Assembly (NCBI GenBank): GCA_024741835.1
Contig: JAENRP010000152.1
Coordinates: 1-64,000, forward strand
Origin: Diplocarpon mali
Lineage: Eukaryota > Ascomycota > Leotiomycetes > Helotiales > Drepanopezizaceae
Reading direction: 5' to 3'
Length of the DNA stretch: 64,000 nucleotides
Below are positions 1 through 64,000 of the stretch, piece after piece. The position numbers and the translations under genes are program-made. The first letter of the stretch is position 1. Each line of letters begins with the position of its first letter. The notes below the pieces were generated by a model. The model was not told the DNA's origin. It saw only the letters and a list, made by a program, of their open reading frames with translations, and ran no database searches.

Positions 1-423
1 TAAGACCGGACTCTTCTAATATTAATAGTAAACTATTAAGAAGAAGTAGGCGCTTTATAAAGAGAGTATTATCTAATAATAGTTCTCCCTATCCTTTAAA
101 GAGAACTAAGGAAAATTAATATTTAGGTTAGTACTATTTTTAATTGTTTTTGCAACTCTATAGCTTGTTTATTTGTTTTGCTAATTTCGTTTTCTAACTC
201 CTAGGCCTGGCCTATAGGTGAAAAGTGTATAAAAAAAAAAAAAACTCTTTTTTTTTTCCTTTTACCTTTAATAATAATATAGCCCTAGTTTAGGCCTTTT
301 AATATATTAGTTTTCTCGCACTTAGGGTTTGATAGTAATTGATATACTATTGCCTTGACCTATATTGTTTTATATTCTTTACTAATAGTAGTAAGGGCTA
401 CTACTTTTATTATTTAGGATATA
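1..423. other. AT-rich sequence, no gene
   Basis: No open frame or recognisable domain. It has an A run (231-244) followed at once by a T run (248-257), which could form a hairpin. One copy of the 23-bp dispersed palindrome lies at 197-219. The rest looks like RIP-decayed repeat sequence of unknown family. Confidence 0.5.
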
Positions 424-668
424 TATAAAGACCTAAGATAGATAGGTCTTATAATATATATTATATAATCGGCGCAGGCCGGTAGGAGGATAAAAGGGCC
501 ACCTTCTGTATATAGAGATAGTGCGTATTGCTATAGTACTGAATATACCCTATACTTAGGACTTGTCCCTAATATCTTATTTAAGAGAGCCCGCTTGTGG
601 TGCTTCCTCCTCTTGTTTTTAGGTCTTCCCTTAGGCCTATTCTTGTGTTGTCTCCCCTCTGTTTTATA
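424..668 (+). repeat. LTR-A copy 1 (LTR-like repeat)
   Basis: About 245 bp that matches, after transitions, the reverse complement of 8140-8378 and 32776-33039. In the orientation starting TGTGGAGACC (least-decayed copy) it has a TATA-like GGATAAAAGGG about 70 bp in, as an LTR promoter would, so here it reads on the plus strand. The Gypsy frame beside it is on the minus strand, so this copy is inverted relative to what a 3' LTR of that element should be. Edges are approximate. Confidence 0.6.
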
Positions 669-1429
669 TTATTTATTATTTAAGGAAAGTAATAGGAATA
701 CTATAATTAAAGGCTAATATTAAGAATGTAAAATAAGTTAAAGTAGGCAAGAATTTAAAGTGATCTTAAAAGATCCATATCTTAAATAATAAAGGAGGCG
801 ACCTTGCTAAAAATGTAAAAACAAGGATTAGAGGAAGGTAGGATAATTAATAGGTTAGGAAATCGTTTAGTATTCTTATCTACATTCCTCGGATATTTTA
901 AGAATAATAACTTAAGGTTGCGATTAATTAGGTATTTTAATATTCTTTACTTATAAGACCGGCTTATAGGTTAAGTTAGAAAAATCTTAGTCTTTGTCTA
1001 AGGGTTTAAAATTACTTATATTGCTATCAGTTCTTATAGAAGATTCAAAGGTTGTATTAATTTCTGATTCGTCTTTTAAAGGGAATAAGGTCTAATTGCA
1101 TCGATAAAAGCGCTTTAATTAGTTAATTGTAAAGGTTCCTTTAATATTAATTCTATTAAGTTCCTAAAGAGAATAATATCCCTTTTCTTTCTGCTTGGAT
1201 TTAACCCTAAATAGGCTAAGCTATTAATAGTTAAGTTTAATATCTGCTAATATATTAATACTTCTTATAACGTTATAAATTAGGATGAGATTATCTTTTC
1301 GAATAGGGTGCGATTTAAGTACTTTAGAAGCAGCCTATGCTTCCTTAGCTTTTTCCTGATATTATTTCTTTTATAAAATGATTTCCTTTATATCTATATC
1401 TTAGAGCTTAAGTTATTAGCATCTTATTA

Positions 1430-2330
1430 CTAGTAAATTGGAACGGTTTTGAATTTAACTATAGTCGAACAATCTTTAAATAGGCTATTAGGATTTAAAA
1501 GGGAGCTATGCCTCTCTGCTATAAATAAGGAAAAATAGTATAACTCTAGTCGGTTTATAGATTATCATTCGATAAGTAAAGAGTATTTTATAAAAGTGTT
1601 TTATTTAATTCTTAAATCCTCTATAGGTAACTTTAGATAGCCTATTAAGAATATCGCAATATCCTTGCTCTATTACTCTATTAGCTTTTGAATTATATGC
1701 TAAGATTTAAACCCGTTTAATATTATATTTTTACGAAAAAGCTTTAATTACTCCTTTATTTTTAAGGCCTCTATTAATAGTTAGTCTATTAAAAAGTCTA
1801 TAGTAATAGACCACGTCTTCTTAAAGGAACTTCGCAATAGATTCAGAGTTAGCAGATCTTAAAGGTCGTCCTTTAAGCTATCCTAATAGGTCTTCCTTTA
1901 CTAAAATAAAACATATAATCCTATTTTCGATTATTAATACTTATATAATATTAAGACTAACTTTATAAAAAAGGCCTAATGGCTAGGTTAGGAATAAGGG
2001 ATTCTCTTTATAACTAGGTTTTCATTTCTAATAAGGGATACAACTTTTTATAAAGGCTTTGCAATCCTTAAAAGAACCCTTTCAAAAGAATTTCCTTAAG
2101 AGTCGGTAGTAAATAGACTTAGCTCCTTAGTGGCCAGTTTTCTTATAAATATCCTAGATAACCTTAGCCCTTAGTTTTTCGTCGTCCAAGTAGAGTTATA
2201 TAAGGAATAAGTTATCACTCCTTTTAAATAATCGTCTTTCTTATATTAGATAAATCAAAGCTTTAGCTTTGAATTTTTAAAAATCCTTAAGAGCAATTAT
2301 CTTTAATTATCTAAGCGTGATTAAAAATTT
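1430..2330 (-). pseudogene. Gypsy-1 integrase remnant
   Basis: Minus-strand translation keeps recognisable integrase-core pieces of a common fungal Gypsy polyprotein: NKGVIKAFSQKYNIKRV, then a stretch corresponding to A-Y-N-x-K-A-N-x-x-I-E in the catalytic core, then RLSKVTYRGFKNQ. The N-terminal zinc-binding region lies toward 2330. Many stops; non-functional. It lies downstream (lower coordinates) of the RNase H remnant, which is the Gypsy order. Confidence 0.65.
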
Positions 2331-2479
2331 CGCGATTTCTTTAAAATCACCTAAGTAGTTAGGTAATAAAATTCTCTTATTTAACTCGTAGGCCAGGCTT
2401 GCAAGTCGAGTCCCTTTAAGGCAATATATTAATAGATAACTAACTTTATTCTCTACCTACTTATTAATATCTATTTCGT

Positions 2480-4020
2480 CTTCTTTAATCAAATTAGAAG
2501 GATAGGGACGAGTTCTTCTTAAAAGGCTATCGGCGGCAGTGTTTTTCATCCCTAGAATATATTTAACTTCAAAGTCCATTAGTCTTATCTAAGTAATCCA
2601 TTTTATTAGCAAGGCTCTTAATAGGTTGCTTGCAGCTCTATTCAATTATTCTACTAGCACTTTAGCATTAATTTCAAAGATGAAGTAAGTACTATAGAAG
2701 TCGCTTCTTATCTTTTTTATTACTTTTAAGGCTCTTTTACATTCCTATTTAATAGTATTATACTTTATCTTTATTAGATTTTAAAGACTACTTTTAAAGT
2801 GAGCTAGATGTCTTTTCTATTAGCTATTAGCTTATTAAAGGATAGTACCCTATCTAATTAAGCTTGTATTAACTATTAGTATAATTGGCCTAGTATCAGC
2901 TCTATAGTCTATTTTAATTAGATATGGCGCTTTAAGTAATACTTGCTTCAGTTGTTTTATAACTTCTATTTAAGGTTCCTCCTATTGAAACTCAGCCCCT
3001 TTTTAAAATAAGGCATAAATAGGTACTGCCTTTTTAGCGAAATCCTTAATCTAAATGCGATAATATACTATAATGCTAATAAACGCGCGAGCTTTTGCCA
3101 TATTATTATACCTCTTCTATTTGTCGATTTTAAGTACTTTAGCCCTCTAAGGACTTCGGCCATTGGAATTAGTAATAAAACTAATAATTTCTATCGATAG
3201 AAGATAGTATTATAACTTCGGACCAACTGTTGCTCTTACCCTTTTAAATTGTATAAGTACCTAATCTAGGTTTTGAATATATTCTATTATAAATCATTAT
3301 ATACTAAGAAGAACTTCTTTATAATTATAAAATGATCTTAATCTTTTTACTTTTATATTATCTATATAAAGGAGCGCAATATTAGGTATATAATCTACTA
3401 GTATCTTATAGATTACTTAAATAAATTGAGCGATCGAATTTATAGCCCCTTAAGGTAATCTTATTATCTAAAGTAGCCTAAGAGGGGTTTGAATTGCTAT
3501 TATATCTCTCGATTTAATATTAAGAATAAATTGGTTATATTTAAAGAAGAAGTTAATAAGAGAGCTATAGGTTAATCCTATAAATTCATTTAAGAACTTA
3601 TCTATATTCGGAGGAACGTTAGTATCTCTAACTATTACTCGGTTTATCTCTACTACTATTATTATTAGTTTATAAGTTCCTTTCTCTTTCTTAGTAACTA
3701 AGAACCATTTATTCCTATAAAGGCTATTATAGAACTCGAGAATACCTTACTTTAGCTTATCCTTTAATATTTTAATTACCTTTTCTTAAAGAGCTTTAAG
3801 GACCTTGAATGTTTTCTCTTACTAGGCTTTATAAGGTATTATCTTAATTTTAATATAAAGCGTGACCTCTTTTCAAATCTAGCCAAGTTCCGTCTAGTTA
3901 AAAGCTAAGGCGTCCTTTCGATTTATTAAGGTTTTATAAAGTAATTTGCATTCTTATTCTATTAAGTCATCTCTAATTTTCAGTATATTAAAACGTTCTT
4001 TTATTAGCTAATATCCGATA
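2480..4020 (-). pseudogene. Gypsy-1 reverse transcriptase and RNase H remnant
   Basis: Minus-strand frame contains PPNIDKFLNEFIGLTYSSLI and SRDIIAIQTPLRLL, then GAINSIAQFI and ALLYIDNIKVK; the last is the decayed RT active-site box (ancestral Y-I-D-D). SIEIISFITNSNGRSP follows. The RNase H end reads KYILGMKNTAADSLLRR near 2500-2570, the typical A-D-x-L-S-R terminus. Multiple stops from G-to-A change. Assignment is firm from motif order; function is lost. Confidence 0.8.
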
Positions 4021-4599
4021 AGTTTATTAAAAAATCTACTTATAATAAACTTATCGAATTTGCTACCTAGCTTTAGAGGTCGAAGCTTCTTATCTTATTT
4101 AAACTAATCATCTAGTCCTTTAAGCTTTAAGCCGTTAGAGATTCCCTAATCTATCAATTATACTTTATCGGCCTTACTTTTATATATAGTCCAAATATTA
4201 GCTAGTATTATACTTCTCTACTTCTTTCCTTTTTTATCAAATCTTATAAAGCGGTTTGAATTTTCCTTTTTAAAAATAAATAAAAGATTTTCTAAATCGT
4301 TAATTTAAAGTGTATAGATAGAAATATTATTAGTAATTTTATTATTTTTCACTTATAGGTCTAGCCTATAAGTGGTTTTTAGGTTTTTTAAAATAATTAG
4401 TAAACTATCGAAATTTGTAAAACGAACCCTCTTTTCTACTTTATTTTTCTTTTTTCTTAATTGTTAATCTAATAAAATGCCGATTATACTATTTTTCAAA
4501 ATTCCAGATTTAACTCTTAGTCTAAGACTGCGAGTCAAATTACTATTATTTAAAATCGATAAACTTACCTTTCTTTTACTATAACTCTTCGCTAAGTGC

Positions 4600-7330
4600 C
4601 TTCCTTTATTAGCATTAAGCCTAGCCCTTATATTAGCTAGTCGTTTCTTAAAACCTTATTTTAGAATTCGGCTATATCTCTTGTAATAATCATTTATCCT
4701 TTTAAGGATCGATCTATATTTTAAAGGCTAGCTTTTATAAGCCTATCTCTAAGATAGTTAAATATTAGTTGAGATTTTAAAATAAAGGGCATTTTTAAAA
4801 GAATATCATTTGAAGAATTCTCTATTATTAAAAAGTTAATATAATTAACAATTCCTTTAACTCTAACCTTTATATTTTTCACCTTTTTATTAAAATTGTA
4901 TTTTAATCCAGAGATAGTCGAATAAATAAAGAGTCAATCGCTAACGATTATCAATTAAGCTATTTCTGCCACTTTTCTAATTATTGTATTAACTTCTAAA
5001 CTATAATCGATTAGAGCTTTTGCTTTAATTGATTCTTTTATAAAACAAATAATAATAGGGCTTTTTATTACAATTGCTAAACAATTTCGATTAATATTCT
5101 AAGATATTAAAGCTATTACTATAATATTATAGTACCTTTAGGTTCCTTTATCTTTTATAATTTAAAGATATTTAATTAAGGCTAAGTGCTTCTTAAAGTT
5201 CTTTTATATTACAATTTCCATTTCCTTATTATTATTCAAATCTTTAAAGGCAATTAGGATATGCTTTCCTAGCACTTTATTAAAGCGTCTAATCAAATTA
5301 AATAGGTCTTTGAATATAAGGTTAATTTGCTAAGCTATAATATTCTTTATAGCTTTCTCTATTACAGTTGAACTAGCGTATTTGTCGACGAATTTCTCCT
5401 ATTTTAATATCTATCTCTTTTGCTTAAGGTTAAGGGTTTATATAATAACTTCGACTTCTTAATCTTTAAGCTTAAAGCTATCTTTATCTATTATATCTTT
5501 AATCAATTCGTCTGCTATATCGGCTTTATCCTTATCTATTGCAGTTTTAGATTATTAAATGTCTTTTAGCGTTTGGACTCTATATTAAGATTCCTAAGTT
5601 GCACGCATTGATTTCTAGACTTTGGCTGGTTTTATTAGTATTAAAGGAGTAGTAAATCTAGAAGGACGACGAGTATTCCGAGGGTTTTTAAATACAGAAG
5701 TAGCATTAATATTAGTAGATATATTATTATTAACCCACTTTAAAATAGAGATTCCTCTGACTTTAGTAGCAGTCTAGTTCGAAGTTTGGTTAGTAAGCAC
5801 TCCCTTAGGTAGATTGCTAGCTAGACCTATATATATATAAGTTAGGACCTTAGAGTTGATTTCGATAATACGCTTCCATTTAGCCAAATCCTTATCCCAC
5901 TTTATACTATATATTATTATTTAAATAGTCTATAGCTATAAACAATTCTAGTGTTTTTTAATAGGAATAGCGTTTAATCTAAGATCTTTAATACAAAGCA
6001 TCCTATACTTATTAATATATATAACCTTAGTATTAATAAAACGAAGGAAAAGAGGACAATCGTTGCAGTACTTATATAAAGCGCAGTTAGGTTCTTTATT
6101 ATTGCAAAAGTTGCAGGTTAATTGTCTTCTATTGCCGTTTCCTTAGTACTCTATAGTATTAATATTAGTAGAATGCTAATTAGGATCAATTCCTCCTTCT
6201 TTAACCAATTATTATATTCTTATATTAGCTGGTTATTCCGAATGATAAGAAGTAGGAGTCTGGTAATAGGAATTACTAAGTTAGCTTATAATAGCTGAGT
6301 TTTATCTATTATTAAACTAAGGAATATGCTATTTTTCCTATAAGAGATTATTAATTCTAATTTCTAAGCTCTAGATTCGGAGTTCTGCAAATTGGGTCTT
6401 AAGTTCTTTAATTCTAAGGTTGGATTTTACTCTTAGGTCAGGCCTATAAGTGAAAGGTATGACTATTAGGTTCTTCTTTACCTTCTCTATAACTTCTAAA
6501 GCTTTTAAGTATTCTTAGACCAGATTCTTAAGGTCTTTAATATAAGAGGGAGTAGGGGCTTTTTCTTACTCTATAGTATTAATAGTTCTTTTACTAAGAT
6601 CTGATTTTAAAGCAAAGGCTAAGAATTCCTTAAATAAGGCAAAGGTTATAAGGTCTTATTTATTAATCCTAAAATGCTTAATGATCTTATTTCAAAGGCT
6701 AATAGGTAATCTAAGTAAGAAAAGGCGGCCTCTTTCAACTTCGCTAAGTATTTTCTAGCTAATTAAGGTATTCGATATATAAGTAAAAGTCCGATAGTAG
6801 TTCTTAAGTTCCTTAGGAGTATAAGTAACTAGAATAAATTCCTTTAAGAAAGCTAAAGTATCGCGAATCTGCTATTTATCAAATTCGCAGAATTCAGATT
6901 TAAAGGCCTTAATAAGGAGTTCTTATAAACTATAAGTTTTCTATTTAAAGAAGGACTTGATAATATCCTTACTTATATAATTATAATAGCAAGGAAGTTG
7001 AGAAATCATATCCTCTTATATAATACCAAAATCATAATAAGTTTCCTCATATTACTTAAGAAAATTAGTAATATTAGCGCTTATAAAGTAAGGAGCGCTA
7101 AGAGAACTAGGGAGGGGAAAGTGATTAGTAATAGCCTTAAATGCAGCTATTATCGTTTTATACTAACTGTCTAAGTTAATAGAATCTATAAAGGGCAAAG
7201 GGAAAGCTTTGATATTATAAGATTAATTGCTAAAAGGAGTACTTCGAAATTCAAAAGGGCTTAAAGAGCGTTTAGAATCCAAGTCAATCTTAAAGTGATT
7301 AGGACGAGTTTGAAAAGATTCAAATAAAGG
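4600..7330 (-). pseudogene. Gypsy-1 gag and protease remnant
   Basis: A long decayed minus-strand frame. Near 6055-6130 it has a Cys-rich box read as CNFCNNKEPNCALYKYCNDC, likely a gag nucleocapsid-like zinc binder. Toward 4990-5025 it reads ALIDYSLEVNTI, matching the retroviral-type aspartic protease signature (D-S-G-A-E-V-N). Palindrome units at 6429 and 4513 are read in frame here as T-Y-R-P-D-L-R-V and T-R-S-L-R-L-R-V. Exact gag start not determinable. Confidence 0.6.
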
Positions 7331-8139
7331 ATTAATGAAAAGTTTAAAATTATTATTATTATTAGTATTTTTAAGCGTTAATATTAAAAAAGTAGGTAGC
7401 AGTCTTAAGTTGTTTAAGGATATCTTTTTATCTTCCTATTTATAGGCTAGGCCTAAGAGTAGAATTCCGGATTCTGCTAAAAGTTTAATCCGAGTTTGCT
7501 AAGAGATTCTAAGTAAGTACTAAATAGCTAATAGGAGCGTTGCAACTAATTGTAATAAGATAAGGTTTACCTAATTAAGGACCAATTTCTAAGATAAGGT
7601 TTATATCTAAGATTCTTCTTAGCCTCTAGGCTAATTCCTATTAGTCCTTAAAATAAAGGGGTCTCTAAAGACGATTCTAAGGCAATTTTTAGAGTTCTAT
7701 CTAACCGAGGCGGCTGAATTATCAGATTCGGATTTCTAAGGATTCCGAAGAAATACTTCTAATTAGAGTTTGCGCTTAGTATTACTTAAGTACTCGAAAC
7801 CACTGCTATTAGAGATTGCTATTATAGGGTTCGCCAAACTTTTTATACTAAGAAGCCGAAAATTCCGAAAATCTCAGAGTTAAGGAAGAAAATAAGGGGT
7901 TTTCAAAGCAGAGCCGAAAAGGGAAAATTTAAGGTTATTAATAGTTACTAAACGAAAATCGATAGTTCTAAGTAACTAGGCGATTAAGGATAAGGGTTTT
8001 AGAGTTAATCAAAATGCTATAAGTATTTCGAAGACGTATTTCAAAGGCCGGTCTCTTATCTGCGAACTAAGAGATTAATAAGATTATATAAGGACGGAAA
8101 TCTTAAGAAATCGGTCCCTGCGTAAGTCACTAATATAAA

Positions 8140-8378
8140 AGGGGGTATAAATAATATAAGAATAGGCCTAAAGGAAGACCTAAAAATAAGAGGAGGAAGC
8201 ACTATAAGCGGGCTCTCTTAAATAAGATATTAGGAACAAGTCCTAAGTATAAGGTATATTCAGTACTATAGTAATACGCGCTGTCTCTATATATAGAAGA
8301 TAGCCCTTTTATCCTCCTACCGTCCTGCGCCGATTATGTGATATATATTACGAGACCTATCCATCTTAGGTCTCTATA
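8140..8378 (-). repeat. LTR-A copy 2
   Basis: About 240 bp, same family as 424-668 (inverted) and 32776-33039 (direct). In its promoter orientation (minus) it starts at 8378 with TATAGAGACC, the RIP form of TGTGGAGACC, with a TATA-like GGATAAAAGGG. Position and orientation would fit a 5' LTR of the minus-strand Gypsy-1, but the opposite end lacks a same-direction copy. The Copia-1 sequence starts immediately beyond it. Confidence 0.6.
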
Positions 8379-8439
8379 CTATAGTAGATTACTTTATTTT
8401 AATATAGAAAAGATAAAGATAGTAAAGATATAAATATAA

Positions 8440-11395
8440 ATATAAACTCTACTTAATCTATACTATATAAAGTATAAAGGAAAGTAAGAGCCGCAGATCC
8501 TAGGATAGCTATAACTTTTAAAGAAACTCAGCTTTTTAATTTCCTACTTAATAGCCTCTCTCCTAAGTTCGCTATTATAAAATAATCTCTTCTTATCTAA
8601 CCTAACCTTAAGATCTATAAGAAGATCGACCTCCTTCGAATTATAAAGCAAGACCTCGAAGGACGCTTTAAATCGGCAAATGCTATATTATAAGGTAACA
8701 ATAAGCCTAAGAAGAGAAAGGAGCGTAAGACGAGTCCTTAAGCTTATTAAAGATACTACTTCTATAATAGTGCTTATAATATTACTAATTATAAAGTTAA
8801 AAGGCATTTAATTAATATAGTTATTAGTTTTAATATTAAAAAGCAATTAAAGCAAAAGTTAAAAAGCAAACTGCCCTTATCTTACCAAAGGCTATAACTA
8901 TTAAAGAAAGGCAAAGAAAAAGGCTATTTAGCCAAAACTTTAATAGATACCTTTAATAATAATAATAGGTTATCTAAACTTAAATCCACTTTTAATAATT
9001 TAAATAATAATGATAATAAAGATGCTTACGTCTTAAAAGCCAATTTTTATAAGATCTTTAAATCCGACTAGTATAATAATACTAGTTATATAATATATAT
9101 AACTAATAAACCCTACCTATTTAAAGGCCCGCTTATTAAAATAAAAAGGCGCTTTATTAAAGTTAGTAGTAGAAGGTTATATACAAATTTGATAAGTATA
9201 ATAGAGATAAATATTATTAGCGTTTCTTTCCTTTTATAAAATGTTCTCCTTATACCTAGCTTAAGTATTAATCTTTTATCTAACTATAAGATCTATATAA
9301 AGTTAAATTGTATAAGAGTTTTTAATAATTAATTTATATAATTTATAAATAATAATTATAAAGTGATCTTTAAACCTAAAATCAAAAATGGACTTTATAT
9401 TATCTTAAAGGTAATATTATAGAAATTGACTCTTAGGCTAAACTTATAAGTAGGTTCCTTTAAGGAAAGTGCACTTTCCGCCCCAATACAATTAAGCAAA
9501 AAGAAGAAGAATAGATAGACTTTAAAGCTAAGATTGTAAGTGAAATTTAAAAAATAACTCTTAAGCTAAGATTATAAGTAGATTATAAAGTATCTTTAAA
9601 GATAACTCTTAAGCTAGGACTATAAGTAAGTTTAATAGAAATAACTCTTAAGCTAAGCTTGCAAGTAGATTTTATAGATTTACTAATAATAACTTTTAAG
9701 CTAAGATCGCAAGTGAAATTCGCGAAAATAACTCTTAAGCTAGGACTGTAAGTAGATCTTGCCATTTTTAGGAAATCGACTCCTAAGCTAGGATTGTAAG
9801 TGGATCTTGCGGTTTTATTAAAAACGACTCTTAAGCTAGGCTTATAATTAAAAAATAGTAAAACCTGAAACTGCTATTACTATTCCTTTTTAGCCGCTGA
9901 TAATAAAGTATCGACTAATAATAGGCTATTAAAGCTATTAGAAGTTAAAAGCCTATTAAGGTATTAGCTAATATATAAAAGATTCGCATATCTAAGGCTA
10001 AAGAAATTAAAGGGCCTATATAAGGTCTTAACTTTAAAATAGAAGATTTAAGTACTAAAAAATCGCTTAAAATACCGAATTTGCAAGCTAATAAAACTTC
10101 GAAATCGAATGTAAACTAAGCTTAATTTATAGAAAGATTCAATATTAGCGCTAATATCTATAAATACTATTAAACCATTTATAATCTTAATTAAAGGAAA
10201 TAATTAGTTTTCTTAAATAGTAGATAACTCTATTTAATAGATATGGACTATTTACGCTAAGACTAAATCTAAGCTTATAAAAAAGCTAGAAATTTAAAAA
10301 GTAATAAAGGAATGCTAAACTTAATCAAAGCTAATAGCTATTAGGTCTAATAATATATTAGAGATTAGGGCAAAGCTTAATAAATAAGTAAAATAAGGAG
10401 TTTATTATAAACTAATTATAATATATAAAGGTTCCTATTAAAATAGCATTACTAAGCGAAGCATTTACCAAGTAAAGATTGACTATCGCGCTTTACTATA
10501 AAATGCTAACTTACTATTAGAATTCTAAGACCTTGCGATTAAGGCAAACGTATACTTATAAAATAGAATAGGTAATAGACTAATAGTTAATAGTACCTAA
10601 ATATCGCTATATAAGGTATATTTTAAATAGAAACTAAGCCTAGGCTATATCTGCGTCTTTAAAAGCGTCTATTACTCTTATATTAGCTTAAAGTCCTAGC
10701 CTGCGAGTATAAAGAGTAAGAAGCTAATAGACTAAGGTAGAGAGTATATATTTATTAAGTATATTAAATAGATAATAAAGCAATAGATAGTATATGCGCT
10801 AGATCTAAAGTAAATAATTATATCTTTAATAGTTAAGTTTAATAAATCTTAAAATAGGAAGGAGCTATTCTTAAAGCTTTATATACTTAAAGATTCGCAA
10901 GGTATACTACTTAATAGTAATACTATTAAGCCGAATTAATAACCCCTTTCTCTTAACTTAAGTATATTAAGCGCATCTGCTAATTGACGATTTACTAATC
11001 GCCTAAAGGCCAAATAGACTATTCCTATTGTTTGCGAACTGCCTTAAGTATAAAATAACTTTAATATTATTATCCTTTTAATTAAAGTACCTATAATAAA
11101 GGATATTCTTAAAATAGGTAAGAGTAATAATAAGCCTTTACTATTAAAAAGCGGTTCTTTAAATAATAAGCCTATGGAACCTATAGTTGAACCTACGCCT
11201 TTAAAGAGAAATAGAGACTTAGAATTAAAAGATAACTTAAATAAACGCAAGTCTAAGTATATCTAAGCTATAATAGCGTATAAGATCTATAAGCTTAAAC
11301 TTTAATAGAGCTTTAATAAAGATAATGCGTTCTTAACTGCTAAAAGGATAATGAAAATCTCTCTTTTAAAGACGTATAATAAAGCTATTAATAAC
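8440..11395 (+). pseudogene. Copia-1 gag, protease and integrase remnant (copy 1)
   Basis: Plus-strand decayed polyprotein. In order: a CCHC nucleocapsid-type knuckle near 8750-8800 (clearer in copy 2 at about 20995); a Copia-type protease region; the palindrome array at 9429-9849; an integrase zinc-finger region; an integrase core near 10200-10600; and near 10610-10790 the Copia integrase C-terminal box, read as KLSLGYIRVFKSVYYSYI followed by SKKLIDQGREYIFIKYI, as in K-P-S-L-S-H-L-R-V-F-G-C. Stops fall at expected Gln/Trp. RT and RNase H continue after the Gypsy-2 insertion. Confidence 0.75.
9429..9849 (+). repeat. Array of nine 23-bp in-frame palindromes
   Basis: Units start at 9429, 9519, 9557, 9605, 9644, 9692, 9731, 9779 and 9827. 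Each is an RIP-decayed version of ACTC-N3-GGCC-N-GGCC-N4-AGT. Steps are 90, 38, 48, 39, 48, 39, 48, 48. The 38 is 39 in copy 2, so it is probably a 1-nt deletion. In the polyprotein frame each unit reads about T-L-K-L-G-L-Q-V. The array lies between protease and integrase. Copy 2 has ten units (21670-22139). Confidence 0.85.
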
Positions 11396-11687
11396 TGTGA
11401 TGGATTGTCATTATATATAGGTTGTACTCTAGTTTGCACTTGGTTCGGTTACGGCTTAGCGCAATCTTAGGATAGGCTATGAACTGGGTTACCCTTAGTT
11501 AGCATCCGGTTCGGCTCCCCTTAAGCGGGTGATCCTCTTTTCTCTATATATATATACTATACCCTTCTACTCCTTTAGGGTTCTATAGTTATTAATTCTA
11601 AGTTATTATTAAGACGTTCTATTAGTATTGCTATATGATTTATATATATATTAGTACTAAGTAGAGGTTATACTCTTAGTTATTATA
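11396..11687 (+). repeat. Gypsy-2 5' LTR
   Basis: 292 bp, starts TGTGATGGATT and ends TTATTATA (RIP form of a GTCACA-like end). It matches 17459-17753 throughout, with differences mainly C/T and G/A. A TATA-like run (TCTATATATATATACTAT) lies mid-LTR near 11540-11560. Confidence 0.88.
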
Positions 11688-12329
11688 TTATTAATAACTC
11701 TTTCACTTTGCTAGAGATAGTATTATAATATCTATTTATATTATTCCTAGTAGTTGACCGAAACCTTAACGAGTATAATAATATATTAAAAGACTTATAT
11801 TAAGCTCTTACTATAAGCTTAAAGAATGGTTCTCCCTATTACTAGGTCTTTAAAGACCCTTTGCTCTCTCTCCCTTTAAGGAGGTGCTAGTATCACTCCT
11901 AGTACCTTTCTTGCCAACTCCTTACTAGCTGACGATAATAGCCTTAAAGTCATTATATTATAAGCTGAATTAGACTTCTTATAAGTATGCCTTACGTCTA
12001 TATTAGAAGAATATAATAAGTATAACTATAAGCTGAATTTTATATATTAATAATTGATTAATTAAGAAAGAGATCTAGATAACCTTTAAAGTGCCTTTAA
12101 AGGTATCCTAAGATCAATTGAGAAAACCCTAGTATTAAAATGAAACCCCTCTAATTCACTTATGTGCCTTTAGTGCTCTATAGACTTCGACCTACCTCCT
12201 TTTGTTTCCTTTGCTATATATAGTAAGCGATGCGATAATTAAGATAATCCTTCTTTTGCTTCCCTTAATTAATATACTACTAATTCGCCCTTGGCTTAGT
12301 AGCTAAACCTCTTTTATATCTATAATATA

Positions 12330-13300
12330 TTAAACCTTATTTAGAAGCTATCTAATGGCTATAATTATTATATTAAATACTAAGAGGCTTATATACTTGA
12401 TAATTTAAAGCTCTACTACTCCTACTTTTATAAGGAATAGGCCTAGCTTAATTATGTTTTAAATTAGACTAAGGGTATAGCTAAAGACTGGCTAACCCTT
12501 TAGGTACTTAATAAGGACGCTCGAATCACTGCTGAAACCTTAGTAAGTCAACTTGCTAAGTTCTTAGCTAACCTAGCAGAATGTAAAGAAGCTGAGATCG
12601 AGTTTACTGCCCTTTATATAAAGGTTAATAAGTCTTTTTAGGAATTCTACCTTAAGTTCTTAAGACTAGCTGCTATAGTAGAAATTAATAATAATAACCG
12701 ACTTTATAAAGCCCTTTGAGAAAAGATACTAAAACGACTTTAAACTTCCTTTATATAGAAGTGGTATAAGACTAGGATATTAGATAAGTGGGTTACTGCT
12801 ATCTAATAGGAAGATGCCAGATAGCGCGCTAAGAGGACGCTATATAATTAGATATAATATAGAGAGAGATTAAGTATTAAAGCTAAAGCTAATTTTAGTA
12901 AAAATGCTTAATAAGGAGATACTAATAAATCAAATCCCTTACTAAGAAACTTTTCTAAATTGTATTTAAATTAACCTTAGTATAATACTCTTGCCCTTAG
13001 TTTCGCTAAGTCTAGATCTCCCTTATTTCCTTTACGCTAGAATAATACCCTTAGTGCTCTCCTTTTAGCTAATTGGAAAAATCAGTTTAATAAATGGCTA
13101 AAATCCCCTTCTATTACTCTTAGGTATTATAGCTCTTACGTTAATAAGCTTAAGTATAATAATGGCTAAGGATAGAGTAGTAATAAAGAGGAGGACCCTA
13201 AGGCCGAATAAGATAATAATAGCATTCCCCTTCCTCCTCCGACTCTTAAGGGAAACGCCTCTGCTTAAGTAAAGCCTCCTTTTTAAGCGCACTTTATAAT
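12330..13300 (+). pseudogene. Gypsy-2 gag remnant
   Basis: Located between the 5' LTR and the protease. The translation is hydrophilic and heavily interrupted, with fragments such as SFQEFYLKFLRLAAIVEI (12637-12690) that fit a gypsy capsid-type gag region. No clear CCHC knuckle survives. Assignment rests mainly on position. Confidence 0.5.
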
Positions 13301-13740
13301 ATGCGTTACTTTGACTTAAGAAACCTCTTTAATAGTAATTCGATAATAAAATGGATCCTACTTTTAAAGAATAGTATTTCTTATAAAGTATTGGTATTAA
13401 TTGATATAGGCGCTAATAGGTATGCTTTAATTGACTTGGCGTTACTTAAATCTTTATCTTCTTTTTTTAAACCTTTAATTCGCATACTCCTTATACCCTT
13501 CTTAATTAAAGGATATAATAGCTCTTAAGGTAGTATTATCACTTATTATATATTACTTAATCTATATATTAACTAGCGAATTCAATCTTTTACTCCTTTT
13601 CTTATTATTAACCTTAATAACTATAGAGTGATTTTAGGATAAGCCTAGTTTAAGGAGTATAAAGTTTCTATTAATTATACTTCTTATAAGCTGACCTAGC
13701 TTGATTCTTATCTCCTTACTATCTCTTTTATAAGGAATAT
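13301..13740 (+). pseudogene. Gypsy-2 aspartic protease remnant
   Basis: A 75-codon stop-free frame (13301-13528) reads VLVLIDIGANRYALIDLAL, the D-T-G-A motif of retroviral-type proteases with T changed to I. Further on, after a TAA, come FTPFLIINLNNYRVILGQA; the I-L-G motif is the second conserved protease element. The frame is the last well-preserved piece of this part of the element; stops begin at 13529. Confidence 0.7.
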
Positions 13741-14369
13741 CGAAATCACTAATACTAAATGATAAGACTTAGATTGATACTACTAGCGAAATGCAACTTA
13801 ATGTGATATAGTACTAGAACAGTCCCTTTTTAAATATAAAGTATAACGCTAGGAAGCCCTTTCTTAACTCCCTTTTAAATTACCTTCTATTTCGATTAAA
13901 TACTCTTTTACCGATTCCACCCCGATTCTACTTCAAATCAAGGGTAATACCTTTCCTAAGGACTACTTTTATAATATATTAATTATAAAGCAAGAGCTTA
14001 ATACGACTGAGCCTAACTCAGCTCCCTTCTCTATTTCAATCTTAAAACGCACTTATAAGTAAATAGCAAAGTGCAAAATTCCTCTTTCTTTTTTGAATAT
14101 ATATGCAATTTTAGCTTATGCTTTTTATATAATAGCTAAGAATTAGCAAGGTGCAGAGCTCTTTAGTACCTCGTTTTATAAAATTGATTGATTAATTTAA
14201 GATAATTAAGAGAGGTAGACTTAATAATGCAAAACCGATTCCCTTTTAAACTGATACTATAATAGAGAGGTCTTAATAGCTATTCTAACTGCCTTCTTCG
14301 AACTAACTAAGAAGCTGATTCCAACTGCTTATAAGGAGTACTGCTATATATTCTTAAAAGCCGCTTTTG

Positions 14370-15770
14370 ATATACTACTACCTTATCGACCCTATAATTA
14401 TAAAATCAAGCTTATAGCCAAAGGTACTTAAAAGGCCCTCTGATACTCCTTCTTATATAAGATATCTATACTTAAGCTAGAAATAGTAAAGGCATACCTT
14501 ATTAATAACTTTAATAAAGGATTTATTAAAGCCTCTTCCGCCTCTTATACTACGCTAGTACTATTTGTGAAAAAGGCCGATGGCTCCTTACAATTTTATA
14601 TTGACTACTATATGCTTAATAACCTTACTTATAAAGATCGATACCCTTTACCTTTAATTAATAAGACCTTAGCTCAATTAGCCAGCGCTTAGATTTTTAT
14701 AAAGCTTAATATATAATAGGCCTTCTATTGAATCCGAATAGACCCTGAATCTAAAGAGCTTACTACCTTTAGAACTCAGTATAGCGTATATAAATGCAAG
14801 GTGCTCCCTTTTGGCCTTACTAATAGCCTTACTACCTATTAGAGGTATATAAATGATATCCTTTTCAATTACTTTAATAATTTTTATATAGCCTACTTAG
14901 ATAATATCCTTATTTACTTAATCAACCGACTTGACTATAAATCGCATATAAAACGGGTCCTTTAGCAATTGTTAGATATAAGACTGCAGGCCGACCTAAA
15001 GAAGTATAAGTTTAATATTATAGAAATTAAGTACCTTGGCTTTATTATTACTACTAAAGGCGTTTGGGTTAACCTTAATAAGGTAGTAGTAGTAAAGAAT
15101 TGGACCTATCTTTCTACTATAAAAGGTATTTAATCATTCCTTGGTTTTTACAACTTTTATTATCATTTTATTTAAGACTATAGTCTTATTACTGCCCTTT
15201 TAATATACCTTACTAAGAATAATATTCCCTTTCGATTTACCCTTGAATGTAAGCAGAGCTTCTTATAGCTGTAAGAAGCTCTTACGTATACTTTAATCCT
15301 TTAGTACTATAGGTAAGACCTCCTTTGTATATTAGAAACCGATGCCTTTAATAGTATAGTCGCCTTTATATTATTACAGCGATATAGGTCCGAATAGCTC
15401 CCGGTTGCCTACTATAGTAAGACTATGGTACCGGCCGAGCTAAACTATATTATATATAATAAGGAGATGCTAGCTATTATTCGATTATTTGGCTATTTTA
15501 AAGCTAAGCTCGCAAGAGCACCTTACCGAATTATAGTATATATAGACTATAAAGCACTTAAATACTTTATAACTATTAAAAACCTTAGTTTTTAATAGGC
15601 CTAATAGGCCGAGCTTCTCTTTAAATATGACTTTACAATTACCTACCGACTTGGCCTTAAAAACCCTTTTGCTAACGCCTTGACTTACTGCGTTAATAAG
15701 TTAAAGGATCAGAATATAATAAAATGTAATAACCGCCTTATAACGTTATTGCGCTAGGATTAAATTAACC
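14370..15770 (+). pseudogene. Gypsy-2 reverse transcriptase and RNase H remnant
   Basis: Plus-strand frame keeps RT boxes in order: KGFIKASSASYTTLVLFVKK, then ADGSLQFYIDYYMLNNLT, then DRYPLPLINKTLAQLA, then KVLPFGLTNSLTTY, then AYLDNILIYL (active-site box, second D changed to N). The RNase H part has CILETDAFNSIVAFIL and ends LGLKNPFANALTY near 15650, the usual N-x-A-D-A-L-S-R end. Stops sit at expected Trp/Gln, for example in the box where F-W-R-I-D is usual. Confidence 0.88.
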
Positions 15771-15859
15771 CTTGGATCCTCTTTAAATAGCTTTATAAAT
15801 AGACTATAGCTAAGAACCTAGTCTTTATTAAAGAGGTTTCGGCCTTCTCCTTTGCTTTT

Positions 15860-17455
15860 TATATTATTAACTAAGTACTAGCCGCTAATCGATAATATAG
15901 GCTTTACTAGGTCTATTGCTAAGCAGCCCTTTAGAATAGGTCTAATATAGCCCCGATTAAGGCTAACCCTTGGATAATAGAAGGAGATTTGCTTCTCTAT
16001 TAAGGTAAGCTAATAGTACCTAATATAGACTACCTCTATATATTACTTATATAGGAGGTTTATAATCAAATTGCTATTGCGCATCTAAGCGTATATAAAA
16101 CCTACTAGCTTCTTTCCTTATAATACTACTAGCTGAATCTACGCTAATATATATCCTAGTACTATAAGAACTATTATACTTGCAGATAAAGCAAAGTCCC
16201 TTATAATAAAAAACCTAGTTTACTCTAACCTCTCTTAGTATTAAGCCAACCTTAGGAGTATATAACTATAGATTATATAAGTTTTAATAAAGATAAGTAT
16301 AACTATAATAATATTCTTATAATTATCGATCGATTTAGTAAGTAAGTAATATCGATTCTCTATTAAAAGACTACTGATTTATATTAGTTAGCCTAATTCT
16401 ATATATATTATATATATTGCTACTTTAGTCCCTCTTTAACAATTACCTTAGACTAGGACCTTTAATTCATCTTAAGCTTTTAGAAAGCTTTTACCTCTAT
16501 TTTAAATATAAAATTAACCCTTAGCTCGGCCTACTATCCTTAAACTAATAGCTAAATCGAAAACTATAATCAATACCTTACGCAATGCCTTTGCCCCTTT
16601 ATTAGCTACTATTAAGATAATTAAAGCGAATTCTTACTTATAATGGATTTCGCCTAATTAACTCTCCCTTATAACTCCCTTAGTGGCTTATTACTATTTG
16701 AAGTAGTATATAGGTACGCTTTGCGTACTAATTAGGACTAGAAGCTTAATATACTTAATTTAGAGTCCCCTTTTTAAAAACTTAATTAATAAGACGCCCT
16801 TAAGTACTCTGCAAGATATTATAAAGCTTAGACCTTTGCTAAATCTTATATCCTTAAGGCCTAAGAACGCATGCGAAATGCTACTAATACCTCTTACTAT
16901 CCTACTACTTTCGAAGTTAGCGATTAGGTATACTTAAATATGCGTCCCTACCTTATAGATAGGCCTTTTAAAAAGCTTAGCTACCCTAAAGCTAGCCTAT
17001 TTAAGATAGTAGAGAAAGTGTTTAGTTCATACTAATTAAAGCTACCTAACTCTATAAAGGTATATAATATCTTCTACCTAAGTCGCCTTTGAAAGGACCT
17101 TAGTACCCCTTTAAACGGTCAAATAAATAAACCCCCTCCTACTATTAATATTATAAGAGAATAAGAATACAAAGTAGAAAACCTACTTACTATATAAAAG
17201 TAAGCTAGTACGCTTATATACCGCATCTTATAAGTTAGCTATAATATTGATTTAAAATAGTACCTAGCTTCTAATTTTATATATACGCCTTTTAAGCTTT
17301 GCAAATTTCATTTAGAAAATCCAAACCTTTTAAGCCCGCCTGTAAGGCTTCCTAATTAGATATAGGCCTATACTAATAGTATAAATGATTATAATAAAAT
17401 AAGTAATAATAAACCTATAGTTAAACGCTTAAGGATAAGCTTTTTTTAAAAAGGG
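15860..17455 (+). pseudogene. Gypsy-2 integrase with C-terminal chromodomain remnant
   Basis: Zinc-binding region near 16070-16200, then the core with ILIIIDRFSK and a decayed D,D,E arrangement at 16310-16640. Then KAQERMRNATNTSYYPTTF, VSDQVYLNMRPYLIDRPFKK and KASLFKIVEKVF (GPY/F-like module). The C-terminus near 17150-17400 is chromodomain-like, ending YLASNFIYTPFKL and CKFHLENPNLLSPPVRLP. In chromoviruses this domain directs integration to heterochromatin. Multiple stops. Confidence 0.8.
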
Positions 17456-17458
17456 AAG

Positions 17459-17753
17459 TAATATAATAGATTATCACTATATATAAGTTATACCTTAGTT
17501 TGCACTTAGTTTAGCTATAGCTTAGCGTAATCTTAGGATAGGCTATAAACTAGGTTACCCTTAGTTAGCATCTAGTTCGGCTCCCCTTAAGTAGGTGACC
17601 CTCTTTTCTTTATATATATATACTATGCCCTTCCACTCCTTTAAGGTTCTATAGTTGTTGATTCTAAGTTATTACTAAAACGTTCTATTAGTATTGCTAT
17701 ATGATTTGTATGCGTATTAGTGCTAAGCAAAGGTTATACTTCCAGTTGTCATA
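17459..17753 (+). repeat. Gypsy-2 3' LTR
   Basis: 295 bp, preceded by a purine-rich AAAAAGGGAAG tract (polypurine tract, 17448-17457). Ends CCAGTTGTCATA. Homologous to 11396-11687 and to 59623-59851 (reversed, about 65 bp shorter). Confidence 0.88.
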
Positions 17754-19312
17754 ATGACCTAAAGAATAAAGCAATATAAAATGAGGAAATCTAAAAGGAG
17801 ATAAGCTCTTTTATTATAAATAGTATATAAATAAAAGAACTAATACTAAAGGACGTAAACCTAGTATTAATAAAGTAGGTCTTTATAATTAAAATATATA
17901 TATATAGGACTTTAAAATGTTATAAGGCAAGGCTTATAGCTAAAGGCTTCTTTTAATAGTATAGAAAAGACTACTTCAATACATTTGCGCTAATAGTTCA
18001 AATAGATACCCTTTATATATTTATAGTAATAGTAGCTATTAAGGACCTTGAATGCAAATAGTATAATATTAAAAATACATTTACTAAAGCGATTATAAAG
18101 AAACGGATTTTTCTCTCTTAACTTAACAGTATTCTTATACGCGCTAGCCACTCTCTTTATATACTCTGTAGTATTTATAAGCTTAAGCAATCAACCTATA
18201 ATTAGAACCTCTTATATAACTTTTCTTTAATAGAAATAGGATTCATTTAAAGCCTAGCTAACCCTTGTCTATTTACCTATATTAAGTATAGAATTAAGTT
18301 GCTACTATATATCGATAATATTACTATAGCTGCGAAAACAACTACTTAATTAGATTAGTTCTTTATAACTATTTAAAAACGTTTTAATACTAAGGATCTA
18401 AAGGGAATTTATAAAATCCTTAATATCTATATTATAAGGAACCGCTCTACTTAAGAACTCTGGTTAGATTAAGAGTAGTATATTAAAAAGATCTTAGACC
18501 AAATAGGACTTTCTACTTATACTTCTAACTTTAAGCCAAAGCGTACTCCAATCGAAGGAAAGTATAATAAGTTAAAGCCTATTAATAAAAATAAGCAGAA
18601 GGGAGATCTAAAGAAGTACTAATAGGATATTAGAGCAATTATATATACTAAAATATATATAAGACCAGATATTGCCTTTATTATTAAGTAACTTAGTCAG
18701 AACTTAAAGGATCTGACGATTTAATATAAGAATATAATTAAGTGACTTAAAAGGTACCTTTAATTAATAATTATATAAAAGGTAAGATATAGACTAATAA
18801 AACATATAAGCGCAAAGCTTAAGGTATATACTAATTCTAATTAAGCAAATATAAAAGGTCGGAAAAGTATATCTAAAAGCGTAGTAATACTATATAGTAG
18901 ACCTATATTATAAGGAAGTAAGAAGCAGAAATTAATAGCTACTATAAACATTAAGGCTAAATATATATTAATATTATCAAATTGCAAGTAAGGATTATAG
19001 ATCGCTTAAGTTTTAAAAGATATAGGTTTTATTAAGTATATTAAATAAGATAAGAATTGTATTAATCTTTAAATAGATAATATAAAGGCGATTGCACTTA
19101 TAAAGAATCTATACTTATATAAGCAATTAAAATATATTAATATTACTTACTACTTTATCTGCGACCTTATTATAAAGAATAAGTTATTAATTACTTATAT
19201 CTTAACTAATCGAATAATAGCAAATGGATTTATAAAGCTATTAAAGATAATTATAAAGTTTAAAGCATTTAAAGATATACTAGAGTTATAAAAGATAATA
19301 AGGGCTTAGTAG
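17754..19312 (+). pseudogene. Copia-1 reverse transcriptase and RNase H remnant (copy 1)
   Basis: Continues the frame broken at 11395. Copia RT boxes: VNLVLIKQVFIIKIYI, CYKARLIAKGFFQQY, then KQYNIKNTFTKAI (expected M-D-V-K-T-A-F-L), then LLLYIDNITIAA, the decayed Y-V-D-D active site. The RNase H part ends ANGFIKLLKIIIKFKAFK, the Copia A-D-x-L-T-K-x-L terminus. Stops fall at expected Gln/Trp. Copy 2 carries the same region split by a solo LTR and by Copia-2. Confidence 0.85.
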
Positions 19313-19323
19313 GCTTAAGGACA

Positions 19324-19472
19324 ACTCTTAGGCCCGCCTTATAAGTTAAGTCATATAGTCTTATAGAGGAAAGTTTTTAAATCGACTTCTAGGCCTAGAC
19401 TGCGAGTTAAATCATATAGTCTTATAAAGGAACGCTTTTAGGAAAATTGACTCCTAGTCCTGCCTTATAAGT
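19324..19472 (+). repeat. Three palindrome units in the Copia-1 3' untranslated region (copy 1)
   Basis: Units at 19324-19346, 19385-19407 and 19450-19472, after the RNase H end. Steps are 61 and 65 bp, not multiples of three, in contrast to units inside the polyprotein. The first two lie in a tandem duplication: the stretch GTCATATAGTCTTATA recurs after each. Confidence 0.85.
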
Positions 19473-19548
19473 AGAATTTGGTAATTTCAATAGAAGTTGC
19501 TATTAATTAATTATTTTAAATTTAAAGAGATACTTAAAAGTTAGATTA

Positions 19549-19743
19549 TATTAAGATAGGTAATATAGCTATCACTTTAATATATTATTATATAACCCTA
19601 TTGCTTAATTAGTAGGATATTGATACGTATATAGCTATAGGGAAGAAAGGGGTAACCTTCCTTCCTTAACTCTTACTAATATATCGACTATCGACCTCTA
19701 GAAGCCTCCTTTACCTACTACGCCGACTCACTTAAGCTTAATA
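19549..19743 (+). repeat. Copia-1 LTR shared by copies 1 and 2
   Basis: 195 bp, starting TATTAAGATAGG (RIP form of TGTTGAGATGGG) and ending CTTAAGCTTAATA. It follows the 3' end of copy 1 and precedes the primer-binding site and leader of copy 2, so one LTR serves as 3' LTR of one and 5' LTR of the other. Further 195-bp copies: 24247 (-), 31289, 31552, 53005, 58956, 62972 (-). Confidence 0.9.
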
Positions 19744-20629
19744 GATTATAAGCCTTAAATAGACCGATAATAGATTATTAACTTCCCTTAGAAAGTACTT
19801 GCGCTGCAACTATTAATAGGAAGTTGAACGAGACTTATAGTAAAAGGCGAGCAATCGGCGAATAGAAGGTATGATTCCCTATTTAGCCAACCTATATTAT
19901 AAGAGGTATGATTCCTTGCTTTATAACCCCTTTAGTACTATAAAAGGTGTGATTCCTTGCTTTACTATATTTCGTAAGAGGTATGATTCCTTATGTTATA
20001 GTTTAAAAACCCTTTTCGATAAGAGGACTTCCTTCCCATTTAATACTTCTATAATACCTACTATTTAATCATTTCGACTTTTCGATAGGAGGAATGCCTT
20101 TAACTATTTAATTTATTTGATTTTAATATAATTCTATTCGAAATGGTAATAGCTTCCGATTCCGATCGAAATACCAGGCCTAAAGACCTCTAACTCTTTT
20201 AAAAGAACTGGTAATAATAGTTCGACGATTTAAAGCTTTACTTTAAAAGTAAAGGCATTAAAATAGCGATTCAAAAGATATTTATTAAATACGCAAGAAT
20301 AGCCTCCTATACTCCTTCTACTAATTCGTCTACTTCTACTTTAATAGCTAATATAACTGCTAAGGATTTACTAAATATACTAAATAAGCTTAGCTTAAGA
20401 GCTTTAGTAGATAATAACTAAGAATCCTAAAAGCAGATTTTAAATATAGAAAAGGAAAAGGAGTATAAGCTAGCCTTAGCTAAATGTAAGCTTAAGATCA
20501 ATAGAGGTTTAAGCGATAAAGACCGAGATTTTATTTAAGTTTATAATAATGCAAAGATAAGATAGGATACTTTAAAGGTAAAATACTCTTAAACAACTGC
20601 CTTTAATACTTAGTATCTACTATAATAGA
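19744..20629 (+). other. Copia-1 leader and presumed gag start
   Basis: Directly after the LTR, GATTATAAGCC is the decayed form of GGTTATGAGCC, complementary to the anticodon arm of initiator tRNA-Met (primer-binding site). GGTRTGATTCC recurs four times in the leader (19868, 19915, 19946, 19980). From about 20150 a hydrophilic, Glu/Lys-rich decayed frame (probable N-terminal gag) begins. The same leader, still with GGTTATAAGCC, is at 59151-59622. Confidence 0.65.
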
Positions 20630-23600
20630 TTACTTTATTTTAATATAAAAAAGATAAAGATAGTAAGGATATAGATATAAATATAGACTCTACTTAATCT
20701 ATACTATATAAAGTAAAGAGGAGAGTAAGAGCCGCAGATCTTAAGATAGCTATAACTTTTAAAGAAACTTAGCTTTTTAGTTTCCTACTTAATAGCCTTC
20801 CTTCTAAGTTCGCTATTATAAAATAATCTCTTTTTATCTAACCTAACTTTAAGATCTATAAGAAGATCAACCTCCTTCGAACTATTAAGTAAGACCTCGA
20901 AGGACGCTTTAAATCGGCAAATACTGCATTATAAGGTAATAATAAGCCTAAAAAGAAGAAGGAGCGCAGGATAAGCCCTTAAGCTTATTAGGGATGCTAC
21001 TTTTATAATAGTACTTATAATACTACTAATTGTAAAGTTAGAAGGCAATTGATCGATATAGTCGCTAGCTTTAATATTAAAAAGCAATCGAAGCAGAAGT
21101 TAAGAAGCAAACTGCCCTTATCCTACCGAAGGCTATAACTATTAAAGAAAGGTAAAGGAAAGGGCTATTTAGCTAGAACTTTAGCAAATACCTTTAATAA
21201 TAATAGTAGGTTATCTAAACCTAAATCCACTTTTAATAATTTAAATGATAATTATAATAAAGATGCTTATATCTTAAAAGCCGATCTTTATAAGATCCTT
21301 AAATCCGATTGGTATAGTAATACTAGTTATATAGTATATATAATTAATAAATCCTACCTATTTAAAGGCCTGCTTATTAAAATAAAAAGGCGCTTTATTA
21401 AGGTTAGTAGTAGAAGGTTATATATAGACTCGAATAGTATAGTAAAGATGAATATCGCTAGTATTTCTTTCCTTTTGCAAAATATTCTCCTTATACTTAG
21501 CTTAAGTATTAATTTCTTATTTAGCTGCAAAATCTATATAGAGTTGAATTATATAAGAGTTTTTAATAATTAATTTATATAATTTATAAATAATAATTAT
21601 AAAGTGATCTTTAAGATTAAAATTAAAGATAGACTTTATATTATCTTAAAGGTGATATTATAGAAATTAACTCCTAAGCTAGACCTATAAGTGGATTCCT
21701 TTAAGAAAAGTACACTCTTTGCCCTAATACAATTAAGTAAGGATAAAGAGAATAGATAGACTCTTAAGCTAAGACTATAAGTAAAATTTGCGAAAATAAC
21801 TCTTAAGCTAGGACTATAGGTAGATTGTAAAGTATTTTTAAAGGTAACTCTTAAGCTAGGATTATAAGTGAATTTAGTAAAAATAACTCTTAGGCTAGGA
21901 CTATAAGTGGATTCTATAGATTTGCTAATAACGACTTTTAAGCTAGGATTATAAGTGAAATTCGCAGAAATAACTCTTAAGCTAAGACTGCAAGTGAAAT
22001 TCGCGAATTCGTTAGAGACGACTCTTAAGCTAGGATTATAAGTAGATCTTGCTATTTCTAGGAAATCGACTCTTAAGCTAGGATCGCAAGTGGATTTTGC
22101 GGTTTTATTAAAAACGACTCTTAAGCCAGGCTTATAATTAGAAAATAGCAAAACCTTAAACTATTATTATTAGTCCTTTTTAGCCGTTAATAATAAAGCA
22201 TTAACTAATAATAGGCTATTAAAGCTATTAAAAGCCAAAAGCCTATTAAGGTATTAGCTAATATATAAAAGATTTATATATCTAAGGCTAAAGAAATTAA
22301 AGGGCCTATATAAGGTCTTGACCTTAAAACGGAAAATCTAAATACTAAAGGATCGCCTAATATACCGAATTTGCAAGCTAATAAAACTTTAAAATTAAAT
22401 GCGAATTAAGCTTAATTTATAAAAAGATTCGATACTAGCGCTAATATCTATTAATACTATTAGACTATTTACGACTTTAATTAAAGGAAATAATTGGTTT
22501 TCTTAAATAGTAGATAACTCTACTTAATAGATATAGACTATTTGCGCTAAAATTAAATCTAAGCTTATAAAAAAGCTAGAAACTTAGAAAGTAATAAAGG
22601 AACGCCAGACCTAGTTAAAGCTAATAGCTATTAGGTCTAATAATATATTAAAGATTAAGGTAAAGCTTAATAAATAGGTAAAATAAAGAGTTTATTATAA
22701 ATCAATTATAATATATAAAGGTTCCTATTAAAATGGCATTGCTAAGCGAAGCATTTAATAAGTAGAGACTGACTATCGCGCTTTACTATAAGATGCTAAC
22801 CTACTATTAGAATTCTAGGACCTTGCAATTAAGGCAGACGTATACCTGCGAAATAGAATAGGTAGTAGACTAATAGTTAATAGCACCCGAATATTGCTAT
22901 ATAAGGCATATTTTAAATAGAAGCTAAGCTTAAACTATATTCGTATCTTTAAAAGCGTCTGCTACTCCTATATTAGCCTAAAGTCTTAACCTATAGGTAT
23001 AAAGAGCAAGAAGCTAATAGATTAAGGTAGAGAGTATATATTTATTAGGTATATTAAATAGATAATAAAGCAATAGATAATATATACGCTAAACCTAGGA
23101 TAAGTAATTATATCCTTAGTAGTTAAGTTTAATAAATCTTAAAATAGGAAAGAGCTATCCTTAAAGCTCTATATACCTAGAGATTCGCAAGGTATACTAC
23201 TCGATAGTAATACTATTAAGCCGAACTAATAACCCCTCTCTTTAAGCTTAAGTATATTAAGCGCACCTACTGATCGACGACCTACTAGTCGCCTAAAGGC
23301 CGAATAGACTATTCCTATCGTCTGCGAACTACCTAAAGTATAAAACAACTTTAATATTATTATCCCTTTAGTTAAAGCACCTATAGTAAAGGATATTCCT
23401 AAAATAGGTATAAGTAATAATAAGCCTCTACTACTAGAAAGCAGTTCCTTAAATAATAAGCCTATAGAATCCATAGCTAAACCTACGCCTTTAAAAAGGA
23501 ATAGAGACCTAAAACTGGAAGACACCTTAGATAAACGCAAGTCTAAGCGTATCTAGGCCATAATAGCATATAAGATCTATAAGCTCGAACTTTAATAGAG

Positions 23601-24246
23601 CTTTAATAAAGATAATGCATTCCTAGCCGCTAAGAGGATAATGAAAATCTCTCTTCTAAAGATATATAATAAAGCTATCAATAACCTAGAGAATAGAATA
23701 GTATAGAATAAGGCAATTTAAAAGGAGATAAGCTCTCTTATTGCAAATAATATATAAATAGAGGAACCGATGCTAAAGGAGGTAAACCTAGTATTAATAA
23801 AGTGGGTCTTTATAATCAAGATATATATAGATAAGACCCTAGAATGTTATAAAGTAAAGCTTATAGCTAAAGGCTTCTTTTAATAGTATAGAGAAGACTA
23901 CTTTAATATATTTGCGCTAACAGTTCGCATAGATACCCTTTGTATATTTATAGTAATAGTAGCTGCTAAAGACCTTAAATGCAAATAGTATAATATTAAA
24001 AATGCATTTACTAAAGCGACTATAAAGGAATGGATTTTTCTCTCCCGACCTAATAGTATTCCTATATGCGCTAGCCACTCTCTTTGTATACTCCGCAGTA
24101 TCTATAGGCTTAAATAATCAGCTTATAATTAGAACCTCTTATATAGCTCTACTTTAGTAGAAATAGAATTTATTTAAAGCTTAGCTGACCCTTATCTATT
24201 TACCTATATTAAGCGTAGAATTAAGTTACTACTATATATTAATAAT
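20630..24246 (+). pseudogene. Copia-1 gag, protease, integrase and RT start (copy 2)
   Basis: Homologous to 8385-11395 plus 17754 onward. The CCHC knuckle is recognisable near 20995-21040 (C-Y-F-Y-N-S-x-x-N-T-T-N-C-K, with C and H positions decayed). Then protease region, ten-unit palindrome array (21670-22139), integrase with LKLNYIRIFKSVCYSYI near 22925, and RT start with VNLVLIKWVFIIKIYI (Trp retained here where copy 1 has a stop). The reading continues after the solo LTR at 24442. Confidence 0.8.
21670..22139 (+). repeat. Array of ten 23-bp in-frame palindromes
   Basis: Units start at 21670, 21760, 21799, 21847, 21886, 21934, 21973, 22021, 22069, 22117. Steps are 90, 39, 48, 39, 48, 39, 48, 48, 48, all multiples of three. 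Relative to copy 1 one extra 48-bp unit is present. In the polyprotein frame each reads as T-L-K-L-G-L-Q-V or close; the antisense frame here is also open for 171 codons, a by-product of palindromy. Confidence 0.88.
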
Positions 24247-24441
24247 TATTGAGCTTAAGTGAGTCGGCGCAGTAGGTATAGGAAACTTCTAGAGGTCGAT
24301 GGTCGATATATTAGTAAGAGTTCGGGAAGGAAGGTTACCCCTTTCTTACCTACAGCTATATACGTGTCAACATCCTACTGACTAAGCAGTAGGGTCACAT
24401 GACAATACATCGGAGTGATGGCTGTATCACTCATCTCAACA
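24247..24441 (-). repeat. Solo LTR of Copia-1 with target duplication
   Basis: 195 bp in reverse orientation, TATTGAGCTTAAG to CATCTCAACA, flanked on both sides by ATAAT (24242-24246 and 24442-24446). It sits inside the RT gene of Copia-1 copy 2 itself. It is the least-decayed LTR of the family (keeps CACATG and CTCATCTCAACA), so it is probably a younger insertion than its host element. Confidence 0.92.
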
Positions 24442-24609
24442 ATAATATTACTATAGCTGCGAAAACAACTACTCAATTGGATTAGTTCTTTATAACGATT
24501 CGGAAACGTTTTAATACTAAAGATCTAAAGGGAATTCATAAGATCCTTAGCATCTATATTATAAGGAACCGCTCTACTTAAGAACTCTAATTAGACTAAG
24601 AATAGTATA

Positions 24610-24855
24610 TGTTGCAGGAATGCCCGTCACATGTTTGTCACATGATCTGTCACATGACACATCATACACATGATGTGTCATATGACTTGCCATATGACTT
24701 AGTGGCAGCCCTTATTAAATAGCTCGTAGTTAGAGAGCTCTTATGAATCAAGACATAAGACACTCAACATCGTCGTTTGCACCTTATACTTCTTTGTGCC
24801 CTCTTCTAGTTTACTATCAAGTTCACTATTAGAGAACCTCCTTACTATTGCTATA
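24610..24855 (+). repeat. Copia-2 5' LTR
   Basis: 246 bp, TGTTGCAGGAATG to TTGCTATA. It contains repeated CACATGA boxes and a perfect 12-bp inverted repeat with a 4-nt loop (24654-24665 and 24670-24681). Much less RIP-mutated than its partner at 29909-30154. Confidence 0.92.
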
Positions 24856-24874
24856 GGTTATGAGCCCCGTATGC
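24856..24874 (+). other. Copia-2 primer-binding site (half-tRNA initiator Met)
   Basis: GGTTATGAGCCCCGTATGC begins at the base after the 5' LTR. It is complementary to the anticodon loop and 5' stem of initiator tRNA-Met (…GGGCUCAUAACC), not to a tRNA 3' end. Drosophila copia uses the same internal priming with a tRNA half. The identical 19 bases occur in the reverse copy at 58564-58582. Confidence 0.75.
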
Positions 24875-26313
24875 TTATAAATAGCATTCGACAAATTCCA
24901 TCGATCAGAGTCTCCTTTATAAATGAAAAGGCTAATCGATATTTTTGAGTTTTTATTACTTAACTAACGACGCATAATAGCGTCATCTTAATAATAAAAT
25001 AGTAGCTACTCCCCTTCTGGAGCGCTACGCAATAATCCAAGCTCACGCAAGATTCGTTACTATAGCTGAATTATTAGGACTGATAGCTGAGATTACTAGC
25101 TTAATTGCTAAAAGTACTTTACTACTTGAATCACCTATTTTTAAAGGGACTGATATATAGTACCTTAAACTCGAATTTAATAGTTTATCTCCTCCTCCTC
25201 CTCCTTTTCCTCCTTTCGATAACTCTATATATATATATATAAATAAGATGTTATCGTTGTCTTCGGCTGCCCTTAGCCTCCCTAAGTCTTAAAAGCTTAA
25301 AGGCGCAAAGGACTATAGCTAGTAGAGGAATAAGGTTTTGAACCTTGCAAAGTCAAACGCTTTAACTATACATCTTTATATAAAAGTTAAAACATATGCT
25401 CTACTTAAGGTTGACTTATAGGACCGTTCTATTACAAATAAGGAAAGGGATAATTAGGTTAGATAGGAAGCTAAGGAATCTTAGATAAAGCTTGCTATTA
25501 TACTTAATTGCAAACCAAGCCTACTAGCTTATACAAAAGGCGATAAATCTGCCTTAGATATAGGAAGCTCTTTAAAAATAGTATAAAGGATCTGGAATAG
25601 TGCTTGAATACAACGCTATATAGACCTACGTTACTATTAAATATAACGACTTCAATTCACTCAAAGCTTACGTCATTGCCTTCAGGCTTTTAATCACTAA
25701 ATTAGAAGCTCTCGACTCTGCCCCTCCCTCTTACTAGCACCCTATTATATTTATTGCTAGCTATTCCAATAGATGGCCCATTTAAGTAGATCGATAATGC
25801 TCTAACCTTCGCTTAGCTATAGCAGCTAGACGAAAATCAAAGATCACGCTTAAAGCTCTTATTAAAGATATTACTAATAAAGCTCGAGCCTTATAGAGTT
25901 TAAAGATGAATAGAACCGTCTTATATAGTAACAAATCGGCTAGCAAGCCGCATTCCTCTAACTATAAGAAGTCAGATAATAAGGGAGGTTTCAAAGACTT
26001 AAAGAAGAGCACCTCTAGGAATACTACCAATTCCCCTAACTCCCCTAACTCCCCCTATCCTTATTGCAAGCAACCAGAGCCATACTATAAGGCAGAAGAT
26101 TGCTTTATAATTAATAAATCGAAAAGAGAGGCTTAAGAGAAGGACTTAAGGAAGAAGTACGTATTCTATTACCTTAAAGGCAAGGACGACAAGTCCTCGC
26201 TATTATCACTAAAGGGTAAGAAGCCTTCTAGGAAGATTCAAAAGGAAGACGAAGAGTCAGATAATGACCTCTTTAGGCATACTATGCTATTACTATCCCT
26301 AGGGCCAATTTCC

Positions 26314-26336
26314 ACTCGCGGGCCGGGCCCGGGAGT
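26314..26336 (+). repeat. Best-preserved copy of the 23-bp palindrome
   Basis: Reads ACTC-GCG-GGCC-G-GGCC-CGGG-AGT, almost free of RIP change. It lies in the Copia-2 polyprotein just before the protease active site, in the frame T-R-G-P-G-P-G-V. The equivalent place in the reverse copy has two units (57061 and 57115). Confidence 0.85.
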
Positions 26337-27723
26337 CAGTTCTTCTACCTACTTCTTATCAAAATTGAAGAATCGTTGGCTATACGACACAGGTGCTAGT
26401 AAGCATATCTCCAATGATCTCTCTAAGTTCACTTCCTATATTGCTTAAGATAATCTACCTTTCTTAAGTATAGTTAATAGATCTATTTAACCTCTTAGCG
26501 TTAGTACTTGCAAAGTCAATGCACTTAAATCCAATAGAAAGGTGTATATTCTTAAGTTAATTAATACTTTCTATATACCTCAATCACCTATCTACCTATA
26601 CTTAAGTAGTAAATTCAATAAAATCAAAGGCTTCTATCAATATAGCAAGCTATTCCTATCTAATAAGAAGGAAATTTGCACTATTGATAATAATATATAT
26701 ATTAATAAGGAATAGCCTTCTACTAACTCCTCTAGTTACGTAAGTAGATATACTCTCCTAGCTGCTATTAAGAATGGACCTTTTAATATTAAGCTTTAGT
26801 ACTATCGATTAAGCTACGCTGGCTTATAAACGGTTAAAAAGACCTAATCTACTATTATTAATATATAGATTAAGGAAATAAAATTAAGGAAGATGCGAAT
26901 TTGCGCCCCTTATAAGAAAGGCAGACCTCTCTAATATATTAATAAACGTTTAGCTTGCCCTTAACCTACGAAGGCACTTAATAAGCTATATATCAACGTA
27001 GTTTATCTAAAGCCAACTAGCCTTAATAGCTATAAATACGCCTCTATCTTCACTTGCCTAGCTATAATAGCTAGATAGGGATAGACTTATATAAATAAAT
27101 CTAATGCCTTTAAGGCAAATAAGAAGATGATCAGCCTCTTATAAACTTAGTATAATTATATAATTAAGCGATAGAGAACTAATAAAGGCAAAGAGTACTC
27201 TCTTATACAAATGCGAATACTTATAGAAAACCTTAGTATAATTTTAAAAGAATCTACTCTATATATACTAGAATAAGACAGCAGATTAGAATAATCAATT
27301 CGCATACTAATAGAAAAGTTGCAAATAGCTATAATTAACCAAAATATCCCCTCCTTTTTCTAGCCTTACCTCCTTCTTTTAGTAATATATATTACTAATC
27401 TTACCGCCTTTAATATTTTAAGTGGCAAGACTCTATATAAGGTCTTTTAGGATAATATTAAGCTTAATAAGTCTTATACTCCCTTTGTTAAGTATCTCTA
27501 AGTCCTAGGCTATTACATCTATATACTAATCGAGAAAGAAAGGCGAACTTAAAGCAATAAACTCGCTCTAAAAGCAGAGGTAGGTACTCTTATTAGATTT
27601 AATAGTAGAAGTATCTATCAAATCTATATACTATCGCAAATAAGTGAAAAGATTATTCGATTATCTTATATTCGATTCGATAAAGATAGCCTAATTATAG
27701 AGCTATAATTAAGGGGTGATTTG

Positions 27724-27842
27724 ACTCTTAGTCTAGGACCGCAAGTCAATTCTCACTTTTACAATAATTTTACTCCTAGGCCGGGACCGCGAGTCAATAC
27801 TAACTCTTATAATAATTTCACTCCTAGGCCGGGACTAAGAGT
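27724..27842 (+). repeat. Three palindromes at 48-bp steps in the Copia-2 linker
   Basis: Units at 27724, 27772 and 27820, exactly 48 bp apart, each with a spacer like CAATNCTNACTNTTANAATA. They encode T-L-S-L-G-P-Q-V, T-P-R-P-G-P-R-V and T-P-R-P-G-L-R-V between integrase and RT. The reverse copy has three units at 45-bp steps (55558, 55603, 55648), so spacer length changed by one codon. Confidence 0.88.
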
Positions 27843-29639
27843 CAATTCTGATTTAAGAGAAGCTAATAAAGCTAAGCTTCTAACTTTAAGAAAGAGAGGA
27901 AGACCTCCTAGTTCAAAGAATAAGGCTTACCCTTAGCCTTCTAAGAAAAGAGCTACTTACTCTACTGCTCTTAGATCCAAAGCTGATAACTCTAATAATA
28001 AGAAAGCCTATTTAAGTGCCTTCTATATAGCCTTACTTGACTCTCCTTACCCAAATGACCTAAAAACAGTCGAATAAGCCCTCTCTTGCGCTAACGCTAA
28101 CAAATAGCGATCTACGATCAACTTTAAGTACAATTCCCTTACTTATAAGAATATATAAGTAGTAGTAAAACGCTTAGAATTCTTTAAAGATAATAGAGTA
28201 CTTAGATCGAGACTTATCTTTAAAATAAAAAGAGACTAAAATAGGGAAATCTCCCGATAGAAGGTCAGATTCATTGTATAAGGCTATATATAATAATAAG
28301 GTCGAGATTACAATTAGACTTTTGCTAAAGTATGCAAATCTGCGGTTTAAAAGATCGCAATTGCGCTTATAGCGCTATACAACTTTAAGCTAGATCAGTT
28401 CAACGTTAAGATAGCTTTCCTTAATTTAAAAGCTGACTTTAACATCTATATCAAGTTACCTCTTAAATATACTTATAATAAGGTCGTTCTTTTATCTTAA
28501 GAATACTATCTTAAGCTTCTTAAGGCCTTATATAGCTTAAAGCAATCTCTACGATTATAGTAAGAAAAGCTACGGTCTAAGCTACAAAAGCTCGATTTTC
28601 AACCTCTTAATACTAATAATTGTATATATATTAACTGCGCCTCTTAAATTCTTATTATCACTTATATCGACGACTTCCTTATAGTAGCAAAGAAGGGTAA
28701 TATATATAATAAATTTAAAAGAGATCTTCGCAACCTCTTTAAGATTATAGGTAGTGAAACAGCTAACTACTTCTTAAGAGTATATATAGTTAAAGATCGA
28801 TAAAATAAAACGATCTTACTTTATTAAAACGCTTATATTAATAAGGTTCTTAAACGTTTTTATATAACTAATTGTAAAAGCGTACTAACGCCTTTTGCTA
28901 ATAGCTATAAAGTTCATATAGTCAAATTTAAAGGCCAAGCCACTTTATAAGAAGTAAAGCTATACTAAGAGATCTGCGGTTTATTATAGTACCTTACGCA
29001 CTATACGCATTAGGATATACTATACTATTACTCTATTCTTAGCAAATTCCTTACTAACCCTTTACTATAATATATAGTAGCTTTAAAACGAGTTTTATAA
29101 TACTTGCAAGGAACGCGATTCTATTATACTACCTTTAGAAGCAAAACAACTAACCTAAAGCTTTAGAAATTGCATAGCTACTGCGATTCTAATTAAGCAG
29201 GTGATAGAGGAAGTAGAGCCTCCTATTCTAGGGCCGTCTTCTTCCTTAATAATAGCATAATTACTACCTCCTTTAAGCGATAGACTATTATCGCTCTCTT
29301 ATTTATAAAAGTAGAGTATGTTACTATATGCAAATTCGCATAAGAGGCCTTTTAGATACGCTAAGTACTTAAGGAAATAGGCTATACTAGCGATAATGCT
29401 ACTAAAGTCGAGATGATCTACGATAATTAGAAAGCCCTTTATCTTATTAAGAACCCCTAATATCATTAGAGAACGAAATATATTAATATCAAGTTCTATT
29501 ATATTTAGTAAAAGCTTTAAAAAGGCTATTTAAACCTCTAGTATACGAATACTAAAGACAACGCCGCCGATGGACTTACTAAGAGCTTAAATAGCTCTAA
29601 CTACGCCGCCTTTATTAAATTGTTAAATATAAAGGTTCT

Positions 29640-29748
29640 GTACCTCAATTAAGGGGTGATTTTTTTTTTATACCTCTATTATAAGGTGATTTTTTTTACA
29701 CTTCCATTAAGGGGTGATTTTTTTTACTCCTAAGCCGGGCCCGCGAGT
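29640..29748 (+). repeat. Short repeats and palindrome in the Copia-2 3' end
   Basis: After the polyprotein end, TTAAGGGGTGATTTTTT-type units recur three times (near 29650, 29682, 29708), with a further copy of TTAAGGGGTGATTT at 27708 before the linker cluster. They lead into a palindrome unit at 29726-29748 (ACTCCTAAGCCGGG then CCCGCGAGT). The reverse copy has the same block at 53658-53770. Confidence 0.75.
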
Positions 29749-29908
29749 TGATTTTGACTTACTAAGGGGTGGATTTCGCACTAGCGAACTCTACTCTATT
29801 TCCTATATCTGCAGGTTGATTTTTCATACGAAACTATAGATTATAACAAAAGTTATAATATCATATATATTGCTAGCAAGTACCTTTAAAGGTCTCCCCA
29901 GAGGGGTG

Positions 29909-30154
29909 TATTATAAGAATGCCTATCACATATTTGTCATATGATCTATTATATAATATATCATATATATAATATGTCATATGACTTGCCATATAACTTA
30001 GTAGCAGCCCTTATTAAATAGCTCATAGTTAGAGAGCTCTTATGAATCAAGACACAAGACACTCAATATCGTCGTTTGCACCTCATACTTCTTCGTGCCC
30101 TCTTCTAGTTTACTATCAAGTTCACTATCAGAGAACCTCCTTACTATTGCTACA
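29909..30154 (+). repeat. Copia-2 3' LTR
   Basis: 246 bp, starting TATTATAAG where the 5' LTR has TGTTGCAGG (four transitions in nine bases), preceded by a G-rich CCCCAGAGGGG tract. A 77-codon open stretch from 30042 runs across its end into Copia-1 sequence by chance. Confidence 0.9.
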
Positions 30155-31000
30155 GTATATTAAAAAGATCCTAAACCAAATAGGACTCTTTACTTATACT
30201 TTTAACTTTAAGCCAAAGCGTACTCTAATCGAAGGAAAGTATAATAAGTTAAAGCCTACTAATGAAAATAAGTAGAAAGGAGATCTAAAGAAGTACTAAT
30301 AGGATATTAGAGCAATTATATATACTATAGTATATATAAGACTAGATATTGCCTTTATTATTAAGCAACTTAATCAGAACCTAAAGGATCTGATAATTCG
30401 ATATAAGAATGCAGTCAAGCGACTTAAAAGGTACCTTCGATTAATAATTATATAAAAGGTAAGATATAAACTAATAAAATATATAAGCGCAAAGCTTAAA
30501 GTATATACCGATTCCAATTAGGTAAATATAAAAGGTTAAAAAAGTATATTTAAAAGCGTAGCAGTATTATATAGCAGGCCTATATTATAAGAAAGTAGGA
30601 AGTAGAAATCAGTAGCTACTGCAAGCACTAAGGCCGAATATATATCAATATTATTAAATTGTAAGTAAGGATTATAAATCGCCTAAGTTCTAAAAGATAT
30701 AAGTTTCGCTAAGTATATTAAATAAGATAAGAACTATATTAATCTCTAAGCAGATAATATAAGGGCAATTGCACTTGCAAAGAATCTATACTTATATAAG
30801 CGATCGAAATATATTAATATTACCTACTACTTTATCTGCAACCTTATTATAAAGAATAAGTTATTAATTACCTATATCCTAACTAATCGAATAGTAGCAA
30901 ATGGATTTATAAAGCTATTAAAAATAATTGCAAAGTTCGAAGCATTCAAAGATATATTAAGGTTATAGAAGATAGTAAGGGCTTAGTAGGCTTAAGGACG
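30155..31000 (+). pseudogene. Copia-1 RNase H end (copy 2)
   Basis: Resumes after Copia-2 with YIKKILNQIGLFTYTFNFK, continuing to NGFIKLLKIIAKF near 30900. Matches 18480-19312 of copy 1. Includes the RT thumb/connection, RNase H core and the Copia terminus. Broken by stops. Confidence 0.85.
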
Positions 31001-31150
31001 ACTCCTAGGCCTACCCTACGAGTTAGGTCATATAGTCTTATAAAGGAAAAGTTTTTAAATCGACTCCTAGGCCTAGACTGCGAATTAAGTCATATAGTCT
31101 TATAAAGGAACGCTTTTAGGAAATTTAACTCCTAGTCCCGCTTTATAAGT
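31001..31150 (+). repeat. Three palindromes in the Copia-1 3' untranslated region (copy 2)
   Basis: Units at 31001-31023, 31063-31085 and 31128-31150 (steps 62 and 65), matching 19324-19472 of copy 1 and 63305-63453 of the reverse copy. Confidence 0.85.
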
Positions 31151-31220
31151 AAGGTTAGTGATTTTAATAGAGGTTACTATTAATTGATTATTTTTAATTT
31201 AAAGAGATACTTAAGAGTTA

Positions 31221-31746
31221 GATTAGCGTAAAAGGATAGTTGTTATTTTCCTAACTATAGGTCAATTAGAGTAAGGTCTAAGTAAAGGTATTAAGATAGG
31301 TAATATAGCTATCACTCTAATGTATTATTATATGACCCTACTACTTAATCAATAGGATATTAATACATATATAGCTATAGGAAAGAAAGGGGTAACCTTC
31401 CTTCCCTAACTCTTACTAATATATCGACCATCGACCTCTAGAAGCCTCCTTTACCTACTGCGCCGACTCACTTAAGCTCAATAGATTAGCGCAAAAGGAT
31501 AATTATTATTTTCCTAACTGCAGGTCAATTAGAGTAAGGTCTAAGTAGGGGTATTAAGATAAGTAACATAGCTATCACTCTAATATATTATTATATAACC
31601 CTACTACTTAATCAGTAGGATATTAACATATATATAGCTATAAGGAAGAAAGAGGTAACCTTCCTTCCCTAACTCTTACTAATATATCGACCATTGACCT
31701 TTAAAAGCCTCTTTTACCTACTGCGCCGACTTACTTAAGCTTAATA
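31221..31746 (+). repeat. Exact 263-bp tandem duplication ending in Copia-1 LTRs
   Basis: Unit 1 is 31221-31483 and unit 2 is 31484-31746. Each is 68 bp of 3' untranslated sequence (starting GATTAGCGYAAAAGGATA) plus a 195-bp LTR (31289-31483, 31552-31746). The units abut without intervening bases and differ by RIP-type transitions. This is not the LTR-internal-LTR arrangement of normal transposition. Confidence 0.88.
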
Positions 31747-31749
31747 ATA

Positions 31750-32740
31750 TCAGTTATAATATCTGTCTCTTTAATTAAGCAGTTATTATTAGGGTACTAG
31801 TACTTCAGCTACTTAATAACTTCTCTCTTCTACTCTTCTAATGCTATAGACCTATTTGCTATAATAGCTTTCATTTAAGGATAAGATTTAAACTTCCTAA
31901 AGGCCTCTTTATAAAGAAGAATTAAGATAGCCCTTAGATATATAAGAGTAGGCAGAAAGGGCTATCCCTCGACCTCGAAGTTATAATCGAGGCGGTTTAG
32001 CTATAATTCTATAAGCATTTTACTATCAAAGTCTTAATATCTTTCAAATCTCAGCAGCTTTAAGGATACTATATCTAGCTTCTAATCTTAAGTAGTATTC
32101 GAGGTATCTACTTTAGAAATCTTTCGCTTAATAGGCAAGACCTTAAGAGTCTCTTAATTAGCGAGCTAGGCGTGAAGGCTCTAAGTAAGGTATTCCCTTA
32201 ATTAAGAGGTCTTTGATCCGATTCTTAAGAGCGTAAGTAGCTTATAGCTTCTTAGTTCTTAAGAAAACTCCTAGCCGAATTGTACTATTAATAGGGATAG
32301 GCTCTCTATACCTTCTTTAACTCCTTAACTAAATGCTTAAGCCTCTATTGCCCTTCCTCCTCTTTCTTATAAGGTTTCAGATGATTCCTTATCCTTAAAG
32401 GGGCTTACTAATATTTTCAATTCTTCCTTAAGATTCCGCTCTTATAAAGGTAAGGAAGGAGTACTACTAAGTGCGATTGCAATAGTATTAAGGATCTGGT
32501 TTATTAGCTCTTAGAATAAGGTATCTACTTTTAAAGAATCGTTTAAATACTTATCTAAGTTCAAAGACTTATATAGTAGCGCTTTATAAGGTACTAGGCA
32601 TTCCTTAATAGATCTATCCTTAAGGCAGTCTAGCTTTAATAGATATAAAGCTACGATATCTATTATATACTATATAATATTATATAGTATTAACGGTCTA
32701 ATAGAGGTTACTATATCAGATCCTCTATTCTAATAACTAG
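31750..32740 (-). pseudogene. Gag-like frame of an LTR-A element
   Basis: A decayed minus-strand frame starting inside LTR-A copy 3: IDIVALYLLKLDCLKDRSIK, then ECLVPYKALLYKSLNLDKYL, NTIAIALSSTPSLPL, SKMLIEL, NRLDYNFEVEGQPFLPTLIY, LLYKEAFRKFKSYP. Few stops, mostly where Trp or Gln is plausible. Its position just downstream of an LTR in the same direction suggests gag, but I recognise no domain. It is unlike the Gypsy-1 gag. The frame is cut at the left by the Copia-1 duplication. Confidence 0.5.
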
Positions 32741-32775
32741 ATCTAATAACTCTAAGTGCTAGGAGGTGCCTATCT

Positions 32776-33039
32776 TAAATTAGGAATATAGTATAAAACA
32801 GAAGGGAGACAATACAAGAATAGGCCTAAGGGAAGACCTAAAAACAAGAGGAGGAAGCACCATAAGCGGGCTCTCTTAGACAAGGTGTTAGGAACAAGTC
32901 CTAAGTATAGGGTATATTCGGTACTTATAGCGACGCGCGCTTGTCTCTATGTACAGAAGAGGTCCCTTTTATCCTCCTGTCGGCCCTGCCCTATCATGTG
33001 ACTTTTATCACGTGATTCATCCATACCCAGGTCTCCACA
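32776..33039 (-). repeat. LTR-A copy 3, least decayed
   Basis: About 260 bp on the minus strand from TGTGGAGACC (33039 downward). Keeps TCACGTGA and TCACATGA boxes, then GGATAAAAGGGACC as TATA element. Same family as 424-668 and 8140-8378. Acts as 5' LTR to the gag-like frame at its left. Confidence 0.65.
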
Positions 33040-33574
33040 ATAGGTACGAGTCTAAGTGCAGGGGAGGTATAACGTAGTATAGTATTAAGAATCTATTCTA
33101 AGTACGGCAAGTGGCCTTATGCCTAATTAGGGTTAGTCGATAGGCAGGTATATCCCTTAAGGTCCTTTAGGAGCTGAATCCGATATTTGCTTTATAGAGT
33201 GCAGATCTATACAGCTAATAGTGATCTATCTCTAATAAACGTTAGATAGGTGCCGTTTGTATAATAGTAGCCGTAGCCTTTAAGTAGAATCAACGCCTTT
33301 TTAAGTTTTAGTTTATATAAACGCGTTATATAGCCTTATGCTTAAACCTTGAGTTATTTATATTAATTAAGGACGCGTTTAAATCAGAGATATTATATAG
33401 CGTTTTCTCGTCCTTACGTAGGGTACTAGTAAAGATCAACGATCTATAGTTATATAATAGTGGTTGATTGATCTAAAAGAGGAGGAGAGAGGTTTTAAAA
33501 GGAGCTTTAATAACCCTAAGGTCCGTGCGCCAAAGGCGCCAGTTACGTAATCCCCACCACAATCCCTATCTCAA
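33040..33574. other. Unclassified, lightly mutated sequence
   Basis: About 535 bp with more C and G than the flanking repeats (for example GCCAAAGGCGCCAGTTACG near 33525). No convincing ORF, RNA gene or repeat partner within the window. It may be a single-copy relic or a piece of an element whose other copies lie elsewhere. Confidence 0.4.
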
Positions 33575-33685
33575 TAGATATCGATATATAGATAGCTTTA
33601 AGAAGGAAAGGGGTAACCTTCCTTCCCTAACTCTTACTAATATATCTACTATCGACCTTTAGAAGCTTCCTATACCTACTGCGAC
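33575..33685 (+). repeat. Truncated Copia-1 LTR
   Basis: Retains the second half of the 195-bp LTR (AGGAAAGGGGTAACCTTCCT to CCTACTGCG). First part and last about 20 bp are missing. Confidence 0.75.
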
Positions 33686-33736
33686 TATTTAATACGTTTA
33701 ATAGTAAACTTATTTCTAATAATAAGTAGTAGTAAT

Positions 33737-33918
33737 TGTAGGAATAAGTAGCATGGAGTTGGTCAGGTGACTAGGGAATCGATTGGCACGTGGCTTAGCG
33801 CGCAGGCTAGCGCGTAGGCATATACCTCGAGCCCTCGCTCTTTCTATATTCTAATGATCAATAAGACAATACAACTATTAGAAGAATCAATTCAGTACGC
33901 ATACTTGTAAAACTAATA
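33737..33918 (+). repeat. Copia-3 5' LTR
   Basis: 182 bp, TGTAGGAATAAGTAGC to GTAAAACTAATA. Keeps several CpG and GCGCGC-rich parts; differs from the 3' LTR by a small number of transitions. Confidence 0.9.
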
Positions 33919-34159
33919 CTAATCAGTAGTTGAATATTATAGATAGTTAGGAAAAACAAAAGAGGTAGTATAGCAAAGACGCGTCAGCTGATTCTTTGCT
34001 TTATTATACTATCGAATCTTCTCTATTTTTCTTCTATTAAGTAAGAGATTTGAAGAATATTCAAAAGGTATTAAGATTCTCTTCCATTAGGTAGTAAGAA
34101 TTAAGATAACCTGCGTCTATTACGTACAATAGTATCGCTGCTTGATAAATCTCTTCTAT

Positions 34160-37100
34160 TAGGTGAGGAGATCAGGCGATATTCTACTATTATATTACCT
34201 ACTTTCCTATATATTTCTCCCTTATATAAGAATACGTTTTATTATAGTGCAATTATATCATTTAAAAGAAGATCGAGGCTTTAAAGAAGAAAATCATCGC
34301 ATTAAGCTATTTAAAGATAACTTTAATATTAATAACCCAACTTATACAATAGATAGAAAGATTATATAAAGCTATATGCTCTACTAGCTCCAACGCTATA
34401 AAGGCAAATATAAATACCTTAAAGGATACGGTTTATATAATGCGTTTATAATGGATTTCTGCGATTGGCCATTTAAATTATTTCAAATAGTAGGGAATCA
34501 GCTATTGCATCAAATGAGAGATTACCTAATTACTCGCAGAGTTACAGTTCCAAAAGCAAAAGGAGCCTCTTTATATATAATCATTTTATATAACCTTTTT
34601 AAGAATGACTTTCCCTAATGGACCTAGGCGTATAAAGAGCTTCGAGAGCGAGCTATAGGAGAAGACTATATACCGCCGATACCCTTAAAGAATACTCGAT
34701 TAGACAATATTACTTCTAAGGCTGCGAGTGATACTTTATAACAATACTATAACCTATTAATATACGAATAGTCTGGACGATATAAGAGTCGAGTATTTGC
34801 TAAGAATATCGAGCGCCTTAAGAAGCAATAGGAGGAGCTATTAAATAATCGAAAAGGGCAAGGCAGTAGCAATATCTAATATATTAATAAAGAGATCAAA
34901 TCCTTCTTATATTTACTTCAATCTAAACTATTAGTTGATTAGCTATAGTAGCCTATTTAACCCATTTAGTCCTTAAACCTCCCTTAACCTAATCAACGCT
35001 AATTATTATCTTAATAGGTCCCTTTGCTTTCTTAATAACGACCTTATTCTTTTTAATAGCAACCTATTTCCTACTAATAGCTATATATCCCTTCTTATCG
35101 ATAGACATTAGATCGAAATGTATAATTTAAGCCTCCTAGCTTTAATTCTACCAATAAGCCTCTAAGCTATACAAAGGCACTTAGAGATATTGCAAAGGTC
35201 TATTAGAGTAAGAAGAAGAAGTATAGTAGTAAAGAATACGAGGTTTTATCTGATTTTCTTAAAATCTTCTATAAAGCTTATAAGAACTTTAGCCTTCCTA
35301 AAGATTAACAGCCGTCTGCTTTCTTAATAATACTCAAGGGACAAGCTCTTAATTACTTTTATCAAGCTATTTAAAAGCAAGGCTTTGATATACTATAGAT
35401 ATACGATCTTATGCTAGCTAAATTTATTAAAGATAAGACGAACTAATGATATCTATCTAAATAGCGAGACCTTACCTTTAATCAATTCTATAAAATACCG
35501 TTAAACGCAGGCAAGGATCGCATAAAGTGCTTTAAGCTAATAGTTGATAAGATCATAGTACTATAGCGCAATTTACTTACAATTTATAGCAATGACCGGT
35601 CTATATAAGACACGCTTTTAAACGCTATAAGAGGCGTCCTAGAAGCCAGTTTTACATTATATAACCCTGCTCCTACGTTTGAAGCTCTAAATTCATAGAT
35701 TATTAATACTATTAGTATAGCTTTATATATTAACCTAGCCTTTATATTCCTAAATATATACAATAATAATAATAGTAATAATAAAGACGACGATAGCTAT
35801 AATCAGTTTTATACTAACTGAGGCTATTATTATAGAGACAACTGTAGAGGAGGCCGAGGTAGAGGCCGAGGATTTGGATTCCCCCCTTAAGGAGGCAGAG
35901 GAAGCGTAGGCCTAAGATATAGAAGTTGGCAGGGGAATAACGATCCACCTTAAGGAGGACGAATTCGAAGAGCCCTATAAAGAAATAAAGGCATATACAG
36001 ATCTGCAAAGATTAAGAAGTGCTTTATTTGTAAGCAAGAAGGTTGCTGGTCTATAAACCATTCCGAGGAGGAGCGAAAGGCGTCTTACAATATAATCTCC
36101 TGCGATTGGCAATTTTTTATATAATTAGAGATAATAAATAAGGAGATGACTATATATTTATATAAGCACAAAGGCGAACTGTATCAATCCTAGGTCGAAG
36201 ATAAGCTAACGTTCTTCTATAAGTAGCTCTAGACCAACCTTAATAATGATAAAGGGGCCGAGTTGACAGCTATTCTAAATGAAAAGGCCGCGTATTATAC
36301 GTTTATAGGTTATAATTAATATACTAACCCTAATACAATTATTGCACTAGAAGCTTTCACATTTAATTGGTATAGCTTAGCTATCTTTTAAGGTATTTTA
36401 CCTAATACAGGTACTGCTTATATATCTTCTATTAAAAAGCAATAGGTTCTAGCTCTTTAGAAGATTAACCCTTAAATTACTATTAATAAGGCAACAACTG
36501 ATGCTAAGATTAAATTCGGCAAGGGCATCGCAGAGGTAATTGGTATAATAATAGTTCATACGCCTATTAGTTCTATCGTCTTTTATATTATCCTAACTGA
36601 TATACTATTCCTTCTTTACTTATATAATATAGACTGTCTTAGCGTATAATATGATAATCTTCGGAATATACTTATTTAAAGTAAGAATATCATACCTATA
36701 GTCCGCCGATTTGGTTACCTATAGCTACTATTAGATACTAAAGAATCAATTGTTCAATTCTTAATAGAACCTAAGCTATACTATCTATACCGCAGATTTG
36801 GCTATATCTTAATCGCAAAGCTAGCCAAGGTACTAGATAGAGCTAGTAAAGACTATAATCTCTTTATATTATAATAAATAGAGAAGTTTTATTACTATTA
36901 TTAGATATATAGCAAATCCCCCGGCAGATTCAAGTTCTTTATTAAAGAGGATCATTCTTTCAATTATTCAATTATTATTAACATCTTCTACCTCGATAGT
37001 AAGCCAGTTTTATATATTATCGATAGTACTACAAGCTTTCAAGCAGGTCGATTTATAAAAGATATAATAGCACATCATACTTAGGATTTGCTATAAGCTT

Positions 37101-39380
37101 ATTAAATTAATATATACATTAGACTACCCGATTTAATCGTTTATAATACTAGTAAGAACTTTGCTTCCGCGGAGTTCCGCCAACTTGCTAAGACGTTCAA
37201 TTGCGAAATTAAGAAAGTACCTATAAAAGCTTATAATAGTATCGGCAAGGTTGAACAATACTATGCAGCTATTCGCCAAGCTTATAAGATCATCTCTATA
37301 GAGCTTCCTAACGCATTCCTAGCTATAAAGCTTCAAATGGCGTTTAAGACAATTAATAACTCTATCGGACCAAATGGCTTGATTCCTATATTACTAGTTT
37401 TTAAAGCCTACCTACAATTAACTAACCTTAGTCTACTAGCACCTTTTATAATATAATAAGCTTCTGCTATTCGCAAAGCTATAGATAAATTACGCTTACT
37501 CCAAGCTTATAGACAAGTCTCTGACGCGTTAGCTATACGCAATAGCCCTAATACGACTTTGACTCTTAATCTACTATTACAATCAAAAGTATACGTATAA
37601 AGACAGAAGGTCGATAGTTGGAGTAGATAGTATAGCCTATATACACTAGTAGCAACTAACGGCAAAGAGTGCTCTATAGAGATCAGAGGCAGAGTTATTA
37701 AATTTCGAAGTGTAGTAGTGAAACCATATAAAGAGGAACTCTTTAATTTGGCTCTATTAGACGAAGAAGCCTTTCTGACTTATAAGGAGAAATTCGATCG
37801 CGACCTAGCAGTTAGACTATATAAAGAGCGAGTTATTACAACTCTAAGCGAGCCATTCTAGGCCTTCTAACTTTAAGAAGTGAAAGGTTTAATCACCTAA
37901 GGTATTATAAAGTTTGTACAATTCAATTAAAAGCTCTATTCTAAAGTATGCATATTCAATTCTCGATTTATCAATAAGGTTAAAGATAAGATAACAGCTC
38001 TATTCGAGAAGTCGCGTCTTATTATTCAAGCATATATAGACTAAGGAAAGGAAGTTATTTTAACCTAATCTCTAATAATCTAAAGAGCTAATCAACGGTT
38101 AATTACAGCTTTAGCACCTTCTCTATAATCTTAAGGAATTGAACTTTATCTATAAGATATTACATAAGCTTATATATAGTCTATTAAATACTTAAATAGA
38201 CTAATCTTAGCTAAGCTACCTAAGGAGCTATAACACCAGTTCCCTTAAGATATAATCATATATATGCTATATCCATTGTATAGTATCCTAGAAGCAGGTA
38301 CATTTTAATAGTCAACTTACTATAAATACTACAAAGAGCGTCTATACATAGTAACTTCGACTTACGACCTATATCTGCTTATTAGCACTAATAAAGAGGC
38401 ATTTGGCCTAGTAGGCATACAAACTAACGATACCTTTATATTAGCTAATAAGGCGTTTGCTACACTCGAGAATAAGAAGCTTTAAGAAGCCAAGCTTAAA
38501 GGTAAGAAGATTAAGCAACTGACTTGCGAAAACCCTCTCAATTTCAATAGCTATACTTTACGCCTCTATAGAGATAATTCTATAACTCTTATATAAAAAG
38601 GGCAAGGCTTAAAGCTATAGTTAGTGTCTTAGACCGAGCCTAACGCTAAGTATATAGCTTAAAGGACAAGAGGAGCGTATATTACTTCAATCTGCTAGCC
38701 TAAAGCTTCTTTCGATACTTCGATCGCTACGCAGCATTAATAGCCTAATAAAGAAGACGTTAAAGCTTTAAATAAGCAATTAGTATAGCAGATAGAGAAT
38801 CAAACGCATAGCTTATAAATGATCCTATTAGATTTATCATCTGCAAAGCTATTCGTATAGGTTAATAGATCGTTTGCGAATAATAAAGATTTAAATAGCT
38901 AGATTGGGTATATTCTAACCTTAGCAAACGAAGCTACCTCAATTAAAGGCAACGAATTTGCTATTATAAGCAACCTTATTTATTAGTTATCGATTAAGAG
39001 CAAGAGAGTGATAAGAAGCGTTCTAGCTTCTAAGATCTACGATATAGTAGCAGAAGCAGATATGGCAATTGCGCTTTCTACGACTATTTAGCTAATTACT
39101 TAACAGCTTAGTCTTCTAGCTATCCTTCTTATTATTTATACTAACTTATACTTATTATATAAGTGCCTTATTAAGCTCGGTACTACAAAAGAGAAGCGAC
39201 TAATGATTAATATCATAGGATTACGCCAATTATATAAGAGAAGAGAGCTAGCTAAGATACATTAGATTAATAAGAAAGACAACCTAGCTAATGCTATAAT
39301 AAAAAGAGCACTGAATAAAGCTCTATAGACGTTTATCTATACGAATCAAATGACTATACGATTTAAAGGTTAAGTAGAGA
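34160..39380 (+). pseudogene. Copia-3 gag-pol polyprotein remnant
   Basis: Gag-like N-terminus at 34163 (68 codons open); Gly/Arg-rich RGRGRGFG stretch near 35850; CCHC knuckle CFICKQEGCWSINHSEEER near 36020-36075; protease region near 36400; integrase RRFGYILIAKLAKVLDRA, then FNYSIIINIFYLDSKPVLYI, TSFQAGRFIKDI, YNTSKNFASAEFRQLAKTF, SIGKVEQYYAAIRQAYKII; RT with CIFNSRFINKVKDK, KSRLIIQAYI, DITQAYIQSI and FGLVGIQTNDTFIL (equivalent of Q-T-D-D-T); RNase H with LFV-VNRSFANNKDL-S, SKRVIRSVLASKIYDIVAEA and KEKRLMINIIGLRQLY. Stops mostly at Gln/Trp. Non-functional, but catalytic blocks are readable. Confidence 0.85.
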
Positions 39381-39482
39381 GATAAATTAAGAGAGTCTAG
39401 AAAAGGGGAAATACAAATGGCAATATAGTATACTATTCCTATAGAGCTAAGGGAGTTTTGCTATTTAAAGAAAAGTAGCTAG

Positions 39483-39664
39483 TATAGGAATAAGTAGCAT
39501 AGAGTTAATTAAGTGACTAGGGAATCGATTAGCATATGGCTTAGCGCGCAGGCTAGCGCATAGGCATATACCTCAAGCCCTCGCTCTTTCTGTATTCTAA
39601 TGATCAATAAGACAATACAACTATCAGAAGAATCAATTCAGTGCGCATACTTGTGAAACCAATA
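39483..39664 (+). repeat. Copia-3 3' LTR
   Basis: 182 bp, TATAGGAATAAGTAGC to GTGAAACCAATA, preceded by AAAGAAAAGTAGC (purine tract). Confidence 0.9.
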
Positions 39665-39669
39665 GTAAT

Positions 39670-39932
39670 AGTAGTAATTTCTTTTGCTACTATATATTAG
39701 TACTGCGCTATAATAAAAAGAGTAAAGGACTTATATAATAGTAGATAGTTATTATACTAAGGAAGGAAGACCCTGCGAAAGGAAAACAAATATAAGTGCA
39801 TATCGCGACTTACGCTAAGCTAACCTTAGAATGCCATTATTCGCATAATAATATACGACGTATATTACTACGCAATATTATCACTACTTATTAATAAGCT
39901 TAAAGGTAAGCTCTTTTAAAGGAAGGAGGTAG
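39670..39932 (+). other. 3' end of an LTR-E element
   Basis: No gene visible. It ends in a purine tract (AAAGGAAGGAGG) directly before the LTR-E start at 39933, as an internal 3' end should. Copia-3 separates it from about 50 bp of probable same-element sequence at 33686-33736. Confidence 0.45.
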
Positions 39933-39941
39933 TATAATAAT

Positions 39942-40073
39942 TATGACGATTCGTCACCTGCTTAGGTAAGCGTGGCCCGTGCGCGCACCACTATTAGGTA
40001 TATCTGTACGTAGAGGTACTATAGTATACTCGCTCTCTAATTGATTATTCTTATACTATACCTGACCGTTATA
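39942..40073 (+). repeat. 5' LTR (132 bp) of the gag-only element
   Basis: Starts TATGACGATTCGTCACC and ends GACCGTTATA; the start itself is a small palindrome (GACGATTCGTC). Keeps GCGTGGCCCGTGCGCGCACC. Confidence 0.88.
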
Positions 40074-40229
40074 TTATAATCAATTCCCTAGTTGCGTACT
40101 ATAGTATACGATACGATACGCTACGTTTGTTTAATATGCTATAATATAATACGCTATGTTTGTTTGTTATATTATGTTACGATATGCCCCTTTACTCCTC
40201 TCGACGGTCATTCCTATCAACTTCCGAAT

Positions 40230-41530
40230 TACCCTCTTACTAGTAGCTCTGCAAAATAGCTGCTAACAAATTTTACTTCTTTTATACCCTTTGTTTTTAT
40301 TATATTTATTATAAGTAATATAGCTGCTAAGCTCCTAGAGCAGCTAGTCAAAATACAGCTCTTCCTCCTTAACTGGCCTGCACCTAGGCCGAAACTAGTA
40401 CTCTTAGAACCTGAAAAATTCAATAGTATACTAGTTAAGTAGGATACTTAGTTACCTTCGATTAAAGCTAAATTATAAGTCGATAGCAAAGCGATTGATA
40501 ACTCAATAGCGCAGTTCTATTATATATATTTAAACCTCGAATCTACAGCGCAAGCTCTTATACTCCCCTAGCTCGCAGCCGCAGAAGCTTTAAATATATA
40601 GAATTATAATTCGATTCTCGACTAATTATCGCTAGCCTACCATTCGCCGAATAAGGTATAAGAAGCAGAAGATAAGCTATATAAGTGCAGCTAAGGTAGC
40701 GATTCGATTTTTATATATATCGCGCGTTTTAAGCGTCTTCTTTTCGAAGCTTAGAATCAAAGTCTTACCGACTATACTAAAATCGCAATTTTCAAGTAAG
40801 GCTTAAACTCGACGATACAGAATCGACTCGCTACGCAGCTTAAGCTTCCTACCGATTATACGGAATACCTTTCTGTCGTGCAGAATGGGCGGAGTCTCCA
40901 CTTATTCTAGAGACCCTCTACGTGACTCTGCTGAGTCATAGACTCTCCCTTTTCTTTCCGAAGTCTCCTTACCATATATACACTAGATAACAATACAATC
41001 AATCATCTTCTCCTACTTCTGCGAGCCTCCTGAGCGACCCAATGAAGGCCCTCCAGCCGACCGCACCACACTTTCGATTGTATAATAGCTTTCTATGCGC
41101 TTTATGCACTTTGGACCGTCTTCGTCTTCGTCTTCTTCTATACCTTATACAATATACCCCCGGCCTTACTCTCGATCGCACTCTTAGCCTTGCAACAACC
41201 CTATAGATATATCATTAGGGCAGGTAGAGAGTAGTATAGGCGTTTTAACAATCGAGATTAATCATCTTAAGGAAATATTAGTACTGAAACCAGGCGCAAA
41301 TACAATTATAGAAGATACGCAAGCAAGGCTTAATATACTCAAAGGCCGAAGGTACGCCTCTCCCTTGCAATAAGAGCAATAGTGCTATTAAGGCAATTGT
41401 ATAAATTGCGGCGATTATAACCATTAGGCGAACAAATGCCTATATCGACGCAAGGTTATTAGCTTAAAAGAGCTGCGCAGCTGATATAAAGCTTAGGAAT
41501 CTGCGTCGTTAGAAGAAGATAAGGATTTTT
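40230..41530 (+). pseudogene. Gag remnant of the short LTR element
   Basis: The decayed frame ends with INHLKEILVLKPGANTIIED, TQARLNILKGRRYASPLQ, and then CINCGDYNHQANKCLYRRK at 41398-41455. The C-x2-C-x4-H-x4-C spacing is a retroelement nucleocapsid knuckle. The N-terminal part (from about 40380) is interrupted by stops and by the insertion at about 40877-41210. No protease, RT or integrase follows. Confidence 0.7.
40877..41210. repeat. LTR-like insertion in the gag of the short element
   Basis: About 330 bp of clearly higher GC and little RIP change. Its TGCAGAATGGGCGGAGTC start recurs at 45407-45430, and CTTATTCTAGAG is shared with the Gypsy-3 LTR (52645 region), so it is likely a related solo LTR. 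It holds a (CGTCTT)n stretch near 41118. I could not pin an exact target duplication. Confidence 0.5.
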
Positions 41531-41623
41531 GATTTTTAATTTTTGATTTTTAATACGCTTTTATTTCCTTATTATTATTCTTTATAAGCTGGGGATAGCT
41601 CGCTTTTTCGAAGGGGGGGGTAG

Positions 41624-41755
41624 TATAACGATTCGTCACCCGCTTAAGTAAGCGTAGCCCATGCGCGCACCACCATCAGGTATATCTATACATAAAGGTA
41701 CTATAGCATACTCGCTCCCTAATTGATTATTCTTATACCATACCCGACCGTCACA
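41624..41755 (+). repeat. 3' LTR (132 bp) of the gag-only element
   Basis: TATAACGATTCGTCACC to CCGACCGTCACA, preceded by TTTTTCGAAGGGGGGGG (polypurine tract with eight G). Confidence 0.88.
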
Positions 41756-42057
41756 ATAATAGTACCCTAATGTTTGCAAATACCTTAAAGTATAGCGTTT
41801 TCAAGTTTCGCAATCTCGATTAAGGCAAGGTTACCTCGAATCGACCCCGAAGGTGTAAAAGGAAATTCTTATATAATATTATATAAATAGGCAAAGAGCT
41901 TCTAGCTACTTATATATATAAGGAAGAAGGGCTCTCTATTAAGGAGGGTTCTCCAACTTCTTCGTTTCTTTCGTATTAGACCTATAGAATACGCCTTTTA
42001 TACCACTTTCTTGCTACCATACTTGATCCCGCACTTCGGCGGTTCTATGTCGTTACA
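41756..42057 (+). repeat. LTR-E copy, start displaced by the gag-only element
   Basis: About 300 bp ending TATGTCGTTACA. Its first nine bases are at 39933-39941. Homologous to 45433-45663 plus 52791-52866, and to 61086-61392 (reverse). Lies at the boundary to the GC-rich gene island. Confidence 0.82.
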
Positions 42058-42075
42058 CCTCAGGCATAAGACACA

Positions 42076-42096
42076 ATATATATATATATATATATT
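42076..42096. repeat. (AT)n microsatellite
   Basis: Ten AT dinucleotides directly at the transition from AT-rich repeats to the GC-rich island. Confidence 0.9.
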
Positions 42097-42142
42097 AATT
42101 TCTAGAGTATGTGTTCCCAAGAGAATATAACCTTGGTATATA

Positions 42143-42591
42143 CTACCAACCACCTCCCTTATTCTTCCTACTCTTTTCGGCAGGTTTGCCCTTCCGGCGA
42201 CGGCGGCCGTGCGGGCTCTCGGGACACCGGGAGATGCCGTGTGGTGCCCTCGCCCGTGGTATTGAAGCAGACGACGGTGAGGTGCTCACGCGCATCGGTT
42301 CGGCTGGTATGGTCGGTCTCCCTGCGCCCTTGCGTGAGCCGGTGTAGTTTTCCTATATGTGCCCGCCACGGTGAAGATTGGGGCGCACCTGGAACAGACC
42401 TCGGTAGTATCTTGAGGGAGTTGCTCCTGCCAAGCCGCGACGGATCTGCTCAAAAGAGTCCCGACTTCTGCGACGGCGGAATCCGGACGGGTCCAGTGGG
42501 TGGTCGTCGTCGCGACCGAGAGCGTGATGCGGGATCCATCCTTGATCGCGGTCCCGGTGATCTTCTTCTTGATGACTTGGTTAAACGACAT
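42143..42591 (-). CDS. Hypothetical protein, two visible exons, possible frameshift
   Basis: Minus-strand start ATG at 42591 (A at -3) begins MSFNQVIKKKITGTAIKDG, then RITLSVATTTTHWTRPDSAV and AEVGTLLSRSVAAWQEQL, a protein-like composition. A 47-bp intron is proposed at 42399-42353 (GTCTGT to ATATAG), joining in phase 0 to ENYTGSRKGAGRPTIPAEPM. Around 42289-42285 the more convincing reading shifts by two bases to LTVVCFNTTGEGTTRHLPV, ending at TAG 42168. The unshifted frame ends at TAG 42143 after a basic tail. So either a second splice, a sequencing error or a true frameshift is present. No family recognised. Divergent from the kinase gene, with a TATA-like motif at about 42701-42708. Confidence 0.5.
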
Positions 42592-43527
42592 GGTCTGGCA
42601 GCAGTAAGGGGGATCCGGGGACGTGCTCGCCCCGAATCGCTCGTATCGGAGGAAGTATGATTCGGATACGGGTCGGTCGCGAGATAGGAGGAGGCTCGTG
42701 GATATATATCTTCCTACCCATGCCCCCGGGGGGGATCGTCGACGAGACGTATCGCGACGGCGCGTGCGGCTGGCTTTCTCTATTTCAGAGAATCGCCGTG
42801 CCAATCAGCGCAGGAAATCCTATCGACATCCAGAGGTGCCGCGCGGCAGCACGTCGCCGCGGTGATTTGGGTTTGCGGCATCCCTCCTCCCTGAGCCGGC
42901 CTTCGCGCGCGCCTAATGGATCAGGAGGACGGGCGGGCGTGCGGGCGTGCGTGCGTGCCTATCGATGGAGAAGCCATACCGCATCTGCCTACCTTGAGAG
43001 AGCACGCCGCGACGGTGAGGATAATAGTCCACGAGATCAGTGCATCTGGTCCGCGGGGGGAAGTTGGTGCTTCATTCGTCGGCCGGCGGAGAGCAGAAGA
43101 GCCCTCGCCAAGGGCTGGTCGCAAAGTTGGCGCGAGGGGCCGGCGGACATGGCTATGGCCGAGTCGAAGTAGCGAGGAGGGGATATCTCTCCTCGGCATC
43201 ACGCGAGGCGAGACGTCCATCGCGAGGAAGACGCTCAACCTCATATATAAACACCGACCAATGTGACGTTTGTTTACTTGCGATGGAGATTCGCGACGGC
43301 TTTGGTCACGTGCTGAGCCGGTCACGGGAGGTATGACGTACATCACGAGTGTGGCCAGCGGCCGCGTCACGTGTTGACCGACACATGAAGGCGCCCTGAG
43401 CTTTCCTCTCCCTAACGTCTTCCTTTCTCGACGTCGCGTCCCCGACACGACTATCCCATACTGACCTACGATTTACACATACCATACGTCTTCTTTCGCG
43501 TCCTTACTGGGGCCCTAGCAGTGATAC
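42592..43527. promoter_or_regulatory. GC-rich divergent intergenic region
   Basis: About 935 bp between the two gene starts, without a credible gene: its long ORFs on both strands have random-looking, Arg-rich composition. Toward the kinase it has CATATATAAACA (43238-43249), a nearby CCAAT (43258-43262), TGACGTAC at 43333, and two TCACGTG boxes (43307-43313 and 43366-43372). Toward the other gene, ATATATATC at 42701 is a TATA candidate. Roles are inferred from motif and place only. Confidence 0.5.
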
Positions 43528-44699
43528 ATGTCTTCGCTCTTTCGACCAGGCCAAGTTCTTCGCGGCCGATGGGGACGATATACCATCACTCAAGAAATCC
43601 ACCAGACGGTCTGGTTCGCTAGGTAGGTTTCACGCGGTGCAGACGAGGGGAGAAACTCACGGCGGGCCCCGCATTAGGAATCTTGCCGGCGAGACGGTGG
43701 TCATTAAGAGCGTCCGCGGGCATCCGCGCGTGGAGAATGAGCGAGATATCCTCAAACGCTTCCAGGCGCGGACGCCTTACTTACGGCCACTGATCGACGA
43801 GATCACGGAGCCGCCGGATCCGCCCACGATCGTGCTGCAGTATCTCGAGGATCATCTCCTGAACGCGTCGCGGAAGAAGACACTCAACCGTCGCGAGTTG
43901 AAGTACGTCTCCCGACGCGTCCTGGAAGCGTTGAAGGTCCTCCATCAAGAAGGCTTTGTCCACACAGGTACGAGTCTCTTCCTCGCGCTCTCGCCGGGAG
44001 TCCTGGGCGCGCTAAGGGTCCAGATGTGAAGCCGGATAATATCCTGGTCAACTATCGAGAGGGGGAGATCCGCTTCTCGGACGTTCAGCTGAGTGATCTC
44101 GGGGGCACGTCGCCGGCCGATGGCCCGGCCGCCCGCGCCGGGACGCCTATTGGGGCGCCGATATGGACGAGTCCCGAAGTCCTCATGGAGACGCCCTGGA
44201 ATTCCGCGACCGATATCTGGTCCTTTGGGGCGGTGGTTCGTATTGCATCCTCTCTCGCAGACGGAGATCACGCGTGCTCATCTCCTCGCAGCTCATCAGT
44301 CTCATCTACGGCGGCAACTTCAACCTCTTCCGCCCGCGGCACGTCGCCTGTGGCCATGAAGAGTACGGACTCGAAGTCCTGAAGCAGCAGTTCCGCTATT
44401 TCGGTCCCTTCCCGGCCAAGTACGAAGAGATCGCACGGCCCCCGACGATCGCGGCTATCCTGTACCTGATGGATACAATCCCCCCCGCGCACACCACCCC
44501 CTTTCACCGCACCACGGCTACCGAGGTCGGCCTGGCGGACAAAGAATTCCTCGGGAAGATTATGCAGCTGGATTGGAGGGACCGGCCGACCGCGGCCGTG
44601 CTGCTGGAGGACGAGTGGTTCACGGACGACGGGAGGGTCCACCAAGCAGGACCATATACATCTCCCTGCTCCAAGTCTCGGGTTTCACCGTCGCACTAG
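43528..44699 (+). CDS. Atypical protein kinase, four exons
   Basis: Exons 43528-43622, 43678-43967, 44024-44235 and 44292-44699 join to 1005 nt (334 residues plus stop). Introns are 55, 56 and 56 bp with GT-AG ends. Protein starts MSSLFRPGQVLRGRWGRYTI; VVIK gives the ATP-binding Lys (residue 42). The catalytic loop is HTDVKPDN (127-134), created exactly by splicing at 43967/44024. The Mg-binding motif is DLG (153-155) rather than DFG, the activation segment ends GAPIWTSPEVLM, then DIWSFG (192-197) and LDWRDRPTA with the conserved Arg. The glycine-rich loop is degenerate. It matches a widespread fungal kinase-like family of unknown substrate. Not RIP-mutated, all splice sites intact, so probably functional. 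The last about 20 residues are less certain. Confidence 0.85.
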
Positions 44700-45432
44700 C
44701 GACGGGGTTCGGGCATGCCGCCCTTCCTGAGACGGACAGACGAAGACTATGACGGCGAACGTGCCGCATGGAGACGGACCGCGAGCAGGGCGGGCAGGCC
44801 GATCCCTGGGCCATCTTGGCAGAGGAAAGGCGGGGACGAAGCCGTCATATAGGGCCATACTCCGATTACCTACTTACGAAAGGAAGGATGCAGCGTCGTT
44901 CTCTTGAGTCAGAGACGTATGAAGGGCAAGAAGATCCTTAGTGGAGCATATACATGCTGCTTTATACCAGATAGCTGCCTTGTAAGTAGTATATAAACCT
45001 TTTGTATAAACATATGATTATCCATATATAGTAAAAAGGCTGATTATCATATATTTAGCAATGTTATATTTATATATAGTTTATAATAAAGAAATAGAGG
45101 GGGAATTTATTAAGAGGAGGGTCTTCAAAGGAACTAAAATAAAAGAGGAAGTACTCTAAATAGGTAGGCCTTAATATAGGTTTTATACTAGAATAAAATT
45201 TTCATATAAGAAAAGAATAGTATAAGATAGTCAACTTATATATTTATTTAAAATTACTTACTCTTTTATATAAGAATAAGATAGCACCTTTATATAATTA
45301 AATCCCTTTCCTTTTATACTCCTTTGACCCTATATCTATTATATTTAATAAGGCCTTTAGTTTGCTAAATGCTTTAAGGTTTATATAAAACATCTTTAGC
45401 TATTATGCAGAATGGGTAGAGTCCCTACTTAT
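44700..45432. other. Downstream of the kinase, falling into AT-rich sequence
   Basis: GC-rich to about 44945, then a sharp change to AT-rich DNA. No credible gene: overlapping GC-rich ORFs on the minus strand are shadows of the kinase. At 45407-45430 there is a short match to the start of the LTR-like insertion at 40881, cut off by the LTR-E that follows. Confidence 0.5.
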
Positions 45433-45663
45433 TGTAACAGCTGCACCCCCAACTGGTGCAATTATCTAGGAGTACGGCGTTTTAAGGTTTTACAATCTTG
45501 ATTTGATATAAGGTTATTTCGAATCGATTTTAAAAGTGCAAAAGGATATTTTTATATAATATTATATAAATAGGCAAAGAGCCTTAAGCTACTTATATAT
45601 ATTAGGGAGAAGGGCTCTCCTATAGGAAGGGTTCTTTAACTTCTTTATTTCTTTTATATTAGA
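45433..45663 (+). repeat. LTR-E copy, left part
   Basis: Starts TGTAACAGCTGCACCCCC and is interrupted by Gypsy-3; continues at 52791-52866 with CCTATAGAATATACCTTTTA to ATTATTATA. The full LTR is about 307 bp, as at 61086-61392. No target duplication visible around this copy. Confidence 0.82.
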
Positions 45664-45915
45664 TATTACGGCCGCATCACGTGCACGGTTATATCACGTA
45701 TCGGTCAGGTGCACAAAGTCAGGTGCACGCTAAGGTAGCAAGGTGGCTGGATCACGTGCACGCTAGTGAAGCACCTGTACTTATTCTAGAGGAGCTCTAC
45801 TAAAGGCTCTCTCTCCTTTATCTTTTCTTCTTAATTACATAGTATACCTCTTAAGGTAATATAGTTAGCGTTATTCAATTCTCGCCTTCTATACGCTTAA
45901 GAGCAAGTTGTAATA
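45664..45915 (+). repeat. Gypsy-3 5' LTR
   Basis: 252 bp, TATTACGGCCGCATCACG to GAGCAAGTTGTAATA (ancestral TGTTACG…CGTAACA ends). Contains repeated TCACGTGCAC and AGGTGCAC boxes. Third copy, least decayed, at 63750 to the window end. Confidence 0.92.
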
Positions 45916-47059
45916 TAAGAAAAGATCAACTCAACTTCTGCTAAGAAGCTTAATATCTACTACCTTTAGAATCGTCATTTCGAACTGCCTTAAGCAACTC
46001 GATCTCTCGATCTCGACTTTTACTATAAACTGCCTTAAGCAACTCGTACGTAGCGCTTAGATTATCTTACTAATTTAGTTTTTAAAGAAAGCTAAACAAC
46101 CTTTGAATATAAGATCAGCTCGTTTTTTCAACCCCTTACCTCTTCTATTTTATAAATAGAGATTCACCTTTAAGTTCAATTTAAATAAAAAAAAAAAAAT
46201 TATTTACTATACCCTCGCTTCGCTAGCGTAAGCTACTGCCTAAAGCAGTATAATAACTTTTCTCTTCCCAACTCTCTCCCTCCCTTATAAACACTCTATA
46301 CCACTCGCTTTCATCGACCTATACTTATTAACAACTCTTGCTCTATACTCTTTAATACTCCCCCTCTTTTGCGAAATCCTTAAATATAACTCGACTCCTT
46401 AAAGACCCCTCCTTGCGAATAAGTCGTCGACCTTCTCTATACTTCCCGTCGACCTATACTTATCGATAACTCTCCTCATACTCTTTAAAGCCCCTTACTC
46501 CTTCCTTCGAAACACTTAAGTACAAACTAAAGGACCTATACCTATATATACATATAGAGACTTAATCAGCCTTAGTAGGTTATACTATACTATTAAAGAC
46601 TAGGTCAACTTTAGTAGAGTAATAAGCTTTAAATCCCTAGACCCTACTTCCCCGGATTTGCACTATACCCTTAAGCAACCTTATTGCAACTCCTAATTAA
46701 TAAAGAGATATAATCCCAAAGTAAAACCTTCTTTCTTAAGATCTATAAACCTATAATACCTTAATATATACTTTACTAAAAGGCTTTAAAAACGTATATA
46801 GCTCCACTTATACTAATCTTCCCCCTTTTAAATAGGTCACTATTTAGCATTAGGTCCCTTTAGACTAAATTAGATAATATAGAGAGAGTTAGTACTTAAG
46901 ACCTCTAATCTTATACCACTTAAGAGAAGTGAAAGGTTAACTGCACTTCCACTAGGCCTTACTACCACTAGTTCTCTAGGCCTTACTACCAACCCTAGTC
47001 CTAGAGATATTCCCCTTCTTAAGCCTACTTAAGAAGAAACCTCCTTTAGTACTGATTTT

Positions 47060-47082
47060 ACTCTTAATCCTAGATTATAAGT
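47060..47082 (+). repeat. Single palindrome in Gypsy-3 gag
   Basis: ACTCTTAATCC then TAGATTATAAGT, read in the local frame as T-L-N-P-R-L-stop-V (the stop from Gln). Confidence 0.7.
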
Positions 47083-47299
47083 GGATTCTCGAAATACTCC
47101 CCTTCTATCGATTGAAGTTAAGGAAGAACCAACGTCTACCCTTACTATATTAGCCCCTCTTTTCTCAACTGCCTAGCAGGCCGAAATCGCAAACCTTATT
47201 AGCGCTACTATAGCTGCTACTTTTTAAAATAATACTACTGCCCCTTCTTCCTTAAGTATTAGCCCTTAGAATACTCAGTCCCTTACCGCCGACTTACTA

Positions 47300-48300
47300 C
47301 CTCCCTTAGACTACTACCTCCTAATTATTAAACCGTTAGTCTTAGCTATCGACCCCTATCAAATCAAGTACCTTTAAACCTATTTTAGCAACCACTAGGG
47401 CGAAATCACTTATAATACTTAAAAGATAGCTATAAAGGTATTTATTTAAAAGTACTTAAGTAACTTCACTTTAAAAGAGGACTAGATCACTACCTACTTT
47501 AAGTATATAATAGGTAAAGTTTAAAACCTAATCTTATAATATATAGATCCCGTCTTTACTAATAAGTTTATATATACTACTAATGTCTTTAAAGTCTTAG
47601 ATTAAAGGTTCTTTAACTATAACTATGTTTAATCCGCTAAGCTTAAATATAATAAGCTAACTATAGGTTTATTATTATATAATGAGTTCTGATTTAAGTT
47701 CGTTACCCTTACTATAGCTAATAAGATCGATTAATCTTACTAATTCGATAATATCTATAAAAAGGTCTTCCTAGCCTTAAAGAACGACTTTTAAATAGAG
47801 AAGTATAAAATAAATAATAATTATACTACTTTAAATAAGTTCTTAACTATTGCAGACCGCAAGGCCTATAATATTAAGTAAGAAGAAGCCTATAATACTT
47901 AACGAATCGCCCTTGCTATCGCGTTCTCCCTTTTAAAGGACCGCGTCCTTAGTATATTAAAAAAGGAGTTATAAAGACCTATAGCTATAGCTACCTCCTT
48001 AGCTCCCTGCACTTATTCCCCCTTACTAGCGGTCTATTAAAAAGGGTCTGCCAATTCGAAGCCGTCGTCTAGTCTTTACTATAACTACAGAGCCTTTAGT
48101 TATTATATAATAGACTGCCTTAAGCTAAAGAAGTAGGGCGAGTTTATAATAGCTAAAGTTAAGATAGAAAACGACCTACTATTAGGAAATTACTAAGCTA
48201 TAGCAAAGACTCCTACTATAGTATAGATTATAATTTATAAAAAGACTTAGATTTTAATTCCTGCCTATTAATAGGTAGCTGCTAGTTTTTAATTCCTATA
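47300..48300 (+). pseudogene. Gypsy-3 gag remnant
   Basis: Capsid-type region with QIKYLQTYFSNH-like start, VFTNKFIYTTNVFKVLDQRF, YVQSAKLKYNKLTIGLLLYN, LKNDF, EEAYNTQRIALAIAFSLLKDR. A decayed CCHC knuckle is at about 48075-48125 (Y-Y-N-Y-R-A-F-S-Y-Y-I-I-D-C, first Cys residues and His changed by RIP). Many stops. Confidence 0.65.
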
Positions 48301-48831
48301 GAACTAGCTTAAAATAGATCATTTATTAAAATAGTTGCCTATATTAATAGTAGAGCTAATATTTTCGGTATTATTAAGACGTCTTTAGTATACTAGCTCT
48401 CTTAAAAACTTAAGGTGAAGTTTATTAAACTGCTTAAACCGATTACCTCTACTAGCTATAATAGCCTTAAAGGAGAAACCATTCGATTTGCCGTCTTACT
48501 TACCCTTATAATTGATAGGCGATAAATAAACTTCCCTTTCCTAATTATAAGCTTAAAAGCAATTGACGTTTTAATTAGTAGGAAGTTCCTAAAGTATTAT
48601 AACCTTAAACAATCTTATAGAAAGGGGAAAAATAGTATCTCTTAGCCTAAGGATATACCTATTGTCCTTTACTTTAATTAACGCGTATTAATCGATCTCT
48701 TATAGTTAATTAAACCCTTAATAGCCTAGCAAGACGTCGATCGTTAAGCAGCTATAATAAACGCTAAGGACAAAGACCTAAGAATAGCCTAAGCCTAGCT
48801 CTCAGTACTAGTAAGTAATAACTCGAATTCC

Positions 48832-48944
48832 ACTCCTAGTCCTAGCCTATAAATGAAATCTGCGAACTCGAATCCTACTCCTGATCCTAGCCTATAAGTG
48901 AAAATTGCAAACTTGAATTCCACTTCTAGTCTTAGCCTATAAGT
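48832..48944 (+). repeat. Three palindromes at 45-bp steps in Gypsy-3, between protease and RT
   Basis: Units at 48832, 48877 and 48922, exactly 45 bp apart, read as T-P-S-P-S-L-x-M, T-P-D-P-S-L-x-V and T-S-S-L-S-L-x-V (x is the TAA derived from Gln). The spacer repeats roughly as K-x-A-N-x-N-S. Confidence 0.88.
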
Positions 48945-49379
48945 GGCCTCTTGCAAACTTAAGGATAGTAGTTTCTTTAAAGACTTGAAAAGAGATTTAA
49001 ACTATATAAAAAAGGCCTTGCTAAAAGTACTAGACCTTTTGCTCCCTCTTTTAATAAAGAGAAACGCTCCTTTAAAGACAGCTTATTAGATTAGCCTAAT
49101 CTCAGCCTTAGCAATCGGCGCCCTCTACTACCGCTTTATAACTAAGGTAAGATAAGCTATATAAACTTAAGAACTAGCACTTAAAGAGTTTATATTTATA
49201 AGCTCGATTTATAATCTAAACTAAGAAATCAATCGCTAAGAATCGGCTAGGTAAGTTGAAATTAGCTCCCTTAATCTTAGTTTAATATTATAAGCTAAGT
49301 ATAAGAGTAATAATAAGCTAATAGACTAAAAGCTCCCGCCTTAGTACGCTAAGTTTAAAAACGTCTTTAATCGCTAGGC

Positions 49380-50720
49380 CTTTAATCAACTGTCGGAACC
49401 TAGGCTAAGGGTAGATTATAAAATTAAGCTAATAAGCGAGAATAACTTAATAATCGAACCCCTCTGCCGCCTTACTAATAAATAGCTCTCAAAGGTCAAG
49501 AGCTATATTCTCAAGAACCTATATAAAGGATTTATCAAAGCTTCGAGTTCCCCCTAAGCAGCCCTAATCCTCTTTATTAAAAAAGCTAATAGCTCCTTAC
49601 GTCTATATATTAACTATCAGAAATTAAACGCCTTAATAAAGAAAGACCCCTACCCGATTCTCCTTATTAATAAGATAATAGCACATATATCAAAAGCTTA
49701 TATTTTTATAAAAATCAATATATAATAAGCCTTCTACCATATCCGCATATTAGCTGACACTAAGGACCTAACTACCTTTCGCACGCATTATAGGACCTAT
49801 AAATATAAGGTTTTGCCATTCGGGCTGACAAATAGGCCTGCTACCTTTTAGCGGTTTATTAATAATATTCTCCTTAACTACTTTAACAATTTCTACTCTA
49901 CCTACTTAGATAATATTCTAATTTACTTAAAAAACTCCCTTAACTATAAGATTTACATTAAGAAGATCTTAAGAATTCTCTAATGCTATAGCCTTTAAGT
50001 AGATATTAAGAAAAGCGAGTTCAGAGTTACTAAGACTAGGTTCCTAGGGTTTATAATTAAAGTTTATAAAATTAAGGTAAACCCTAATAAGGTCTTAATC
50101 ATTTAAAAGTAGAAATATACTAAAAATGTACATAGTGTATAAAGCTTCCTAAGGTTCTATAACTTCTACTAAAGGTTTATTCAAAGCTATAGTCGTATCT
50201 GCCGACCTTTAATAGCTCTTATAGGAAACGTTCCTTTTGATTTCAATAACGCTTATAAGAAAGCTTAAGAAGCTCTATGCTTAAGCCTCTAAATGACATC
50301 GATCTTATACTACTATTACCCTTAAAAGCAGATAAGGCTTAAGACCGACGCTTCTAATAGAATAGTCGCCAGCGTACTCTCCTAACTTTAAAAAGACAAG
50401 AACTACCACTTAATCGGGTACTTCTTAAAGACTATAAATAATGCTAAGCTAAATTACCCTATTTATAATAAAGAGCTCTTAGCGATTTTTAGATCGTTCT
50501 ATTAGTATAAGGCAAAGCTACTTAAGGCCTAGAAAACAGTATATATATATATAGATCATAAAGCCCTTAAGTACTTTATAACAACTAAGGACTTAATAGC
50601 CCAGTAGGCTCGCTAGGCGGAATTCTTTGCTGATTTCAACTTCCTTATTATATATCAAACGGGTATAACAAATATACTAGCTAATATACTCTTATATCAA
50701 GACCAGGAGCTAACCCCTCT
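49380..50720 (+). pseudogene. Gypsy-3 reverse transcriptase and RNase H remnant
   Basis: RT boxes in order: LYKGFIKASSSP, ALILFIKKANSSLRLYINYQ, KLNALIKKDPYPILLINKII, FYHIRILADTKDLTTFRTHY, KVLPFGLTNRPATF, TYLDNILIYL (second Asp changed to Asn). RNase H: RLKTDASNRIVASVLSQLQK, LLAIFRSFYQYKAKLLKA, ending TGITNILANILL where N-x-x-A-D-x-L-S is usual. Broken by Gln/Trp stops. Confidence 0.88.
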
Positions 50721-50808
50721 TAAGGCTAAGAAATAAGCTTTACGCCACTAGCAGCTCTTACCTAACGATAAGCTCTTTATAGAAGTACTCGCTACTAGAG
50801 GCGATTCC

Positions 50809-50876
50809 ACTCCTAGGCCCGGCCTATAAATAACTTTAGCGTAGATCGATTCCACTCCTAGGCCTAGCCTATAAGT
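50809..50876 (+). repeat. Two palindromes at a 45-bp step after Gypsy-3 RNase H
   Basis: Units at 50809-50831 and 50854-50876, in the frame T-P-R-P-G-L-x-I and T-P-R-P-S-L-x-V. They sit in the linker between RNase H and integrase, another variable joint of the polyprotein. Confidence 0.88.
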
Positions 50877-50929
50877 AATAACTATGCCAATCGCGCTAAT
50901 AAAAGCACCTACTGACCTAATGTCTAAGG

Positions 50930-52520
50930 TCGAGTATAATATAGTAAACTACTATATTATCGACGAAGTCATTTAAGCTAATAAGACCTCCCCTAAGCTA
51001 TAGAAGTTCTAAGATAAAGCGTAGAACTATAGCCTCGATTACAAACTTAGCTAAGGTAAACTCTTCTTCTAAGGTAGACTTATTATACTATCCTAACCTC
51101 CCGAACTGCGAACAGCCCTAATTTGTCATATATATAAGCAACCTTACGTCGCATACGCTAGAATCGGGAAAATAAGACTTCTAATAGGAAGAAAATACTA
51201 TTAGAAAAGCCTTAGTAGCAACGTTAGCATTTATATTTAAAACTATTATTATTCGAGAATAAAAGCTTATTATAATAAGACCCCTGGTTTCCTATAACCC
51301 TTGCTAATTCCCAAATAAGCTTATTAATACTTGATAATAGATTTTATAAAGCTCCCGCTTAATAAACTCGGTTATAATTTTACCCTTATAATTATCGATA
51401 GGTTATTAAAGAAGGCAGTTTCAATTCTATACTATAATTCGGTCGACGCAAAAGACCTTATAGAGTTATTTTTAATTCATTAGATACGCCATTTCGGCAT
51501 ACCTAACTTAATTCTATTAGATAGAAGCGCCCAATTCGTCTTTACCTTTTAAAAAGAGCTCTATTAAATACTAGGTATAAAGGTTAAGCTAACTATAGCC
51601 TATAACCCTAATGTTAATAGCTAAATTAAGATTATAAACCAGTACTTAAAACAACGCCTTAAGCTATTCTACTCGTACTATTAAGACAATTAAAGTCGTC
51701 TCTTGCCTCTGATAGATATTACCCAATTGACCTTACCTTACAAATCCCTAGGGCAAATTTCCCCTTTCCAAGTGCTAAACGGCTATAAGGCTCGCTCCTC
51801 TTGGAATTTAATTAACTTAAAGCCTCTATAGATAGCAACTAAGAGAGTAAATCGTAAAACAGCGCTCTATATAGCTACTAGAGCTTAAAAAGTAGTCCAA
51901 TTCGCCTAATCGTCTCTTTAAGCATAATAAATTAAAATAAAATAGCTTATAGATCTCTACTACCAGCTAATTAATTAAATTATAAAAGATGATATACTAA
52001 TTAGTATTAAGAATTGGAAACTGGACCGGCCGAGCCGAAAGCTCTCCGATAAGTAATACAGCCTAATAAAAGTACTAGAAAAGCTAGGAAAAAGCTAAAA
52101 GCTATAATTACCTGATTCGCTCCGTTCGATCTACCCTATTTTCCACTCGCACTTACTACGTAAATACATTCCTAACCCCTTGTTAGGACAAGTTCAAGAA
52201 CCTCCTATACTAATTAAAGTGCTACTAAAATAGGAGGAATAGGAGATAGAAGCAATAATTAGATCTTATATTTAAGCTCGAAAGCTTAAATATCAGATTA
52301 AGTAGAAAGGAGCTAATAAAGACCTCGAATAGTACCCGTGCTCTAACGCTATAATAGCGCCATATACTATTTAAGATTTCCATTTAAAAAACGTTTAAGC
52401 TAAAGGACTACTAAGGGCGCTATTAAGCTAGCTTAAGTCATATAATAATAGAGTTAAAAATTATAAGGACCTAAAGGATAATACGCCTATAGATACAACT
52501 GCGCGGGCGCAGTTTTTCAA
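50930..52520 (+). pseudogene. Gypsy-3 integrase with chromodomain remnant
   Basis: Integrase core: QYLIIDFIKLPLNKLGYNFT, LIIIDRLLKKAVSI, IRHFGIPNLILLDRSAQFVF, LGIKVKLTIAYNPNVNSQIK, LKLFYSYYQDN. Then the GPY/F-like module and a chromodomain-type C-terminus (52240-52420) ending QYPCSNAIIAPYTIQDFHLK and ARAQFFKGRG. Few stops compared with the rest. Confidence 0.82.
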
Positions 52521-52533
52521 AGGGAGAGGGTAG

Positions 52534-52785
52534 TATTATAGCCGCATTACGTATACGGTTATATCACGTATCGGTTAAGTGCATAAAGTCAAGTGCACAC
52601 TAAGGTAGCAAGGTGGCTGGATCATGTGCACGCTAGTAAAGCACCTGTACTTATTCTGGAGGAGCTCTATTAGAGGCTCTCTCTCCTTTATCTTTTCTTC
52701 TTAATTATATAGCGTACCTCTTGAGGTAATACAGTCAGCGTCATTCAATTCTCGCCTTCTGTACGCTCGAGAGCAAGTCGTAACA
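52534..52785 (+). repeat. Gypsy-3 3' LTR
   Basis: 252 bp, preceded by a purine tract (AAAGGGAGAGGGTAG). Ends GAGCAAGTCGTAACA. Confidence 0.92.
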
Positions 52786-52790
52786 TTAGA

Positions 52791-52866
52791 CCTATAGAAT
52801 ATACCTTTTATATTACTTCTTATTCCTATACTTAATCTTATACCTTAATAGTTTTATATTATTATA
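52791..52866 (+). repeat. LTR-E copy, right part
   Basis: Continues 45433-45663 after removal of Gypsy-3 and one TTAGA. Confidence 0.8.
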
Positions 52867-53004
52867 TTAAATAAAGAAGTTCCTTTCTATTAAGGACGGC
52901 TTTTAATAATATCTTATCCCTTTTGAAAATCGATTTGCAGTTATTTCGACTTTTAATAGAATTAGGATCTTAAAGATCTTTTAAATAAATTAAGAGCTTA
53001 AGTA
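52867..53004. other. AT-rich, nothing recognised
   Basis: 138 bp between LTR-E and a Copia-1 LTR, without ORF or repeat match. Confidence 0.4.
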
Positions 53005-53230
53005 TATTAAGATAGGTGATATAGCCATTACTCTGATATACTATCATATGACCCTATTGCTTAATCAAAAGGATATTGATACGTATATAGCTATAGGAAA
53101 GAAAGGGGTAACCTTCCTTCCTTAACTCTTATTAATATATCGACTATTAACCTTTAAAAGCCTCCTTTACCTACTATACTAATTTACTTCAGCTTAATAA
53201 ATTATAAGCCTTAGCTAAACCAATAACTAA
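53005..53230 (+). mobile_element. Copia-1 LTR and start of leader
   Basis: 195-bp LTR at 53005-53199, then the decayed primer-binding site AATTATAAGCC and the first leader bases. Interrupted at 53230 by Copia-2 (duplicated ACTAA). Leader resumes at 58833. Confidence 0.88.
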
Positions 53231-53480
53231 TGTAGCAAAGGAGGTTCTCTGATAGTGAACTTGATAGTAAACTAGAAGAGAGGGCACGAAGAAGTATAAG
53301 GTGCAAACGACGATGTTGGGTGTCTTAATTCATAAGAGCTCTCTAACTAGGAGCTATTTAAGGTAAGCGGCCTTCTTAGTGAAGGCGCTAAGTCATATAG
53401 CAAGTTATATGACATATTATATATATAATATATCATATGACAGATCATATAACAAATATATAATAGGCATACCTGCAACA
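53231..53480 (-). repeat. Copia-2 3' LTR (copy 2)
   Basis: 250 bp, TGTAGCAAAGGAGG to ACCTGCAACA in plus-strand reading; more RIP-mutated than the 5' LTR of this element, as in copy 1. Confidence 0.9.
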
Positions 53481-53657
53481 CACCCCTTTAAGGAGACCTT
53501 TAAAGGTACTTGCTAGTAATATATATGATATTATAACTTTTATTATAGTTTATAGTTTCGTATAGAAAATCAACTTGCAGATATGGGAAATAGAGTAGAG
53601 TTCGCTAGCACGCTCTACTCTAGAGTAGGAAATCCACCCCTTAGTAAGTCAAAATCA

Positions 53658-53770
53658 ACTCGCAGGCCTAGCCCGGGAGTAAAAAAAAATCACCCCTTAA
53701 TAGAAGTGTAAAAAAAATCACCTTATAATAGAGGTATAAAAAAAAATTACCCTTTAATCGAGGTGCAGAA
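53658..53770 (-). repeat. 3'-end palindrome and short repeats of Copia-2 (copy 2)
   Basis: Palindrome at 53658-53680 (ACTCGCAGGCC then TAGCCCGGGAGT) and three AAAAAATCACCYTT-type units to 53770, mirroring 29640-29748. Confidence 0.75.
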
Positions 53771-55557
53771 CCTTCATATTTAATAATTTGATAAAGGCGG
53801 CGTAGTTGGAGCTATTTAAGCTCTTAATAAGGCCGTTAGTAGCGTTGTCTTTAGTATTCGTATACTAGAGGTCCAAATGGCCTTTCTAAAGCTCTTACCG
53901 AATATAATAGAACTTGATATTAATATACTTCGTTCTCTAATAATATTCGGGGTTTTTAATAAGATAAAGGGCTCCTTAGTTATTATAGATCATCTCGACT
54001 TTAATAGCGTCGTCGCTGGCATAGCCTATTTCCTTAAGTACCTGGCGTATCTAAGAGGCTTCTTATACAAATTTGCATATAGTAATATACTCTACCTTTA
54101 TAGATAAGAGAGCGATAATAGTTTATCACTTAAAGGAGGTAGTAATTACGCTATTATTAAAGAAGAAGACGGCCCTAAAATAGGAGACTTTAGTTCCTCT
54201 ATCACCTACCTAATTAGAATCGCAGTAGCTATGCAATTTCTAAAGCTTTAAGTCAGTTGTTTTACTTTTAAAGGTAGTATAAAAGAATCGCATTCCTTAC
54301 AAGTATTATAAAACTCGTTTTAAAGCTACTATATATTATAGCAAAGGGTTAATAAGGAATTTGCTAAGAATAGAGCAGTAGTATAGTATATCCTAATATA
54401 TATAATGCGCAAGGTACTATAGAGAACTACAGATCTCCTAATATAGCTTCACTTCTTATAGAATAGCGCGGCCTTCAAATTTGACTATATAAACTTTATA
54501 GCTATTAGCAAAAGGCGTTAATACGCTTTTGCAATTAGTTATATAAAAACGTTTAAAAACCTTATTAATATAGGCATTTTAATAAAGTGAAATCGTTCTA
54601 TTTTATCGATCTTTGACTATATATACTCTTAAGAAGTAGTTAGCCAGTTCGCTACCTATAATCTTAAAAAGGTTGCAAAGATCTCTCTTAAACTTATTAT
54701 ATATATTACCTCTCTTAGCTACTATAAGGAAGTCGTCGATATAAGTAATAATAAGAATCCGAGAGGCGCGGTTAATATATATGCAATTATTAGTATTAAA
54801 AGGTTGAAAATCGAGCTTTTATAGCTCAGACCGTAGCTTTTCTTACTATAGTCATAGAGATTGCTTTAAGCTATATAAGGCCTTAAGAAGCTTAAGATAG
54901 TAGTCTTAAGGTAAAAGAACGACCTTATCTTAAGTATATCTAAGAGGTAACTTAATATAAATATTAAAGTCAGCTTTTAAATTAAGGAAAGCTATCTTAA
55001 TATTAAACTGATCTAGCTCAAAGTCGTATAGTACTACTAGCGCAATTGCAATCTTCTAAACTGCAGATTTGCAAACTTTAGCAAATATCTAATTGTAATC
55101 TCAACCTTATTATTATATATAGCCTTATATAATAAATCTGACCTTCTATTAGGAGATTTCCCTATTTTAGTCTCTTTTAGTTTTAAAGACGAGTCTTAAT
55201 CTAAGTACTTTATTATCTTTAGAGAGTTTTAAGTATTTTACTACTACCTATATATTCTTATAAGCAAGGGAATTATACTTAAAGTTGATCGCAGATCGCT
55301 ATTTATCAGTATTAGTATAAGAGAGGGCTTATTCAACTGTTTTCAGGTCATTTAGGTATAGAGAGTCGAGTAAGGCCATATAGAAGGCGCCTAAATAGGC
55401 TTCCTTATTATTAAAGTTATTAGCTTTAAATCTAAGAGTATAAGTTAAGCGAGTAGCTCTCTTCTTAAAAGGCTAAGGGTAAGCATTATTCTTTAAACCA
55501 AGAGGTCTTCCTCTCTTTCTTAGAGTTAGAAGCTCAGCTTCTCCTAAATCAGAATTG

Positions 55558-55670
55558 ACTTGCGGTCCCGGTTTAAGAGTAAAATCGTAAAAGTCAGAAT
55601 TGACTCGCGGTCCTAGACTAGGAGTGAAAATATCATTTTAAAAAGTGACTCGCAGGCCTGGCCTAAGAGT
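55558..55670 (-). repeat. Three palindromes at 45-bp steps (Copia-2 copy 2 linker)
   Basis: Units at 55558, 55603, 55648. Copy 1 has the same three at 48-bp steps. Confidence 0.87.
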
Positions 55671-57060
55671 GAAATCACCCTTTAATTGCAGCTCTATAAT
55701 TAGGCCGTCTTTATTAAATCAAATGTAAGATAATTGAATAATCTTATTACCTATTTGCGATAGTATATAGATCTAATAGATACTTCTACTATCAAATCCG
55801 ATAAGAGTACTTACCTTTGCTTTTAAAGCGAGTTTATTACTTTAAGTTCGCTTTTCTTTCTCAATTAGTATATAGACGTAATAGCCTAATACTCGAAGAT
55901 GCTTAACTAAGGGAGTATAAGGCTTATTAAGCTCAATATTATCCTAAAAGACCTTATATAGAGTCTTGCTACTTAGAATATTAAAGGCGGTAAGATTGGT
56001 AATATATATTACCGAAAGAAGGAGATAAGGCCAGAGAAAGGAGGGGATATTTTAATTAATTATAGCTATTTGCAACTTTTCTATTAGTATACGAATTAAT
56101 TATTCCAATCTGCTATCTTATTCTAGTATATATAAAGTAGATTCTTTTAAAATTATACTAAGGTTTTCTATAAGTATTTGCATTTATATAAGAGAGTACT
56201 CCTTGCCTCTATCAGTTCTCTACCGCTTGATTATGCGATTATACTAAGTTTATAAAAGGCTGATCATCTTTTTATTTGCCTTAAAGGCATTAGATTTATT
56301 TATATAAGTCTATCCCTATCTAGCTATTATAGCTGCGCAAGTAAAGATAGAAGCGTATTTATAGCTATTAAGGCTAGTTAGCTTTAAATAAACCACATCG
56401 ATATATAGCTTATCAAGTGCCTTCGTAGGTTAAGGGCGAGCTAAACGTTTATTAATATATTAAAGAGGTCTGCCTTTCTTATAAGGAGCGCAGATTCGCG
56501 TCTTCCTTAATTTTATTTCCTTAATCTATATATTAATAATAGCAGATTGGGTCTTTCTGACTATTTATAAGCTAGCGTAGCCTAATCGATAGTACTAAAG
56601 CTTAATATTAAGAGGTCTATTCTTAATTGCAGCTAAGAGAGCATATCTACTTATATAATTAGAGGAGTTAGTAAAAGGCTATTCCTTATTAATATATATA
56701 TTATTATCGATAGTATAAATTTCCTTTTTATTAGATAAGAATAGCTTGCTATTTCGATAGAAGCCTTTAATTTTATTAAGTTTGCTACTTAAGTATAAGT
56801 AGATAGGTAATTAAAGTATATAAAGAGTATTAATTAACTTAAGAATATATACCTTTCTATTAGATTTAAGTGTATTGACTTTATAAGTGCTAATACCGAG
56901 AGGTTAAATAGATCTATTAACTATACTTAAAGAGGGTAGATTATCTTAAGTAGTATAAGAAGTGAACTTAGAAAGATTATTAGAGATATACTCACTAGCA
57001 CCTATATTATATAACTAACGATTCCTCAATTTTAATAAGAAGCAGGAGGTAGAAGAACTA

Positions 57061-57137
57061 ACTCTTAATCCCGGCCTGCGAGTGGAAATTGGCCTTAGAG
57101 AGGAGTCGGAATTAAGTCCTAGGCCCGGCTCGCGAAT
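57061..57137 (-). repeat. Two palindromes before the Copia-2 protease (copy 2)
   Basis: Units at 57061-57083 and 57115-57137 (54-bp step, 18 codons), each followed by AATTGGCC. Copy 1 has a single unit here. Confidence 0.82.
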
Positions 57138-58563
57138 GAGAATTGGCCCTAGGGTTAGTAATAGCATAGTATGCCTAAAGAGGTCATTATCTGACTCTTT
57201 ATCTTCCTTCTGAATCTTCCTAAAAGGCTTTTGCCTTTTAGTAATAATAATAGCAAAGATTTATCGTCCTTACCTTTAAAGTGACGAAATACGTACTTCT
57301 TCCCTAAATCCTTCTCCTAGGCCTCTCTTTTCGATTTATTAATTGCAAAGCAATCTTCTACCTTATAATATAGCTCTAGTTGCTTGCAATAAGGACAGGG
57401 GGAGTTAGGAGAGTTGGTAGTATTCCTAAAGGTACTCTTTATTAAGTCTTTAAAACCTCCCTTGTTTTCTGACTTCTTATTAGAAGAGTGCGGCTTACCA
57501 GCCGATTTATTACTATATAAGACAGTTCCGTTTATCTTTAAACTCTATAAGGCTCGAGCTTTATTAGTAATATCTTTAATAAGAGCTTTAAGCGTGATTT
57601 CTGATTTTCGTCCAGCTGCTATAGCTAAGCGAAGGTTAGAGCGTTATCGATCTACTTAAATAGGCCATCTATTGGAATAGCTAGCAATAAATATAATAGG
57701 ATACTAGTAAGAGGGAGGGGCAAAGTCGAAAGCTTCTAATTTAGTGATTGAAAGCCTAAAGGCGACGATATAAGCTTCGAGTGAATTGAAGTTATTATAT
57801 TTAATAGTAATATAGGTCTATATAGCGTTATATTCAAGCACTATTCCAGATCCTTTATACTATTTTTAAAAAGCTTCCTATATATCTAAGGCAGATTTAT
57901 CGCCTTCTATATAAGCTAATAGGCCTAGTTTACAATTAAGTATAATAGTAAGCTTCATCTAAGATTCCTTAGCTTCCTATCTAATCCAATTATCCCTTTC
58001 CTTAAGAGTAATAGAACAGTCCTATAAGTCAACCTTAGGTAGAGTATATATTCTAGCTTTTATATAAAGATATATAGTTAAAGCGTTTAACTTTGCAAGG
58101 TTCAAAACCTTATTCCTCTACTAGCTATAATCCTCTACGCCTTTAAGCTTTTAAGACTCAAGGAGGCTAAGGGCAGCCGAAGATAATAACAATATCTTAT
58201 TTATATATATATATATAGAGTTATCGAAAGGAGGAGAAGGAGGAAGAGGAGGAGATGAACTATTAAATTCGAGTTTAGGGTACTATATATCAGTCCCTTT
58301 AAAATTAGGTAATTCAAGCAGTAGAGTACTTTCAGCAATTAAGCTAATAATCTTAGCTATCAATCCTAATAATTCAACTATAGTGACGAATCTTGCGTAA
58401 GCTTGGATTATTGCATAGCACTCCGAAAGGGGAGTAGCCACTATTTTATTATTGAAATAACGCTATCATACGTCATTGGTTAAGTAAAACTCAAAATATC
58501 GATCAGCCTTTTCGTTTGTAAGAGAGACTCTAATCGATGGAATTTATCGAATGCTATTCATAA

Positions 58564-58582
58564 GCATACGGGGCTCATAACC
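58564..58582 (-). other. Copia-2 primer-binding site (copy 2)
   Basis: Same 19 bases as at 24856-24874, unmutated, directly inside the 5' LTR. Confidence 0.75.
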
Positions 58583-58832
58583 TATAGCAAAGGAGGTTCT
58601 CTAATAGTAATCTTAATAGTAAACTAGAAGAGAGGGCACAAAGAAGTATGAGGTGCAAACGACGATGTTAGGTGTCTTAATTCATAAGAGCTCTCTAACT
58701 AGGAGCTATTTAAGGTAAGCGGCCTTCTTAGTAAAGGCGCTAAGTCATATGGCAAGTCATATGACATATCATATGTATAATATGTCATATGACAGATCAT
58801 ATGACAAATATGTGACAGGCATACCTGCAACA
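58583..58832 (-). repeat. Copia-2 5' LTR (copy 2)
   Basis: 250 bp; keeps CATATGACATATCATATG palindromes that correspond to the CACATGA boxes of copy 1. Confidence 0.9.
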
Positions 58833-58955
58833 ACTAATTATTAACTTCCTTTAAAAAGCACTTAAGCTATAACTATTAGTAAGAAGTTGAATGAGACTTA
58901 TAGTAAAAGGCGAGCAATCGGCGAATAAGAGGTATAATTCCCTATTTAGCTAACC
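58833..58955 (+). mobile_element. Copia-1 leader, continued
   Basis: Continues 53200-53230; matches 19770-19900. Cut at GCTAACC by the next Copia-1 LTR, a self-nested insertion. Confidence 0.8.
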
Positions 58956-59622
58956 TATTGAGATGGGTGATATAGCTATCACTCCGATGTATTATCATAT
59001 GACCCTACTGCTTAGTCAGTAGGATATTAATACGTATATAGCTATAGGGAAGAAAGGGGTAACCTTCCTTCCTTAACTCTTATTAATATATCGACTATCG
59101 ACCTTTAAAAGCCTCCTTTACCTACTGCGCCGACTTACTTAAGCTTAATAGGTTATAAGCCTTAAATAGACCAATAATAGATTATTAACTTCCCTTAGAA
59201 AGCACTTGCGCCGCAACTATTAGTAGGAAGTTAAACGAGACTTATAGTAAAAGGCGAGCAATCGGCGAATAGAAGGTATAATTCCCTATTTAGCTAACCT
59301 ATATTATAAGAGGTGTGATTCCTTACTCTATAACCCTTTGGTACTGCAAGAGGTATGATTCCTTGCTTTACTATATTTCATAGGAGGTATGATTCTCTGC
59401 GTTATAGCCTAAAAACCCTTTTCGATAAGAGGACTTCCTCCTTATTTAATACTTTTATAATACCCGCTATTTAATCATTTCAACCTTTCGATAGGAGGAG
59501 TGCCTTTAACTATTTAACTTATTTGATTTTAAACGCAATTCTATTCGAAACGGCAATAGCTTCCGATTCCGATCGAAATACTGGACCTAGAGACCTCCAA
59601 CTCTCTCGAAAGAACTGGCAAC
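58956..59622 (+). mobile_element. Copia-1 LTR and leader, nested in another Copia-1 leader
   Basis: LTR 58956-59150 (TATTGAGATGGG to CTTAATA), then GGTTATAAGCC primer-binding site, and the leader with repeated GGTRTGATTC units to 59622, where Gypsy-2 begins. Matches 19549-20210. Confidence 0.87.
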
Positions 59623-59851
59623 TGTGACGACTGGGAGTATAACCTCTGCTCGGCACCGGTATATATACGAGTCATATAGCAATGCTAATAGAACGTCTTA
59701 GTAATAACTTAGAATCAATAACTATAGAGCTTAAAAGGAGTGGAAGAGCGAAGTATATATATATAAAGGAAAGCAGGTCACGCGCTAAGGCGTAGCCGAA
59801 CTAGGTACTAACTGGGGTATAACCTATATATAGTAATAATCTGTTATATCA
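59623..59851 (-). repeat. Gypsy-2 LTR, short variant
   Basis: 229 bp; starts TGTGACGACTGGGAG in plus reading. Compared with 11396-11687 it lacks about 65 bp in the middle. The ends are less decayed and show the original TGTGACG terminus. Confidence 0.85.
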
Positions 59852-59889
59852 CCCCCCTTTTCGAAAAAAGCTCGTCCTTAAGCGTTTAA

Positions 59890-62800
59890 CTATAGGTTTA
59901 TCATTACCTATTTCATTATAATCATCTATACTATTAGTATAGGCCTATATCTAATCAGGTAGCCTTGCAGGCAGGCCTAGGAGGTCTGGATTTTCTAAAT
60001 GAAATTCGCAAAGCTTAAATAGCGTATATATGAAATTAGAAGCTAGGTACTATTTTAAATCAATATCGCGGCTAACCTATAAGGCGCGGTATATAAGCGT
60101 ACCAGCTTGCTTTTATATAGTAAGCAGGCTCTTTACTTTATATTCTTATTTTCTTATAATATTGATAGTAGGAAGGGGTTTAGTCACTTAACTATCTAAA
60201 GGAATACTAGGGTCCCTTCGGAGGCGACTTAGGTAGAAGATATTATATACCTTTATAAAGTTAAGTAGCTTCAATTAATATAAATTAAATACTTTCTCTA
60301 CTATCTCAAATAGGCCAGCTCTAGGGTAGTTAAGCTTTTTAAAAGGCCTATCTATAAGGTAGGGACGTATATTTAAGTATACTTAATCGCCGACTTCGAA
60401 AGTAGTAAGGCGGCAAGAGGTATTAGTAGCGTTTCGCATGCGTTCCTAGGCCTTAAGGATATAAGATTTAGCAAGGGTCTAAGCTCTATAATATCTTGCG
60501 GAGTACTTAAGGGCGTCTTATCGATTAAGTTTCTAAGAAGGGGACTCCGAATTAGGTATATTAAGCTTCTAGTCCTAATTAATACGCAAAGCGTACTTAT
60601 ATACTACCTCGAATGGCGATAAGCTATTAAGGGAGTTATAGGAGAGAGTTAGCTAGGCGAAATCTATTATAGGTAAGAATTCGCTCTAATCGTCTTAATA
60701 GTAGCTAATAAAAGGGTAGAAGCGTTGCGTAAGGTACTAATTATAGTTTTCAGTTTAGCTATCGGTTTAAAGGTAGTAGGCTAAGCCGAGGGTCAGTTTT
60801 ATACTTAAAACAGAGGTAAAAGCTTTCTAAAAGCTAGAAATGAATTAAAGGCCCTAGTCTAAGGTGATTATTAAAGGGGGACTAAAGTAGTAATATATAT
60901 AGTATATATAGAGTTAGGCTAGCTAGCGTAAATCGGTGGCCTTTTAGCAAGGAATCGATATCGCCTGCTTACTAAATCGGTCGATAATTATAAGAACGTT
61001 ATTATAACTATATTTATCTTTATTAAAACTTATAAAATTTATAGTTATATACTCCTAAGGTCGGCTTAGTACTAGAAGGGGTTAGTGTAACGACACAGAA
61101 CCGCCGAAGTGCGAGATCAAGTATAGGAGCAAGAAGTGGTGCAAAAGGCGTATTCTATAGGTCTAATACGAAGGAAACGAAGAAGTTAGGGAGCCCTCCT
61201 TAGGGGAGAGCCCTTCTTCCTTATATACATAAGCAGCTCAAGGCTCTTTGTCCATTTACGTGATATTATGCAAGAATATCCTTTTGCACCTTCAGGGTCG
61301 ATTCGAAAAAACCCTACATCGAATCGAGATTGCGAAACCTTAAAACGCCGTACTCCCAGGTAATTGCACTAAGTGGAAGTGCAGCCATTACAGTTAGAGT
61401 AGACTAGGTTTCTTATTATAAGGGACTTTGCTTCGTCTGTAAGTATAGCAGTTTTTATAATACTATATAATGTACCGGCGTAGGTTCGGCTAATAATACT
61501 ATAAGGAAAGGAGCTGGTAGGTTTTGCGTGCGCTAAGGTGCGCAGTAGCAATTTGATTATAGACCTCTTATATAAGTAGCATATAGAGGTGATCTATATC
61601 TAGTACTACTAGCTTACTTTAGTAAAGAAGCAAATCTCCTTCTATTGTCCAAGGACTAGCCTTAGTTGGTGCTATACTAGCTATATTACAAAGGGCTGCC
61701 TAACGATAAACCTAATAAGGCTTATATTATCGATTAGCGGCTAGTATTTAATCGATAATGCGAAAAGCAAAGGAGAAGGTCGAGATTTCTTCGATTAAGA
61801 CTAGGTTCTTAGCTATAGTCTGTTTATAAAGCTCTTTAAAGATAATACAAGGGTTAATCTAATCCTGGCGTAATAACGTTATAAGTCGGTTATTATATTT
61901 TATTATATTTTAATCTTCTAATTTGTTAATATAGCAAGTTAGGGCGTTGGCAAGGGGATTTTGCAAGCTAGGGTAGTAGGTAATTATAAAGTTATATTTA
62001 AAGAGAAGCTCGGCCCAGCGGGCCTATTGAGAACTAAGGTTTTTCATAGTTATAAAGTACTTAAGCGCTTTATAGTCCGTATATACTATGATTTAGTAGG
62101 GAGCTCTAGTAAGCTTAGCTTTAAAATAGCCAAAAGATCGAATAATAGCTAGCATTTCCTTATTGTATATAGTATAGTTAAGTTCTGCTAGTACTATGGT
62201 TTTACTATAGTAGGCAACCGGGAGCTATTCGGACCTATATCGCTGCGATAATACAAAGGCAACTATACTATCGGAGGCATTAGTTTCTAGCAAATAAGGG
62301 AGATCTTACCTATAATGCTAAAGGATTAGTGTATACATTAAAGCTTCTCGCAGCTATAGGAAGCTCTGCTCGCATTCGGGGGTAAACCAGAAGGGAATAT
62401 TATTCTTAATAAGGTATACTAAGGGGGCAGTAATAAGACTATAATCTCGAATGAAACGTTGATAAAAATTATAAAAACCAAGAAATAATTAAATACCCTT
62501 GATAGTAGAGGAGTAGGTCCAATTCTCTACTACTACTACTTTATCAGGGTCAACCTAAACGCCTTTGGTAGTAATTATAAAGCCAAGGTACTTAGTCTTT
62601 ATAATATTAAATTCGCACTTCTTTAAGTCGGCTTAAAGTCCTATATCTGACAATTGCTAAAGTACTTATAATATATGCGATTTATACCTAAGTCAGTTAA
62701 TAGAGTAGATTAGGATATTGTTTAAGTAGGCTATATAAAAATCATTAAGGTAATCGAAAAGAATATTATTCATATACCTTTAATAGGTAGCAGGGCTATT

Positions 62801-62971
62801 AGTAAAGCTAAAAGAGAGCACCTTACACTTATACGCGCTATACCGAGTTCTAAAGGTTATAAGCTCTTTAGAATCAGGGTGTATTCGGATCCGGTAGAAG
62901 GCCTGCTGTATATTAAGCTTTATAAAAATCTAGGTACCAGCTAATTAAGCTAGGGTCTTATTGATTAAGGG
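59890..62971 (-). pseudogene. Gypsy-2 integrase, RNase H and RT remnant (copy 2)
   Basis: Reverse complement carries the chromodomain-type C-terminus (59900-60120), integrase (60150-61060 and 61393-61650), RNase H (about 61920-62330) and RT (to 62971), parallel to 14670-17450. Stops at Trp/Gln positions differ from copy 1 in places, so mutation was independent. Confidence 0.82.
61086..61392 (-). repeat. Solo LTR-E with target duplication
   Basis: 307 bp, TGTAACGACACAGAACC to AGCCATTACA in plus reading, flanked by GTTAG on both sides (61081-61085 and 61393-61397). Inside Gypsy-2 integrase. Lightly mutated. Confidence 0.92.
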
Positions 62972-63698
62972 TATTGAGCTTAAGTGAGTCGGCGCAGTAG
63001 GTAAAGGAGGCTTCTAGAGGTCGATAATCGATATATTAATAAGAGTTAGGGAAGGAAGGTTACCCCTTTCTTCCCTATAGCTATATATATATTAATATCT
63101 TATTGATTAAGCAGTAGGGTTATATGATAATATATTAGAGTAATAGCTATATTATTTATCTTAATACCCTTACTTAGACCTTACTCTGATTAACCTGCAA
63201 TTGGGAAAATAATAACTATCCTTTTGTGCTAATCCAACTCCTAGGTATCTTTTTAAATTAAAAATAATTAATTAATAGCAACCTCTATTAAAATCACTAA
63301 CCTTACTTATAAGGTAGGACTAAGAGTCAAATTTCTTAAAAGCGTTCTTTTATAAGACTATATGACTTAACTTGCAGTCTAGGCCTAGGAGTTGATTTAA
63401 AAACTTTCCTTTATAAGACTATATAACCTAACTCGCAGGGCAGGCCTAGGAGTCGTCCTTAAGCTTGCTAAGCCCCTATTATCTTTTGCAACCTTAGTAT
63501 ATTTTTAAACGCTTTGAACTTTGTAACTATCTTTAATAGCTTTGTAAATCCATCTGCTACTATTCGATTAGTTAGGATATAGGTGATCAATAACTTGTTC
63601 TTTATAATAAGGTCGCAGATAAAGTAGTAGGTAATATCGATATATTTCGATCGCTTATATAAGTGTAGATTCTTTATAAGTATAATCGCCCTTATATT
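62972..63698 (-). mobile_element. Copia-1 3' end, reverse
   Basis: LTR 62972-63166, 68-bp untranslated block, three palindrome units (63305, 63370, 63431; steps 65 and 61), then RNase H end to 63698 where a Copia-2 LTR piece starts. It truncates Gypsy-2. Confidence 0.88.
63468..63698 (-). pseudogene. Copia-1 RNase H end (reverse copy)
   Basis: A 79-codon stop-free stretch begins at 63707 and reads NLHLYKRSKYIDITYYFICD, then NRIVADGFTKLLKIVTKFKA, keeping the Copia A-D-x-x-T-K motif that is decayed in the other copies. Confidence 0.82.
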
Positions 63699-63749
63699 AT
63701 GTAGCAATTAGGTTCTCTAATAGTGAACTTGATAGTAAACTAGAAGAGG
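63699..63749 (-). repeat. Copia-2 LTR fragment
   Basis: First 51 bp of the LTR (TGTAGCAATTAGGTTCTC…), cut by the Gypsy-3 LTR. Confidence 0.8.
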
Positions 63750-64000
63750 TGTTACGGCCTTATCACGTGCGCGGTTGTGCACGGTTACATCACGTGTCTA
63801 TCACGTATCGAAGTCAGGTGCACGCTAAGGTAGCGAGGTGGCTGGATCACGTGCGCGCTAGTGAAGCACTTGTACTTATTCTAAAGGAGCTTTATTAGAG
63901 ACTCTCTCTTCTTCTTTATCTTTTCTTTTTTATTATATAGCATACCTCTTAAGGTAATATAGTTAGCATTCGATTCTCGCCTACTATACGCTCCAGAGCT
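63750..64000 (+). repeat. Gypsy-3 LTR, runs off the window
   Basis: TGTTACGGCCTTATCACGTG onward, the least-mutated copy of this LTR, with four TCACGTG/GTGCAC boxes. The window ends about 15 bp before its expected end, so a further Gypsy-3 or a solo LTR starts here. Confidence 0.87.

Follow-up and report, generated by a model that had tools for sequence, protein, structure and literature searches.

A 35-bp near-palindrome in several LTR-retrotransposon families of Diplocarpon mali: a candidate DNA-level micro-element

How does one short palindrome come to lie in retrotransposons that are otherwise unalike? The question is raised by 64,000 nucleotides of contig JAENRP010000152.1 of the fungus Diplocarpon mali (here, the window), where a sequence-only reading had reported about 50 copies of a palindromic unit. 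We find one sequence, in both orientations, at about 21 sites in five elements; it is near-universal within its host families, absent from homologous families, and arranged in arrays that keep the reading frame. The explanation we favor, at a probability of roughly 0.55, is a DNA-level micro-element that descends from one ancestor and was copied both ways into several LTR-retrotransposon families. It is best read as resembling the Rickettsia palindromic elements (RPEs), while falling outside RPEs proper.

A strict scan of the window for ACTC-N3-GGCC-N-GGCC-N4-AGT, with up to three mismatches on either strand, returned 56 matches at 33 positions (counted on both strands), against a mean of 0.43 and a maximum of 3 in 100 dinucleotide shuffles of the window. 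A relaxed criterion admitted up to seven changes, at most one of them other than C-to-T or G-to-A, or up to five changes, at most two of them of other kinds. It yielded 43 units in the window, slightly fewer than first reported, but the observation itself is confirmed; the positions singled out in that reading (197, 2384, 26314, 27772, 57061, and 63431) are all correct. Over the window and the further examined loci, mostly chosen for having units, the relaxed criterion gave 172 units versus 2 on backward reading. Genome-wide, the original pattern is matched exactly 415 times forward and 428 times in reverse, and its symmetric form, with up to two mismatches, at 2,263 sites; the reversed-pattern control gave 0 both times. 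A comparison with shuffled sequence had been proposed as a check, and all of these controls are almost empty. Chance or an assembly artifact is therefore a practically negligible explanation, with only 0 to 3 matches in the controls, no exact match to the unit in the GTDB contig collection, and a single contig, of about 70% GC, in IMG/VR. That contig was the one candidate for spread beyond the D. mali genome and was taken as a chance match. Rfam gave nothing in the window at gathering cut-offs. Every unit mapped in the window falls within repeats. By 500-bp bins, unit density was 0.71/kb at <36% GC, then 0.52 and 0.41, and 0.11 at ≥48%, in loci mostly picked for having units.

The hosts are Copia-1, Copia-2, Gypsy-1, Gypsy-2, and an unclassified element I (Table 1). 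Pfam finds Retrotran_gag_2 and RVT_2 in Copia-1, RVT_1 in Gypsy-2 (E = 3.4e-7 in the L010 copy), and the aspartyl protease PF13975 in Gypsy-1 (L020 copy). Neither Copia-2 nor the putative RT piece of Gypsy-1 gave a firm Pfam match, and both are presumably what their sequence motifs indicate; the name Copia-2 also leans partly on a Pol_BBD match at E = 0.01, under that family's cut-off. Element I had no Pfam match naming its class. Among the placeable sites, units occupy gag-PR, IN-RT, PR-RT, and RNaseH-IN linkers, the stretch after the Copia-2 protease, 3'UTRs, and one LTR. Clustering by 60-bp flanks fused 65 of 124 units via array flanks, so sites were assigned by hand.

Table 1. Elements and units in the window (1-based positions).
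Feature	Position	Strand	Details
Unclassified element I, part	1..515	+	Unit 197-219 = site I-7; 89% to L006; L013 and L015 copies keep the unit
Gypsy-1 copy	2000..8130	-	Units 2384, 4351, 4513, 6429, 7438; aligned to L020 sites; edges approximate
Gypsy-1 unit	2384..2406		Phase 2 of longest open stretch; 8/8 loci L033-L040
Copia-2 array past protease	9429..9849		Units 9429, 9605, 9644, 9731, 9779, 9827
Gypsy-3 control, Gypsy-2 homologue without units	11700..17465	+	Protein-level alignment spans site F; edges approximate
Copia-2 3'UTR array	19324..19472		Units 19324, 19385, 19450; past polyprotein end read by eye in other copies
Copia-2 array	21670..22139		Units 21670, 21760, 21847, 21886, 21973, 22021, 22069, 22117
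Copia-1 copy	24618..30160	+	LTRs 24618-24861, 29917-30160 (self comparison); RVT_2 28183-28896, E 7.7e-32
Copia-1 unit, site A	26314..26336		Gag-protease linker
Copia-1 array, site B	27724..27842		Three units, 48-bp steps; integrase-RT linker placed via homologues
Copia-1 unit, site C	29726..29748		Between polyprotein and 3' LTR
Copia-2 3'UTR units	31001..31085		Units 31001, 31063
Gypsy-2 copy	46900..52800	+	LTR unit, decayed, inside 46955-47380; array at 48832-48944; units at 50809, 50854; edges approximate
Gypsy-2 array, site E	48832..48944		45-bp steps, between protease and RT
Gypsy-2 unit pair, site F	50809..50876		RNaseH-integrase linker
Second Copia-1 copy	53233..58832	-	LTRs 53233-53480, 58585-58832; units 53658, 55558, 55603, 55648, 57061, 57115
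Copia-2 3'UTR units	63370..63453		Units 63370, 63431

Within host families the unit is nearly constant. A unit-like match is kept in 94 of 95 non-self aligned rows from 23 site queries (87 of them with at most five mismatches), and the sole exception is an array contraction. Gypsy-3 has 0 units in 9,116 bases (the copy in Table 1 plus 59622-62971), its linker matching site F included, and the matching linker in Copia-1 relatives from elsewhere is without the unit in three of three proteins. Of six further loci from the copia RT list, five lack the unit and the sixth is Copia-1 itself. These unit-free matching linkers, in relatives of two hosts, rule out one shared linker domain, which the sequence-only reading had named as a possible undoing of its idea; the units lie in several different linkers, in 3'UTRs, and in an LTR. 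Its further claim, that descent of the elements cannot explain the unit, also holds; the two superfamilies that host the unit do not have its linker in common. Element I and a relative, I', which are 56% identical, have one site in common, so some units are very old, a point that weighs against the account we favor.

Comparing copies for clean empty sites had been suggested as well. The copies were compared, and neither clean empty sites nor target-site duplications were seen in the examined loci. Inserted bases near the junction were lacking in 113 of 564 junction-crossing alignments; part of the 113 were traced, and those inspected were array contractions or register shifts. Insertion itself is consequently something we infer, and any mobility of the unit's own would be hypothetical. 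An autonomous partner or transposase was not found in the examined loci. L005:1449 gave a weak match to window positions 13545-13619.

The length first given, 23 bp, proved too short. The unit is a 35-bp dyad, RAWTYN-core-NRAWTY, around the 23-bp core, and its arms match: two bases outside the core, the pyrimidine/purine pair is found in 42 of 42 cases, versus 15-31 at shifted positions. Across the genome, 246 exact units (many of them copies of a few host sites) are asymmetric, carrying C at core positions 5 and 19 whichever strand they lie on, versus 13 and 1 of the symmetric forms. This ratio would not be given by independent origins as symmetric sites, which argues for one asymmetric ancestor copied both ways. 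Copia-1 sites A and B carry units in opposite orientations inside the ORFs of a single element. The asymmetric form is not universal, since 5 of 29 listed units, including four from element I, have symmetric bases at these two positions. Exact half-units without a partner numbered 0 in the examined loci. Folding of six units gave z-scores between +1.08 and -4.02 for DNA and between -0.35 and -3.36 for RNA; several fold weakly because positions 5 and 19 are unpaired, and this counts against a hairpin-driven mechanism. That selection acts on a hairpin, whether of RNA or of DNA, is unconvincing for a related reason, as these positions are mismatched in most units.

The motif had been described as read nearly always in one frame, with the unit at 2384 as an exception. 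The tendency is there, and phase 0 holds the longest open stretch in 155 of 172 units (108 of 115 when the stretch is at least 60 aa long), but the frame is not fixed. At the Gypsy-1 site of 2384 the longest open stretch is in phase 2 in all eight loci read, the window copy included, and an open stretch of 108 aa runs through a second Gypsy-1 unit, L020:5004, again in phase 2. Neither of these phase-2 stretches has a Pfam match above cut-off, and their translation is putative. An open phase 0 is favored by the TAG that the unit itself contains in phase 1. Array steps are divisible by 3 in 65 of 72 cases, the commonest being 39, 45, 48, and 54 bp (13-18 residues), and the seven off-frame steps (61, 62, and 65 bp) all belong to the 3'UTR array of Copia-2, where 66-bp steps occur too. 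Such a phase preference, together with frame-preserving arrays, could be expected if the linker peptide T-P-G-P-G-P-R-V were selected and the DNA palindrome were a consequence. We consider this very improbable and largely refuted, because the two orientations yield different peptides, units are also found in 3'UTRs and an LTR, the Gypsy-1 sites are open in phase 2, and core position 3 is T in 21 of 21 sites although in phase 0 it is a free third codon position.

Array copy number differs by one step between element copies, and the elements are nested in one another. Both observations would suit an ordinary minisatellite that gene conversion or ectopic recombination carried from one nested element to another. 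However, conversion tracts should bring longer flanks, whereas in the inter-family comparison, made by site logo, the common pattern stops about 6 bp outside the core, and many sites hold single units. A minisatellite origin is thus rather improbable.

Binding-site arrays occur in other retroelements. Here, the 35-bp dyad might be recognized by a dimeric DNA-binding protein belonging either to the host or to the elements, and arrays of it might have benefited the retrotransposons through expression, escape from silencing, or chromatin position. Dyad symmetry reaching past the core and regular array steps are consistent with this, as are the constant T at position 3, the same base at core positions 15 and 21 in 18 of 21 sites, and the site common to I and I'. 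So is the substitution record of element I, whose units hold 2 transversions versus 14.7 expected: 1/138 in L015 and 1/161 in L013, against about 5% in the flanks, with 0/46 in both L012 (0.1 expected) and L005 (2.1 expected). Random window sets were as low in 532 of 20,000 draws for L015 alone and in 27 of 20,000 for L015 with L013, the copies in this test being related to each other. The deficit suggests constraint or homogenizing, unlike a simple dead insertion. It is clear in the older element I only; at single-unit sites pooled without arrays E, J, and B, transversions were only slightly rarer in units than in flanks (0.0120 versus 0.0165), and transitions a little commoner (0.151 versus 0.125). 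In addition, dozens of gains of so long a site by point mutation are implausible, a symmetric site gives no reason for an asymmetry of 246 to 14, and other LTR families of the same genome manage without the unit. We therefore regard a binding site as an unlikely explanation by itself, but a selected binding site may be additional to copying.

How might the micro-element that we favor have spread? A 35-bp near-palindrome whose 23-bp core is inherently asymmetric at positions 5 and 19 would have been copied between elements, most likely through template switching during reverse transcription of retroelement RNAs in one cell; action in trans by a transposase or a nuclease would be a less likely route. 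Copies would persist where a retrotransposon tolerates added DNA, namely in inter-domain linkers, the 3'UTR, or the LTR, and those in coding linkers would later have multiplied in tandem by whole-codon steps. Each entry would antedate its host family's spread, so that transposition of the host would later have raised the number of units, before RIP-type decay eroded them. A bolder version, possible but doubtful, is a gene-less 35-bp parasite: a nuclear palindromic nano-element moving between unrelated LTR retrotransposons of a single genome, its form kept by the requirements of movement, and adding in-frame linker repeats to polyproteins.

Palindromic elements that insert in frame have already been described in Rickettsia, and mitochondria have their GC clusters. 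If the micro-element reading is true, the nuclear case would mean that selfish elements can host far smaller selfish sequences, and the units would offer a countable trace of exchange between retrotransposon families not thought to recombine. Sister species and several long-read isolates exist, so that dating the entries and finding empty sites should be feasible.

The likeness to RPEs drawn by the sequence-only reading is apt. RPEs are described as palindromic and as lying in frame within numerous unrelated coding sequences, with sites shared by orthologues and located in solvent-exposed regions (PMC3767692, PMC10969869); here, one palindromic unit has in-frame copies in copia and gypsy linkers, where it may have been inserted. 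By the same accounts, RPEs are bacterial, 100-150 bp long, of several families, and found in cellular genes of Rickettsiales, whereas the present unit, at 35 bp, is fungal and nuclear, lies inside retrotransposons, and forms in-frame tandem arrays; it has neither the length nor the host genes of an RPE. The target-site duplications and empty sites of a MITE or DNA transposon were likewise lacking in the examined loci. PARCEL repeats (palindromic amphipathic repeat coding elements), as described, consist of coding DNA with dyad symmetry in tandem arrays that vary, linked to mobile elements in some taxa (PMC2996958), and the units resemble them as tandem dyad-symmetric coding repeats. PARCEL domains are reported as amphipathic, of 25 residues, many in membrane-targeted ORFs, and from many clades; judged by step length and its proline-rich peptide, the unit here is different, with about 12 residues, in pol and gag linkers and also in non-coding DNA. 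The GC clusters of yeast mitochondria (GC42) are presented as palindromes, short and rich in GC, that are considered mobile and constrained in structure (PMC4478555). They are mitochondrial and 42 nt long, with AG as their target and footprints at a subset of sites, whereas our unit is nuclear and no target duplication was seen; COX1, looked for as a mark of mtDNA, was not found in the assembly. Volvox palindromic repeats are short and, like the unit, occur in both orientations, which has been read as a sign of transposition (PMC2670323); in that account they occupy organelle non-coding DNA, and nuclear copies are called inert transfers.

Under the strict pattern (ACTC-N3-GGCC-N-GGCC-N4-AGT), scanned on both strands, the unit was found 56 times in the window against 0.43 matches expected from shuffles. 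Across the 49.4-Mb genome, its symmetric form occurred at 2,263 sites with two or fewer mismatches, while the reversed pattern, used as a control, occurred at none. The source is very probably Diplocarpon coronariae, since an O-fucosyltransferase ORF from a different contig of this assembly (L009) matches a protein of that species at 100% identity. The observation made in the sequence-only reading was borne out. When RIP-type changes were tolerated, the window held 43 units: 21 in Copia-2, 11 in Copia-1, five each in Gypsy-1 and Gypsy-2, and one in the part of the unclassified element I, with the edges of these elements being approximate. Neither Gypsy-3 (9.1 kb in the window) nor the 15-kb stretch at 31747-46899 contained a unit.

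The core consensus, taken from 21 sites with one unit per site, is ACTCSYRGGCCNGGCCYRSGAGT. Dyad arms flank this core (RAWTYN on the left and NRAWTY on the right, also from 21 sites), and the base two positions out from the core was, in all 42 of 42 cases, a pyrimidine on the left side or a purine on the right side, compared with 15 to 31 at shifted positions. Consequently, the 23 bp originally assigned to the unit are too few. Variation between copies is mostly C/T or G/A. Both orientations are present, even inside the Copia-1 ORFs, and orientation is marked by the asymmetric form with C at positions 5 and 19, as there are 246 exact asymmetric units in the genome (139 on one strand and 107 on the other) versus 13 symmetric units with G and C at these positions and one with C and G. 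A listed set of 29 units comprised 19 asymmetric units, five symmetric units (four of them from element I), and five left unclassed through decay at positions 5 or 19. Besides the unit itself, L020:7929 (Gypsy-1) and L028:2355 (Copia-1), at two other loci of the genome, have nine left-flank bases in common, GGTGATTTG, which may reflect a copied flank or chance.

The places that units occupy are tabulated below. Neighboring domains were assigned by Pfam wherever possible; the others were placed by reading sequence motifs, and these placements are presumptive.

Placement of units and related features in the host elements
Host element	Site or feature	Placement	Window coordinates
Copia-1	A	junction of gag part and protease	
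Copia-1	B	integrase-RT linker	
Copia-1	C	interval between polyprotein and 3' LTR	
Copia-1	LTRs		24618-24861 and 29917-30160
Copia-2	two arrays	one after protease, one in 3'UTR	
Gypsy-2	E	protease-RT linker	
Gypsy-2	F	RNaseH-integrase linker	
Gypsy-2	H	LTR; two copies in L021, 6.6 kb apart	
Gypsy-1	at least six sites	two placed by domain, protease-RT linker	
Element I (unclassified)	seven sites used	spread over two diverged relatives	

Within families, 23 site queries showed the unit kept in 94 of 95 non-self aligned rows, 87 of them with five or fewer mismatches to the degenerate core, and the sole row without it is an array contraction. For Gypsy-1 site 2384, all 40 scored matches (of 259 candidates) are 88-100% identical to the query over almost its full length, with the unit itself read in eight of the 40. 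Between families, in linkers too diverged to resolve exact insertion boundaries or target duplication, Gypsy-3 is a unit-free homologue of Gypsy-2, and their alignment over the RNaseH-integrase linker shows extra Gypsy-2 residues at the unit position; the unit peptide is likewise missing at site B in three of three Copia-1-related proteins (two from JGI, one from Podosphaera). These proteins have the integrase end in common with Copia-1, and both JGI proteins share a basic stretch as well. Five of six further loci from a copia RT list had no unit at five or fewer mismatches, and the sixth is Copia-1 itself. A search with the gag part of Copia-1 gave a single protein match, from D. coronariae, which terminates ahead of the unit.

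The unit had also been described as read in one frame. Phase 0 is indeed the longest open stretch over 155 of 172 units, an excess that is weaker than it appears because phase 1 contains TAG whenever YR is TA. Array steps are better evidence of a frame signal: of the 72 steps, 65 are divisible by three, and the remaining seven (61, 62, and 65 bp) all come from the Copia-2 3'UTR array, which has 66-bp steps too. However, at Gypsy-1 site 2384 the longest open stretch is phase 2 in eight of eight loci, although this stretch is not confirmed by any Pfam family. Conservation therefore does not lie in the peptide.

Over single-unit sites, transversion rates are nearly the same in units (0.0120 per base) and flanks (0.0165). 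The copies of element I are older, and their units carry two transversions in 13 comparisons (L015 and L013 against L006), compared with 14.7 expected from random 23-base flank windows. Random flank sets were equally low in 27 of 20,000 cases for both loci and in 532 of 20,000 for L015 alone, fractions that are not probabilities because the compared copies are related. Element I and its relative I' have one unit site in common at a DNA identity of 56% over 1.3 kb. Together, this site and the transversion deficit make some constraint or homogenizing of the units likely. The two diverged relatives follow one another in L006 (900-4000 and 4400-7700), with seven units together, and an eighth, decayed unit place is visible in L012 and L006.

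The best account of the distribution is that one asymmetric unit would have been copied into several LTR retrotransposons at positions that tolerate it, that units would then have grown in tandem, and that multiplication of the host elements would have amplified them further. We infer the step of entry into an element. Template switching during reverse transcription would be the first choice of route, because all hosts assignable to a class are LTR retrotransposons, with an enzyme acting in trans as the second choice. Hairpin strength is uninformative on the mechanism, since in most units the stem is interrupted at positions 5 and 19. A putative binding-site function may act in addition.

Palindromic micro-elements are already known as a kind. 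In the portions of the main texts of the D. coronariae and D. rosae genome papers available to us, "palindrom" does not occur, and the accessible parts of the literature on palindromic repeats with fungal retrotransposons held no report of such a unit. Nor did the portion of the literature searched contain a nuclear palindromic micro-element inside retrotransposons.

Split self matches show a Copia-2 copy with a Gypsy-3 copy nested inside it at 8377-19748 of the window, and a second Copia-2 copy interrupted by a nested Copia-1 copy at 20618-31746. At the Copia-2 end (31219-31746) lies a 263-bp tandem pair, 91% identical, whose relatives at 19549 and 62972 are LTR-like in appearance. Adjoining Copia-1 unit C, at 29641-29725 and 53679-53765, are a 28-29 bp tandem repeat and a T-rich run, the length of which differs among copies. 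Fragments of a protein kinase gene are present in an island of high GC content (58%) at 42106-44699, which is surrounded by AT-rich repeats.
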